From Siphonodentalium dalli (Eukaryota > Mollusca > Scaphopoda > Gadilida > Siphonodentaliidae), in contig CP136062.1 of the NCBI GenBank assembly GCA_032622095.1, positions 137,536,351 through 137,600,350 of the forward strand: a stretch of DNA of 64,000 bases, given 5' to 3'. The notes below the pieces were generated by a model. It saw nothing but the letters and a program-made list of their open reading frames with translations. It was not told where the DNA came from and ran no database searches. The first letter of the stretch is position 1, and each line of letters opens with the position of its first letter. The translations under genes were made by a program, and so were the position numbers. Below are positions 1-64,000 of the stretch, in pieces.

Positions 1-330
1 AAATAACTCTAGTACGGAAAACATGAACGAATCGATTGAATATTGGATTGATTGCCACCATCGTAGTGAACATCCATACCAAATTGCATTGATATCCGTC
101 AACCGGTGGTGTAGATACGGACATACAACCAACACTTCCAAATAAAAAAAATTGTAACTCCAGAACGGAAAATCCGGAAAAAAAACGATTGGACATTCCG
201 TTGAATACCCTTATAGTAGTGAACATCCATACCAAAATTTATTCATATCCGACCACTGGTGTTTGAGATATCTGTCCGACCCGACGGACGGAATAACGGA
301 TAAATAAATAAAATGTCCAGACGGACGGGA
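1..330. repeat. degenerate tandem repeat block with GGACGG tail
   Basis: Two copies of a unit of about 153 bp can be aligned by eye. Each has a phrase close to 'agtgaacatccataccaaa' (near 66 and 222), followed by 'atatccg' and 'ggtgt'. The block ends in a run of ACGGACGG-like sequence near 285-345. This resembles tandem-core bivalve repeats such as the pearl elements, but no termini are visible. The copy is truncated by the window start. Confidence 0.5.
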
Positions 331-685
331 GGACGACGTCAATCCATTACACCAAACAAATTACCTCAGCCTCAGATTTAGAGTTACTTCTCTTTTGTTG
401 GGATTCTTAATTTTTTGTTGACTAAAAGTCCAGTCAAAATAGTTTTAGTATGATCCAAACCTAGACAAATTTTGTGCAGAATTGAAATTATGTTCATGGT
501 GGGCGGGGACCTTTCCCACACATATTAACGAGAGGCCGATCACGATCGGCAGATGTTTAACCCATCCATTGGTGATAGTAAATTACTATGATCGGAATAA
601 TAAATTAAGAGTCTGGATGTTGAATTATAGAGTATACTCTTATGTACTATTATAGACAACTGTACATATCACAAATTTTTGGAAT
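331..685. other. no recognisable feature
   Basis: AT-rich sequence. I see no long open frame, no splice-bounded coding stretch and no obvious repeat shared with the rest of the window. Confidence 0.4.
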
Positions 686-730
686 CTATGGGTCACTCGC
701 ATATATAAGAGAATGCACCGCACAGGATCT
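686..730. repeat. half copy of the hairpin module
   Basis: The string 'ctcgcatatataagagaatg' followed by a CACAGGATCT-like end matches the right half of the hairpin module found throughout the window. The left half is missing, so this is a truncated remnant of a TTAA-type element. Confidence 0.6.
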
Positions 731-759
731 GTAATCCTGGATGACTCGACAGCCATTAT

Positions 760-1360
760 CTAATCCCGCTTCAATCTTCAGTCGGCTCTGTTGACAGAAT
801 GGAGGGCGCAGTACTTCTCTGGAATATCTGCCGTCTCCTGCTAATGGATCACCAGAGCGGAAGACTTGGACTTCGGAGACCATCGAGGGAAGATGCCCTT
901 CAGGACGTCAACGGGATGATGCCAGGAGAAGACAGGAGCTGCTGGATAAAAGTTACCAGGACACCGGACGACTTCCAGTTGACCTTCTTCTCCTTGGATT
1001 TGACTACACCATCACGTCAGCCATCCCTGTGGAGCAGCTCGGACTCCGGATAACATTTACCAGGAGTCCACCGTCACTACCATCGTCCGTCACCGACGAG
1101 ACAACAACATCTGCTGGGACACTGCAGCTACCATCAACCTACAGTGTCCCCTCGTCTGGATTCCAGCGACGGAAAGAAGAATTTGTGTACCAAAAAATCC
1201 TTCTTCCTTTTTTTGTTCCATGTATTTTTAATAAAGGCTAAAAATGAGGGGTTAGTGAATGGGCCTCTCGGTCCATTCGAGAATCCCGGCGTTAGCCCCC
1301 CCCCCCCCCCCACAAACACTATATCTAGGATATGTAATGCTGCAACAACCTAGCCTTGGA
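760..1360 (+). other. GC-richer segment, possible retroelement tail
   Basis: This stretch is clearly richer in G and C than its surroundings. It has an 84-codon open frame (799-1053), but I recognise no domain. An AATAAA-like string lies near 1229, and a run of 16 C lies at 1296-1311. The composition and the downstream signal could mean the 3' part of a retroelement or processed sequence. No reverse transcriptase, integrase or LTR pair is visible, so the identity is open. Confidence 0.25.
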
Positions 1361-1850
1361 TATAATGTGAAAACGTGACCCGGACATGTAATACTTGAGT
1401 TAATAGAGTCCAATTTAAGTTTACAATGATAATGTATCAAATTATACCAACAACACAGCCATCAAAATAAGCCACTTCACTGCTGACCAATTAATAGCAA
1501 TTATATAGCAGAGCTGTCAACTAATCACTGGCATTGTTTATGCTGAACATTGGCATCTATATTAAACCTATAACATTTTATAATGACCTCAGACCATATG
1601 TAGAGTGATATACTCAGCTGTGTAATGCAGCAAAGATTTTCTAGTCTTCTGTTAATAGCAAGTCATGTGTATTTTTGAAACAATTTTAATAAAGTGTTAC
1701 GTTGTTATTTGTTAAAAATTAGATACCATACCTTTCTTTATCTGCACATTGGCATAAGGGACATCAGAAAATGATATAGCCATATTAATAGCTAAGTAGT
1801 CCAAAGGCATGGGATGGAATTGGTGAAGTGGGTTTAATATCGCTCAAAAC
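1361..1850. other. no recognisable feature
   Basis: AT-rich sequence with no supportable coding region, hairpin or tandem structure. Confidence 0.4.
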
Positions 1851-2335
1851 AAATTTACCAGTACATAACACACGATTTTGGACCGATTTAAACCAAATTT
1901 TGTATGGTGAGTCGGGTACCATCGGTGGAGTTATAATGGTGTTAGTTTTATTTTCAAATTTCGTTAACTTTAAAAAAAAATAAAATAATTGAGCAAAATT
2001 AAATTATTTTATAATTATTTAAAACAAAAAATATGATATTTTGTTTGTTTTGTTTGTTTGTTTGTTAAATTGAGCAAGGAATTCAAACTAAAAAAAATAA
2101 TTTCAGAGTGAATATTTTTTTATAAAGGGCCATAACTCAGATAAAAATGATCGGATCAAACCCATATTAGAACTCGATCTGTCTTTTGGGCTGAACAATT
2201 CATATACAAAATCTAGTTCAGATGAGATATAAATTGTTTGAGTTATCACACCATGCGTAAAGCGTCAACGGACGTACAGACATACGGACAGACAGTCGGA
2301 TGGACGAACGACGAGTTGTCAATCTGGATGTCGAC
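1850..2335 (+). repeat. bivalve-type dispersed repeat with GACGGAC tail
   Basis: It contains 'gggccataactcagataaa' near 2126, a typical phrase of bivalve tandem-core repeats. It ends in a degenerate run of GGACGGAC-type sequence (2268-2320). A short (TGTT)n tract lies near 2041-2066. It appears non-coding. Confidence 0.5.
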
Positions 2336-2511
2336 ACTATGTTTACCATACTATGGTATGGGTAAACATATAAAAAGCCTCTGCGAGATATGTGCGTAAA
2401 ATTTTGAAAACTGACATCGTTTATCACATGCATGATGCAGTACCCATGACTACGGTGATATCGGTTACTTATTCCCAGTTCCTTATTCCTTATTCGGAAA
2501 CATTAAATATT

Positions 2512-3258
2512 GACCAAATAAACGGTATGGTATAGGGTGGCCCACCCCAAACTATACTATAAAAACCGAAAACCGCACCCCTCTATCCAGTGCGGTTGCC
2601 ACAGCAAGTGGCCAAAATGGAAACCATAGCCGTTTTGGTATTTAATAACCGATTTTCACCAAATAAATGACGTGGTAGGGTGGCCCACCTCAAATTAAAA
2701 TATAAAAACCGAAAACCGCATCTTCTAGCCCGTGTGGTTGCCCCAGGAGGTGGCCAAAATGGCAACCATAGCCGTTTTTGTATTTATGAACCGATTTTGA
2801 CCAAATAAACGGCGCGGTAGGGTGGCCCACCCAAAGTAAACTCTAAAAACAGAAAACCGCACCCCTCTAGCCCGTGCGGTTACCACAGCAGGTGGCCAAA
2901 ATGGCAACCAAAGCCGTTTTGGTATTTATGAACGGATTTTGACCAAATAATCGGAGCGGTAGGGTGGCCCACCCAAAGTAAACTATAAAAACCGAAAACC
3001 GCACCCCTCTAGCCCGTGAGGTTGCCACAGCAGGTGGCCAAAATGGCAACCATAGCCGTTTTGGTATTTATGAACGGATTTTGACCAAATAAACGGAGCG
3101 GTAGGGTGGCCCACCAAAGTAAACTTAAAACCGAAAACCGCACCCCTCTAGCCCGTGCGGTTGCCACAGGAGGTGGCCAAAATGGTAACTATAGCCGTTT
3201 TGATATATATGAACTATTTTGACCAAATAAACGACGCGGAAAGGTGGCCCACCCCAAA
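2512..3258 (+). repeat. 142-bp tandem satellite, left arm
   Basis: Successive units start with 'gaccaaataaacgg'-like sequence near 2512, 2654, 2798, 2940, 3084 and 3220. Each unit contains 'aaaaccgaaaaccgcacccc' and 'tggccaaaatgg'. The period of 142 is not a multiple of three, and the 60-codon open frames that recur on the minus strand are by-products of the repeat. Confidence 0.85.
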
Positions 3259-6200
3259 TCTTCTATATCTATATTTGCGAATGTCTGTCTGTCTGTCGAC
3301 TGTCTGTCTGTGTTCTATATAAATTCACAGGGGACCATATATATGATATCAAAGGGGTCTACTAGGGGTAACGTTTTACGAGAAAGATAATGGTGGGGTT
3401 AGAATTTTCTAAAGTGACGCCGTTGTTGTCAGGGGCAGAAAATGGGGAGGGGCAGAATTTTTTTTTGTCGCCGATTGCCACGAAACTTACATATAATCAT
3501 CCCCATGATATGAAGAATCTAATGGTGTGGTTTAAATATGGCAAAAGTGGCGTCGTTCGAGTCAGGGATGCACGGAAGGAGAGAGGGGTACCAAAATTGA
3601 TGAAACTAATTTTAGCGCCGATTTCCACCAAATTGATATATATTCTTCTTCATGATACAAGGAATCTAATTGCGCGATTTAACAACGCCAAATAGTTGTC
3701 GTGTGGATGAGAGATTTGGGGGGGGGGGGGGGGGGTGGGCACTAAATTTGATAAGAATGGGGTTAGTCCCCGATTGCCACCACACTTATACAAAATCATC
3801 CCCGTGGTATGAGTAGTCTAATGGTGTGGCTTAAATCTGTCAAATGTGACCTCATTCGAGTCAGGGGTGTACTAAAAGACCTGAAAGGGAGAGGGGCACA
3901 AAAATTGATACACAATATTTTTAGCGCCAATTTCCACCAAATTGATACACGTTCTTATCCATGATACGAGTAATCTAATCGTGTGGTTTAAAGACGCCAT
4001 ATTGGTGCTGTTTGGGTGAGAGATGGGGAGTGGTGGGCACCAAATTTGATAAAAAAATATTTAGTCGCCAACTAGCACCAAACTTATAAATAATCATCTC
4101 CATGATATCATAAGTGTAATTGTGTGGTTTAATGATGTCACAAGTGGGGTCATTTGAGTAAGTGGTGTACAGAGGTGAGAGGGACACAAAACATTACAAC
4201 AATATGGTTAGTGCCGATTTCCACCAGATTAATACATGTTCTTCTCCATGATACGAGGAATCTTATGGTATGGTTTAGATACACCAACTTGGTGCCCTCT
4301 GATTGAGAGATATGGGGACCTTGAATTTGATACGAATTTTTATACTCGCCAATTTTCACCAATTTTATATCTCTAATCTCTAATGAGTCTAAGTGTGTGG
4401 TTTAACGGTGACAAAAGTGACACCGTTTGAGTCGAAACGAGAGGGAGGGTCACCAAAACTGATAAAAAATATTTTTAGTACCAATTACCATCAAATTCAG
4501 ACACGTTCTTCTCAAATGATACGAGAAATCAAATCGTGTTGTCTGTCTTTCTGTCTGTCTGCATGCGTTCTGTATAACTTCACGGTGTGCAATCGAGATG
4601 GCACCAAGGCGTTCTAAGAGGGTAACTTTTTACGAGGAAGATAATGGTGCGGGTTAAAATGTTCTAAAGTGACGCTGTTGGTGTCAGGAGAAGAAAATGG
4701 GGAGGTCGGCAAAATTTAAAAAATATGTGAAATAGTTCTGTTGCCGATTACCAACAAACGCATACATAATCACCTCTGCGATATAGCACTGTTCGAGTCA
4801 GAGTTGCAGGGAGGCATCAACAATTGATTTAATAAACTATTTTAGCGCAGATTTCCACCAAATTAATATATTATTCTTCTCTATGAGGAATATAATCGTG
4901 TGATTTAAAGACGCCAAATTGCTGCCGTTTTGGGCGTGAAACGTGGGGGGGGGGGGGAGGGGGGGGGGGGGGTCATAACTATTCTAAGAATTTGTTTAGT
5001 TGCTGATTACCACCAAACCTATATATAATTTTCTCCAGTATATCATGCATCCATGAGTCTAATGGACGTGGTTCAAATATGTCAAAAGTGGCGCCGCTAA
5101 AGTCATGCATGGGGGTGGCAGTTGCACCAAAACTGATACAAATATATTTAGCACTAATTTCCACCAAATTCATACACGTTCTTCTCTAATGATACGATGA
5201 ATTAAATCACATTTGGTGTCGTTTAGGTCACGGGTGGCGAGAGGATATGCACTATCATTGATAAGATTGCTATTCGCCGATATCCACATATAAGTTATAT
5301 ATAGTCACCCAGGCCATCTCCAATATCATTTTAAGGTGTTTTGGGCGTTAAAATTTCACAATCTCGACAAATGGTGACCCAATTAAGTTACTTGAACAAT
5401 TATATCTTCTCAACTGTCATATTTATATGGGGATGGCAATCAGGGCATTCACATAATGAGCTAGCATAAAGAGATACGTAGAAGAAGAGATACACATATT
5501 CTTGCAAACTGAGAGACTTCGAACCGTCAGAGGATTGTATATAGATTATAACACAATTGAGTCGGTTCCATTCAATACAGTTTCCACAAAAAAGTTACAA
5601 TTTGTCAAGAGGTATGGAAATGTATCGAAGGCCTGTTCAAAAATAGTGGTCACAGTGTGCAGTCCAATATATTTTCTTCTGATATACAAGAAAACGCAGT
5701 CAGTAGCACATAACTTTTCAGGATTCTCCAATAGCGACATCTGACACGGGTATATCTGCACGATACAGCGGAATTTTTAAAACAGACTCATCGACTGACA
5801 TACACAACTCAAAATCCTCGCTCTGTGTCTGGCACATGTAGCTGATATATGTGCGCAGCAACATTTCTTTTAAACTGAGAATATGTAGCCAATATATAGC
5901 AACATGAACAGATGAGCACCTGGGCATTTCTTTAAACAGCGTAACAAATGCGCTTCGTGGATATATTAAAGACATGATAGCCAGGACTGGTGTCCTCAAC
6001 ATCTTAGTCCAACCCACTAGATTGATTGATACATCTCTATATGTAAAACCCAATTGTCGTCTTTTATTTTTCGAACTAATGTGTTTATGATGTTCATGTA
6101 TCATATTATAACATCTGAAGTATACGCAGTTGTAAATAAATAAATACTTCATTATTGGTGGAACGGATTAATCGCGATAAACAAAATGACAATCGACAAT

Positions 6201-6383
6201 GTGACCCACTGCTTATATTCCATGACTGTAAGAATCGTGTTTTATGATGCTATTTGAATATACAATTTATGAGAATACGTGTAACACTTTGAGCAAGAGT
6301 GTTCTCTATTCCCAACAAATATACACAGCATGCAGAGGGTTTCACACCACTTTAACCTGGGCAACGCCGGGTAACCCTGCTAG
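3259..6383 (+). mobile_element. non-autonomous Helitron, copy 1 of a head-to-tail pair
   Basis: The 5' end begins with TC ('tcttctatatctatatttgc') directly after an A at 3258, followed by (TCTG)n. The 3' end reads 'acctgggcaacgccgggt', a 6-bp stem with one G-T pair, then 'aaccctgctag', so it ends in CTAG. TC...hairpin...CTAG between host A and T is the Helitron signature. The body is about 280-bp degenerate tandem units with 'gccgattgccacc' and 'gtttgagtcagggg' phrases. No Rep/helicase frame is visible. A 144-codon minus-strand frame (5718-6152) is broken in copy 2 and shows no known domain. Confidence 0.85.
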
Positions 6384-6404
6384 TCTTATATCTATATTTG
6401 CGAA

Positions 6405-6451
<47 letters not shown>

Positions 6452-9194
6452 GTTCAATAGAAATTCACAGGGGACCATCTAGATGATGCCAAAGGGGTCT
6501 ACTAGGAGTAGCTTTTTACGAGAAAGATAATGGTCGGGGTTAGAATTTTCTAAAGTGACGCCGTTGTTGTCAGGGGCAGAAAAGGGGGAGGGGCAGAAAA
6601 TTTTTTTGTCGCCGATTGCCACCAAACTTATATATAATCATCCCCATAATATGAGGAATCTAATGGCGTGATTTAAATATTTCAAAAGTCGCGCCTTTCG
6701 CGTCAGGGGTGCCCGGAAGGGCGGGGGCAGATTTTTTTTCTGTCGCCGATTGCCACGAAACTTACATATAATCATCCCCATGATATGAAGAATCCAACGG
6801 TGTGGTTTAAATATGTCAAAAGTGGCGTCGTTTGAGTCAGGGATGAACGGAAAGGGAGAGGGGCACCAAAATTGATAAAACTACTTTTAGCGCCGATTTC
6901 CACCAAATTGATATATATTGTTCTTCATGATACAAGAAATCTAATTGTGCGATTTAACAACGACAAATTGTTGTTTTTGGATGAGAGATTGGGAGGGGGT
7001 GGGCACTAAATTTGATAATAAGTCGCCGATTGCCACCACACTTATACAAAATCATCCCCATGGTATGAGGAGTCTAATAGTGTGGCTTTTATCAGTCAAA
7101 TGTGGCCGCATTCGAGTCAGGGTTGCATTGAAAGGGACAGGGGCACCAAAATTGATGCACAATTTTTTAGCGCCAATTTCCACCAAATTGATTCACGTTC
7201 TTATCCATGATACGAGGACTCTAATCGTGATAGTGGTGCTGTTTGGGTGAGAGATGGAGGGGGAGGGATTGGCACCGAATTTGATAAAACAAATTGTTTA
7301 GTCGCCGATTAGCACCAAACTTATGAACAATTATCTCCATGATATCAGGAGTGTAATCGTGTGGTTTAAGGATGTCACAAGTGGGGCCATTCGAGTCAGT
7401 GGTGTATAGAGATGAGAGGGACACAAAAAATTATATCTATATGTTTAGTGCCGATTTCCACCAGATTGATACATATTCTTCTCCGTGATACGAGGAATCT
7501 TATCGTGTGGTTTAGATACACCAAATTGGTGCCCTATGGGTGAGAGATATGGGGACCTTAAATTTGATACGAATTTGTATACTCGCCAATTTTCACCAAT
7601 TTCATATATATGCATCTCTAATATCTAATGAGTCTTAGTGTGTGCAGCTTGAGTCCGAAATAGGGACGGGAGGGTCACCAAAACTGATACAAAATATTTT
7701 TAGTACCAATTACCATCAAATTCAGACACGTTCTTCTCAAATGATACAAGAAATAAAATCGTGCTGTCTGTCTGTCTTTTTGTCTGTCTGTGTGCGTTCT
7801 ATATATAATTTCACGCGGTACAATCGAGATGGCACCAAGGCGTTCTAAGAGGGGTAACTTTTTACAAGGAAGATAATGGTGCGGGTTAAAATTTTCTAAA
7901 ATGACGCTGTTGGTGGGAGGGGAAATTAAAAAAATATTGTGAAATTGTTTTATCGCTGATTTCCACCAAACGAATACATAATCACCTTCGCAATATGGCG
8001 TTGTTCGAGTCAGCATTGCATCAACAATTGATTTAATAAACCAAATTCTACCAAATTCATACACGCTTTTCTCTAATGATATACCATGGATTAAATCACA
8101 ATTGGTGTCGTTTGCGTCACGGATGGCGAGCGGATATGCACTATCATTGATAAGATTGCTATTCGCCGATATCCACATATAAGTTATATACAGTCACCAG
8201 GCCATCTCCATATCATTTTAAGTAGTTGGGCGTTCACGTTTCACAATCCCGACATATGGTGACCAACATAAGTCACTTGAACATTTATATCTTCTTAACA
8301 GTAATATTTATATGGGAATGGCAATCAAGGCATTCACACAATTAGCTAGCAAAAAGAGATAACTAGAAGAAGCATTAAACGTATATTTATCATTCTATTG
8401 AAGAGATACATATATTCGTGCAAACTGAGAGACCTCGAACCATCAGAGGATTTAGTCTGTTCCATTCAATACAGTTTCCACAAAAAGTTACAATTTGTCA
8501 AGAGATATGGAAGGCCTGTTCAAAAATAGTGGTCACAGTGTGCAGTCAAATATAGTTTCTTCTGATATACAAGAAAATGCAGTTAGTAGCACAAGACTAT
8601 TCAGGATCCTACCAATACTGACATCTGACAAGGGTTTTAGAACAGACTCATCGACTGACATAAACTCAAAATCTCGCTCTGTGCACATGTAGCTGATATG
8701 TCTGCGCAGCAACATTTCGTTTAAACTAAGAATATGTAGCCAATATATATAGCACCATGAACATAGGAGCACCTGGAATTTCTTTGCAACATCTGTATCT
8801 TCATGGAGATATGATAGCCAGGTGTCCTCGAGATCTTAGTCCAACCCACTAGATTGATTGATACATCTCTATATGTAAAACCCAATTATCATCTTTTATC
8901 GAACTAATGTGTTTATGATGTTCATGTATCATATTATAACGTCTAATGTATACGCTGTTCTAAATAAATAAATACTTCATTATTAGTGGAACGGATTAAT
9001 CGCGATAAACAGAATGACAATTGACAAGGTGAGCCACTACTTATATTCCATGACTGTAATAATCATCTTTTGTGATGCTATTTGAATATACAATTTATGA
9101 GAAAACATATAACACTTTAAGCAAGAGCATTCTCTATTCCCAACAAATATCCACAGCATACATCAACCTGGGCAACGCCGGGTAACCCTGCTAG
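6384..9194 (+). mobile_element. non-autonomous Helitron, copy 2 of a head-to-tail pair
   Basis: It starts with TCTTATATC immediately after the CTAG of copy 1, with no host base between. It ends at CTAG (9191-9194) followed by T. It aligns with copy 1 along its whole length with several indels, including a long (TCTG)n run at 6404-6451. The rejoined host flank, 'ccaccccaaa' then 'ttaaactataaaaaccg', matches the satellite unit seen at 2684. The pair therefore entered that array at one A|T site. Confidence 0.85.
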
Positions 9195-9432
9195 TTAAAC
9201 TATAAAAACCGAAAACCGCACCCCTCTACCTCGTCATTTATTTGGTGAAAATCGGTTATTAAATACCAAAACGGCTATGGTTGCCATTTTGGCCACTTGC
9301 TGTGGCAACCGCACGGGCTAGAGGGTGCGGTTTTCGGTTTTTATAGTATAGTTTGGGTGGGCCACCCTACCGCACCGTTTATTTGGTTAATATTTAATAA
9401 GTAACTGGGAATAAGTAACCGATGTCACCGTA
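9195..9432 (-). repeat. 142-bp satellite, right (inverted) arm
   Basis: About 40 bp continue the forward unit interrupted by the Helitrons. From about 9236 the unit runs in reverse complement and ends with the inverted outer sequence near 9432. Confidence 0.75.
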
Positions 9433-9572
9433 GTGTACCCATGTGAGTTTTCGGTGGATTCTGTTTGGGGGTAGGGTTAAATAAAACGCACCGACATGAC
9501 GTTATGCTTGGAGTATGGGGCCATGTCATATATCAAAATGATGGGAATGAATTGATAATTGTGTCGTGATTT

Positions 9573-9742
9573 TTTTTGCGATATCGGTCGCATGGGTCAA
9601 AAGGTCACATAGTACAAAAACATTCGACAGTATGGTCCTGATACGCGAATTGATATTTTTTTTGCGATATCGGTCGCATGGGTCAAAAGGTCACATAGTA
9701 CAAAAACATTCGACAGTATGGTCATAATACGCGAATTGATGG
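9573..9742 (+). repeat. 85-bp tandem duplication
   Basis: Two adjacent copies start 'ttttttgcgatatcggtcgc' at about 9573 and 9658. They run through 'cacatagtacaaaaacattc' to 'gcgaattgat' with only a few differences. The surrounding 9433-10350 has no other recognisable feature. Confidence 0.85.
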
Positions 9743-10425
9743 GTTAACACGAAAGAAATTGGTAAGAAAACGATTATTTTGTCAAAAGACGCAGGAGAGT
9801 CTTCAGTATAACATATTTATAATCCGCTTTGATGAAACTTTGTTATCCAAGATGGCGTCCAACATGGTTGTCTATAAAGAATCAGTTACAGAAAATAATA
9901 CATTCGTGGCATTGAAACTATTGTATATAACCACATAGGAGTGAAAATATGTATTTTTTTATATACATGTACAAGTCTCTTGTTAAATAGCATTCAAGGG
10001 GTACACATATCATTAAAACAGATCCATCTGAAGGATTTATTAGTCGCTGCAACCAAGTCAAATCCAATGATTTACCTCTTTAAAAGTTCGGGTTTTCTGC
10101 TTAGAATACACCCAATAGTCGGGCCAAAAATAACAATTTCGTGCATGCAGCACACGAATTGAATCATTCAGTATTAATCTTATATTGAAGCTGTGCATTG
10201 TTGAACAGAGATAATGGCCATAAATAAAGCATTCACACAAAGTAACCACACAATTCTGGAAAAAACAATTACCATGTGGTCCAACAAATTACCAATTTCA
10301 TGGTAATTATTGGGGTTCTACTAGCTGATCCTTAATATACATAGAATTTAAGTATTAAAGGGACATAAGCCTTTGACAGTGGGCAAATGTGAAAACTCTA
10401 AATGGTTTGTAAAACCATCATCAAA

Positions 10426-10587
10426 TGTATATAGGAGGTACGGCACAGCAGCAATGTTACATATTTTATGCCTCCGAAACATGGCGAGCATTGCTCTTAG
10501 AACATGCTTGGGACTATACAACACACCAGGCGCCTATTTTTAGAAGCAAATTTATAACATTGCTGCTGTGCCGTACCTCCTATATAC
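10426..10587. mobile_element. small TIR element
   Basis: Terminal inverted repeats of about 32 bp, starting 'tatataggaggtacggcaca', occur at 10428 and in reverse complement ending near 10585. The element is about 160 bp and non-coding. It is inserted in the larger element. Confidence 0.75.
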
Positions 10588-10671
10588 ATATATATAGAGA
10601 CCTTAAAATGTTAATATAGTGTCCTAAGTGCGACGTCGGAATACAGCGGCCATTCGAGCTTCCTTTTTTGG

Positions 10672-10758
10672 GGTTGCTTCGGTGGCCGTGTGGTATTGAC
10701 GTCGGACTTTGAGTCGCAAGGCGCGCTCGCCGTCGGGCCGGGTTCGTATCCCACCCAA
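10672..10758 (+). ncRNA. tRNA-derived SINE head (pseudo-tRNA)
   Basis: The stretch 'ggtggccgtgtggtattgac' resembles a pol III A-box/D-arm region. 'gggttcgtatcccaccc' about 55 bp downstream matches a B box with a T-arm-like stem (GGG...CCC). The spacer suggests a long variable arm or an insertion. A cloverleaf with a proper acceptor stem is not evident, so this is more likely the head of a tRNA-derived SINE than a working tRNA. Confidence 0.5.
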
Positions 10759-10839
10759 TCTAAAAAAAATTACATTGTCTCAAAAATCAAATTTGCATCA
10801 TCAAATGGTTTGTAAAACCATCATCACTAAGAATATGTT

Positions 10840-11175
10840 ATGTAAAGTTGTAAACGTTACTGTTACAGTACCAATTATTTTATCAACAAACATTTGCAAA
10901 TGGCCACGTTTGTGTATAGAGCTATTTGAAATGTATAGTAACGTTTATATAACAATGGTTCCAATGTCGTCCGTCATTGGTGAGTTACCAATAATTAAAA
11001 TAAAAACAAAGTCTATCTATTATTCCATGGTAGCACGACGGACGATATTGGAACCATTGTTATATAAACGTTACTATACATGTCCAATAGCTATATACAC
11101 AAACGTGGCCATTTGCAAATGTTTGTTGATAAAATAACTGGTACTGTAACAGTAATGTTTACAACTTTATATAAC
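10840..11175. repeat. long inverted repeat, arms about 135-140 bp
   Basis: The left arm (10840-10975), with 'aacgttactgttacagtacc' and 'gcaaatggccacgtttgtgt', recurs in reverse complement at 11033-11172. The spacer of about 60 bp carries 'aaaacaaagtctatctatta', which is related to other dispersed copies (11430, 23560). The arms have many small differences. Confidence 0.8.
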
Positions 11176-11556
11176 ACAGGTCTTAACAAACAATATATTG
11201 TAATTGAAGTGTTATCGATAAATACGAATAGACAAACTAAGGGCTGTAACTCATGTAAAATAAATCGGACAATCCTGGTTTTCGAACACGATTTTGTTGT
11301 GAAAGGTCTTCATATCAGATATGAATGTAATCGGTTGACATTTATTCAAGTTTTGGTGGACAATCGCCCGCCCACCCGCTAACCATCCCTTGCCAAATCA
11401 TAAGTCGAGTTTTGATAAATAAGACTCCACTAAAACTAAGAACAAGGTCTATCTATTTTTTCATGTTCTTAGTGACGACGCCATGGACGCGCGGTTGTAC
11501 AAACTTTATGATTTTTCACATTTACCAACTGAGAGTGCCGTGTGTCCCTTGAATAA

Positions 11557-12355
11557 TCCAGGAATAATGTTTAGAATTTAAGTAATAAATTAACCTTTCT
11601 CCAGAAATGGTCACAGCACAAATCCATGGGTCTGGTGGATTGTTCAATGTTCAAATATCTAATCGGTCAACATGTATAATCCTTTACCTTTACAGTCTCA
11701 TTCATTATTGTATTGCTGGTCTGTCTGACCCTACATTGTTAAACCATTGTCTGACTCTTAAGGTGGTGCGGAGGGAGCCAAATGTTACACCCTTGTAAAA
11801 AATCTCGGTTCCTCACAGCTCAGGAAATTAAATAGATATGATTTGCATTTATGCTTTTTTAAATTGACATTTGTCGAATCCCTTTCATATCATCATTGTT
11901 AATATTTGTTTTGTAAAATATAATGACTAATATGGAATAAATACTGTTTACACCAAAATTGACATATATTCTGAACTAAAGAATTGTTGAATTTCAAAGA
12001 TAGTTAATTCATGAGTTTTGGGTGAGAATTAGGTGGCATGTTTTTATCAGAAAACATATTTCTAAAAACCAGAATACCAAAATATCACAAGTGGAATTGG
12101 GTTTCAACCACGAGGATTTGTAGACAGGTGTTTCAAACCACAATACACGAGTAGTGAACATATGGTACTTTTGGTTCATGTGGGTGTTTTTTAGTTATAT
12201 ACCATAATATCATTGTTTTGTCCGGAGAATTTGATTACGCCACCGTATTTTTACCCACACAATTTACTAATTGTAACTTCTGTGAGGAATGTGCATCATG
12301 AGTATAGCAATACATACTTCTGGGGTATTTAGTTACCCGCCTATATCTTAGCCGG
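11557..12355. other. no recognisable feature
   Basis: AT-rich, with no splice-bounded coding segment, hairpin or tandem structure that I can support. Confidence 0.4.
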
Positions 12356-12672
12356 TTATGTACCTTTATTCCGAAGACCCAATACGCCGAAGGTCCGATA
12401 TTCCGAATACCCGATGGTACGAAGGTCCGATATTCCGAAGGCTATAAATACCCCAAAGGCCCATGCAATATAGTCCGTAGTATTAATCCTCCGAAGATCC
12501 AATAGTTCGAAGGCCTAACATTCCGAAGGTCTAATAATCCGAAGTGTTTATACTCCGAAGACTATTACTCCGAATGTCCGATACTCTGAAGGTCCTATAC
12601 TCCCAATGCGACGTGGTGTATTGCGCTGCATTGTCGGAAAAATCAAAGAGTGGATCATGAAAAATTGTTAGG

Positions 12673-12739
12673 CCAATGCATTCTCTTATATATGCGAGGC
12701 GACCTATGGTCGACTCGCATATATAAGAGAATGCATTGG
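12673..12739. repeat. 67-bp hairpin module
   Basis: The arms begin 'ccaatgcattctcttatata' and end with its reverse complement. The apical stem is of the CGACC/GGTCG type with a three-base loop. This copy lies in an inverted segment matched by the copy at 14291. Confidence 0.9.
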
Positions 12740-12810
12740 CACAGGGTATATGGGCTGATACAAAAATCGGACTTGGCACTGGAAGGGTTAATACCTGGGC
12801 ACACAATCTC

Positions 12811-12938
12811 GTCACGAGACAATGGAACTTATATACTTATAGAACTCAGCGGAATCTCATAACCCCACACAGTCGACTGTGTGGGGTTATGAGATTCCGC
12901 TGAGTTCTATAAGTATATAAGTTCCATTGTCTCGTGAC
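12811..12938. repeat. 128-bp perfect palindrome
   Basis: The centre is between 12874 and 12875 ('agtc|gact'). Both 64-bp arms read as exact reverse complements by eye, beginning 'gtcacgagacaatggaactt'. There is no spacer. It sits inside the left arm of the larger inverted element and is absent from the matching right arm, so it was added later. Confidence 0.9.
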
Positions 12939-13249
12939 GGTGTCAGACCGGTTTTCCGAAGACCTATTACTACGAAGGCCCACAACTCCGAAGACCCGAT
13001 TCTCCGACGGCCCACAACTCCGAAGACCCGATTCTCCGACGGCCCACAACTCCGAAGACCCGATTCTCCGACGGCCCATAACTCCGAAGATCCGATTCTC
13101 CGAAAGCCCATAACTCCGAAGGGCCGATTCTCCGAAGATCTATAACTCCGAAGACCTATAACTCCGAAGGGCCGATTTTCCGACGACCCATAACTCCGAA
13201 GGTCCGATTCTCCGATCGTCCGATTCTCCGAAGATTTTGTTTTATCGGG

Positions 13250-13940
13250 GTATTAACGTTTACTAAATAGTGTACAGTCCAGTGGCGAAGCCAAGGAGTC
13301 CCAAAATTCCCACTGCCCCCATTAAACATCTACTTGCTATTTCAGACAATATGGGCCCCTACCAAAACATGTCCAATGTCATGTAAACGCCCGGAAATCG
13401 TTCATGGGGCATCAAAATATTCAAACTTTTCCTACTGTCCCCATGCACCTAAATGGGAATCCTGGCCCGCCACTGACTATACACCAGATACTATAACGTT
13501 ACGTTGGCCCATGAGATGCCAGAGTAAAATGTACAGGGGTGAACGGGGAAGAACTTGTCGCCCCTGTGCTTGTTAGGCTACTCTGACATTCTTGCAGCGT
13601 TTCGTTATAATATACCCGGTGCACACCAGTGGCGGAGCCAGGGTTCCCATTTAGGGGTGCACATTAATTAGCATATGTGGGGGATATGTGGGGGATATAT
13701 CATGCATATGATATGCCGAAAGCATATCACGAAGGCCTGATTTGGGGAGCGCATACATGGGAGGGGTCGCCCCCAATCGTTGGTCCGGGGGCTCCCCTGG
13801 GCAGGAACACTGTGAATATTTGAATGCATAGGAGGGATTTCCTGACGTTTACATGACATTTGACATGTTTTTTGGGGGCGGTCTTCCCTAGGGCCCCATT
13901 GACCCCGCCACTGGACTGTACACTATTTAATAAGCGATAA
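13250..13940. other. centre of the inverted element
   Basis: This is the spacer between the TCCGAAG arms. Its ends are inverted copies ('tgtacagtccagtggcg' near 13272 and its complement near 13910). The interior is GC-richer with short stop-free frames, none of which I recognise. Confidence 0.4.
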
Positions 13941-14238
13941 AACATGATCTTCGGAGAATCGGACCTTCGGAGAATCGGACCTTCGGAGAATCGGCCCTTC
14001 GGAGTTATAGACCTTCGGAGTTATGGGCGTTCGGAGTTATAGGCCTTCGGAGTTATGGGCTTTCGGAGTTATGGGTCATCCGAGTTATGGGATTTCGGAG
14101 AATCGGGACTTCGGAGTTATGGGCTTTCGGAGAATCGGGGCGTCGGAGAATCTGACCTTCGGAGAATCGGACCTTCGGAGTTATGGGTCTTCGGAAAAAC
14201 GCTACGTAACCCTCGTGACGAGATTGTGTGCCCAGGTA

Positions 14239-14463
14239 TTAACCCTTCCAGTGCCAAGTCCGATTTTTGTATCAGCCCATATACCCTGTGCCAATGCATT
14301 CTCTTATATATGCGAGTCGACCATAGGTCGCCTCGCATATATAAGAGAATGCATTGGCCTAACAATTTTTCATCATTTGCTATTATTTTTTACAATTTTT
14401 TACAATTTTAATAATTTTTTCTTATATTCTTAAACAGACTTATTTTGTAGGTTTAGTGCCAGG
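14239..14463 (+). mobile_element. TTAA element, family C (CCCTTCCAGTGCC ends)
   Basis: It starts at TTAA (14239-14242) followed by 'cccttccagtgccaagtcc' and contains the hairpin module at 14291-14357. It appears to close near 14450-14463 with 'tagtgccaggg', a degraded right end without a clear TTAA. A partner fragment in inverse orientation lies at 12660-12790. Confidence 0.55.
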
Positions 14464-15860
14464 GAATCTTACGTTTTTCATGGGAATCAAAATTATTACT
14501 ATGAATACTTGGTGATGCAGAAAACCATAACGTTTCAGAGCGATGATAGGTCTAGATTTTCTTCCTACAGTTACAATTTTATGAGACTGCTGACTAAAAT
14601 TATTGAACCTGCAAAAACGAACGATCTCAAATTTATCGAAAGATATAAGAAACAATATTCGTATTTTTAGCTCCAAATCGACTAATTTATTCGGAAATGT
14701 TCCGCGTACACCTGTATGTTTTAATATGCCTCTATATAATCAAACTATGTATAGTGTGTTGGAGTTTGAACGAACCATGTCCGTTGAAGTCACACGCCTG
14801 ATGTACAACGGCGGCATACAATCTTTGGTTCTCGTATTACAACTGAGAAAAATTACGTCATGAAAAAAGGAAACGAACTATAATTATATGAGAACAAGTG
14901 AACACAGTCACAGAACGCTATCAAATTTACCCCACATATTTGACCTTTTATATGTTAACCTATACGACAGTGGTTATTCTAATTGGTTTATATTCTAGCA
15001 AAATATACAAATTGTGTAAGTTGGAGCACTTCAAAATAATTAACACTTCCAGGTTTTTGACGAAATTTAGTTTTTAGAAATATTTTTTCTGCTAAATTAT
15101 GAATTTGGTGTAAGTCTAATTAACTATATTTACACTCGTTCATTCTTTGGCACTATGGAACTTGATTGCAAGATTTTGGTTGGTTGAAGTTGCATCATGT
15201 GACTTCGCGCATGAGCTTTAACATGGTTCCATGGAGTGCACTAGTTGCTCGTTTAAACTGCTAGGTGAGTATAAATATCAGGAATCAATGTTGATTTAGT
15301 TGCGTGTCATGGAGTACGGATGCTTGATGGATTTATAATTTTATGTGTAATCCGCTCAAAATGTCAGACCAACTGGCATCCATACTCCATGAAACGTAAG
15401 CAAATGATCAACACAAAATTCTTGGGAGATGATCTATCTCTTCCGCGGCACAATTACAACATAATTTTTATAACTCTCGATTTCAAGACTATATACAAAT
15501 AGCTATTTTGAATAAAATACAGGTAAAGCTGTAGATTGTGTATATTATTTGTCTATAAAGACACAAAAAAAGTGGTTTATTTCGATAGTAAGATAGCGGT
15601 GGGATCTGCAGTTTAATTGCAATTCGCTGGGCTGCTAACAAAATAATAGAGTTGCCCATCTTGGTGCGCTTTGGTGTACTCGGAACATTTTCGCGCAGAT
15701 TTCTGTTCTGAAAACAGCCCCAAAAACTGTCCCGCTGATGGGATGAGAAATTCTCAATATAAAATTATATTAACTGAAGTTAACTTTTCTGGATTCACAC
15801 CTATTGTGTTATACCCAAGACTATATATAAATCTTTCTGGGAAGAAATTGACCATCTTTA
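14464..15860. other. mostly unannotated; one 16-bp inverted repeat
   Basis: There is no coding region that I can support. An inverted pair, 'catggagtacggatgc' (about 15308) and 'gcatccatactccatg' (about 15377), differs at one position. Several 60-90-codon frames look random: AT-rich, without family motifs. Confidence 0.4.
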
Positions 15861-15862
15861 AC

Positions 15863-16108
15863 TTAACCCTTCGATGACTGGAGCGTCCAATTTTTTTTGC
15901 GAAAACACTGTGCCAATGCATTCTCTTACATATGCGAGTCTCCCAAAGGGAGAAACATTATTTACCTGGACCGTGTAAGCCAGTTCATTCTCTTATATAT
16001 GCGAGGCTCCATATGGCACTGGAGACTCGCATATCAGGATATAATAGAATGCACTGGCATGTGATATTTAATGATGCACCAGCGCGCCTCACGTCATGAA
16101 AGGGATAA
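15863..16108 (+). mobile_element. TTAA element, family A (degraded)
   Basis: The left end is TTAA plus 'cccttcgatgactggagc', and the right end is 'gtcatgaaagggataa'. Two hairpin-module remnants lie inside (near 15911 and 15975-16060), the second expanded. Family A copies run CATGACTGGAGCTTCC at one end and CATGACGGGAGCTGCGC at the other. Confidence 0.7.
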
Positions 16109-16344
16109 CTATGTGAAAATAAAGATATTTGAATTTCCAGCTGTGATATATAAGACAGATGAAGAACTGTCACCTCCGCGCCACCTTAATGTGGGTGGCT
16201 GCACTGGCTGCATATAAGATGGATATAGTTGTCATGAATGAGGACATAAGTACGGGAGAGGACGGATTTGACAGCTAGCTATCAGTCACCTAAATTACAT
16301 CACCGACGTGGTACTTGTTGGTGATAAGCCATGATGGAGTACTA

Positions 16345-16847
16345 TCTCATATATATTTTGAAGACCTCTGTCTGTCTGTTTGTCTGTCTGTCTGTCCTTA
16401 ATACAAATCTACGATTCTCGACCGATCGGGACGAAACTTGGTACGTGTGTGTAGTTTGACCAGGCGGTGGTCGTTGTCGTATTGGCGAGCGCGTGCGACG
16501 CCCGTGCAGCGCATGCGCAGACGAGATCTCGGAAACGGGTGGAGCTATCGACTTGAAATTTGGTATGTGAATGTATCCTGCCCCGAGTACGAATTTTATC
16601 GGGTCGCCGAGCCCGTGCGACGCCAGCTTCGCGCATGCGCAGACGAGATCTCGGAAACGCGTGGAGCTATCGACTTGAAATTTGCTATGTGAATGTATCT
16701 TGCCCCGGATACGAATTTTATCTGGTCGCCGAGCCCGTGCGACGCCAGCTTCGCGCATGCGCAGACCAGATATCGGAAACGGGTGGAGCTATCGACTTGG
16801 AAATTTGGTTTTTGAATTGCCCGGACAACGTCGGGCTCATCGGCTAG
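16345..16847 (+). mobile_element. non-autonomous Helitron array, copy 1 of 3
   Basis: It begins TCTCATATATATTTTGAAG after A (16344) and ends with hairpin 'gcccggacaacgtcgggc', then 'tcatcggctag'. The body has 116-120-bp tandem units containing 'gagatctcggaaacg', 'ggagctatcgacttgaaatt' and 'cggatacgaattttatc'. It is non-coding; the long arginine-rich frames are repeat by-products. Confidence 0.85.
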
Positions 16848-17452
16848 TCTCATATATATTTTGAAGACCTCTGTTTGAATGTATGTTTGTATGTCATTTA
16901 TACAAATCTACGATTCTCGACCGATCGGGACGAAACTTGGTACGTGTGTGTAGTTAATTGACCAGGCGGTGGACGTTGTCGTATTGGCGAGCCCGTGCGG
17001 CGCCCGCTTCGCGCAGACGAGATCTCGGAAACGGGTGGAGCTATCGACTTGAAATTTGCTATGTGAATGTATCTTGCCCCGGATACGAATTTTATCGGGT
17101 CGCCGAGCCCGTGCGACGCCAGCTTCGCGCAGACGAGATCTCGGAAACGGGTGGAGCTATCGACTTGAAATTTGCTATGTGAATGTATCTTGCCCCGGAT
17201 ACGAATTTTATCGGGTCGCCGAGCCCGTGCGACGCCAGCTTCGCGCAGACGAGATCTCGGAAACGGGTGGAGCTATCGACTTGAAATTTGCTATGTGAAT
17301 GTATCTTGCCCCGGATACGAATTTTATCGGGTCGCCGAGCCCGTGCGACGCCATCTTCGCGCATGCGCAGACCAGATCTCGGAAACGGGTGGAGCTATCG
17401 ACTTGAAATTTGGTTTTTGAATAGCCCGGACAACGTCGGGCTCATCGGCTAG
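16848..17452 (+). mobile_element. non-autonomous Helitron array, copy 2 of 3
   Basis: It starts with TCTCATATATATTTTG directly after the CTAG of copy 1 and ends with the same hairpin and CTAG. It has one more 116-bp internal unit than copy 1, which accounts for most of the length difference. Confidence 0.85.
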
Positions 17453-18004
17453 TCTCATACATATTTTGAAGACCTCTGTTTGTCTGTATGTTTGTCTGTA
17501 TGTCATTAATACAAATCTACGATTCTCGACCGATCGGGACGAAACTTGGTACGTGTGTGTAGTTTGACCAGGCGGTCGTCAACGTCGTATTGGCGAGCCC
17601 GTGCGGCGCCCGCTTCGCGCAGACGAGATCTCGGAAACGGATGGAGCTATCGACTTGAAATTTGCTATGTGAATGTATCTTGCCCCGGATACGAATTTTA
17701 TCGGGTCGCAGAGCCCGTGCGACGCCAGCTTCGCGCATGCGCAGACGAGATCTCGGAAACGGGTGGAGCTATCGACTTGAAATTTGGTATGTGAATGTAT
17801 CTTGCCCCGGATACGAATTTTATCGGGTCGCCGAGCCCGTGCGACGCCAGTTTCGCGCATGCGCAGACCAGATCTAGGAAACGGGTAGAGCTATCGACTT
17901 GAAATTTGGTTTTTGAATAGCCTGGACAACGTCGGGCTGGGTAGAGCTATCGACTTGAAATTTGGTTTTTGAATAGCCCGGACAACGTCGGGCTCATCGG
18001 CTAG
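17453..18004 (+). mobile_element. non-autonomous Helitron array, copy 3 of 3
   Basis: It abuts copy 2 with no intervening base and ends in CTAG at 18004 followed by T. The last 70 bp contain a partial duplication of the 3' end: 'gggtagagctatcgacttg...gacaacgtcgggct' occurs twice. Confidence 0.85.
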
Positions 18005-18190
18005 TCTATTATATATTTTGGAACTTCTGTCTGTCTGTGTGTATGTATGTATGTGTGCTACAGACTCGAAAACTACTTGACCGATCCGACTTATTTTGGT
18101 ATGTAGGCCTACTTTGATCCCGGGAACAATATGGGTGGGTCCAATTATACGTGCGACCGCGTCCTTGACCTCGCTCATATAGATGTTGTA
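18005..18190 (+). mobile_element. 5' fragment of a different Helitron family
   Basis: 'tctattatatattttggaac' followed by (TCTG)n starts right after the preceding CTAG and shares 'aaaactacttgaccgatccg' with the fragment at 18808. The 3' end is missing where a family A TTAA element begins. Confidence 0.65.
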
Positions 18191-18372
18191 TATTATGCCC
18201 AAAGGGAGCCTCGCACATATAAGAGAATACATTGTCCTAACAATATTTAACTTGATTTTGTAAGTCAGCTAGTGCATTATCTTATATATGTGAGCCTCCC
18301 ATATATAAGAGAATGGACTGGCACGGAATCTTTAATGCAGCACCAGCGCAGCTCCCGTCATGAAAGGGTTAA
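18190..18372 (+). mobile_element. TTAA element, family A (left-truncated)
   Basis: The right end is 'cccgtcatgaaagggttaa' (TTAA 18369-18372). Two hairpin-module pieces precede it (18195-18234 and 18268-18322). The left terminus is missing. Confidence 0.65.
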
Positions 18373-18444
18373 AGTGACACATGATACCAAGCCTTCAATT
18401 AAACTTAATTTTGGGGTCAACAAGCCTTGAAGTAAAGTGTTTGT

Positions 18445-18516
18445 CATTTGCAGAATGAGGTCCCCAGAGGGTGAATTTAGTACCAAGTTCACCCTCTGGG
18501 AAACTCATTCTACTCA
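18445..18516. repeat. GCAGAATGAGG hairpin (family F)
   Basis: 'ccagagggtgaatttagt' and its reverse complement are separated by a few bases, flanked by 'agaatgagg' and 'cattct'. This is one of about ten copies in the window. Upstream is 'cttgaagtaaagtgtttgtc', the outer part of the family's long palindrome (compare 63,212). Confidence 0.8.
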
Positions 18517-18807
18517 GGCCTCGCGTTGCTGTCTGCATGGACCCTAACTGTATCCTTGGAGACCATGAACTTTTGATTAACAGAATTTTAAGCTTCCCCA
18601 TGGAAAATAGAGAGCTTTTGTATGGAACTTAAAAATCTGTTAGGGGTATAGGTCCTCGTATCATTTCCTAATAAAATGCCACTCTTGTTCATTACGTGCA
18701 AATGCTGCAAGAAATAATAAGAATAAGGGTCATTATTAACATGGACATACATTTATAATCGATTACATTCATTTATTTGAAAATATTGCAAGACCAGCAA
18801 ATTGTGA

Positions 18808-18930
18808 TCTATTATATATATATATGTATATATTTTGGAACTTCTGTCTGTCTGTATGTATATATGTGTGTTATAGACATGAAAACTACTTGACCGATCC
18901 GACTCACATTTAATTGGTATGGCAGGAGTG
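18808..18930 (+). mobile_element. Helitron 5' fragment
   Basis: TCTATTATATATATATATG follows an A (18807) and leads into 'ttttggaacttctgtctgtc' and 'actacttgaccgatccgact', the same family as 18005. No 3' hairpin/CTAG is found downstream. Confidence 0.6.
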
Positions 18931-19177
18931 CCAGCTTGGACGAATAGAATAAGAATAACTGCTTGTCTTGAGTTATATCATCCCACGATGACAAAAGTAC
19001 TGTATCAACAAAGCTATTCAAACATGTGTAGGTCATTCTGTGTTTATTGCATGTCACCCATCCTAAAAAATCATTGCATGAATAAAAAAGAATAACAGAG
19101 TTTAATTTATAAATTATTAAGTAACAGACAGGGCTTATACATGTATTGTCATGTGTGATAATGCTTTTATTTTATAG

Positions 19178-19260
19178 TTCCGATTCCACAGATGATGGAA
19201 CTGTGTGATTATTCAGGAACAGGCATGATAGATAGAGAAGACCTACAGCTTTTATTTGAA
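19178..19260 (+). pseudogene. orphan EF-hand exon or exon remnant
   Basis: After a good acceptor ('ttttattttatag', AG at 19176-19177) an open frame reads PIPQMMELCDYSGTGMIDRE and then DLQLLFE. The loop D-Y-S-G-T-G-M-I-D-R-E-D follows the EF-hand pattern: D at 1, S at 3, T at 5, G at 6, I at 8, D at 9, with D instead of E at 12. The coding look stops where a 128-bp hairpin element begins (19253), and the frame ends at TGA 19354. No partner exon is recognised on this strand. It could belong to an unseen plus-strand gene or be a moved exon. The other EF-hand gene here runs on the minus strand. Confidence 0.4.
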
Positions 19261-19382
19261 TGCCGAAATATCTCATTCATGTCTGGAAAGAAATATCAAA
19301 TTTTCACGAGCGGCTGCAAGCCCCGAGTAAAATTCGATATTTCATTACAAACATGAATGAGATATTTCAGGTATTCAAAGAA
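19253..19382. mobile_element. short hairpin MITE in the EF-hand-like exon
   Basis: The arms 'gaaatatctcattcatgt' (19264) and its reverse complement (about 19351-19368) extend outward to 'tttgaat' on both sides, giving about 28-bp inverted repeats. The interior is about 70 bp. It disrupts the end of the EF-hand-like segment. Confidence 0.7.
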
Positions 19383-20050
19383 AAAACTGTAATTATTCTT
19401 TTATTATATGCCCCTTATTAAAGCTCAAGTTGCAAAGCTATCAGACATTTTTCTTTTAATAGTACAGCACTTTGAAGAATACTTCCTACTAATAATAATT
19501 GTACAATTACCTAGATAAAGCACCAAGAATCATGCACAGAAATGAAACACGAAATCGAAACTAACAAGTCTCCATGTCACCACAGTCAAAATATATCAAT
19601 CCCATGCGCACGGGCCCCAGCTGCTAAGTGCATGATAAGTACCGGCTAGCCATTCAAAATCGCCAAATTGCTGATGACACTTGATGTCAAGAGCATCTGT
19701 TTCAACTTAACGCATGTGTGATTTTCTTTGAAAAGTTTTTTGCTTGTTTTACTTCTGTCTTCTACTTATTATGGTGGTTCCCCTGTGAAATGATGGATTA
19801 ATTGTAAGAAACAACTCTTGTTTCGAATAAGCTTATGGGTTATAACCGATAAGTTTGCAGACAATTTACTATTGTGCACGGTTATAGAATTTGTCTTCAA
19901 TTTTTTTCGCTCGTGTAAACCACTGGCAAGCTACAGTGAAACATAACGAAACCCACAGAGAAAAAAACTAAATTGTATATCACTGTGGCTTCTAAGAGAT
20001 ACATACAAAGTTCTACATTTCGGTAATTTCCCGCTATTTTATAGGCAAGC
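19383..20050. other. no recognisable feature
   Basis: AT-rich, with no coding stretch or repeat that I can support. Confidence 0.4.
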
Positions 20051-20054
20051 ATAT

Positions 20055-20410
20055 AATAACAAGACAGTCAATGACTGTGGGGTCGCTCACCAGACTGCAA
20101 AGACTGATAAGACTGGGACTCTGGAGACCAAAACAGTGAGCACGTTTCATAATCACTTTAAAAGAAGTAGATTTAAACAGGATATGTGGCTAGAGAGACT
20201 TCAAGTATGTAGCTTGGTAAAAAACCACCTTGAAATTGCCAACTGTACACTACTGATCACCCCCCTCCTCCAGCTCAACAAGTCCCCTCCCGACCGGGAT
20301 CCAGACTCCCAAGTCTTAGGTTGGAATTTCACAACCGACACCTCAAACTTTCTCAATTGTTGGAAATTTCCAATCTCACAAGCGCCTTTTTCTAAAACCA
20401 TTTAAACATG
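20055..20410 (+). repeat. dispersed repeat shared with 29165
   Basis: 'aacaagacagtcaatgact' through 'aatcactttaaaagaagtag' is repeated at 29165-29285 with small changes. The later part ('tagagagacttcaagtatg...') is also loosely shared. An 89-codon frame here is not conserved in the second copy, so it is unlikely to be coding. Confidence 0.7.
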
Positions 20411-20499
20411 TTTGAAGCCCAATTATCCATGGACCCAAAACACAATACATGTATGTCAGACCAATCAGTCAGGTGGTTCCAAGGTAGATGTTTTAATGA

Positions 20500-21050
20500 A
20501 TTTGGTATTTCTATGATTTTATTGGACACAAAAGTGTTAACTCCCCATAGACTGCCATTTCTTGACAGGTTGACCTCATTTTAACAAATCTGTATCTCAG
20601 TCACTAAAGGATCTTCCTGATTCCTCCATACTATATGTAAGCTAAATAGTCCAAAATCCCTTGAGAAGACATTTTAAGAATTACTATAGAGACATATAGT
20701 TATGTCCCTGGTCCCACCCTTTTAACCTGGTGACCCCATCTGAATAAATTTGAATCCCAGACACCAAAGAACCCTTCATACATATCATAAATATCAGTCA
20801 AATAGACCTGATGGTCCTTGTGAAGGAAGCATATTAAGAGGGAAACTGTCCTTCGCTTGGCCCCTATTTGACCAGGTGACCCCATTTAAAAAATCTGAAT
20901 TGCAGTCAAGGAAGAACATTCCATTCTATATAAGCCAACAAGTTCTTGCAAACATATTTTAAGAATTACTATGTAGTGAAATAGTTGCTCTTGCTCTGCC
21001 CTTATTTGACTTTGTGATCCCATTTTCACAAATCTGATAAGGATAAAAAT
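20500..21050 (+). repeat. degenerate tandem block of about 165-bp units
   Basis: Units repeat 'aagaattactatag...tatgtccctggt...gaccccat...aaatctgaat...agtcac'. The same family is better preserved at 22540-23400. It is non-coding. Confidence 0.65.
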
Positions 21051-22160
21051 TAAGTTCCCCAGTTGAAGTTGGTGATATTCACCCATTGGGCACCTCATTT
21101 ATGAATTTTATCTTCTGCAAATTAGGGGAAATAGAAACTTCCTAGAAGGGAAATTTAACTAACAACAATGTAAATTTGATACTATAGATACTTCCCAAAA
21201 GATGAGGCCTAAGCAGAATGAGGTCGTCAGAGGGTGAATTTGGTGATGCTAGCCTGCTGTGCCGGATAGCATCACAAAAAGCGTGTCTGTTCCTACATTG
21301 TGTATGCCTGGCCTCAAGCAACACAATGTATTATACAACAAGCCTTGAAATAGTGTGATAGCGTGTCTGTCATTTGCAGAGTGAGGTCCCCAGAGGGTGA
21401 ATTTAGTGACGCTAAATTCACCCTCTGGGGACCTCATTCTGATAAAGTCCTCAACTGCTATGGAAGACCTAGAATAAAATTGAATTTCCCCAGTTGAAGT
21501 TGGTGATGTTCACCCATTGGGCCCCTCAATTATGAATTTTATCTTCTGCAAATTAGGGGATATAGAAACTTCCTAGAAGGGAAATTTAACTAACAACAAT
21601 GTAAATTTGATACTATAGATACTTCCCAGAAGATGAGGCCTAAGCAGAATGAGGTCCCCAAATGGTGAATTTGGTGATGCTAGCCTTGAATCAAGCTTTG
21701 AAATAGTCTGTCTGTTATTTGCAGAATGAGGTACCCAGAGGGTGAATTTAGTGAGGCTATCCTGCACAGCGGGCTAGTATCACTAAATTCACCCTCTGGG
21801 GACCTCATTCTGATAAAGTCCTCAACTGCTATGGAAGACCTAGAATAAGATTGAAGTTCCCCAGTTGAAATTGGTGATGTTCACCCATTGGGCACCTCAA
21901 TCATGAATTTTATCTTCTGCAAATTAAGGGATACAGAAACTTCCTAGAAGGGAAATTTAACTAACAACAATGTAAATTTGATACTATAGATACTTCCCAG
22001 AAGATGAGGCCTAAGCAGAATGAGATCTTGAGACTCTAGATACTTCCCAGAAGATGAGGCCTAAGCGGAATAAGGTTCTCAGAGGGTGTATTTGGTTATG
22101 CTAGCCTGCTGTGTAGGATAGCGTCACTAAATTCACCCTCTGGGAACCTCATTCTACAAA
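21048..22160. repeat. composite block: 180-bp spacer repeats plus family F hairpins
   Basis: A segment running from 'ttccccagttgaagttggtg' to 'agatgaggcctaagcagaat' occurs three times (about 21050, 21485, 21850) and again at 42005. Each is followed by a family F hairpin: 'ccccagagggtgaatttagt', a variable GC-rich loop, and its complement. This gives hairpins at about 21212-21280, 21375-21442, 21645-21810 and 22075-22155. Confidence 0.8.
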
Positions 22161-22535
22161 TGCCAGGCACTCTTTGAGAAAATGAAATTAATCTGATTTT
22201 AATGACCACTGAGTGATAATATAAACAACAAGGGTGCTTCATTGATAACACCATTAATCTCATTTAAATTATGGATGACATGAATACACTCCCTGGGGAC
22301 TCTGTCTAAGGCTGCAGAAGCTCTCTTTATCTCTCTATCTGCCTTGCCATGTGTCATGTCTATCAGTTCATAGGAGAGTTGCCTTGTAATGGGAATTTAA
22401 ATAAATATACTTTATTTACCTGTGAGTTAGGATATGAAATAGGGTGGAATGCTGTTGGTTGGGGGTGGGGTTCTGGGTCATGTGGGGGGGGGTGATATTT
22501 TTTGTCTGTATGTTAAATTGATCAAGGAGTTCCTG
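22161..22535. other. no recognisable feature
   Basis: Low-complexity G-rich patches near 22455-22490, with no coding region. Confidence 0.4.
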
Positions 22536-22539
22536 AATT

Positions 22540-23402
22540 TTTTATTATTTTTTGGGGAATTATGGCCCTGGCTCCACAACTATTTGACACAGTGACCCCA
22601 TTTGAACAAATCTGAACCCCAGTCATTCAATGACCCCACATACCAAATATAAACTAAATCGGCTTAATGGTTATTGACAAGAAGTCGTTATAAGAATTAC
22701 CAAGGAGGAATATAGTTATGGCCCTGGTTTCGCAACTGTTTGACACAGTGACCTCATTTGAACAAATATTAATGACAGTCACCTAGGGAACATCCACCCC
22801 AAATATGTTCAAAATGCAAAAATGTAATTTTTTGGTTTTTAGAGTTATGTCCCTGGCTCTGCCCCTAATTGACACAGAGACCCAATTTGAACAAATCTGA
22901 TTCCCAGTCACCCAAGGTCCCTCAGTACCAAATATAAGCTAATTCGGCCCAATATTTTTGTAGAAGAAGTCATTGTAAGAATTACTATGAGTTATGGCCC
23001 TGGTTTCTCAACTAATTGACCGGGTGACCTCATTTGAACAAATCTGAACACCAGTCACCCAAGGACCCTCCATACCAAATATTAGCTAAATCGGCACAAT
23101 GGTTATGGACAAGAAGTTGTTGTAAGAATTACTGTGGAGGAATAGAATTATGGCCCTGGTTTCGCAACTATTTGACCCAGTGACCTCATTTGAACAAATC
23201 TGAATGAGAGTCACCTAGGGAACATCCACACCAAATATGAACCAATTTGGTATGATGGTTTCAGAGGAGAAGATGTTTAAAAAAAAAGAGTTGACAGTCG
23301 GACAGACAGACGGACGGACGGACAGACGGACGGACGGACGGACGGACGACGGACGAGGAGTGATGACTATAGCTCCACCGGAGACTTCGTCTCAGGTGAG
23401 CT
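22540..23402 (+). repeat. pearl-like tandem repeat with GGACGGAC tail
   Basis: About five degenerate units of roughly 165 bp share 'atggccctgg', 'tttgacacagtgaccccatt' and 'gaacaaatctgaac'. They are followed by (GACG)n at 23298-23356 and 'tgatgactatagctccaccg...gtctcaggtgagctaaaaa'. Tandem core plus GGAC microsatellite plus conserved tail is the layout of bivalve pearl-type/HINE elements. The class is inferred. Confidence 0.6.
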
Positions 23403-23473
23403 AAAAACAGAGATCTTGTCTGATCTACGATCTCACCTTCTCAACTCGATGTGATATGGAGACCCAAATCTGT

Positions 23474-24993
23474 TAAAGGGACTAAAGGCCTTCGAAGTGG
23501 GTTCATGTGAAATAACATAAAAGTCTATAAAACAACTAACAAGTACATGAAAAAATAGATTGACTTTGTTCTTATTTTTATTAATAATAACTCCAATAAT
23601 GAGATTTTACATGTCAAAATCATTGTTTATGTAAATACCAATAAAAGTCCAATTAGTCCAACAATATACCAAAGTTTAAAGGTACGGTTGGTCTTGGCGG
23701 TGGGTATCCTGTGAAAATATTTCCACCCGTCAAAAAACGCCACAAACAGAAAGAACAACAAAATGTAGACAGACTTTGTCCGTATACAAATAAGAAATAT
23801 CGCATAAACAGTATGTTATTGTCATATTTTTGACCATTGTTATGTTAACAAAAGCATAAAAAGTTACTTTTCTGGTGTTTGTTTATATTATGATGGTAAA
23901 CATAAAGAGCGTTCTTTGTGGGTGAATTCCTGATATGGAACGAATAAAGAGCGTTTATGCCATTTGTGTGTGATTAGCCAGCAGCATTGTGTTGTCTTCT
24001 GTAACACAATCAGGCTCTTGCTTAGGTAAAATATAGTAAATATTTATGATAACATGCTGTTTACGCGATGGTCATGATATATATGAACGAAACTGTATGC
24101 GTTTTAATGTTTTTCTGTTTACGGTGATTGGAACAAATATGAATATTTTCGACAACTAAGGCCTCACGTGCCTTTAATCAAAACTTGATGGTAAACATTT
24201 GAAAAGGTCATAGCATCGAAAAATATTCTGAAAATCATATTCAGACTAAAACATTTGAACTTACTACATGCTTAGGAATGTTTGTTGATAAATCACTGTA
24301 ACAGTTTTGTTTGCATAAAATGGTTTCAACATGGGAAATTATAAGAATAAATTTGATCTATTTATCCATGTTCTACATGGTAATTAATGGTGATGTTTTA
24401 CAGATTTTTATATCCTATCTCCCCACTCATAACATATGCCCTGGATATCACTAATGGGCTAATTAAATGAAGACTAAGGCATATTTGCGAAATGGCAATT
24501 ATTTTATTTTCGAATTACCAAACAAAATATTTATAACCAAATACTGTCAAAAAATTAACGGTTTGTGGCGCGACCCCCATGTAAACCATAGCTGAAATGG
24601 GTGTACTATGTCACACACAGATACAAACATGGCCTGCTCCTGGCAGTTTCATACCAAGCTAATTCATTAGTCACTAGAGAGTGGTGGACCAGATGACAAA
24701 AATTAAGGGGGTGGGATGGCGGGGAAAATTAATTGTGACCTGCTGTCACAGCAAAATTTGTTAGAATGAATAGCAGGGTTTCGGCAATGCTTCAATGAGG
24801 ACAATTAATCAAGTGAGCTACCCCCTCCTCATGCCATTCACTCGACCCAGAAATTACTAACACAACTGACCCCGATTGAAGGCCGATGAAATTAATGTTG
24901 ACTGTCGATAAAAAATCTTTTCCTTTGTAAAATTTATTTTATATTTTTTGCATATTTACCCACTGTGAGTGCCTTGGGTGCCTTTAACTGTAG
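23474..24993. mobile_element. 1.5-kb element with TTAAAGG(G/C)AC termini
   Basis: The left end is 'ttaaagggactaaaggcctt' with 'gtgggttcatgtgaaat'. The right end in reverse complement is 'ttaaaggcacccaaggcact', then 'cagtgggtaaatatg'. The imperfect terminal repeats extend about 45 bp. A 0.5-kb TTAA element is nested at 23676-24177. The right end lies just beyond the stop codon of the EF-hand gene. Confidence 0.55.
23676..24177 (+). mobile_element. 0.5-kb TTAA MITE, copy 1
   Basis: TTAA (23676) then 'aggtacggttggtcttggcg', ending 'actaaggcctcacgtgcctttaa'. It is flanked by TTAA on both sides. It aligns along its full length, in reverse complement, with 26310-26806. It is non-coding, with short imperfect TIRs (AGG-YACG). 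Confidence 0.8.
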
Positions 24994-25019
24994 TGATAAT
25001 ATGTACGTTACAGTAGGGG

Positions 25020-25371
25020 TCATAAAATTTTATTGTTCTTGTTATCACTAAAGTAGTGATCACACAACAGAAGAGGACACTCGTTATATTCCGTTGTGTA
25101 ATCGTAATACAGTGTACATGTTTCTGGACTTTCATGGGATCCACCCTCCAAATCGCACTCTTCTAAAGTGCTATCGAGTGGTAGGAGAGCATCGATTGAT
25201 CGCGATCTATCTCGGAATATCGACAGCTTTGACGTAACGGCTCCAGTCTGTTTCATTATGACATCGATGAGTCCTAACACTGGAATGTGAGTGTGTATGA
25301 GTATGCTGAAATGACCAGGATGTTTGTGGAATCCTTCAAACGGCAGCAACTTCATATCTAACATTAAGTAT
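25020..25371 (-). CDS. EF-hand gene, exon 6 (terminal, UBL-like domain)
   Basis: The acceptor is 'ttcttttttcttcttcag' with AG at 25373-25372. The exon supplies the last base of a split codon (phase 2), then YLMLDMKLLPFEGFHKHPGH, and stops at TGA (25022-25020). It encodes residues 208-323. The pattern of strand-like hydrophobics (FSILIHTHIPVLGLIDVI), a TG turn and a following KLSIF strand resembles a ubiquitin-like fold; this is an inference from the pattern only. The last 15 or so residues are low-complexity (SDNKNNKIL). An AATAAA overlaps the end of the frame, and further AATAAA-like strings lie downstream inside a transposon end. Confidence 0.8.
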
Positions 25372-25544
25372 CTGAAGAAGAAAAAAGAATCAAATATTAG
25401 GTAAAAAAATTTATGGATTTTCCAATGTTCATGCCGGAGAACGTTATTCATCCTAATGACTGTTCTGAGAGCTATGGTGAATAATTGATTAATATTTATT
25501 CTAGATAGGCTTCTGAAGTTACTTATATTTAGTACAATGTAATT

Positions 25545-25650
25545 ATAAATAGAGGATCTCTAATGAGTTGCAATTCTATACAAAATTGCTAGACTCGAAT
25601 CAAATTTAGTGGACAAGGTTATTAAAATTTGTATAGAATTGCGACAAATT
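25545..25650. repeat. small inverted repeat in intron 5
   Basis: 'gcaattctatacaaaatt' (25570) and its reverse complement 'aatttgtatagaattgc' (25626) are separated by about 40 bp. It is possibly a tiny MITE, with no further support. Confidence 0.6.
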
Positions 25651-25846
25651 TGATATCCATTTTATCACATAATCACATTTTAGTAAGGAAAAACGATCTC
25701 GAAACAGCTGGGTTTAAAAACAATTAATATTGATTTCCTTATCACAACCAAAGTGTAAGTAAAGACACCTTCAAGAAAAAATATGTTGACAAAATTGTTC
25801 AACTACTCTTATCACCAATGTTTATCTCACAGTCAACACTAAATAA

Positions 25847-27230
25847 CAGTGTTCACGCTGGCCCAGAAATTCCTTTAGCCATTATTTTAGCCAAATGCCA
25901 ATTTTATTTAGCCACTTTGAATTAACTTTAGCCACTTGTTTGGGAAAAAAAATTGAGACAAATAGAACGTATATATTACATTTTATTGACAAAAGAAAAC
26001 AATAACAATGTAATATGAGCAATAACATCCTCCCAAGCGATTTCACATACAATGTAAGTTTTTAGAACATCGCAAATAAAACCAAATTGCGGTTTATTAA
26101 CATATAGCGAAAATATGCAATACGATATCTGAACGCAACTTGAAGTTTTATTTATTCGCGAGTTTGTGCATAGTTTTATCTATGCCTATCTGGTGCATAT
26201 TTGTTCAATTCGCGGGAAAAATAGTAACTATACCCGAGTGACTACGCAATTAGGATAATTTTAATCGCAGCTAGTTGGACAGATCGATCGGTTTTGTAAA
26301 AAGTTGGAATTAAAGGCACGTGCGGCCTTAATTGTTGAAAATATTCATATTTGTTCCAAACACCGTAAACAGAAAAACATTAAAACGCATACAGTTCCAT
26401 TCATATATACCATGACCATCGCATAAACAGCATGTTATCATAAAGACCTACTATATTTTACCTAAGCAAGAGCCTGATTGTGTTACAGAAGACAGCACAA
26501 TGCTACTGACTAATCACACACAAATGACATAAACGCTCTTTATTAGTTCCATATCAGGTATTCACCAACAAAGAACGCTCTTTATGTTTACCATCATAAT
26601 ATAAACAAACACCAGAAACTTTTTATGCCTTTTTTTACATAACAATGGTCAAACATATGACCATAACATACTGTTTATGCGATATTTCTTATTTGTATAC
26701 GGACATAGTCTATCTACATTTTGATGTTCTTTCTGTTTGTGGCGGTTTTTGACGGGTGGAGATATTTTCACAGGATACCCACCGCCAAGGCCAACCGTGT
26801 CTTTAATATGGATCAAACTGCAAATGCAACAAATTCATTTTGGAAACTTGACTCTCAACAAAAACCTAAAGTGATTAAGCATCTTTCCCTGATGCCCACT
26901 CAAAAGTTGCGTTTATTACAACACAAAGCGTCTGCCATTGACCATGCATGAAATCAACACCAATGTACACCTGATTACTAATTTCTCCAAGCACATCGGA
27001 TCGTGTAACATACACGAGGTGTCAACGCTTTTGTTCTACGGATGTCAGCTGCACGTGATGTTATTAGACCGATGACTGCTGGTGTGTTTATAATCGCCAC
27101 CATGTCCAGATGGACAAATTTGAGAGAAAATTAATTTAGCCATTTTTTTCGCCATTTGGTCATTTTTTTCCTGCCACTTACAATTTATTATCGCCAATGG
27201 CTAAAATGACTACTGCCAGCGTGAACACTG
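25847..27230. mobile_element. hAT-like non-autonomous element with nested MITE
   Basis: Terminal inverted repeats CAGTGTTCACGCTGGC (25847) and its reverse complement ending at 27230 are perfect over 16 bp. CAGTG ends are typical of hAT elements. The flanks TAAATAA(C) and TTAATAA(C) could be a target duplication with one mismatch. The interior has 'tttagccat' motifs near both ends and a short frame (MDQTANATNSFW...) without a known domain. The nested TTAA MITE occupies 26310-26806. Confidence 0.6.
26310..26806 (-). mobile_element. 0.5-kb TTAA MITE, copy 2 (inverted relative to copy 1)
   Basis: TTAA (26310-26313) plus 'aggcacgtgcggccttaatt', ending 'ggccaaccgtgtctttaa' (TTAA 26803-26806). It is the reverse complement of 23676-24177 at high similarity. 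The two copies face each other across exon 6. Confidence 0.8.
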
Positions 27231-27550
27231 TTAATAACCCAACACAAATGGTATATCATAATTATATTCTAGTTAAAATAATAATATATTTCCCGCATTG
27301 ACATCAACATCATTGCGCTAAGCTCTTACGTCATTGGGCATGCCGATAATACACATGTATCTTACTAAAAAAATATGAGGCCGGGTTAGGGGCTAATTAT
27401 GTGATAAAGATAAATGTTAATGCCAGTCTTGTTTACATTCATTTACGGATGAGGCATGTAAATATGACTCGGAGATCAAGAGGAAATGTTACCACATAAA
27501 TACTGTATATATATTCACAGGGGACACTTGAATGGAATAAATTGTGTAAT
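27231..27550. other. no recognisable feature
   Basis: Intronic AT-rich sequence without an identifiable repeat or frame. Confidence 0.4.
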
Positions 27551-27552
27551 TA

Positions 27553-27979
27553 ATTAATGATGGGAGCTGCGCTGGTGCAGCGTTAACCCTTTGAACCCGA
27601 GCGGCCGGAAAACTGGCCGCAGCGTGAACCTCCAAATACCCCAGCGGCCGGTATACCGTGAGGGATCTATGGCACCACTTAAACAGAACCCACACATTGT
27701 GCCTAAACAAAGTCTACAATAAATCAAAAATAACACTGGGAGCCCAGGGTCATGGTGTCAATCGTTGTGGGGAGCCAGGGTTCAAAGGGTTAAATATCTT
27801 GTGCCAGTACATTCTCTTATATATGCGAGTCTCCCATAGGGACCCTCGCATATATAAGAGAATAAACTGGCTTACAAAGTACGTAAAGGTAAATATTGTT
27901 AGGTCAATGCATTCTCTTATATATGCAAGCCACAGGGTTTTCGCAAAATTTCAAGAAGCTCCAGTCATGGAAGGGTTAA
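27553..27979 (-). mobile_element. TTAA element, family A, carrying a nested TTAA element
   Basis: The left end is 'gatgggagctgcgctggtgc' and the right end is 'agtcatggaagggttaa' (TTAA 27976-27979). It holds two hairpin modules (27802-27872 complete, 27905-27930 half). A second element sits at 27583-27793, exactly where other copies have GCAGCATTAAA. Confidence 0.75.
27583..27793. mobile_element. TTAA element, family D (CCCTTTGAACCC ends)
   Basis: TTAA (27583-27586) plus 'ccctttgaacccgagcgg', ending 'gccagggttcaaagggttaa' (TTAA 27790-27793). The terminal repeat is about 12 bp. It is 207 bp from the first TTAA to the start of the second, GC-richer than its surroundings and contains 'gcggccgg' twice. 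Its host is a family A element, which supplies the empty site. Confidence 0.85.
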
Positions 27980-28362
27980 TCATATATAAGTTTTGGCCGA
28001 AAACACAAATGCAGCAATTGACATTAAAATAAAATGAGATGAGTTAATCATGGCCTTATCTGCACAAAGAGTAGTTATTATGAATTTTTGTCTACATAAA
28101 GACCTTACACATGGTGTGCGGTGCGTATGATCAGTGTAAATTATGTAATACCACCAAATTAGAACACATAGTGTGCAATGAGAGCTTGTAGACAGAAAAC
28201 AAACCACTGAGAATGTGTGATTAGATACCTGGCAGACACGTCACCAATGAATTGCATCATTAGCATGCAAATGATAAAGTGATTTGGTGATTTGCATTTA
28301 TATAAAATGATCAAGCTACAAGAAGGAGCATTTCATATAGTAAACATCATCAATTAAACAAT
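27980..28362. other. no recognisable feature
   Basis: Intronic sequence; nothing that I can support. Confidence 0.4.
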
Positions 28363-28595
28363 TTAACCCTTTCATGGCGGGAGCTGCGCTGGTGCAGCAT
28401 TAAAGATTATGTGCCAAAGAATATTCTCTTATATGCGAATTTCCCATTGGGAGCCTCACCTATATAAGAGAATGCATGTCTTGCAAGTTCAAGGTTCATA
28501 TTGTTAGGCCAATATGTTTTTTTTATTGGCGCCTGGTTCTTTTCATTTAAAAAAAAAAATTCTGACAAGTCAAAGGAAAACAGTTTAGTCATATG
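28363..28595 (+). mobile_element. TTAA element, family A (partial)
   Basis: TTAA (28363-28366) plus 'ccctttcatggcgggagctg', with a hairpin module at 28412-28478 (CTCCC/GGGAG type, imperfect). The right half is degraded and ends before the next element's TTAA. Confidence 0.65.
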
Positions 28596-28737
28596 TTAAC
28601 CCTTTCATGGCGAGAGTTGTGCTGATGCAGCATTAAAAATCCTGTGACTGGCTTATGGGAGACTCACAAATATCAGAGAATGTATTGGGTCAGGGTTTTC
28701 GCAAAATTTCAGGAAGCTCCAGTCATGGAAGGGTTAA
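28596..28737 (+). mobile_element. TTAA element, family A (short, complete ends)
   Basis: Both TTAA sites (28596-28599, 28734-28737) and both termini ('ccctttcatggcgagag', 'ccagtcatggaaggg') are present. The paired hairpins have collapsed into one decayed stem. Confidence 0.75.
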
Positions 28738-28776
28738 CACGATCAAGGAAAGTTCAGTATTTTTATTGAAGAACTA

Positions 28777-28989
28777 CAGTAATGCTCTAATTAATCGACC
28801 TCTTAACCACAGCAGAATTATGGGTAACTTTTCAGGATTTAGTGGAAAATATGGCTTGTTGCCATTCATCGGAAAGCTCTCGCCGAGAGCTTTCCGATGA
28901 ATAGCAACATGCCATATTTCCAACTAAATCCTGAAAAGTTACCCATAATTCTGCTGTGGTTAAGAGGTCGATTAATTAGAGCATTACTG
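28777..28989. mobile_element. palindromic TA-flanked MITE (pogo/Tc1-like ends)
   Basis: It begins CAGTAATGCTCTAATTAATC after TA and ends with its reverse complement before TA. The whole 213 bp is one near-perfect palindrome, with arms through 'gggtaacttttcaggattta' to a short loop 'ctctcgccgagag'. TA target and CAGT ends fit Tc1/mariner, and the 'taattaatcgactc' subterminal resembles pogo/Tigger MITEs. Arm mismatches are few. Confidence 0.85.
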
Positions 28990-29164
28990 TAATTCAAATC
29001 AAACAGGAACTATGAGATTTTAAACAATAGATAATTATAATTGGCGAATTACAATGTAATTTCGCAAAAATCTACAGAATTTGCTGAAGATGCAGACTTT
29101 GCATTTGACTGATAGTCATGCAATTTATATACCTATTTTCATCCCTGGAACTGAATAAGAATAA

Positions 29165-29290
29165 AACAAGACAGTCAATGACTTTGGGGTGCTCACCTGA
29201 CTCTAAAGACAGAGAAGACTGGGACTCTGAAGAGTACAATAGTCACTACTTGTCAAATCACTTTAAAAGAAGTAGTTAAAAGCAGGGATA
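29165..29290 (+). repeat. dispersed repeat shared with 20055
   Basis: 'acaagacagtcaatgact' to 'aatcactttaaaagaagtag' matches 20060-20175. Confidence 0.7.
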
Positions 29291-29305
29291 TACATGTAGT
29301 TAGAG

Positions 29306-29472
29306 GGTCTTCTTTGACAGGCAGAGGGTATTAAACTTGAAATTTTCAACTGCAAACCCCTGACTTATAGCCAGTCGACTCCCAACTGGTCTTCTTTGAC
29401 AGGCAGAGGGTATTAAACTTGAAATTTCCAACTGCAAACCCCTGACTTATAGCCAGTCGACTCCCAACTGGA
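29306..29472 (+). repeat. 83-bp tandem duplication
   Basis: 'ggtcttctttgacaggcaga' begins at 29306 and again at 29389, and the copies differ at about one base. It is a recent local duplication in intron 5. Confidence 0.9.
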
Positions 29473-29585
29473 CCAAACTATATATTTTATAACTGGTACT
29501 TCAAACTCTCCCTCAGTTAGAAATATTCTGAATGTAGCCATTTGATGGTCTAATAGTAAAAGTTTCCCCAATCTATAAGATTTCA

Positions 29586-29939
29586 TTAACCCTTTACCCA
29601 ACAAAACGGCCGAAACTGGCCAAATAAAGCTTCAACAGCCTAACATATCTTCGGTCTGTCTCAATAGAACCATACAAATATGGATTTCATTGGAACCGGC
29701 TCCTTGACCACATTGTGATAGTTACAGTTAGCCCTGTGCCAATGCATTCTCTTATATATGCGAGTCGACCATAGGTCGCCTCGCATAGATAAGAGAATGC
29801 ATTGGCCTAAAAAAAATCTTTTTTTAACACTTTTTACCATTTTTTCTTACATTCTTTAACAATTTTAAATTTTTTAATGTGTTAAGCATATATAAGAGAA
29901 TGCATTGGCACAGGGCCGTTCTGTTGGGTAAAGGGTTAA
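29586..29939 (-). mobile_element. TTAA element, family B (CCCTTTACCCAACA ends)
   Basis: TTAA (29586-29589) plus 'ccctttacccaacaaaacgg', ending 'cgttctgttgggtaaagggttaa' (29936-29939). It has a hairpin module at 29742-29806 (CGACC/GGTCG type) and a half module near 29886-29912. It ends 14 bp from exon 5 of the EF-hand gene. Copies in the other orientation lie at 41209 and 43893. Confidence 0.85.
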
Positions 29940-29953
29940 GAAAGATAACTCAC

Positions 29954-30082
29954 TCTGGGTTCTTCTCATGATAGGGTTCACCGACACCGAGTTTGCACAC
30001 TTTACAATGAGGAATGTTCCGCTCTGTAACCATCAGCATGGATTCGTCATACTCTGTCTCTTTCTCTAACTCTATTAACTCC
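29954..30082 (-). CDS. EF-hand gene, exon 5
   Basis: The acceptor is 'tctgactttgattgcag' and the donor is 'aacccaga|gtgagt'. It encodes residues 164/165-206 plus two bases: ELIELEKETEYDESMLMVTE, then RNIPHCKVCKLGVGEPYHEK. The first half is acidic and probably helical; the second half has C190-x2-C193 and could be a small loop or half of a metal site. The phase (2 in, 2 out) fits both neighbours. A TTAA element ends only 14 bp downstream of the donor. Confidence 0.8.
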
Positions 30083-30206
30083 CTGCAATCAAAGTCAGAA
30101 TGAGAATGGGTAGGATAGGATAGTTTAATTATACACCTTACACCCCTCTCTTCTGTACAGATAAAGCCCATCAGATAAACCATGCCTCTATCCATCTACT
30201 GGATGG

Positions 30207-30436
30207 TTAACCCTTTGAGTGCCAGGGGCCGATCTCATCGGCCCTAAACCTACAAAATAAGTCTGTTAAAGAATATAAGAATAAATTATTAAAATTGTAA
30301 AAAATAAAAATTGTTAGGCCAATGCATTCTCTTATATATGCGAGGCGACCTATGGTCGACTCGCATATATAAGAGAATGCATTGGCACAGGGTATATGGG
30401 TTGATACAAAAATCGACCTGGCACTCAAAGGGTTAA
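30207..30436 (+). mobile_element. TTAA element, family C (CCCTTTGAGTGCCAGG ends)
   Basis: TTAA (30207-30210) plus 'ccctttgagtgccagg', ending 'cctggcactcaaagggttaa' (30433-30436). The hairpin module is at 30319-30385. The segment 'cagggtatatgggttgatac' next to the module is shared with 12740 and 14265. Confidence 0.85.
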
Positions 30437-31000
30437 AGACATATTATAGACTTGTTCATGTGCATAGAACTGATAAGTTGGTATTCAGGTGTTATGCCAA
30501 CTGGAGGAATGTAGCATTCTAATAGCATCACCGAAAATCTCAAAGAAATCGACCTTAACACTTCATAGAAAACATCGTCCAAACAATAGCTCAATTGTAA
30601 GTATTTACTTCTCTATTCGGGACGCAATTATCAGCGATAAACTAAGGAAAATTATTTCGCCATCGAAAGTCACTGCGTGTAATGAATATATAAGGTGTGT
30701 GTAAAAGTTGTCAATTTGGATATAATATTTGTAAAAAAAATAACTAACTTTGAGCAAGAGTATTCTCTATTTCTGTTTGATCATCCTACTGGAGTGTTTC
30801 ACATCACTTTAAAGCATCCTCTATTAGATGGAAGTTGGGGAAGTTGACCTCCAACTCTTCGAAAATGGTGTCACTGAGTGGGTCATAACGTCATCAAGCA
30901 TCATTAAGTAGCATTCAGACAAATCCTTTGTGTTAGTCCGTACATTGCATTGACACGATCCTTTGTCTGCATTAAGTCGGTTCAAACAAATGCGACATAC
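30437..31000. other. intron 4; possible Helitron 3' remnant
   Basis: Near 30745-30825, 'actttgagcaagagtattct' and 'tttcacatcactttaaa' match the sequence just before the 3' hairpin of the 3,259-9,194 Helitrons, but the hairpin and CTAG are absent. Nothing else is recognised. Confidence 0.4.
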
Positions 31001-31004
31001 GTTA

Positions 31005-31242
31005 CAGTAATGCTCTAATTAATAGACTCTTTAGAAAGAAGTTAATTGCTAACATTTACCGTTCAGGCACACACAACACCAAATACAGAAATGCTCTAAT
31101 TAATCGACTCCTTAACCACAGCAGAATTATGGGTAACTTTTCAGGATTTAGTCGGAAATATAGCTTGTTGCCATTCATCGCTCTCGCCTATTCCGATGAA
31201 TGGCAATAAGCCATATTTCCTATATTAATTAGAGCATTACTG
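31005..31242. mobile_element. palindromic TA-flanked MITE, rearranged
   Basis: A 5' fragment (31005-31036) is followed by a second, internally deleted palindrome (31086-31242) of the same family as 28777. The right arm lacks most of the 'tttagtcgg' to 'gactcc' stretch. Confidence 0.75.
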
Positions 31243-31590
31243 TAACAGTTGATTTTACTTCACTTCGAAGACCGTCGCCATCTTTTATCGATTGAAAACA
31301 AGAAACATCCTGACACCCACCGTATAAGTTATGCCTTATGTTGCATTGAAAATAGAACCTCTCTATTGCATGCATTAATGGATACAACATACATGATGCC
31401 TTACAGCTGTCTGAACGCCTTAGTGTTATTGTCTGTAACCCAATGTCAACACAACGGATTCGTCTGAATTAACTTTATGTACGTGCCCTACACTGGCTTC
31501 CGTTGCTAGCAAAAGTGTCCTTAGAAACATCAACATCCACAAGGAATTTCCATGCAATCAGCTGCCCCTCCTTCCTAAATGATCAAACCT
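31243..31590. other. no recognisable feature
   Basis: A 72-codon frame lies at 31249-31467, without family motifs or splice support. Confidence 0.35.
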
Positions 31591-31591
31591 T

Positions 31592-32540
31592 AAAAAGGGA
31601 CTCAAGGCCTTCGAAGTGGGTTCATGCGAAATAAAAAAACTTGATAAAAGTTTGTAAAACAACTATCATCAACAAGTACATGTTAAAATAGAATGATTTT
31701 GTTCTTATTTTCATTATTAATAAAAGGTCACTGACCATGTTTCCCCCAAAAAGTTGGCTTTTTAGTAAGGATAGCTTATTTTAACTGTGACAAAATTCAT
31801 CGGACCACGACCAAATTCAAACTTGGCCTTTGTCTTCTGAAATTTGACAAGGACAACGACCAAACTCTGGCAAAATGGGCGGACCAAACCAATATTCAAA
31901 ATTGACCTGTATTTGGAACTGATAACCAGACATACCATATTTGGTTCAGATCCGATCACACAAACTATAATTATCATCCAGAAACCTTGAAATGACAAAA
32001 TTCTAAGTCCAAAAGGGACCAAACACCAGTGAAAATGGGCGGACAGAACTCATATTCGAACTTAACCTGTATTTTGAGCTCATAAACTCACATACCTAAT
32101 TTGGTTTTGATCCGATAACCCATATAAAGTTATCATCAGGAATCTAACGAAACGGTTGGATGGACAGATTCGAAAAGGGGCCATAACTCCAAAATGACTC
32201 ATTCCCATTACATGTCAATATTAACATCCATAAAAAATTGCATGATGATCCAACCAAATGTATGACCTGTAGCCCGTGCTAATGAGTTGCATTTTGAAAC
32301 CCAAGATGGCTGCCAGCAGCCATGTTTTTTTTGCTGAATGACACCAAAATGTCTCATTCCCATCTACATGTCAATATAAACAGCCATGACAAATATCATA
32401 ATGATCCGACCAAAGGTACGACCTGTAGCCTGGGCTAATGGAAATTTCTGATGGACGTCTCCATGCATGACACACACACATGCACGACCGATACCAAGCC
32501 ATATACAAGTAAAGTTGAGCTAAAATGGGGGTATAGTTAT
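31592..32540 (+). repeat. tandem-core dispersed repeat (AAGGTCACTGACC family)
   Basis: It starts with a 'gggactcaaggccttcgaag' terminus. It then contains 'aaaggtcactgaccatg' and degenerate units with 'cctgtatttggaactgataa' and 'accaaatttggttcagatcc', shared with 34480-35340. It ends with 'acacatgcacgaccgat' and 'aaagttgagctaaaa', a tail like other bivalve tandem elements. Confidence 0.6.
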
Positions 32541-32724
32541 ATGCACATAATATGCTCACATTTTGATTTCTGTTTGCTTACACTCAGATAAGACCCGAAC
32601 TGTTACGAAGTTGTGAGATCAAATGAGTTCATATTGTTTCAAATTATGTAAACATTGTGATAAAATATATTTTTTACAATAAGTAACTACTTTCAATTGG
32701 CAACTAATAATGTTTTCCATGAAA

Positions 32725-32820
32725 TGAGTCCCCAGTTTATAGCGGAATTTACAAAACGAGTCCAGACCTAATTTACTGGACGAGTTTTGTAAATTCCGCT
32801 ATAAATTGGGGACGAGTTGT
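32725..32820. repeat. palindrome with 40-bp arms
   Basis: 'gtccccagtttatagcggaa' at 32729 pairs with 'ttccgctataaattggggac' at about 32795. The inner arms 'tttacaaaacgagtcca' and its complement are also matched. The loop is about 10 bp. It is MITE-like, with no clear target duplication. Confidence 0.8.
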
Positions 32821-33328
32821 AGATTCTCTTTATTACATGATCCAAAACCTCGACAAAGCATACTTAAATCAACAAATAGGATGCGAAACTAACATCGGCA
32901 TGTGATGACGTGTCACTGAACTATGCGTTGTTTGTCCGCGTAAAGAAATAGTCCCAGATAAATAAAGACTCTTTGGCGTATTTAATAGTGTATATTTAAT
33001 GACATAACTTTTCTTCATTCATCATAGTTTGTTGTAAAAATATTTGAAGCCATAGTAGACGTAGCGTACAGAATGTAAACATACGACAAACCGGAAGTCA
33101 AAGGTCATCTGGCACTATTTCCTGTTATTAAACAAACGTTTAATATCACAATTTATAGAATGGGTTTATTGAAATTTGAATGGAATAAGAGTAGGATCAT
33201 GTAATAAAAAGGTTTACTTTCACAATTGTGAATTATTTTATTACGATCGTTTGGTGATTTTAGATGAGTGACACTTAAAGTCTGTTATAGAAGAGTAAGG
33301 AAACCAAACTTTGACGTAAACCAGTATA
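32821..33328. other. no recognisable feature
   Basis: AT-rich intron 4 sequence; nothing supportable. Confidence 0.4.
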
Positions 33329-33498
33329 CAGTAATGCCCTAAATAATCAACTCCATAACCACAGCAGAATTAAGGGTAACTTTTCAGGATTTATAGGAAA
33401 TATGGCTTGTTGCCAACAAGCCATATTTCCGAATAAATCCTGAAAAGGTACCCATAATTCTGCTGTGGTTAAGGAGTCAATTATTTAGGGCATTGCTG
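33329..33498. mobile_element. palindromic TA-flanked MITE
   Basis: CAGTAATGCCCTAAATAATC after TA, closing with its complement. The central part of the arms is deleted relative to 28777, leaving the tip 'tgttgccaacaagcca'. It is 126 bp upstream (in gene sense, 3') of exon 4. Confidence 0.8.
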
Positions 33499-33623
33499 TA
33501 AGTCTATAATCTACCGTTTTACTAGCTGGTTTACGTCAAATGACACTTGACTTGTTTAAGTGATGACTGATGTCAGAAAAATATTTCGCTGCTGATCTTG
33601 TGAAATCAGTTAAATTTACTTAC

Positions 33624-33747
33624 TTGGTGTATTGTAAGCCTTTAGTCAGTTCTGTGTAATCTATTTCTCCGCTATTGTCCAGGTCCAGAAGTTTGACCAA
33701 TAAATGCAATTCTGTGCTGTTAGTCGGTGCATCAAGATCAAACAAAA
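33624..33747 (-). CDS. EF-hand gene, exon 4 (canonical EF-hand)
   Basis: The acceptor is 'cttttattttaag' and the donor is 'accaa|gtaagt'. It encodes residues 123-163 with split codons at each end (phase 1 in, 2 out). The loop D144-L-D-N-S-G-E-I-D-Y-T-E155 has every key position: D1, D3, S5, G6, I8, D9, E12. It is flanked by helix-like LHLLVKLL and LTKGLQY, a textbook EF-hand expected to bind calcium. Confidence 0.85.
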
Positions 33748-33899
33748 CTTAAAATAAAAGCATGAGAATCAGTGTGAAAATGAGTTCTATATTTGGAAGG
33801 AAATCAGTTTAATTTCTTACAGTAAATATGATCAAAGAGACATAACTGAATGTTGAAATTGTTAATAAGAGACATGAATGGTCAAAAGTCCATATACTC

Positions 33900-34120
33900 T
33901 TTAAAGGCATTGTTGAGAGGATCTCATGCAGGCACTCATATGGGGTAAATGTGAAAAAAATTTAAGTTTGCACAATAGCTATATACATGTATCATCAAAA
34001 AGTACATGAAAAAAATAGATTGATTTTGTCCTTATTTTTGTTTTCTTTAATAATAATTCTCCACTGACGAGATTTTGTAAGTCAAATCCATTGTCATATA
34101 AACATTGCTGTTACACTTGA
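33900..34120 (+). repeat. dispersed repeat with CAGTGGG-type terminus
   Basis: 'aaaggcattgttgagaggat...ggggtaaatgtgaaaaa' followed by 'agtacatgaaaaaaatagat' and 'ttttgtccttatttttg' matches segments at 23490-23620 and 31660-31720. Confidence 0.6.
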
Positions 34121-34479
34121 ATTCCGATAAAAACTAGTTCAAATAGTTGAACAAGCTCATGGGTTTTATGGAAATAATTGTTACTATTATTCAAAATCAT
34201 CCAAGGTGAACCATTCCAGTGAGTCAGACTTTTGAATAAAAATTTTAGTTGCAAATTAGCAAGGTCAAATATTGGTCATCAAAGACAGGTACACTGACAA
34301 CTATTATATATGCTACACTGTTAACAGATAAATAACATTATCAGCATCAAATAGTCTATCATTGAGAAATTTGTATTCATTATAATCAGCATTAAGGGTG
34401 ATCCTAAAATTCCAATTGTCAGCATAGAAATGTTGGGAGTTATTTCATTTAAAACAGAGCTCCAAGTGTAAAAATCATG

Positions 34480-35340
34480 TAATAATAAAAGGTCACTGAC
34501 CAAGTGTGTCCACCGAAAAGGTGGCATTTTAGTGAGGATAGCTTTTTTTAACCCTGTCAAAAAGCATTGGACCATGACCAAATTCAATCTTGGCCTGTGT
34601 CTTCCGAATTTTGAATCACATACCAAATATCAAGAGATTCAGTTGAATATTGCTCATGTTACCTTCTGGACAACCAGAGAACTAGGAATTCTAAGTCGAT
34701 ATATAAAATGAAAAGTTGTCTGACCAGTGTCACCTGAAGTGGTACATGGCAAAATCATCCGGAAACATTAGTGAAATTCTGAGTCAAAATTCATCTGGAA
34801 ACATCAAATCAGTAACATTAAAATCAAAAAGAGAATAATCAGACTGAACCCATATTCGAACATGACCTGTATTTTGAGCTTCGAACATAACCTCTATTTT
34901 GAGCTGATAAACTCACATACCAAATTTGGTTCAGATCCAATCATAAAAGCTAAAGTTATCATCCGGAAAGCTCAAAATGACAAAATTCTAAGTCGAAAAG
35001 GGGCCACTAATTATTCCAGAAAAAAATCATCGGAACGAACCCATTTTCGAACTCAGGTAAAAACGAGCAGACTGAACCCAAGTACGACAAATATTTTCAT
35101 GTGATTAATGCACATGTATACCAATTTTTAAAATCATTGGGGCCGAACCCATATTCAAACTTAGGCATAAACGGGCAGACCGAACCCATATTTGAACTTG
35201 ACATGTATTTTGAGCTGATAAACTCACATAACAAAATTGGTTTTGATCCAAACCCAAAATAAAGTTACCGAATGACAGATGGACGAATTCTAAGTCGAAA
35301 AGCATAACTCCCAGCAAAAATGGGAAGACCGAACTCACGG
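34480..35340 (+). repeat. tandem-core dispersed repeat (AAGGTCACTGACC family), second copy
   Basis: 'ataataaaaggtcactgacc' opens the block, as at 31715. Degenerate units with 'gaacccatattcgaac' and 'gagctgataaactcacatac' repeat about four times. It is non-coding. Confidence 0.65.
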
Positions 35341-35695
35341 AAGGATGGACATCGGCTATTTAATAGTCCCAAAAAAAAACATTTGGGGGACAAAGAGGGG
35401 TGGATCCCCAATTTGTCACAGTAAAAACTAAAATTTTGCACATGGGGTGGGGGAGAGATTTTTTTTCAGCCCTCTGTATGGAATATATTTGCAGATCATC
35501 CCACCCCAGGCCACATCAGGAAATGTAGCTAAACTTGGGAAGGAGTTAATTTTTTGCTGAGCAATGAATAGAATGAATAAGTCAAAAAGGAAAATCAAAA
35601 AGTTATAGTAAAGGGCTTGTATTGTACCTGTAAGTGAAATTATTTTCATTTCACCTATAGATAAATGTGTGCCGATGGATTTTGAATCCAAATTT
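35341..35695. other. unannotated junction between tandem blocks
   Basis: It contains short poly-A and poly-T tracts and 'gccacatcagg' but no recognisable element. Confidence 0.35.
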
Positions 35696-37345
35696 GAAAT
35701 CCAAGATGGCTGCTGGTGGCCATGTATTTTAATGAATTTCAGAAATAATCGATGTCTCCCATCTAGAGGTCACCCCGAAGATCCATATGAAGATTGGTGA
35801 CAATTGTATGAGGGATGTGGCCAGAATGGTGTGCCGAAGGATTTAGTCACTCAAAGAATAAAATCCAAGATGGCCACTGGCAGCCATGATTTTCTATGAA
35901 TTTTGAAAAAACCGATGGCTCCCATCTATAAGTCACCCTGAAGACCCATATAAAGTTTAGTGATGGTTGGATGAGGGATGCGGTCTGTAGGGTGTGCCAA
36001 AGGATTTAGTCATGCAAAGAGTAATATATAAGAAGGCTGCCAGCGACTATGTTTTTCATCGAAAATAGTTCAATAGCTCCCATCTAGAAGTGATCCTAAA
36101 CATGCTTGTAACTTTTAAAGACATTTCACCAATAACTGCGGGCTGCGTGGTGTGCCGATGAATTTAAGATGGCTGCTGGCAGCCATGTTTTTCAATGAAT
36201 TTTGAAAAAAATAGATGGCTACCATTTAGAGGTCACTTCAATGATCCATATGAAGTTTGGTGATGATTGAACAAGGTATGTGGCCTCTAGGGTGTGCCGA
36301 AGGATTTAGTCATGCAATGATGCCTACTGGCAGCCATGTTTTTCATGCAACAAATTTCGGAAAAATTTTATGGCTCCTATCTAGACGTCGCCCTAAATAT
36401 CCATAGACAGTTTGGTGATGATATGATTAGGGATGCAGTCTGCAGGATGTGCTGAAGGATTTAGTCATACAAAGAGTAAAATTCAAGATGGCTGCTGGCG
36501 GCTATGCTTTTGATTGAAAATTGTTCAAAATTTGATAGCTCCCATCTAGAGAGAATCATAAACATGCCAGTAAATTTTCAAAACATTTCTCCAAAACATG
36601 CGGGCTGCAGGGAGTGCCGATGGATTCAAATTTGAAATCCAAGCTGGCTGCTGGCAGCCATGTTTTTAACAATTTTCGGGAAAAAATTGATGGCTTCCAT
36701 CTAGCTAGAGGTCACCCCGAAGATCCGTATGAAGTTTGGTGATGATCGTATCAGGGATGTGGCCTGTAGGGTGTGCCAAAGGAAATTGTTGATGGGATGC
36801 ATGACGGACACCAACCCACGGTAATTAATAATTCAAATTTGACTTTGTGAAGTCGAGCTAAATGAAAGGGGTTATTGCTACAGTAAATGGAGTGATAGGG
36901 ATTGCAAAAAGTTGATATATGTCTATGTAATACTAAACACCCAACAGATTTAGTCATACCAAGAGTAAACCAAGATGGCCACAAACAACCATGTTTTTAA
37001 ACAGAATTAGGAAAAATAGTAATCTCCCATTTAGAGGTCATCCCAATGATCCATATTAGGTTTGTTGATGATCGGATGAGGGATGTGGCCTGTAGTGTGT
37101 GCCAAAGGATTTAGTCATGCAAAGAGTAAAATCCAAAATGGCTGCCAGTGGCCATGTTTTTCATCAGAAATTGTTCAAATTCAATAGTTCCCATCTACAG
37201 GTTATCAAAACATTTCGCCAATAATTGTGATCGGTTGTGGGATGTGGCCTATAGGGTGTGCCACAGGAAATTGTTGACAGACACATCCACGCACGGACGA
37301 CGGACGAAGCAATAGCTCAAACTTTACAAAGTATAGTTGAGCTAA
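35696..37345 (+). repeat. tandem block of about 165-bp 'aagatggctgc' units
   Basis: About nine degenerate units carry 'aagatggctgctggcagcca', 'ctcccatctagaggtca', 'gatccatatgaagtttggtg' and 'gtgtgccgaaggatttagtc'. It ends with 'cacgcacggacgacggacga' and 'atagttgagctaaaa'. A shorter copy lies at 60450-60900. It matches the tandem-core plus GGAC-tail plan of other blocks here. Confidence 0.75.
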
Positions 37346-37448
37346 AAACTGATGAACACTCATTTAGTGTTACATCTACTAGTATGTATTTCCTATTGGG
37401 ATGTCTCTTCACAACAGTAAATCTGTATATTATTTACTTTATTGTACA

Positions 37449-37981
37449 CTAGCTGAAACAGACTCCCTTTGGGAGCCTTTATTCAGCATTGGAGGGTCCA
37501 GCGTGCAGTTTTGCACACATTTACATCTTAGACAGTGGCAGCCCCATTGTGCATGAATTTTTATCTATTAAACACAATTTGTTTTAATTTTTCCATGACT
37601 GGAGCTTCCTGAAATTTTGCGAAAACCCTGTGAGAATGCATTCTCTTATATATGCAAGTCTCGCATATGTAAGAGAATACATTGACCTAACAGTATGTAC
37701 CTTGTAAGCCAGTGCATTCTCTTATATATGCGAGGCTCCTTATTGGAGACTCACATATACAAAATGTATAAGAGAATGCACTGGCACAGGATCTTTAATA
37801 CTGCACCAGTGCAGCTCCTGTCATGAAAGGGTTAAATCAAAACTTTTTTAAACTAATGCCGTTATAACATCCTCCGGGTTGCTCTGAGTTACCACACCAA
37901 ATTTGGTTGAAATCGGTCCAGGCATCTGGGAGGAAAATCGCAAACAGATATACAGACAGATCGTACTCTTTTATATATAGA
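37449..37981 (-). mobile_element. 533-bp non-autonomous Helitron with nested TTAA element
   Basis: On the minus strand it starts TCTATATATAAAAGAGTACG after A and ends with hairpin 'ggctcccaaagggagtc' (one G-T pair), then 'tgtttcagctag', followed by T. Host A|T is therefore intact. A family A TTAA element (37584-37835) sits inside, so the original Helitron was about 280 bp. It begins 48 bp past the donor of exon 3. Confidence 0.85.
37584..37835 (-). mobile_element. TTAA element, family A (inside a Helitron)
   Basis: TTAA 37584-37587, then a degraded end 'tttttccatgactggagctt'. The right end is 'gtcatgaaagggttaa' (37832-37835). Two hairpin modules are present (37632-37688 shortened, 37711-37784). 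Confidence 0.8.
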
Positions 37982-38029
37982 TTTATGGATTTCTTTCAAT
38001 CACAAATAATTTTCTAATAAATGACTTAC

Positions 38030-38201
38030 CAGATTTAAATTCATCATATGATGCAAGTCCCTCATTTTCGTTATCCAGATTTTTGAAGAGCTCTATCGCC
38101 TTGTCAGCATTATGATGCAGCCATTGATCCATTCGATGGACCAGATCATGAAATATAGGCTTGTTTTCCTTCAATTTATCAGATGCCTTCTCAAGTTTCT
38201 C
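38030..38201 (-). CDS. EF-hand gene, exon 3 (degenerate EF-hand)
   Basis: The acceptor is 'tttacttttttcag' and the donor is 'aaatctg|gtaagt'. It encodes residues 66-122 (phase 0 in, 1 out). An EKLEKASDKLKENK helix precedes HDLVHRMDQWLHHNADKAIE. The loop D108-N-E-N-E-G-L-A-S-Y-D-E119 keeps D1, G6 and E12 but has A at position 8, so calcium binding is uncertain. Two EF-hands in tandem (exons 3 and 4) fit the usual paired arrangement. Confidence 0.85.
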
Positions 38202-38221
38202 CTGAAAAAAGTAAAGGCACA

Positions 38222-39109
38222 CTTAATGTTTTGATCATTGATTTTCAAATTATCCTGGTGGAGGAAAACTTAGGAAATTTAGGACACAATGGTACATGAT
38301 AGCATAACAAAATGATAACCAAAATATTCAACATAGCTATATAGTGTGTTGTTGAAGAAAGATGTCCTCTGTTTTAGGAATACAGCATGTTCCCTGTTGG
38401 GGAGTTGGAAATATAATACCTGACACAAAATTAGTTGGAAATTTCACACCAACAATATGGTTGAAAATGTTCTCGTATTTTGATTTTCCTACAATTTGTT
38501 AATGGGGAATTTTTTTTAGAGCAACATGTGCATATATTCCAACTTCAGGTCAAAATTTGGGCTGAAATTTCCAACACTTGGAAGCTTGAAAACAGTGGGC
38601 TAGTCAAAAATGGTTAATAAATTTAAGAAAAACAAATCGCTCTCTGAATTTGCCTGGAGTTAGACCACTAGATGCAAGGATCTTGCAATTTTAAGGTGTG
38701 TCCTGGTCCCTCCCTCATGGCCAATCAGTAATCAGTTTGAGAAAAAAGAATCGGGGTCTTTTACCTGGCATTAGACTATTAGATGTCATGATTTTGCAAT
38801 TTTTAGTTTCAGATCTAAAAAATGTTCTCCCACTGGGCAGGCTCTGTTCTTCACCTGGGCAGGTGGCCAGTCTAAGACTACCAGTCAATTCAGAATAGCC
38901 TATCCAGGGCCTGTGCCTGTACTAGTCGGGGAAAAGACCAGAAGGGTGGGGTGTAAATGGAATTGCGCAAACTTGTGAGTATCACCTGGTTCAAGGTATG
39001 GGTTGAAATTCCAAGGTTAACACCCCCAACAGAGTCTGAGACCATTTAGCCACATCACTGCAGCTATTGCATACATATTACTGTTTCCCACAAGTGGAAT
39101 ATAGCCAAT
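38222..39109. other. intron 2; degenerate local duplication only
   Basis: 'ctggagttagaccactagat' (38652) and 'ctggcattagactattagat' (38765), each followed by 'ttgcaattttt'-like sequence, suggest an old duplication of about 113 bp. Otherwise nothing is recognised. Confidence 0.4.
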
Positions 39110-39545
39110 TTAACCCTTTCTATATTAAATACTCATTGATGAGTAGTTATCCCTTTGGAAATGTAACGTTCAGATAATAAGTTCACCAAACAACATTTTA
39201 TCAAACTCATTGCGGATGAGCAGTCACATTTCACTCCAAACAGACTAGCCTTTTGCCCTCATGAAACATTATTATTCTTGTGCCATCCGAAACTCATTCT
39301 ATAAAAGATTTTTGATTAAGATGTACCTTGTGTTCTGTCTATATCCATCATATACAATGGAGTGGTCTATAAAAATTATTCATCTGGAGGGGTGTTCAGG
39401 AAAAATAAGCAGACGACAGATAACAAAAATGCAGAAGGAGTCCTATTTATTGGAGGGAAATATTCAGATAATAAGTTCAACTTTGTTGAACTTATAATCT
39501 GAACATTTCCTGAGGGATAACTACTCATCAGTGAGTATTTAGTAT
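39110..39545 (+). mobile_element. TTAA element, family G (long TIR)
   Basis: TTAA (39110) plus 'ccctttctatattaaatact'. The subterminal 'catgatgagtagttatccct'-like and 'cagataataagttcaac' recur in reverse complement at 39470-39540. The expected right terminus is replaced by 'tatttattacacgcttg', so the right end is disrupted. The same family at 47375-52385 is more complete. Confidence 0.65.
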
Positions 39546-39965
39546 TTATTACACGCTTGTTCCTATAGAAGTACAGTGTTATTGCTGTTCCATATTCACA
39601 AATCCGTATGGAACGTACGTTCCATACACATTTCGTTGACGTAAAATGACGTACATGACGTTCGTCTCAACCATGAAACTAGAACTATTTAAATAAAAGA
39701 ATCATCACACATGACAAACACGCCCTGTATGAGCCTAAATAAACATTCTAATCATGTATTTTTAATGCACGGATTCTAGGACGCGAAGCGTGTAATAAAC
39801 ACAGAATGACACGATGTGTAAATGGGTTTGTCGATACGGCACTCGTGCTGTCGCAGAGGGATAGAACTCGAGACGCAAGCGCCTCTCGTTCTATCCTTCC
39901 GCGACATCACTCGTGCTGTATCGACAAACCCATTTACACATCGTGTCGTTCTGTGTATATGTAGA
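39546..39965. mobile_element. TIR element plus 150-bp palindrome
   Basis: 'ttattacacgcttg' (39547) is inverted at 'cgaagcgtgtaataa' (39784-39798), which suggests a 250-bp TIR element. It abuts a strong palindrome whose arms 'acacagaatgacacgatgtg' (39800) and complement (about 39938-39957) enclose 'ctcgagacgcaagcgcctctcg'. The palindrome is CG-rich compared with its flanks. Confidence 0.65.
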
Positions 39966-40009
39966 ATGGTTTAAAACAAAGATTTGTTATTATGTATACT
40001 AGAAATGTT

Positions 40010-40240
40010 TTAACCCTTCCATGACCAGAGCTTCCTGAAATTTTGCAAAAACTTTGTGCCAATGCATTCTCCTTTATATGCATTGGCCTAACAATATTTA
40101 CCTTGACCGTGTATTAAAGCCAGTGCATTCTCTTATATATGCGAGGCTCACTATGGGAGACTCGCATATATATATAAGAGAATGCACTGGCACAGGATAT
40201 TTAATGCTGCACCAGCACAGCTCCCATCATGAAGGGTTAA
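40010..40240 (+). mobile_element. TTAA element, family A
   Basis: TTAA 40010-40013 and 40237-40240. The termini are 'cccttccatgaccagagctt' and 'gctcccatcatgaaggg'. The first hairpin module is reduced, and the second (40121-40189) is nearly intact with an extra TATA. Confidence 0.8.
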
Positions 40241-40313
40241 TTGAAAAGGATATTTTTGTTGTGTTAAGTTGGAAGTCATCATGAAACTTTGAGACCAACT
40301 AGCTAAATACATA

Positions 40314-40525
40314 CACTAATGCCCTAAATAATGGACTCCTTAACCACAGCAGAATTATGGGTAATTTTGCAGGATTTAGTCGGAAATATGGCTTGTTGTC
40401 ATTCATCGGAAAGCTCTCACTGAGAATTTCCGATGAATGGCAACAAGCCATATTTCCGACTAAATCCTGAAAAATTACCCATAATTCTGCTGTGGTTAAG
40501 GAGTCCATTATTTAGGGCATTACTG
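40314..40525. mobile_element. palindromic TA-flanked MITE
   Basis: The same family as 28777. The left end CACTAATGCCC has one change from CAGTAATGCCC, and the right end is GGGCATTACTG before TA. The arms are near-perfect over about 100 bp. Confidence 0.85.
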
Positions 40526-41208
40526 TAGTTACGACATGATCACAGTGAGTCTTTATTAATCTGGAGATAATATCCAGGTTTAGATACAAAGTTATATTAC
40601 ACTCTGACTACAAGAAATGAAGACTATATAATAAATATTATATGTCACAGACATGAAAAATAACCAATTAATATCTTGACAATAATATCGTAACCTTTTA
40701 GTGCAGCATGTCAACCCGAAGCTATACATTGTAGTTGTTTGGTATGACCAGGTATCAGGCAATACATAACACATGCTATGTTAGATGATATGTGCTTCCA
40801 GATTTTGCTGTCAAATGATAACTAAATCTGTGAAAACACAGTTTCATTGAGCGTGTATAAAAAACGAATATAGCTGTGTCATTACTGGCTAATATTTTTT
40901 TGCACTATGCAAAAAAAATATATATAATTTATTAAGCCCCAAGGTGTTCGTAATACGTTCTAATTGAAATAATTGATATTAAAATTCCTATAAAATCATG
41001 AACATCAACATTGTAAAATGTCAAAGAATTAACAATTATTATATACAATCCAGATTTTCAACCAAACGTTCAAATTAAAATTGACAAATTTTCTTGAAAA
41101 CTGGATATCTTATATCAAATGTAACTGCAATTTGCGACCAGTCATTCAACGTCGGGAGGACCGTCGCGGAACAGGATTCAATTCATGTGTTTATGAGTGT
41201 GTTTGCAT
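40526..41208. other. no recognisable feature
   Basis: AT-rich intron 2 sequence. Confidence 0.4.
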
Positions 41209-41546
41209 TTAACCCTTTACCCAACAGAAGGGCCCTGTGCCAATGCATTCTCTTATATATGCGAGTCGACCATAGGTCGCCTCGCATATATAAGAGAATG
41301 CATTAGCTTAACACATTTTTTTAGGCCAATGCATTCTCTTATATATGCGAGGCGACCTATGGTCGACTCGCATATATAAGAGAATGCATTGGCACAGGGC
41401 ATAACTGTAACTATCACAATGTGGTTAAGGAGCCGGTTCCAATGATATCCATATTTGTATGGTTCTATTGAGACAGACCGAAGATAGTTTAGGCTGTTGA
41501 AGCTTTATTTGGCCGGTTTTGGCCGTTTTGTTGGGTAAAGGGTTAT
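41209..41546 (+). mobile_element. TTAA element, family B, two complete hairpin modules
   Basis: TTAA 41209-41212 plus 'ccctttacccaacagaaggg'. Modules lie at 41240-41305 and 41326-41392 in opposite orientation. The unique tail 'ataactgtaactatcacaat...ttgttgggtaaaggg' matches 29590-29735 in reverse. The right target site is mutated to TTAT. Confidence 0.85.
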
Positions 41547-41870
41547 TAATAGAAAATCATAAATAGATTTTAGGAGAATAATGTACATCATCCATGTATG
41601 ACATACTGCATCCCTGACCACTCTATATTCCCAACTAAGAAACTATTTTCTGACTTTTATAGCTAGGCTACTTAAAATTTACTAAGTAGCCTATATGGGC
41701 AGCGAACCTCGATCGTAGCTGTAGGTCTATTTTTCATCACAATTGTGAGCTCTTGGTCTAGATAATAGATTGCGCAGATGTTGACATAAATGTTGGTTTG
41801 AAAATAAAAATATGAGATCAATCTCGACATTTTCACTGATCATTGTCCAATCCTACAAATAATGTGTCTG
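41547..41870. other. no recognisable feature
   Basis: Intron 2 sequence, with nothing that I can support. Confidence 0.4.
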
Positions 41871-42260
41871 GCATTTGTAGAATTAGGTCCCCCAGAATGT
41901 GAATATTTTTAGTAGCTATCCCACACGGTGGGCTAGCATAACCAAATTCACCCTCTGGAAACCTCATTCTGCTTAGGCATCGACTGCTATCGGAGACCTA
42001 GGTTCAGATTGAATTTCCCCAGTTGAAGCTGGTGATGTTCACTCATTAGTCACCTAGATTATGCATTTTATCATCTGCAAATTAAGGAATATAGAAACTG
42101 AACAGAAGGGAAAAAGTAACTAAAAAACAATGTTAGTTTTAGACTATAATACTTCCCAGAAGATGAGGCCTAAGTAGAATGAGGTCCCCAGGTGGTGAAT
42201 TTGGTGATGCTAGCCCACTGCACGGGATAGCATCACTATATTCACCCCTGCAAATGACAG
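41871..42260. repeat. family F hairpins with 180-bp spacer
   Basis: A degraded hairpin (41878-41972), then the 'ttccccagttgaagctggtg ... gatgaggcctaagtagaatg' spacer as at 21050, then a second hairpin (42178-42255). It is a single-unit version of the 21048-22160 block. Confidence 0.75.
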
Positions 42261-43243
42261 ACACACTATTTGCAGGCTTGTCAGCGACAAGGAAGTCACT
42301 CAATGCCATAGTTTTACTAAATGGTTTGTCACTATTAATTTACCGAAATAATTATCTGGAATTATTATCAAAAAATCCTGTAAGAGACAAGCATTTTTCA
42401 ACAGGCAATATTAAAAAATAAAGTGAATGTTCAAATAGAATAAATATGTATTGCTTCACTTATTTTCTGTTTCCATTTTTATCGTTGCTAATAAATGTCG
42501 AACGATGACTGATCGATTGTTATATTATGTAGGAATATATATCACAAATTTTGGTGCTTTGAGGTGTTAAATTTTACTCACTACAGTATAATCACATAAA
42601 ATATATGTAAAATTTTGCAGTTAATATTTTCTGTCATTTAAAAAAAGTATGGTAGAGTGATCTGAGTATAACTACTAATGAGGGAATACGCGCCTCTCCT
42701 TGTTGGATTGCGACCAATGCACTCTTGTCATTTTCATGAATAGAGTGATTATTTTGCTGCAAAATAGGATATATCTTAAAAAACAACGGGGTTTGTTGAC
42801 ATATTTCGCTCTACTGTAACAAAACTGTATGAAAACAAAGATGTCAACACACTATATCTTGTCACTGAGGGATTATTGATAATGAAAATATGAACAAAGT
42901 CCATCTAAATTTCAAGTTCTTCTTGTTGATAATGGTTTGAAAAGCTTTGTATGATTTTTTCAGCTTTACCCACTGCAAACACCTTCCATATCTTGAATGT
43001 ATTTGAATCTAATCCAGGTTTTTAATAATAAATAATCTATTAATAGGAAGGTTTAGACCAAGAACTCCTAACTTGAAATGTCAGGGGCTAGCTGTCAGCT
43101 ACTATGGCTCAGATGATGGATGTAATCACTGGACAATCTTGCCTAGATAAAGATGGATCATATCTATCCAAACACAGAAATGCCTGGTGATAAAATACAT
43201 ACATCAACTGACAATTGGACACTAGATATATACCTCCCAATTA
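42261..43243. other. no recognisable feature, one terminus-like fragment
   Basis: Near 42965-42990, 'ctttacccactgcaaacacc' resembles in reverse the CAGTGGGTAAA terminus found at 24950. 'atgaacaaagtccatctaaa' near 42890 belongs to the same dispersed family. The rest is unassigned. Confidence 0.4.
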
Positions 43244-43443
43244 CAGTAATGCTCTAATTAATCGACTCCTGAACCACAGCAGTCAGCAGAGTTATGGGTA
43301 ACTTTTCAGGATTTAGTCGGAAATATGGCTTTTTGCCATTCAGCTTTCCGATGAATGGCAACAAGCCATATTTCCGACTAAATCTTGAAAATTTACCCAT
43401 AATTCTAATGTGGTTAAGGAGTCGATTAATTAGAGCATTACTG
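43244..43443. mobile_element. palindromic TA-flanked MITE
   Basis: The same family as 28777, with a shortened tip ('gccattcagctttccgatga') and several arm mismatches. TA lies on both sides. Confidence 0.85.
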
Positions 43444-43589
43444 TATATCACTATACACAGTATTAGTGTCAAGGTGTCAAAGAATACTGAGAGATATAAC
43501 ATGATTCATTGATATAAAACTCAGATGCAGAACTGCCAATACTTCAAAATGTGCGATCAAATCACTTTTAACAAGAATAGTTCAGTCTT

Positions 43590-43844
43590 TTATCCCTTTA
43601 ATGACTGGAGCTTCCTCAAATTTTTTGAAAACCTTGTGCCAATGCATACTCTTATATACACGAGTCTCCCACAGGGAGCCTTGCATATTTCAGAGAATAC
43701 ATGAGCCAAAAAATATTTACCTTGTAAGCCAATGCATTCTCTTATATATGGGAGGCCCCCATGAGAGACTCGCATATATAAGAGAATGCATTGGCACAGG
43801 GTCTTATTGCTGCACCAGTGCGGCTCCCGTCATGAAAGGATTAA
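43590..43844 (+). mobile_element. TTAA element, family A
   Basis: The left end 'tatccctttaatgactggag' has lost a clear TTAA. The right end is 'cccgtcatgaaaggattaa' (43841-43844). Hairpin modules lie at about 43637-43703 (degraded) and 43730-43795. Confidence 0.75.
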
Positions 43845-43892
43845 AGATTCAGATTTCCAAACCTTCAATTACAACAACAACATACAATCAAA

Positions 43893-44306
43893 TATAACCC
43901 TTTACCCAACAGAACGGCCCTGTGCCAATGCATTCTCTTATATATGCGAGTCGACCATAGGTCGCCTCGCATATATAAGAGAATACATTGGCTTAACACA
44001 TATTAAAAATGATCAAATTGTCAAAGAATGTAGAAAATATTATAAGAAAAAATGGTAAAAAGTGTTAAATAAAGATTTTTTTAGGCCAATGCATTCTCTT
44101 ATATATGCGAGGCGACCTATGGTCGACTCGCATATATAAGAGAATGCATTGGCACAGGGCATAACTGTAACCATCACAATGTGGTCAATGAACCGGTTCC
44201 AATGATATCCATATTTGTCTGGTGTTATTGAGACAGACCAAAGATATTTTAGGCTGTTGAAGCTTTATTTGGGCACTTTTGGCCAGTTTGTTGGGTAAAG
44301 GGTTAA
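43893..44306 (+). mobile_element. TTAA element, family B, two hairpin modules
   Basis: The left end is 'ataaccctttacccaacaga' (TTAA mutated to ATAA) and the right end is 'ttgttgggtaaagggttaa' (44303-44306). Modules at 43923-43989 and 44086-44152 lie in opposite orientation. The 96-bp spacer is longer than in the 41209 copy, which is deleted there. Confidence 0.85.
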
Positions 44307-45236
44307 CACAATGGATTGCTGTGTTCCCCTAAACAAAATTTGAAGACAAAAAGTGATGTATAAATTAGACATATACACATATCACAGAATGTCATATTTT
44401 GTTATTAAGAAATAAACAAATTATTATTGCTCACCCTCTAAAAATATATGAAATAAATCAATAAAAAATTCAATATCAAACAAGATGGTGTCTTTCATGT
44501 GACATGCACTTTCCAAATGTGTTATTTTAGAATCTCAAGTAAAATCTGTTTCAGAAAAAGTTGACCTGAGTGCTGAATACATATTAACACTCTCTGTAAT
44601 AGGACCCTGCAAGTCACACCAATCATTTTTTTAAAGGTACTCAATCCGATTTGATGGTCCCCATATAATCAGATTCCAACAACAACATTTATAGAAATGC
44701 TGCTTCAGTTATCATAATCGATTAATTGCCCAAAAATAATGCTAACCACTCTCAACTATACCGGTAGTATAAAATTGCCCGAAACGTGTTATTTATCAAC
44801 ATGTTGTTCGACAAAATTTGGCCTTATTATCAACAGAAAGCCTCTTGATTTTAGAGTTATCCATCTTCATCAGCAATTTGGTCTGAGACCTTTGGCTGTT
44901 AACTGGGCCACTAATAATTCTCGATGATGAAAAATAATAGATTTCAAAAATTGATAGGTGGGTTCCTCGACTCAAATCAAATATTTTTTACCGCCGAATC
45001 CAGCCGAATCCAAATAAATAGTAATTGAGGGGTGCTTAATCAGATTATGCATCTGTAACATGTCAATTATTTTATGCATTGAAAATTGCAAAAGGTTAAT
45101 TATTGAATTATTTTGATGATACATGTAAGTTACGCTGCTTCCTGTCAGGAACATTGCACCTGAAAATGAAATTCTGTCAATTAGTCATAGATAAGCACTA
45201 TAAAAATCCCTGCTCATCTCATTCATGTTGACTCAC
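44307..45236. other. intron 2, no recognisable element
   Basis: It contains a 62-codon frame (44739-44927) without splice or family support. Confidence 0.4.
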
Positions 45237-45364
45237 ATTTGCTTTTTCAGATTTGCTCAACTTCTTTTTCTTCCCCTTCCTCCTTCTCTTTGCAGACCCT
45301 AGTTTTTTGGAATGAGTCTCGTCCCCAGACACAAGTGTACTGGGCTCATCATCATTAGATTTAC
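45237..45364 (-). CDS. EF-hand gene, exon 2 (basic segment)
   Basis: It encodes residues 23-65, with acidic KSNDDEPSTLVSGDETH followed by the strongly basic KKLGSAKRRRKGKKKKLSKS. The donor 'gcaaat|gtgagt' is strong (phase 0). The acceptor chosen is 'ggagtttag' (45366-45365), because it gives phase 1 to match exon 1. The neighbouring AG at 45374-45373 would give phase 2. RRRKGKKKK is a nuclear-localisation-like cluster; the role is inferred. Confidence 0.7.
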
Positions 45365-45842
45365 CTAAACTCCTAAAATATCCAAACATTTACTCATTAT
45401 TATTCATTAAAATATATAAAACTTAATTTTATGTAACTAGACATAAAATTAGGATGACTGTAAAAGTGCTGCAATATGGTAACTGAAAACTGGATCTATC
45501 TGAAATATAAATGTACTTAAGAAATGTAATTGTTTCGACAGTAAAAAGCAGGGTTTAATTCAAGACAACTCTGGTCAGTTAAATGACTTATTACGGAATT
45601 TTAATTAGACAAGACATTTTTCAGGTGTACTGTTACAAAAATATTTCACATTTAACTTTTGGAATATCAATTAAATGACGAAATAAAAACATTTGCATAT
45701 CTCATACATCAATAGCATTAAGCTATTTGGCATTTCAAAGCCTTTATCTTCAGAATCATGACAAAATTCAACAGGAAAAAAGTCCTGGATTAAACCCTTG
45801 TGCATATATAGAAAACTATAACTTTGCTGAGAAATATTGTAC

Positions 45843-45909
45843 CTACAGAAGGAGTTAACTTTTTTAACCGCTTTGCCTTTTTCCCACTAGATTTCTTTTT
45901 TGGCGGCAT
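45843..45909 (-). CDS. EF-hand gene, exon 1 (start)
   Basis: ATG at 45909-45907 opens MPPKKKSSGKKAKRLKKLTP followed by SV. The start context 'gtggattATGcc' is acceptable. The donor used is 'gtag|gtacaa' (phase 1). An alternative, 'tct|gtaggt', would be phase 0 and does not fit exon 2. This is the weakest exon boundary. The lysine-rich content matches exon 2, which supports them being one N-terminal region. Transcription start and promoter are not identified. Confidence 0.6.
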
Positions 45910-46449
45910 AATCCACAAAACTCCAAAAGAATTCAGGCTAATCCAAACAAGAATTGAGGTTACCTGGCTACATGTATCCGGTCAGTTACTGACACAATAT
46001 CCCCATTAAACAGACAAGGCTATAGCTATATTTGATCTCAAGAGGGCCATGTTGCTTTGATAAACCCAGGTCTATTGTGGCTCTGTAAATATCAACCGAC
46101 TGGGCAGAGTATTGGTAATTGATTTTCTTAGTATATGACATTTGAACCTTTTTCTCATAGACTCCATATCAGTACATCAATACATTTTGATTCAAAACAA
46201 GCCTTTCAGAATAATATACACTGTATTTGTTGAAACAATATACTAATACCTAGATAGCCTATCCTAGAAGAATGGGATGACCATTATTCTGATCATATGT
46301 CATGACTTTGAAAATAATTCTAGACAATATAAATTAATGCTTATTAAGGCCATGCTATCAAATGTATTGTAACTTGAGTCTATTTGGCCTGTTTACTATG
46401 GCATAGTTTAACATAATTAACTTTGAAATATGTTTCTAAATGGATTATC
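45910..46449. other. upstream region of the EF-hand gene
   Basis: No TATA or initiator element can be singled out in this AT-rich stretch. It presumably holds the 5' UTR or promoter if exon 1 is correct. Confidence 0.3.
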
Positions 46450-46693
46450 TTAACCCATCCATGACTGGAGCTTCCTGAAATTTTGCGAAAACCATGTGCC
46501 AATGTATTCTCTTATATATGCGAGTTCCCCATAGGGAGCCTCGCATATATAAGAGAATACACTGGCCTAACAATATTTACCTTGACCTTGTAAGCCAGTG
46601 CATCCTCTTATATATGGGAGACTCATATAAGAGAATGCACTGTCACAGGGTCTTTAATGCTGCACCAGCGCAGCTCCGTCATGAAAGGGTTAA
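46450..46693 (+). mobile_element. TTAA element, family A
   Basis: TTAA 46450-46453 and 46690-46693. The termini are 'cccatccatgactggagctt' and 'gctccgtcatgaaaggg'. Hairpin modules lie at 46498-46566 (CTCCC/GGGAG-like) and 46596-46640 (shortened). Confidence 0.85.
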
Positions 46694-47332
46694 GGTAGCA
46701 TTACACGATTTATCGGGTTGTAGGGGGTCTGAAAAATAGAAAGGTAAGTATCTGGGGGGCATAACAACCTGTGTTATATGTGTCATTACTGGTTTGAAGG
46801 TTTAATTATTTTACAAAACTGGGAAAGTTAAAAAAAAGTTTATAATATGGATACACAACAGGATTTTCGTATTCAGTGAATGCCAACTCTGTGTTATTGT
46901 TTATAGGAAAATAGCCCGATTTCTCTCCCCTGATTTCTGTCATCTGCACTTGCAAGACATTTTTTTCTTCAAATTGATAAGATAACTTTTTTTCTATTTC
47001 AAATATTTCTCAGCTCTAACATAGCTCTATCACATGGAAGAAGCTTATTTACTGACATTCGCTCTGTCATGGTCTGTTTTGGGGTGGAAAATGCTCAATT
47101 TGAGTAAAAAAAAAAAGGGTTAAATTGAGAGTTTTTTGCAAACCAAGGGGCATAACTCAATGACAAATTTTACAAAGAAGCTAAAGTACAGAGATGATTA
47201 CATCTACAATTTCTGTCAAAATTAAAACATGCTTGATGGGACCTATGCCAAAAATAATGGCTCAGCATAGATTTGAAGTTCAGTACCCCCTCCCAGGTTG
47301 GCCAAAATTGCTGGAAATCGTGTATTGCTACC
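46694..47332. mobile_element. PIF/Harbinger-like TIR element
   Basis: GGTAGCATTACACGATTT (46694) is inverted at 47315-47332 with one mismatch. The flanks are TAA (46691-46693) and TAA (47333-47335). A 3-bp TWA target duplication fits PIF/Harbinger. No transposase is visible in 639 bp. The left TAA belongs to the TTAA of the family A element it abuts. Confidence 0.65.
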
Positions 47333-47374
47333 TAAGGATTGAGGAACCTCAATGTTTATGATATGAGGTAACTT

Positions 47375-50300
47375 TTAACCCTTTCTTTACTGAATGATTT
47401 CTCCCAGTCAGTTATAAAAGAATACAGTGGAATGGTTTATTATTTATATGGAGGAATGTTCAGATAATATAAGCAGACAACAGATTTGAAACCGATAATA
47501 CAAATGCAGAATTCATGTTCATTGGTGGGAAATGTTCAGATAATAAGTTCAACAAACAACCTGTGGTAGGATAGGATAATATTTTATTTCACAATATGTT
47601 AATACTTTATAATATAAGTGAATTGATATTTGTATAAGTATTGTTTGGAGTACCATGGCCTATCTACCCGGCACTCCTGACTGACAGAATACAATCAATA
47701 ATGGCTACATAAATAATTTAAATATTTCACTATAATTTTTAGATTAAATTTAAATTTAAATTGGATTTAGATATATATAGATTCAAGCGAATAAACAGAT
47801 TTGTTTTAGATGTATGGATAGAAATGGATATGAATGAATATGCAAAGGTCCATTTTCTCAATAACAAGTTTTGGAGTATGTTTTGGCTGTATTTACTAAG
47901 GGAATTTAATAAGACTTTGCTCACACACTACATGAAGTCTGCCTAACAGTCATTTAGAACAATAATCATCAGTTCTTTAAAAATCGCCAGTGTGTGAAAA
48001 AAAACCAGTGCGCTAACTTATGAATAATTCTATTAAATATATTATTTGTTGTCACAGTCGAATTCCCTAAGTATATACAGCCAGGCATTGGACGAGATTT
48101 TGCAGGCTATAGGTCTTAGTACTTGGGTAATTTAATGTGAGGCAATTTCAGCATTTAAGGTAAGTGGTCAATAGACTATATATATTCAAAATATGATTAT
48201 CATTTGTGTGTACAATCAGGGCAGTATTTGTTTTTGCATTCAATTTTATTGGAATACTGGTTGATCAATTCTACACTCATCAGTTTTTTATAGTTTCTCG
48301 ACTCCTAATAGTTTTTTGTTTTTTATTAACTGAGTTCCAAATATGAAAATGTTGCTTGATTGCTTGGTCGCTTGTTGAACTTATTATCTGAACATTTCCT
48401 AAGGGAACTACTCGTCAATGAGTATTTAGTATACAGGGCCTGGAACCTACGTCATAAAACAAAGTTTTTCACCGAAAAATGGCGGCTGCTCGGTGCGACT
48501 CGAAGTGAGTATTTATCGTTTTTGCAAACTATGTACATAAACCACTAAAAAAATCATTGCTTATGAGCTGTAAAACATTGTTTGCTAGCTCACAGTCATC
48601 TATACCGAGATATATATGTAACGGTTGTAAAGATTATCGCGTTCAGGTGGTTTCCGTCACCAATTTTCGAGGCATATTTCCGAGTTTTGAAATGGTAACT
48701 CCTACATTGGCTTTAAAACTGGAATTGTGACATAAATGGTAACGCCTACATATAATCAACATTTGATTCCAAAATCGGCAATTTGGCTGAATTCTTTCTT
48801 TCACTTGCCGAATATCACAATTAGTTTTAGGACGAGTGAGTAGTGTATGCTTTCACAGTTAATGGAACTTATGGAAGCGCAAGAGTATAATTCTTCGCTT
48901 GCTAAGATCCCCCGAATATTGCCGAGGCGAATCGGTATACATCGGCTCAAAAGTAGACTGCTTCACTTGTGGCAGGCTAATTAATACGTTTTTCACGGAA
49001 TTACTATCACAAGACATAAATGAATAAAATAATAAGTAATTATATGACCTTTATATATCAATATTATTATAGGGAATAAGAAAAAATGTCATTCTGGTTG
49101 ATGGATCATATATAATTATAGGCTAAAATAAACCAACGTTTGATAAATGAATAAATCGCAATATCGCCACTGCTTGAGTTGAACCAGGAAGGAGCTTTAA
49201 GTTGTATTATTAAATTTTTGTTTCAAATTCCAATGTTTCTGAAATTAATAAAAGAAAAAACTTTTAATTAAAAGATATTAATTAAAATCACAAGCTCGCA
49301 AAGTCGCACTCTCATGTACAGTAGTTGAATATCTATTGTATTCACACCTTTTTGATGTGAAGCCAGGTTGTTGTTAGACGAGAGGCAATTTATGACACAT
49401 TACGTGACCATTGAGTTAAGTACTGCTAGTCTGTACATACAATTATCGGACAATGCATTTAGGAATGTTATCTTACAGCCTGCCTGATCAACAAAATATT
49501 ACATTACCAGTGTACAGATTAAAGGGATGCTGTACACAAATGTTGATGTTGGTTTCTATAGTCTCTGGGTAGGAGAATAAGGTAACAAATTTTCCATTAT
49601 TTGAAAGTCTGTTGAGTACGAAGTAGTGTTACGGATGGCAAATTTACCGGAATGCAAAAATACAAATTGTTGTTGTCGAGTAATTTTTGTACAGTTTTCA
49701 ACCAAATGTATCAAATAAAAGTTATATTATATATGCATACTAGTCCCATGTACTCATTTATGTTATTGTATCGTCACTAGTCAGAGAGTGGCTTGAGTTT
49801 TCTCCCAGTATCAGCATAATGTTTCAAACGACCGTGTGTGCAATGGGTTTAATAATCCAGTATCCCACAATTATAATTTGATTACGTCTTGTACAAGGAA
49901 ATTCGTATTTTAATTTAAGCCATTTTATGGCTCCAGCCACAAATTCAATTTATTTTAAATTATTAAATTTTAAGATAGCCTATTAACCTGAGCGTGTACA
50001 GAATACATCTTCGACTCAAATTACTTATGTTTCTATATATTATCGATAATAGATAGTTGTCACCGGAAATTTATTGAAAATGGCGTACAGTAGGGCCTAC
50101 CCCTTTAAGCGTTTTGATGATTAGTGTTTTAAACCAAATATTATTTGAAATGACTGGTCTGTTCATCGTCACCATTCAATCAACGCTCCCGTTACAAAAT
50201 AAATTATGTTTTCATGGTACGATATTTCCGAAGTAAGAAATCCTTTCATCACCTAACATCGTTGGGACTGTCAATCTATTCAGATCTTTTGAATTAGCTT

Positions 50301-52385
50301 TCCGTCTCCATGCTTTCCGTCTCCATTTGGGGTGAAAAAAAGTTTGACCAAATGAAATTTTTATTAGCCAATTTTGAAAAAAGATTGGCCATTGGCCAAT
50401 TTGGCCACCGACAGTGCAAACACTGCTCTCTAGCTTTGCCACCATATTACCTGTTACATACGGAAACCATTTAAATTTGATATAGTTTGAGCAAACATCA
50501 TAACGAACAAAACAAATATGGATCAAATGTAATCCTGGGGAATGCACGTTGACCGACCCTGTTCCCGGACTAAAATTCCAATTTTCATAATTTTCTCGCA
50601 TGTTTTGTTTTTGCATTTGTTTACCTAAATATAACGACTTTCCCGACATGAAACGCATAAAAATTTAGGATATATTATTGTGTGATCATATTTAGCAATC
50701 AGGGAACTCGAAGCAGCTTTTGTAGTCTGCAGATTTGTTTACTAACAAGATTCCAATTTTATTTAAAGCCATAAATAAGATGCCCCTAGTTCAAAGAGCT
50801 GAGGAAAAATTTCCCAAAGTGCTTTCAAAACCAGCTTATTACCTATTTGTTCTAGGTTCGCTTCAAAATCAAGTCTAAATGACTAGACTATTATTGTGGC
50901 CTCCATTTCATAGCTAGTATCAAGTTAGTCGGTTTCAGGTTTATATGGGAGGGGGTGATGTGGTGTCATGTCAATGCTCTAGTTGACCAAATTCCGACAC
51001 ACATACCAAAGTTAGACAATACATTATTTGAAATGAAAAATTGCATCATAGAATATCATTTGGGTTAGCCTACATAGAACAGTTATATGTCATTTGTTTG
51101 TTGTAAGTAATAATTATCCTAATATTTCCGCCACATAGAACAAGGTGGCCATTCTAATAAATCTCAGTTCAATAGTGTTCAATAGTACCAAAATATGCAC
51201 CCAACCTGCAGTATTCTTCACAAAAACATGATTACATTAAATTTACGATTTGTGATGCCGATTTATTCTATTAAAGGAATGATTTTCCAATCGGATATTG
51301 TTAGAAGTATATCCATAGTCTTAATAGTTGACCCGCATCGGAGATTCAAACTTAAAATATAAAAAATGGACTTAGGAGAACCTGGAAATCAGGTCGCGAT
51401 ATATTTACCTTAGACAATACCTTTATATATAAGGTAGTAAAGCTATGAAAACCAATTATGATTAAAGGGGTATCAATAAACATGGGTAAACAATGAATGT
51501 TAGTAAAAGAATATAATTAAAGAAATCTTTATTGCATGATAATGTTTTAACGAAAACTATCAGACGAAACTGGACATATGAACAAATTAACATGGATTTA
51601 ACCAACGGAAATAGAATGGAATAACAAAGTAATACTACAATGAATATGGAATAAGAGAACGAATGACAGGACATACACTTAATTAAACTAACGAATATAC
51701 AACGAGAACGTAAAAACAATGATTATGCCATGAATTTATGCTCGTCTTTATATATAGTATTATAAAATAGTATATTGGCATCTCTATAACATCCATTTGT
51801 GAAAAGTAACGCATTTAACTGAGTGTGTATATGTGAACACGGTCGTTAATAGTTCATCTACCGGATTATACAAATGGTGACTTAATTGTGAGTGCAAACA
51901 GGCCAATATTATGTGAGCGTTAACGCGATGTGGGCGTTACCATTAATAGACAAATTCATAAAAATTCTTTGTGTCTTAAGAAATTTACAAACAAACCACG
52001 GGAAAGTTAATTTTTTGTTATTGATTCAAATTTTAGCATTTATAATATCCCGAAACTCAATGTATACGGTTTTTAAATGAGTTTAGGGTGCGGAGAACAT
52101 GAAATGTTGGCGTTAACACCTGCACGAAAATAGGAAATCGGACGCGATTTTTAATTGCGAACGCGAAATTCTCATTATAAGCAATTCTTTCCGATTTTCG
52201 GTTTCTGTATTTGTCGAGATTTGCAGGTGGCATAGCTCCTTTGCTTATAATAATACATCGAAGTCGATTGTATTTATTTAAAAAACGATGTCGAAGTAGC
52301 GAGTCGAACTTTATTTACAGTTATTTTGATGTAGGGTTACCCTTCCGGTGACGTAGGTTCCAGGCCCTGGTATAGAAAGGGTTAA
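47375..52385. mobile_element. TTAA element, family G, split by a 3.9-kb insertion
   Basis: The left end is TTAA (47375-47378) plus 'ccctttctttactgaatgat'. The right end is 'tatagaaagggttaa' (TTAA 52382-52385). Inside, 'cagataataagttcaacaaa' (47530) recurs in reverse complement near 48374-48396, and the right arm continues as 'actactcgtcaatgagtatt' to 48433. It then resumes at 52370. Without the insertion it would be about 1.07 kb. The interior 47580-48360 is not recognised. Confidence 0.7.
48434..52369. mobile_element. 3.9-kb TIR element with 5-bp target duplication
   Basis: Perfect 21-bp terminal repeats start CAGGGCCTGGAACCTACGTC, with the complement ending at 52369. They are flanked by GTATA at 48429-48433 and 52370-52374. 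CAGGG termini recall hAT elements; the 5-bp duplication is unusual for classic hAT (8 bp) but is reported for the hAT5 group. No frame longer than 148 codons exists inside, and I find no transposase motif. It is either decayed or a deletion derivative with foreign filler. The interior 48500-52300 is otherwise unassigned. Confidence 0.75.
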
Positions 52386-52497
52386 AGATAGTGTACATAT
52401 ATCTCATCCCTGATCTTTCAGTATGAGATTTGTTGGTATGGAATTTTGAGTTAGAGAGGCCGTAGTCAACAAGAGCTTCTGACACTAGGAAATATGT

Positions 52498-52961
52498 GAC
52501 CCGCCATATCAAATCCAGTCGTAAGTCGGGATTTTTTTACCCTGTGCCAATGCATTCTCTTATATATGCGAGTCGACCATAGGTCACCTCGCATATATAA
52601 GAGAATGCATTGGCCTAACAATTTTTTATCATTTTTTTTAAATAAATGTTTCTTACAATCTTTAGGACATAAAATAAAAAACATCCATTACCCTGCAGGG
52701 AGCCCCACACATAAATAGAACCATATGGAAGAGTGTTGTCTGCTCATGTTTGTCTGGGGCTCTGTATGGGTGAAATTATAAAATTGTTAAAGAATACAAG
52801 AAAAAATTATTAAAATTGTAAAAAATTGTTAGGCCAATGCATTCTCTTTAATATATATGCGAGGCGACCTATATATGGTCGACTCGCATATATAAGAGAA
52901 TGCATTGGCACAGGGTAAAAATATCCCGACTTACGACTGGATTTGATATGGCGGGTCAAAT
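52498..52961. mobile_element. inverted element with two hairpin modules (family E)
   Basis: 'gacccgccatatcaaatcca' (52499) and its complement (about 52939-52958) form arms through 'gtcgtaagtcgggat' to 'accctgtgcc'. Inside are opposite modules at 52548-52614 and 52833-52907, the latter with extra TATA and AT insertions. The ends are not TTAACCC, so this is a fourth host context for the module. Confidence 0.8.
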
Positions 52962-53314
52962 ATTGTTTTTCTACAAATATTTTCTTCATAATGTGTGGCT
53001 ATTATTTAAGAACAGCTATCTTTTTAAACACGTCTAAGTGAAATATTTTGTAACACCAAAAGTGTCTTGCGTGTTTAGTTTGGGAACAACAATGCAATGC
53101 AAACATGCCTGCAAAACGAGTTTCATAAACAAATTTGTTGTTGTTGTTGGAAATGGTGCCAGAAAGATAATTAGAGCATCTTTAAATGTTCAACTTAAAT
53201 ATGTTCAGACAATCAATGAGGCAAATTTATTTTGTTTCCAAAATTTTGCAAACATTTTATTTGAGAAACAATTTACTTTGATCAATAGCTTCATAGAGCA
53301 ATGCACAGCTATAG
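52962..53314. other. no recognisable feature
   Basis: It includes most of a 155-codon plus-strand frame (53038-53505). That frame runs into the 390-bp tandem repeat, has biased F/K/N composition and no known motif, so it is not accepted as coding. Confidence 0.4.
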
Positions 53315-54560
53315 TCTGGTCGTTGAGACTCGATTTTGAGGTGAACCTAGAACAAATTGTTTACAAGCTGTTTTTGGTGTCATTTTGTCGGGCAGAATCT
53401 GGGGAAGAATATATCCAAAATCCGCTAAAATCCGCTTTGGGGAAAATTTTCCACAGCTCGTTGAAATGGGGTCCTATTTATGAGTTTTTGTGTAAATTTT
53501 GCTGATCCTTATTAGTCTAGTCAATCTGATGAAAAGAAAAACCTAACCGTGAACAAATTACTATGCAATGTCTTTTGGTGTGTTGAATGTGACTATATCC
53601 ATATGATAACATAACCAAAATCCCCGTGAATCCCAGGGTGGGAAAATCGTCATTTTTGGGTGAAACGACAGGAATATGTAAACAAAAATGGTGAAAATTG
53701 TAATTTTCTGGTTGAGACTCAGATTTTAAAGTGAACCTATATTAAATTGGTAACAAGATGATGTTGGTGCTATTTTATCGGGCAGAATCTGGGTAACAAT
53801 ATACCCAAAATCCGCTAAAATACGCTTCGGGGAAATTTTTCTACAGCTCGTTGAAATGGGGTCCTATTTATGGCTTTTTGTGTAAATTTTGCTGTTCCTT
53901 ATTAGTCTAGTCAATCTGATGGAAAGAAAAACCCAACCGTGAACAAATTACTATGCAATTTCTTTTGGTGTGTTGAATGTGACTATATCCATATGATAAC
54001 ATAACCAAAATCCCCGTAAATCCCAGGGTGGGGAAATCGTCATTGTGGGTGAAAAGACAGGTATATGTAAACAAAAATGGTGAAAATTGTAATTTTCTGG
54101 TTGAGACTCAGATTTTAAGGTGAACCTATATTAAATTGGTAACAAGCTGTTGGTGTTATTTTGTTGGGCAGAATATGGGGAACAATATATCAAAAATTCG
54201 CTTTGAAATTTTCCACATGTCTTTGAAATAGGGTCCTATTTGTGTATTTTTTGTGTCAAGTTTGCAGTTCCTTATTAGTCCAGTCAAACGGAAGGAAGGA
54301 AACGCCCAACCGTGAACAAAATTTGCTTTCGGTCTTTTTGAGTGTGAATATACTCATATAATAACATATCCAAAATCCCCATGAACCAGAAGTCGTAATT
54401 TTTGAGTCAAAATACTGGCTGCCAAATGTGACCATATAATAATATATCCAAAATATCCATGCGTCTAATGAAGGGAAAGTCGTTAATTTAGATACAAATG
54501 AAGAAAATATGTAAGAAAATGGTGAAAATTGGAATATTTGTCTGGGAACCAGGTCGGCCA
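53315..54560 (+). repeat. 390-bp tandem units, about three copies
   Basis: 'ttgagactc(a)gattttgaggtga' starts units at about 53323, 53713 and 54102. Each continues through 'gggcagaatctgggg', 'atggggtcctatttatg', 'tccttattagtctagtcaat' and 'aaatccccgt'. The third is degenerate, and a partial fourth begins near 54510. Periodic frames across this block are not genes. Confidence 0.85.
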
Positions 54561-55019
54561 AAATGCTTCTCCAGACTGGGGCCCCATTTTTTCGTAATGA
54601 TGTCTGCTCCAACTAATTTGCCGCTAACATGTGGCCGTGAATATTACGGGGCAATATGGCGGCAATTTCCTGGAGTGTACTACCATTCACTACAGTGTCC
54701 TCTAAATGTATTAATGTGACAGAAACCTGCAACAAAAAAACGCATTATTCCTGTTGCCATAGCATAATTATGCCTGTCATTTCGTGCATAATTTGACCCT
54801 AATACTATAAAATGGCGAATCCTAATCCGTTACAGTAAGTCATATCCCGAGGATTGGGCAATTCGATGTCTAAGCAGTCTTCAAAATGACAGCGAAAATG
54901 GCAGTCGGAAGTGAACAATTGAAGTGTATTTTTTTCTTACGATATCGAATAAACGTATAGCCAATATGTAGTCATATATGCAACCATACGACTTTGCAAA
55001 GCCACCAATAGTTTCATAA
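54561..55019. other. left spacer of the foldback-like element
   Basis: Single-copy-looking sequence between the 390-bp units and the minisatellite. It contains 'atggcgaatcctaatccg', loosely mirrored by 'cggattagggtcc' at 56765. Confidence 0.4.
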
Positions 55020-56050
55020 TACATCAAATGATTGTCCCAAACCACACAACGAGTCCGCCAAACCATATACAGAGTTACAAAACCCATCTGGTATCCAAAA
55101 AAAACCAACATGTGAGTATCCAAATCCATACGACGGGCGCCCCAAATCCAAACATTGCTCCAAACCATCGATGGGGTGTCCCAATCCACCAAACGAGTTT
55201 CACAAACCACCAGACTGATGTAGACTGAGGTAGGTAGCTCCCCAAACGATACTCAACTGGTGTCATTACTCACACATATAGTCCCCAAACCATGCATTTG
55301 GTATTCCAACTCACCCAAAATAAGTGTCACAAGCCACTAAATGAGTGTCTCAATCGACCTGATTAAGGACCCAAACCAAACACCAGTAGTGCTCCATACG
55401 TTGCAACCTATGTTCGAAACAACATAATAGGTGTGTCCCAAGCCATCCAGTATGTTCCAGAAATATCCAATGAGTGTCCATAACCATCAGATGAGTAAAA
55501 CACACAATGAGCACCAATTGAGTGTGTCAAACCACTCAATCAGTGCCCCAAACCACGCAATGTGTGTACCACGGTTACCAAACCATCCATCTGGTGTTCG
55601 AAACCACACGATAGACAGACATCCAATATGTAGCCCATGCCATATGTCATACAACATACAACTGTCGTCTCAATCCATTCAACTGTAGTGTCCCAAACGA
55701 CCCAACAGTGACCCAATCGGCCACGCAGTGTCTCAATGCACATAACCAGTATCTAAAATATATAGCGAGTGTCCCAAACCACTCAATGTGAACACTCCAC
55801 CCAATTGGTGTCCCAAAAGCATCCAACTGAAGTCACAAATTACCCAGCGGGTGACCCAAACAATAAAACTAGCTTCATAAACCATCCAACAAGTTCCCTA
55901 TCCACCAACTGCACAGGACTGGTGTTGCGAACCAACAACCAACTGTCATATCAATACATCTACAATAGTGTACAAAACCCTCCATCGATTATTTCACACG
56001 ATCAAGTGAGTTTGTCAAACCATCCAATGAGTTTACCAAAACATAGTTTG
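55020..56050 (+). repeat. degenerate 21-26-bp minisatellite, forward arm
   Basis: About 40 units of the type 'gtgtcccaaaccatccaatg' recur at 21-26-bp spacing. The most constant part is CCMAACCA, followed by a variable hexamer and GAGTGTC. It carries frames of up to about 100 codons on both strands because the unit is rich in stop-free codons. Units are 50-80% alike by eye. Confidence 0.8.
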
Positions 56051-56059
56051 ATATATTTG

Positions 56060-56645
56060 AAGGATGGTTTTGTGCACTAGTTTGGGACACCTATTAAATG
56101 ACTGGGGCATTCAGTGGGTGTTCTGAGACACTAGTTGGACGTTTTATACACTCCTGCTGGTTTTGATAATCATCGTGTGGCTTGGGACACTCATTGTGTG
56201 ATTATGGACACTCATCTGTTGGTTTGAGACACCCATTGGATGGTTTGTGGTACACACTTGATGATCTGAGACATCCATTTGTGTGGTTTGGGACACCACA
56301 TACATGAATTAGGACACTCGATGGGTGACATATGGTAATCGCTGGATGGTATGGAACACACATTGGACTCGTTTAGGCACTAATTGGATGGTATTTGGCA
56401 CTATTTGGGTGTACTGTGTTACATATTATGTGGTTTGGGACACTCGTTGGCTGATTTGGAATGCCCCTTCTATGGACTGGGGCACTCACTGATTAATTTG
56501 GTATATTATTAAGAAGGCGGTTGAGTGGTTTTACACTCATTGGATGGTTTGGGGCACGCGTTAAGTTGTTCCTGACACTCATTTGATGTATTTCGATACT
56601 AGTTTGGTTGCTGTGGACACTAATCAAATTATATTCGATACGGGA
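56060..56645 (-). repeat. degenerate minisatellite, reverse arm
   Basis: The reverse complement of the forward arm unit: 'tggtttgggacactcattgg' repeats about 22 times. It is shorter than the forward arm. The switch point is about 56,050-56,065. Confidence 0.8.
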
Positions 56646-57400
56646 TATGAGAAGATTTAGTTAAAAATCAATGACGAAATATATATTTTTGACTTTCGAT
56701 TGCAATATTCGCCGCCATTATGGGACACTGTAGGGACAAATTCTCGACATACAGCTCATTATTATCGGATTAGGGTCCGACATAATTTACTGTTGTACTA
56801 GCCAATACATAGTGTTCGTCTAAATTGAAACAATCTAGTGAATAACAAAATTCCAAATTATACTAATTTCAGTAGCCATAGTGTCCCTATCTGAGAAAGT
56901 GATTGCCTAGTTTCTGCTAAAATGGACAATAGTGGTTCATATCTGACGTCTTATGGGTATTAGGTACACTGGTGAGTTCGATTTGCGGTTATTCTGGGCA
57001 TTAAAATAATATTTGATTTTTCTTCGAAATTTAGTACAATATTTTTCGAATTTGAAGGGCCCAAATTCCCAATCCTCGTGATATGGCTCACAATTATCAG
57101 ACATTGATTTAAAATGGTGTATGTTGGCACAAATGGCCATTTAAACCAAATTTCTTATAAATGGAAACGATCTGGTGAAATTTAGTGAAAATTGTCCAAT
57201 TTTACCAATTTCGGTCGCCATTTTGTCCGCCATTTTGAATTTTTACAATCAAATTGTACACGAAATAACATACGTCTGTCATGGCAACAATAATAATTTG
57301 TTTATGTTGCATATTCCTGCCATCTGTATAACTTTAATTTAAATGACATTCATGTGTATATTTCATAAGAAACGGAAAATCATACATAAAAAACACAAAT
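56646..57400. other. right spacer of the foldback-like element
   Basis: It contains 'gccgccatta' and 'cgccattttgtccgccattt' phrases but no coding region. It corresponds in position to the left spacer. Confidence 0.35.
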
Positions 57401-57584
57401 ATGACCTTTTTTTCAAAATGCTCTAGAAAATATTCCCCACAGCGGATTTCAGCGGATTTTGGATATGTTGTTCCCCGGGTTCTGCCCGACAAAATGACAC
57501 CAAAAACAGCTTGTAAACAATTTGTTCTAGGTCCAATGCTTCAACGACCAGACTACTACAACTTTTCAGGAATCTATCTACATA

Positions 57585-57706
57585 AAAGCCAATCTCCCCG
57601 AGAGCTTTCCGATGAATGGCAACAAGCCATATTTCCGACTAAATCCTGAAAAGTTACCCATAATTCTGCTGTGGTTAAGGAGTCGATTATTTAGGGCATT
57701 ACTGTA
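57585..57706. mobile_element. palindromic TA-flanked MITE, left arm mostly deleted
   Basis: The right arm is complete, from 'ccgagagctttccgatgaat' to 'gggcattactg' before TA. Of the left arm only 'acttttcagga' and 'ctccccg' remain, next to the end of the foldback-like element. Confidence 0.75.
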
Positions 57707-58331
57707 GTGGCAGTAGAGGTAGAAATTTAACATCTCTATAAACTGACAGACATGAATAGATATGTGATTGAATCATGCTGCTGACGGCAGATCATGCATT
57801 ATATATTGTCATAGAGACATTCACACATCATTGTTTAGAGCTGACCCTATGGATGCAGCTCTCCTAAAAGTATATTCCAGGGAATGCTTTATTGTTTTAT
57901 GATAATCCAACATGGAGACATTAAGAAATGGCTATACTGCTCCGATTGATTTATTGTCCACTGATGCCAATGGTGACACTGGCTGTACATTCACTCGTTC
58001 ATAGCAAGACCATACATCTATCCCAGGGAAGTTTGAAATTTGAATAAACAAAATTGGCTGGTGAAAGTGGAGTCTGGAGGGTTGTTAGCCACTTGGACCC
58101 CAGCATCTAAATTATTTATATATGGCTGTATATAAAGGTTGTTTGTTTCATTTGCGAAAGATTTCTGTGTATATCAATACTGAAATTTGAGAAGAAAAAG
58201 AGAGAGAGAGTCTTGGAAAAACTAGTGTAAGGGAATTTAAGTCTTTGAAAGAACAATTGACAAAGCATAACAGAGTTAGTTTTCCAATCTATCGTTAGGA
58301 AATACATCTGACTCTGATCTTTCTGAATGTA
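57707..58331. other. no recognisable feature
   Basis: A GA-rich tract near 58190-58210; nothing else that I can support. Confidence 0.4.
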
Positions 58332-59848
58332 CAGTAATGCCCTAATTAATCGACTCCCTAACCACAGCAGAACTAGAGGTGTGACTGTCCCAATGGGACT
58401 AAAGATACCCCCCGTGTTTTTAAAATACTAAGATGTTCAACATGTCAGTAAACATTTAGTTAAAATAATAAAAACAGTTCCCATTGCAGGTGCACAAACC
58501 TAACCGTAATCTTAAACCTATTGACCGAAAAATGTAGGAATAAAAGCTCGGACAAAATTATGAATTTTGCAAAAATGTTCTAAGTCGAAAAAGGGGAATA
58601 ACTCCACAAAACAAGTCGGACAGACATCATAATCGCAGGAGCACAGATTCTCATGGTACTAAATATCAGTGCCAAGATTAAAAAACATTGACCTAAAAAT
58701 GTAGAAATAAAAGCTCGGACAAAATTAGGCATGTTGCAAAAAAAATTCTAAGTCAGAAAAGGGGGATAACTCCACAAAAAAATGCCAGACAGACGTCATG
58801 ATCGCAGGTGCACAGGTTCCCATGGTACTAAATATTTGTGCCAAGTTAAAAAAAAATTGACCTAAAAATGTAGGAATAAAAGCTCAGACAAAATTATACA
58901 TGTTGCAAAAGAATTCTAAGTCGAAAAAGGGGGAATAACTCCACCAAAAAAAGTCGGACAGACGTCATAATCGCAGGTGCACAGGTTCCCATGGTGGTTG
59001 ATTCCTGTGCCAAGTTTCACGGAAATTGTTAAAAAAACGACTGAGAAAAACTCCGGACAAATTTGTGTCCACGGACGGATGACAGATGGACGACGGACGG
59101 ACGGACGGTACGACGGACCCACATTTTGCCCCTTATGTGTCTACAAACTTAAGTGGCTAGAAAAAATGGTGTGACCTATGTGACTACTTGTTTTTACGTG
59201 GCTTCAAAAGGGGTTCTCACGAAATGCTACTTGCGAGGCTGCAAATCAAGTGTCAATGTATTCTGTGACTTACGCAATTGAAGTAGTCAGCAGATTGTAT
59301 TTTTTCAACCCTTCATTCACAATTTAGAGAGTTCATTAAGAAATAAAGCGTGATTAAGAAAAATATTGTATATTTGTAAATAAGGTTGCTAATGTTGCTA
59401 GCCACTTAAGCCGTCCGTCCGTGTCCATAGAACACTGGTTGGACATCCATATTGATGGACAAATTGTTTCAATTTATTAAAGGACAATTTTTTCAAGTGA
59501 CTTTCTCAGGCCACTTTAATAGATCACATTTCAGTTGTCAAATGAGGTTGCTTATGTGACTAGCCACATAAGCAATCATTTGAGTCCAAATGGTATTTGA
59601 ATGGCTTCGATGACACATAAGTGGCATTTTGTGGGAACGGACGAGCTGACTCCAGTATACCCCCCCTAACTTCGTTGCGGGGGGTATAATTATGGGTAAC
59701 TTTTCAGGATTTAGTCAGAAATATGGCTTGTTGCCATTCATCGGAAAGCTTTCCGATGAATGGCCACAAGCCATATTTCCGACTAAATCCTGAAAAGTTA
59801 CCCATAATTCTGCTGTGGTTTGGGAGTCGATTAATTAGGGCATTACTG
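58332..59848. mobile_element. palindromic TA-flanked MITE split by a 1.3-kb insertion
   Basis: The left end CAGTAATGCCCTAATTAATC to 'accacagcagaa' (58372) continues at 'aattatgggtaacttttcag' (59688) through a full palindrome to 'gcattactg' (59848). The uninterrupted family sequence is CAGCAGAATTATGGG, so the insertion point is exact. Confidence 0.85.
58373..59687 (-). mobile_element. pearl/Helentron-like insertion with 169-bp tandem core
   Basis: Read on the minus strand it starts TATACCCCCCGCAACGAAGT, with a C/G hairpin closing in GGGGGGGTATA. It carries a GGACGGAC tract (59060-59115) and three units of about 169 bp (58522, 58689, 58859) with 'aataactccac' and 'gtcggacagacgtcat'. It ends with hairpin GTCCCATTGGGAC, then AGTCACACCTCTAG before T. 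A 3' hairpin plus CTAG, a 5' stem-loop and a T/T target fit Helentron-type non-autonomous elements, and the layout matches bivalve pearl elements. No coding region is present. Confidence 0.65.
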
Positions 59849-60440
59849 TACCTTCAAGATTCAGGTCTAGGATCAAATGTACAACCACTGCCATCTATTT
59901 GGTGATAAATAAGTTCAGAATTGTTGTCTCCCGGCCATGTATTTGGAAGTTTAGACTTAAGATATGAAATGTTCATATTTGAAATTTAAAATCAGAACAT
60001 TTTAATTCAAATTAGTAATAAATATTCCAATTAAAATTTGAGCAACATCTTTGTGGATAAATTTTCCAACTTTTTAAGTTAAGCTCTAGAATTTCCAATT
60101 AACTTTTGAATTTGAAATTTTGGGTCATAATTGTGGGCCAGTTGGGTTGAAGTATAGAAGTGGGTGTGTGAGCCAGTCAGACACCCAACATGTTGTTGTT
60201 GCTAGGTTTGTTATTCTGAATTGGTTTACATCAGACTATCCATTTGTTCACAAAATGAAAGTGTCAATGACACTGTAGCTCAACTTGGACAGGGAATAGT
60301 ATCATACATTACAGGGCAGTTAATGGAGTGATAAGGAGTGCGGAAATAAGTTTAAATGTTTAAGTGACCAAAAGTTAACCCGAAGAGCCATATGAAGTTT
60401 GGGATCAATTGGATAAATACTGTTGGCAATAGGTACGTAT
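59849..60440. other. no recognisable feature
   Basis: AT-rich sequence without identifiable repeats. Confidence 0.4.
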
Positions 60441-60900
60441 ACCAAAGTATTTAGATATGCAGAGTAAAATCCAAGATGGCTTCCAGCATGCAGCCATGTT
60501 TTTAATCGAATATCATTCAAATTTGATAACTCCTATCTAGAAGTGATCCTGCCATGTCTGTAAATTTTCAAAATATTTCTCTAATAAATGTTGGCTGGAT
60601 GGTGTTCCGATGGATTTAAAAGTGAAAATCCAATATTTTGAACAAAATTTAAAACTAGAAGTCACCCTGAAGATCCATATGAACTTTGGTGACAATTGGA
60701 TGAGAGATTTTACCTGCAGGGTGTGCTAAAGGATTTAGTCATACAAATGAGTAAAATCCAAGATGGCTCCCATCTAGAGGTCAACCCAAAGATCCATATG
60801 AAGTTTGGTGACAATTGGATGAGAAATGTGGTCTGTAGAGTGTGCTAAAGGAAATTGTTGACTGACGGACGCCCTCATGCACAGACAGACATGCAAGAGA
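60441..60900 (+). repeat. tandem block of 'aagatggct' units, short copy
   Basis: Units with 'atccaagatggct', 'gaagatccatatgaa', 'tttggtgacaattggatgag' and 'gtgtgctaaaggatttagtc' match 35696-37345. It ends with 'gactgacggacgcc', a degraded GGAC tail. Confidence 0.7.
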
Positions 60901-61240
60901 TTCATGAGTAGAAGACATGATCCAAATTTGGTCAAAATCAGATTCAACTCGTTTGATAGATCACGCTTACGTTACAAAATAGACACCCTGTAATCATGCA
61001 ATCCAGGAGGCATAATTCCTGAAAAGGAAATTTAGTTGGACTGGCTTTCGTACTCATCCAAAAAAATAATGAGTAGTCAAAATCGGATTATATGTTTGTT
61101 CAAGCTAGTTATTGTGCTTACAACACTAAATAGACACCGGGTTAACAATTTATCCAGGAGGCATGACTCCTGAAAAAAATTAGAGTCAGGATTGGTTTTT
61201 GAAACTTTCCAAGAGATTCCTATTAAATCATATTATATTT
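60901..61240 (+). repeat. two degenerate 180-bp units
   Basis: 'aaatagacacc', 'atccaggaggcat' and 'ctcctgaaaa' occur twice (about 60980-61030 and 61130-61180). It is probably another old tandem element. Confidence 0.5.
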
Positions 61241-61242
61241 GA

Positions 61243-61541
61243 TTAACCCTTTCATTACTTGAGCTTCCTGAAATTTTGCGAAAATCATGTGCCTATACGC
61301 ATTCTCTTATATATTTGTGAGTCTCCCATAGGGAGCATCGCATATATAAGAAAATACATTGGTCTAACAATATTTACCATGCCTGTGTAAGCCAGTGCAT
61401 TCTCTTATATATGCTAGGCTCCCTATGGGAGACTCACATATATAAGAGGTTGCATTGGCATAGTGTTTTTGCAAAATGAGAATGCACTGGCACAGTATAT
61501 TTAATGCTGCACCAGCGCAGCTCCTATCATGAAAGGGTTAA
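61243..61541 (+). mobile_element. TTAA element, family A
   Basis: TTAA 61243-61246 and 61538-61541. The termini are 'ccctttcattacttgagctt' and 'gctcctatcatgaaaggg'. Two modules (61292-61360, 61394-61458) are followed by a duplicated 'gaatgcactggcacagt' piece at 61480. Confidence 0.8.
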
Positions 61542-62012
61542 GAATTATCGCACTTTTATCGTGAAATAGACAGATTGTTAGATGGACGGCCCCCATCATC
61601 ATTCATCAAACAAAAGATTTGTTGCACTTAACTCAAACAAAACTTTAATATATAATTTTGCTGAAAAATCAATGCTGAGCTGCATGTGCAAGGGAGATTA
61701 TGTCGCACTTAGAAAGTAGAATGCAGTAATGTACTGATATCAGTATAAAGATCAATATCAATATACAAAGCAATGGGGTAATATATCCTCACTTCTCACT
61801 ATATAAGTTAGTACCGGTGTGCATATGTCTCTGTTTACATGAATTATTCATAATGCAAAGTATAGAGAATTATAAATTCATGGAGTTATTATTGGGGTTG
61901 TGTAAATACATAGCGCCCTCTTAAGAGTGACAAGCAATCCATTTGCGCATGAAGTACTGGTATATACAGGGACGATTAGATTGCCATATACTGATATGAA
62001 ATGTGTGATCAG
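61542..62012. other. no recognisable feature
   Basis: AT-rich sequence; nothing that I can support. Confidence 0.4.
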
Positions 62013-62098
62013 TTTAACCCTTTCCGTACAAAATGGAATTTCCAATCAGTTATAATAGTATACATTGCAATAGTCTAACATTTCGTATATGAACTATA
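62013..62098 (+). mobile_element. TTAA element, family G, left-end fragment
   Basis: TTAA (62013-62016) plus 'ccctttccgtacaaaatgg' and 'cagttataatagtatacatt' resembles the left end at 47375. The rest is replaced by a TA-flanked MITE. Confidence 0.5.
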
Positions 62099-62430
62099 CA
62101 GTAATGCCCTACTCTCAGGTGCCAAATAATAGTGTCAGCACGATTATTAATTTTGGAGAAAATTCCCAACGATCACTATTATTTGGAATTGAGACATAGA
62201 GTGAATGGTGCCATCACTATTATTAATATCAGCCTAAATCCCCACACATCACTATTATTAGGCCATCACGATTATTAGGCACCTGAGAGTAAGTAATCGA
62301 CTCGTTAACCACAGCAGAATTATGGGTAATTTTTCAGGATTTAGTCGGAAATATGGCTTGTTGCCATTCATCGGAAAGCTCTGTGAGCAACAAGCCATAT
62401 TTCCGACTAACTAAATCCTTTAACCACTTA
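62099..62430. mobile_element. palindromic TA-flanked MITE with nested TA MITE
   Basis: CAGTAATGCCCTA (62099-62111) resumes as 'taagtaatcgactcgttaac' (62290) and runs into the family palindrome. The right arm breaks off at 'ctaactaaatcctttaacca' (about 62424). Confidence 0.8.
62112..62289. mobile_element. 178-bp TA MITE (CTCTCAGGTGCC ends)
   Basis: CTCTCAGGTGCC (62112) and its complement (ending 62289) lie between duplicated TA (62110-62111, 62290-62291). The interior repeats 'aataatagtg' and 'cacgattatta' in both orientations. The host MITE provides the empty site. Confidence 0.85.
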
Positions 62431-62865
62431 AACCTGATATATCCTTTTCTCATCAGCACTACCATCTCTTTACTATATTCTCATGAGCGCTTATGAACAC
62501 GGGGAGAGGATCATCAATAAGTTGCATAACTTGTACTCCAATCCCCTGTTGCCATATCACATGTATAAATGTATCCTTATTTTGTAAATTAACGGTTTTA
62601 ACCTATATATTCATGGCACAATAAATATGTAACTACTATCTACTTTTTTCCTTGACCCAAATGTTTGTAAACCAGGCTATGATATTGTTTTGGCCTAACA
62701 AATTTTAACACCACCCCATACCATATACACAAATGTAGACCAATTGATCTTCGTCTTTATCAGCCATAGATACCAGTGATCAGTGATGGACATACAGTTA
62801 CAAAGCCAAAGCCATAGCCATATATATATATATATATACATGTAGGCTCTGAACATGGGGTAGTC
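62431..62865. other. no recognisable feature, short (TA)n
   Basis: A (TA)9-like run at 62819-62838; otherwise unassigned. Confidence 0.4.
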
Positions 62866-62963
62866 AGTGCCAAGATTAAAAAACATTGACCTAAAAATGT
62901 AGAAATAAAAGCTCGGACAAAATTAGGCAGGTTGCAAAAAAAATTCTAAGTCAGAAAAGGTAG
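62866..62963 (-). repeat. fragment of the 169-bp tandem unit
   Basis: From 'cagtgccaagattaaaaaac' to 'aaattctaagtcagaaaagg' it is almost identical to 58668-58768, which points to a recent transfer or duplication of one unit. The strand is that of the parent element. Confidence 0.8.
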
Positions 62964-63049
62964 TCCCTGGGATCACAATAATTCATTTGTAGAAATGTTC
63001 AGCTAAAAAGACTGTTTGTCGAACTTATCTAAGCTTATTAAAAGTGAAG

Positions 63050-63185
63050 TGAAAATATGTAATACTTGCAGGGTGACCCAGCATTGCCCAGTTTAAAGTG
63101 ATGTGTAACCCTCTGCTGTGAACATTTGGTGGGAATGGAGAATATTCTTGCTCAAAGTGTTATTCTCATAAATTTTATACCCAAA
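63050..63185 (-). mobile_element. Helitron 3'-end fragment
   Basis: The reverse complement reads 'acactttgagcaagaatatt', 'cagagggttacacatcac', 'actgggcaatgctgggt', then 'caccctgcaag'. The hairpin matches the 3' ends at 6383 and 9194, but the last bases are CAAG rather than CTAG. The 5' part is absent. Confidence 0.65.
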
Positions 63186-63207
63186 TGGGCTTCATAAAAT
63201 ATCCAAG

Positions 63208-63440
63208 GCTTGAAATAGTGAGCCTGTCATTTGCAGAATGAGGTCCCCAGAGGGTGAATTTAGTGATGCTACCCCGCTTAGCGGGCAAGCATCACCAAAT
63301 TCACCCTCTGGGGTAAGCAGAATGAGGTTCCCAGAGGGTGAATTTGGTGATGCTAGCCTGCTATGTGGGGTAGCATCACTAAATTCACCCTCTGGGGACC
63401 CCATTCTGCAAATGACAGACACACTATTTCAAGGCTTCAT
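63208..63440. mobile_element. family F palindromic MITE, full-length copy
   Basis: 'ggcttgaaatagtg' (63210) and 'cactatttcaaggc' (about 63424-63437) are the outer arms. 'ctgtcatttgcagaatgagg' and its complement follow, then two nested hairpins of 'cagagggtgaattt'. This copy shows the full extent of the hairpins seen at 18445, 21212-22155 and 41878-42255. Confidence 0.8.
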
Positions 63441-64000
63441 AAAACGTCATTCCCATACATGGATTATAAGCAGTGGCTGCATGCATGCAAACCCTTCCAT
63501 ATCAAAACTGGCAAATTAAGAGCACATTCTATTGCTCACAAACATCTCACACTAGCTCAAGGCTCACACCGCATGATGTATTATAACCCAAGAATTTTTT
63601 ATAAGCATTATTATAGCAGACTGTAAGGTTATTAAACCAACATTTCTAGTAACGAACCTGCAGCTTTCGTTGCCCAACGACAATTTTTTAAGGAAATTCT
63701 GTCTCATTCCAACTGATATGTTAAAAACAGGTTTTAAAATTAGCATTATATTATAAGTATCAATTCTATATTTTGTGATTATTCCATTCTGTTTTAATTG
63801 ATGTGCAGGATTCACCCCCTCTGTTTTATGTTATTTAAAATTCAGGGGGTAGGTAGGTGGTAGCACCCTCCCATCTTTGCCAGGATACTACCCGTATACC
63901 CAAATGAAGTAGCATTCTGGAAGCGTGAGAGTCAACTGGTTTGAGTGGAAGAAAGTCATTTCATATTAACTATTCCATAGTGAGACAGGCATGCACATGT
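63441..64000. other. no recognisable feature
   Basis: AT-rich sequence to the window end. An 83-codon minus-strand frame (63564-63815) has no recognisable motif. Confidence 0.35.

What the first reader, a model, noticed from the sequence alone, without database searches (positions are those of the whole stretch)
12673..61458. One hairpin module carried by several unrelated TTAA elements, with covarying stem
A hairpin of about 67 bp occurs more than 20 times: 12673, 14291, 27802, 29742, 30319, 40121, 41240, 41326, 43923, 44086, 46498, 52548, 52833 and others. It lies inside elements with different termini: family A (CCCTTTCATGAC), B (CCCTTTACCCAACA), C (CCCTTTGAGTGCC) and E (no TTAACCC). The outer stem is shared (CATTCTCTTATATATGCGAG). 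The tip differs by paired changes: CGACC..GGTCG in B/C/E and CTCCC..GGGAG in A, and CCAATG..CATTGG against CCAGTG..CACTGG. The T/C mismatch and the ATA loop are kept. Preserved pairing across families suggests the structure itself is used, for example as a transposase-binding or replication structure or a small-RNA precursor, or that arms are homogenised by copying within the palindrome.
Basis: partly seen in the sequence, partly recalled or inferred. Interest (0 to 1): 0.85.

Follow-up and report, generated by a model that had tools for sequence, protein, structure and literature searches.

The report
Hairpin core shared by mosaic MITEs
A 69-base DNA hairpin, repeated more than a hundred thousand times in this genome, forms the core of several families of tiny jumping elements whose ends are unrelated to each other, which suggests that a ready-made core has been passed between different jumping elements.

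Summary
The hairpin is real: 30 full or partial copies in the window; its arm 20-mer occurs exactly 307,191 times in the 2.23-Gb genome, reversed control 0. It lies inside non-autonomous elements: A, B and C have TTAA targets and piggyBac-like CCCTT ends; E has an ATAT target. The ends are unrelated beyond about 10 nt (one borderline match, C/E), yet the B, C and E hairpins share one identical 69-bp consensus. C ends carry two alternative cores and one A-ended copy carries the B/C/E tip. So cores have been exchanged between families.

'Covariation' holds only between ancestral forms: A differs from B/C/E by 4 tip changes forming 2 complementary pairs (chance about 8e-5). Within families the arms drift independently: in 136 hairpins, 345 one-sided and 11 two-sided paired changes, against 12.0 from shuffled arms. 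The structure is not maintained after insertion; no Rfam family matches. Transposase binding by the hairpin is possible but disfavoured. Verdict: a new variant of a known kind (mosaic MITEs), notable because one core spans elements with different target sites.

The parts
30207..30436 (-). Family C element, TTAA to TTAA, one hairpin at 30318-30386 (B/C/E tip)
12672..12740 (-). Hairpin of a C-type element whose TTAA end is at 12791
14290..14358 (+). Hairpin of an inverted C-type element whose TTAA end is at 14239
29586..29939 (+). Family B element; full hairpin 29738-29806 and a remaining arm 29886-29909
41209..41546 (+). Family B element with two inverted hairpins, 41239-41307 (+) and 41325-41393 (-)
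43894..44306 (+). Family B element with two inverted hairpins, 43924-43992 (+) and 44085-44153 (-)
40010..40240 (+). Family A element; partial hairpin 40058-40081 and hairpin 40119-40191 (-)
43590..43844 (+). Family A element with hairpins 43638-43702 (+) and 43728-43795 (-)
46450..46693 (+). Family A element with hairpin 46498-46566 (+) and a shortened one 46594-46642 (-)
15863..16108 (+). Family A element with hairpin pieces 15912-15953 and 15979-16058
37635..37835 (+). Family A element (right end at 37835) with hairpins 37635-37684 and 37708-37785
61243..61541 (+). Family A element with hairpins 61299-61362 (+) and 61391-61459 (-)
27803..27979 (-). Part of a family A element with hairpin 27803-27871 and an arm 27905-27929; its other end is cut off by a TTAA element at 27583-27793
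52496..52958 (+). Family E element (ends GTGACCCGCCATATC, no TTAA) with two inverted hairpins, 52546-52614 (+) and 52833-52909 (-)

Best explanation
Most likely this is a portable core of mosaic miniature transposons. The shared unit is CCCTGT + 69-bp hairpin + C(C/T)TAACA, usually as two inverted copies around an AT-rich spacer. It has been joined to at least four sets of transposon ends: A, B and C (TTAA target, piggyBac-like CCCT ends) and E (ATAT target). SHOWN: same core with unrelated ends; homology that begins at CCCTGT; one end set (C) with two alternative cores; an A-ended copy with the B/C/E tip; independent arm drift after insertion. INFERRED: the elements are moved by the transposases that recognise their ends (probably different ones for TTAA and ATAT elements), with the core as passenger; cores and ends were exchanged by recombination or template switching, which the palindromes may favour; the paired differences between the A and the B/C/E masters arose in active source copies, by selection for symmetry or by hairpin-templated copying. 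My odds: exchange of core between end sets 0.85; the hairpin itself promotes that exchange 0.35.
For: Identical 69-bp consensus in B-left (22), B-right (23), C (10) and E (8). Homology between families starts at CCCTGT: B/E 81 bp at 98.8%, B/C 81 bp at 97.5%; B, C and E also share part of the spacer. Ends beyond 10 nt not alike in 8 of 9 between-family comparisons (B-right end not included). C ends: 7 of 20 with the hairpin core, 12 of 20 with a full-palindrome core, 1 unclassified by the filter. L012:551-1012 has A ends and a B/C/E-tip core. Copy numbers of ends at up to 2 mismatches: A 30,630, B 95,930, C 26,556, E 26,883, reversed controls 0. In the window and 20 arbitrary 7-kb stretches 46 of 48 hairpin hits had an A, B, C or E signature nearby under a permissive filter. 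Arms drift independently.
Against: All six end types join at the same CCCTGT, which random template switching would not predict. C and E ends show a borderline similarity (1.4% of shuffles). No exchange was seen in the act and no trees of cores against ends were built. Only L012 was found as an A-ended B/C/E-tip copy. 2 of 100 compensated arms at pair 30 is slightly above the roughly 0.2 expected from equal rates. Autonomous partners of A, B, C and E were not identified beyond partial TIR likeness. Sampled A, B, C and E copies are the first exact matches on one contig.
Confidence: 0.7

Rival explanations
1. The hairpin is a transposase site: an enlarged form of the palindromic internal repeat that a dimer of piggyBac's C-terminal zinc domains binds. 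The tip pairs then change together because both half-sites follow one protein, not because a hairpin forms.
For: The piggyBac and piggyBat zinc domains bind palindromes, in piggyBat with an A/T-rich centre (PMC7351741, PMC11707139, passages). Transposase-bearing loci here have palindromes with AT centres and differing stems: CTACGAG-ATAA-CTCGTAG (L021), CGCGAC-ATAA-GTCGCG (L030, L124), GGTCCGTAG-ATA-CTACGGACC (L023/L029), TCCCGG-AATA-CCGGGA (L120). Three of three transposases scanned have the zinc finger zf-Tnp_2.
Against: The hairpin consensus is identical in B, C and E although their TIRs and targets differ. A TIR-adjacent palindrome of its own is visible at one end of A, B and C elements (read by eye; not tested statistically). 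C ends are at least as common with a core that lacks the hairpin. The 33-bp stem is far longer than a dimer site. Of the ten transposase flank pairs, such palindromes beside a TIR were evident only in L120 and L124.
Confidence: 0.2
2. Arm-to-arm copying (hairpin-templated repair or gene conversion) keeps the arms matched.
For: The differences between masters are paired; 2 of the first 100 listed pair-30 mutants are compensated.
Against: No excess of paired changes in 136 hairpins; 0 of the first 100 listed pair-27 mutants compensated; the T/C mismatch survives in 113 of 122 hairpins. It could still act in active source copies only.
Confidence: 0.12
3. The core is itself a transposon with CCCTGTGCCA ends that inserted into older MITEs, which then multiplied.
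For: Homology stops at CCCTGT/ACAGGG in each family. In E the core lies between ...TTTA and TAAA..., and C reads ...ATATA before CCCTGT, which fits a TA duplication.
Against: A and B have no matching flanks at the core; 46 of 48 hits lie in A/B/C/E-type elements and the two others look like decayed A copies; C has only one hairpin.
Confidence: 0.12
4. The hairpin is expressed as a small-RNA precursor and its pairing is selected as RNA.
For: MITE hairpins can feed small RNAs (plant MITE review PMC12595863, passage; the mir-548 paper PMC1784062 was seen only in a search listing).
Against: No Rfam match in the window; pairing not kept after insertion; a three-base loop on a long near-perfect stem.
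Confidence: 0.04

Closest known systems
piggyBac-like elements and their MITEs
   Same: TTAA at both ends, ends starting CCCT, palindromic inner repeats (PMC12324416, PMC7351741, PMC11707139, passages); piggyBac transposases abundant in this genome (128 matches); B ends share TTAACCCTTTACCCA with the upstream flank of a transposase at L130, and C ends resemble the ends of L021
   Different: A 69-bp hairpin pair as inner core, shared with E, which has no TTAA; no autonomous element with the full ends was found
Chimeric Galileo elements of Drosophila mojavensis (PMC3573991, passages)
   Same: Copies with two TIRs of one subfamily and an internal region of another; exchange of sequence among copies
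   Different: There the subfamilies belong to one transposon; here the end sets are unrelated in sequence and differ in target site
MER6 MITE carrying the SINE V domain (PMC6887750, abstract)
   Same: One conserved module found in element types with different mobility
   Different: A single composite origin; not a hairpin and not repeated swaps of ends
Bacterial REPINs (PMC3116915, search listing only; details recalled)
   Same: Two inverted palindromes as a dispersed unit
   Different: Here the hairpins lie inside elements bounded by inverted ends and target duplications; a Y1-type transposase was not searched for

Membership tests
piggyBac-type MITE (A, B, C) | TTAA at both ends | tested here: met
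   e.g. 30207-30436, 29586-29939, 46450-46693; some copies have a mutated base
piggyBac-type MITE (A, B, C) | Inverted ends starting CCC | tested here: met
   TTAACCCTT at both ends, then family-specific sequence
piggyBac-type MITE (A, B, C) | Ends shared with an autonomous piggyBac element | tested here: inconclusive
   B shares 15 nt with the flank of a transposase (L130, other end not found); C resembles L021; none found for A
piggyBac-type MITE (E) | TTAA target | tested here: not met
   ATAT on both sides in 9 of 13 copies, ATTT/ATTT in 1, AAAT/AAAT in its mirror copy, one-base differences in 2; two pairs of the 13 are mirror copies of one site
piggyBac zinc-domain (CRD) binding palindrome | Palindrome next to the TIR, specific to the transposase lineage | tested here: not met
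   the hairpin is further inside and identical in B, C and E; binding itself could not be tested
Structured RNA or small-RNA precursor | Known RNA family, or base pairs conserved among copies | tested here: not met
   0 Rfam matches at gathering scores; no excess of paired changes
Structured RNA or small-RNA precursor | Expression as small RNA | not testable with these tools
   no RNA data
REPIN-like element moved by a Y1 transposase | Cognate Y1 transposase in the genome | not tested
   no search made

The most novel reading that the evidence does not exclude
A palindromic core lives as a parasite of parasites: it has repeatedly acquired ready-made transposon ends, including ends with different target sites and so probably different transposases, and by this reached more than 120,000 exact tip copies; its palindromes make it prone to join new ends at a fixed CCCTGT boundary, or it is a mobile unit in its own right.
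Probability: 0.3. Interest if true: 0.8.

Novelty: new variant of a known kind. Interest (0 to 1): 0.52.

Why it matters
MITE families are usually pictured as shrunken copies of one parent. A core common to elements with unrelated ends and different targets would mean that miniature elements also evolve by assembling parts, and that one core can outlive the transposase that moves it. With over a hundred thousand copies in one genome the exchange can be traced in detail, and the question whether palindromes drive it becomes testable.

Tried and rejected
Hairpin as conserved RNA: no Rfam match and no within-family covariation. Arm-to-arm conversion in place: no excess of paired changes. Hairpin as the main transposase site: weakened by its identity across B, C and E. 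C elements as ends of an autonomous element: two C copies were extended by about 4 kb; L098 proved a closed 523-bp element with no open frame over 90 aa inside it; L106 gave no clear right end, and a 186-aa frame there was not searched. A 69-base DNA search of the genome returned nothing; the tool says that very common words are skipped, so this shows nothing. Ten flank pairs of transposases (three of them one family by their ends) gave few convincing paired TIRs, so autonomous partners of A, B and C remain open; only 116 of 649 transposase candidates had been scored, and L021-L030 carried no hairpin. Seven paper searches listed nothing recognisable as a hairpin core shared by MITEs with different ends; they cover an open-access library and most listed papers were not read. 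The host species was not identified.
Full report
WHAT WAS CHECKED. The window lies in a 2.227-Gb genome of 9 contigs, 190 to 301 Mb long. The host was not identified; size and transposon content say eukaryote. The hairpin is GCCAATGCATTCTCTTATATATGCGAG-T-CGACC-ATA-GGTCG-C-CTCGCATATATAAGAGAATGCATTGGC (69 bp) in B, C and E; in A the tip is CTCCC-ATA-GGGAG. The arm 20-mer has 45 window matches at up to 3 mismatches against 0.01 expected and 307,191 exact genome matches against 0 for the reversed pattern. The exact 23-base tip with its flanks occurs 121,266 times in the B/C/E form and 3,982 times in the A form.

ANATOMY. Window elements and fetched copies, 40 A, 20 B, 20 C and 13 E, show one plan: end - CCCTGT - hairpin - C(C/T)TAACA - AT-rich spacer - inverted hairpin - ACAGGG - end. 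A, B and E usually have two inverted hairpins, C one. Some A copies have more hairpins in a row (L033, L037, L043, L045), others shortened ones (L031, L052). The T/C mismatch gives the hairpin a direction, and CCCTGT (often mutated in A) faces the element end. A, B and C are bounded by TTAA and begin CCCTT. E is bounded by ATAT: 9 of 13 copies on both sides, ATTT/ATTT in one, AAAT/AAAT in its mirror copy, a one-base difference in two; L134/L135 and L139/L141 are mirror copies of one site each, so 11 sites in all. A TA duplication within ATAT fits nearly as well.

ONE CORE, DIFFERENT ENDS. The consensus hairpins of B-left (22), B-right (23), C (10) and E (8) are identical over 69 bp. Between families homology begins at CCCTGT: B with E 81 bp at 98.8%, B with C 81 bp at 97.5%; B, C and E also share part of the spacer. 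Beyond the first 10 nt the ends are no more alike than shuffled ones in 8 of 9 between-family comparisons; C against E is borderline (1.4% of shuffles). The long B-right end was not in that test. Of 20 C ends, 7 run into the hairpin core, 12 into another core that makes the whole element one palindrome, and 1 (L107) escaped the filter but looks like the second kind. All 20 B ends and, by a filter allowing 5 errors, 37 of 40 A ends run into a hairpin arm. L012:551-1012 has A ends with the B/C/E tip, and its spacer matches that of C and E. Exchange of cores between end sets explains this best. In the window and the 20 stretches at arbitrary round coordinates, 46 of 48 hairpin hits had an A, B, C or E signature within 330 bp under a permissive filter (25% errors; six hits got two labels); the other two look like decayed A copies. 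No free-standing hairpin was seen.

THE COVARIATION QUESTION. Between master forms the differences are paired: A differs from B/C/E by four tip substitutions that make two complementary pairs (chance 8e-5 analytically, 6.5e-5 by simulation), A-right by six that make three pairs (2e-6); A-left has one more, unpaired, at position 62. These are at most three events on one branch and cannot tell selection for symmetry from a copying event. Within families the result is plain. Of 208 hit clusters I dropped 62 short ones and 10 duplicates, leaving 136 hairpins: 345 one-sided changes, 11 two-sided paired, 9 two-sided unpaired; shuffling right arms among copies gives 12.0 two-sided paired (sum of the four class means). 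An earlier tally without removal of duplicates agrees once pair 5, which separates A-left from A-right, is set aside (7 two-sided paired elsewhere in A against 10.2 expected; 1 against 0.16 in the B/C/E tip). Genome-wide, 281 tips have the left arm changed at pair 30 (G to T) with either right-arm letter; 2 of the first 100 listed are compensated. 566 have pair 27 changed (G to A); 0 of the first 100 are compensated. The 2 of 100 is above the roughly 0.2 that equal rates would give, and is told as a result against complete independence. Divergence from consensus is 1.05% for the B/C/E tip and 9.4% for A, so A looks older.

HOW IT MAY WORK. piggyBac transposases are plentiful (128 matches, lower bound); three of three scanned carry the catalytic domain and the zinc finger zf-Tnp_2. 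In piggyBac and piggyBat that domain binds, as a dimer, a palindrome next to the TIR (PMC7351741, PMC11707139; passages), and piggyBac-like elements are described with inner inverted repeats (PMC12324416; passages). Several transposase-bearing loci here show such palindromes: L021, L023/L029, L027, L030, L120 and L124; in the other flank pairs I saw none beside a TIR. At one end of the MITEs a TIR-adjacent palindrome of their own can be read: GGCC-AAAACC-GGCC (B), GGGCCGAT-CTC-ATCGGCCC (C), GCTGC-GCTGGT-GCAGC (A) (by eye, no statistics). So the transposase site is probably that one, and the common hairpin a separate inner module. That C ends also thrive with another core speaks against the hairpin being needed for movement. 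I therefore favour a passenger core whose palindromes may help it to be joined to new ends; this last step is inference. The constant CCCTGT junction is the main point that plain template switching does not explain, and it keeps the reading open that the core is a mobile unit of its own.

KNOWN RELATIVES. Chimeric Galileo elements with the ends of one subfamily and the inside of another (PMC3573991, passages) and the MER6 MITE with a SINE domain (PMC6887750, abstract) are the closest precedents found. mPing work shows that internal MITE sequence can raise or lower mobility (PMC9921582, abstract).

LIMITS. The targeted copies are the first exact matches listed, all on contig C1, which favours young copies. 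Ends of most autonomous elements were not found. Expression and binding data are not available.

Noticed in passing
window 28775-28991, 40312-40527, 43292-43402, 59688-59809: Another family of long near-perfect palindromes (TACAGTAATGCTCTAATTAATCGAC...), up to 217 bp, without TTAACCC ends.
   Followed up: no
window 18452-18511, 21377-21441, 21722-21812, 63245-63409: A further palindromic repeat family (CAGAATGAGGTCCCCAGAGGGTGAATTTAGTG...) with varying inner parts; related pieces also lie beside the transposase flanks L120 and L121.
   Followed up: no
L094, L104, L108 (contig C1): C-ended elements that are one palindrome from end to end, about 175-215 bp, with the same ends as the hairpin-bearing C elements.
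   Followed up: partly
window 12367-14360: Two inverted C-type ends with hairpins enclose about 1.5 kb that holds a 130-bp perfect palindrome (12810-12939) and arrays of a 16-bp CCGAAG unit on both sides.
   Followed up: no
window 27583-27793: A TTAA element of another family (TTAACCCTTTGAACCC...) without a hairpin appears to have inserted into the TTAA of an A element, cutting off its end.
   Followed up: no
L134 compared with L142; L097, L039: The middle of E is inverted in L142 relative to L134, as inverted hairpins would allow; a piece of it (CAGGGAGCCCCA...) also appears in A-type contexts.
   Followed up: no
G000 contig C1, about 727,000-926,000: Hairpins recur at regular spacing of about 14.6 kb and then 11.2 kb, so hairpin-bearing segments form long tandem arrays there.
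   Followed up: no
L021:520 to 4783 (numbered with L113 joined): A piggyBac-type element with TTAACACGTTGAGTGCC at both ends, an open 670-aa transposase frame and a pair of CTACGAG-ATAA-CTCGTAG palindromes near each end; a related copy is L028.
   Followed up: partly
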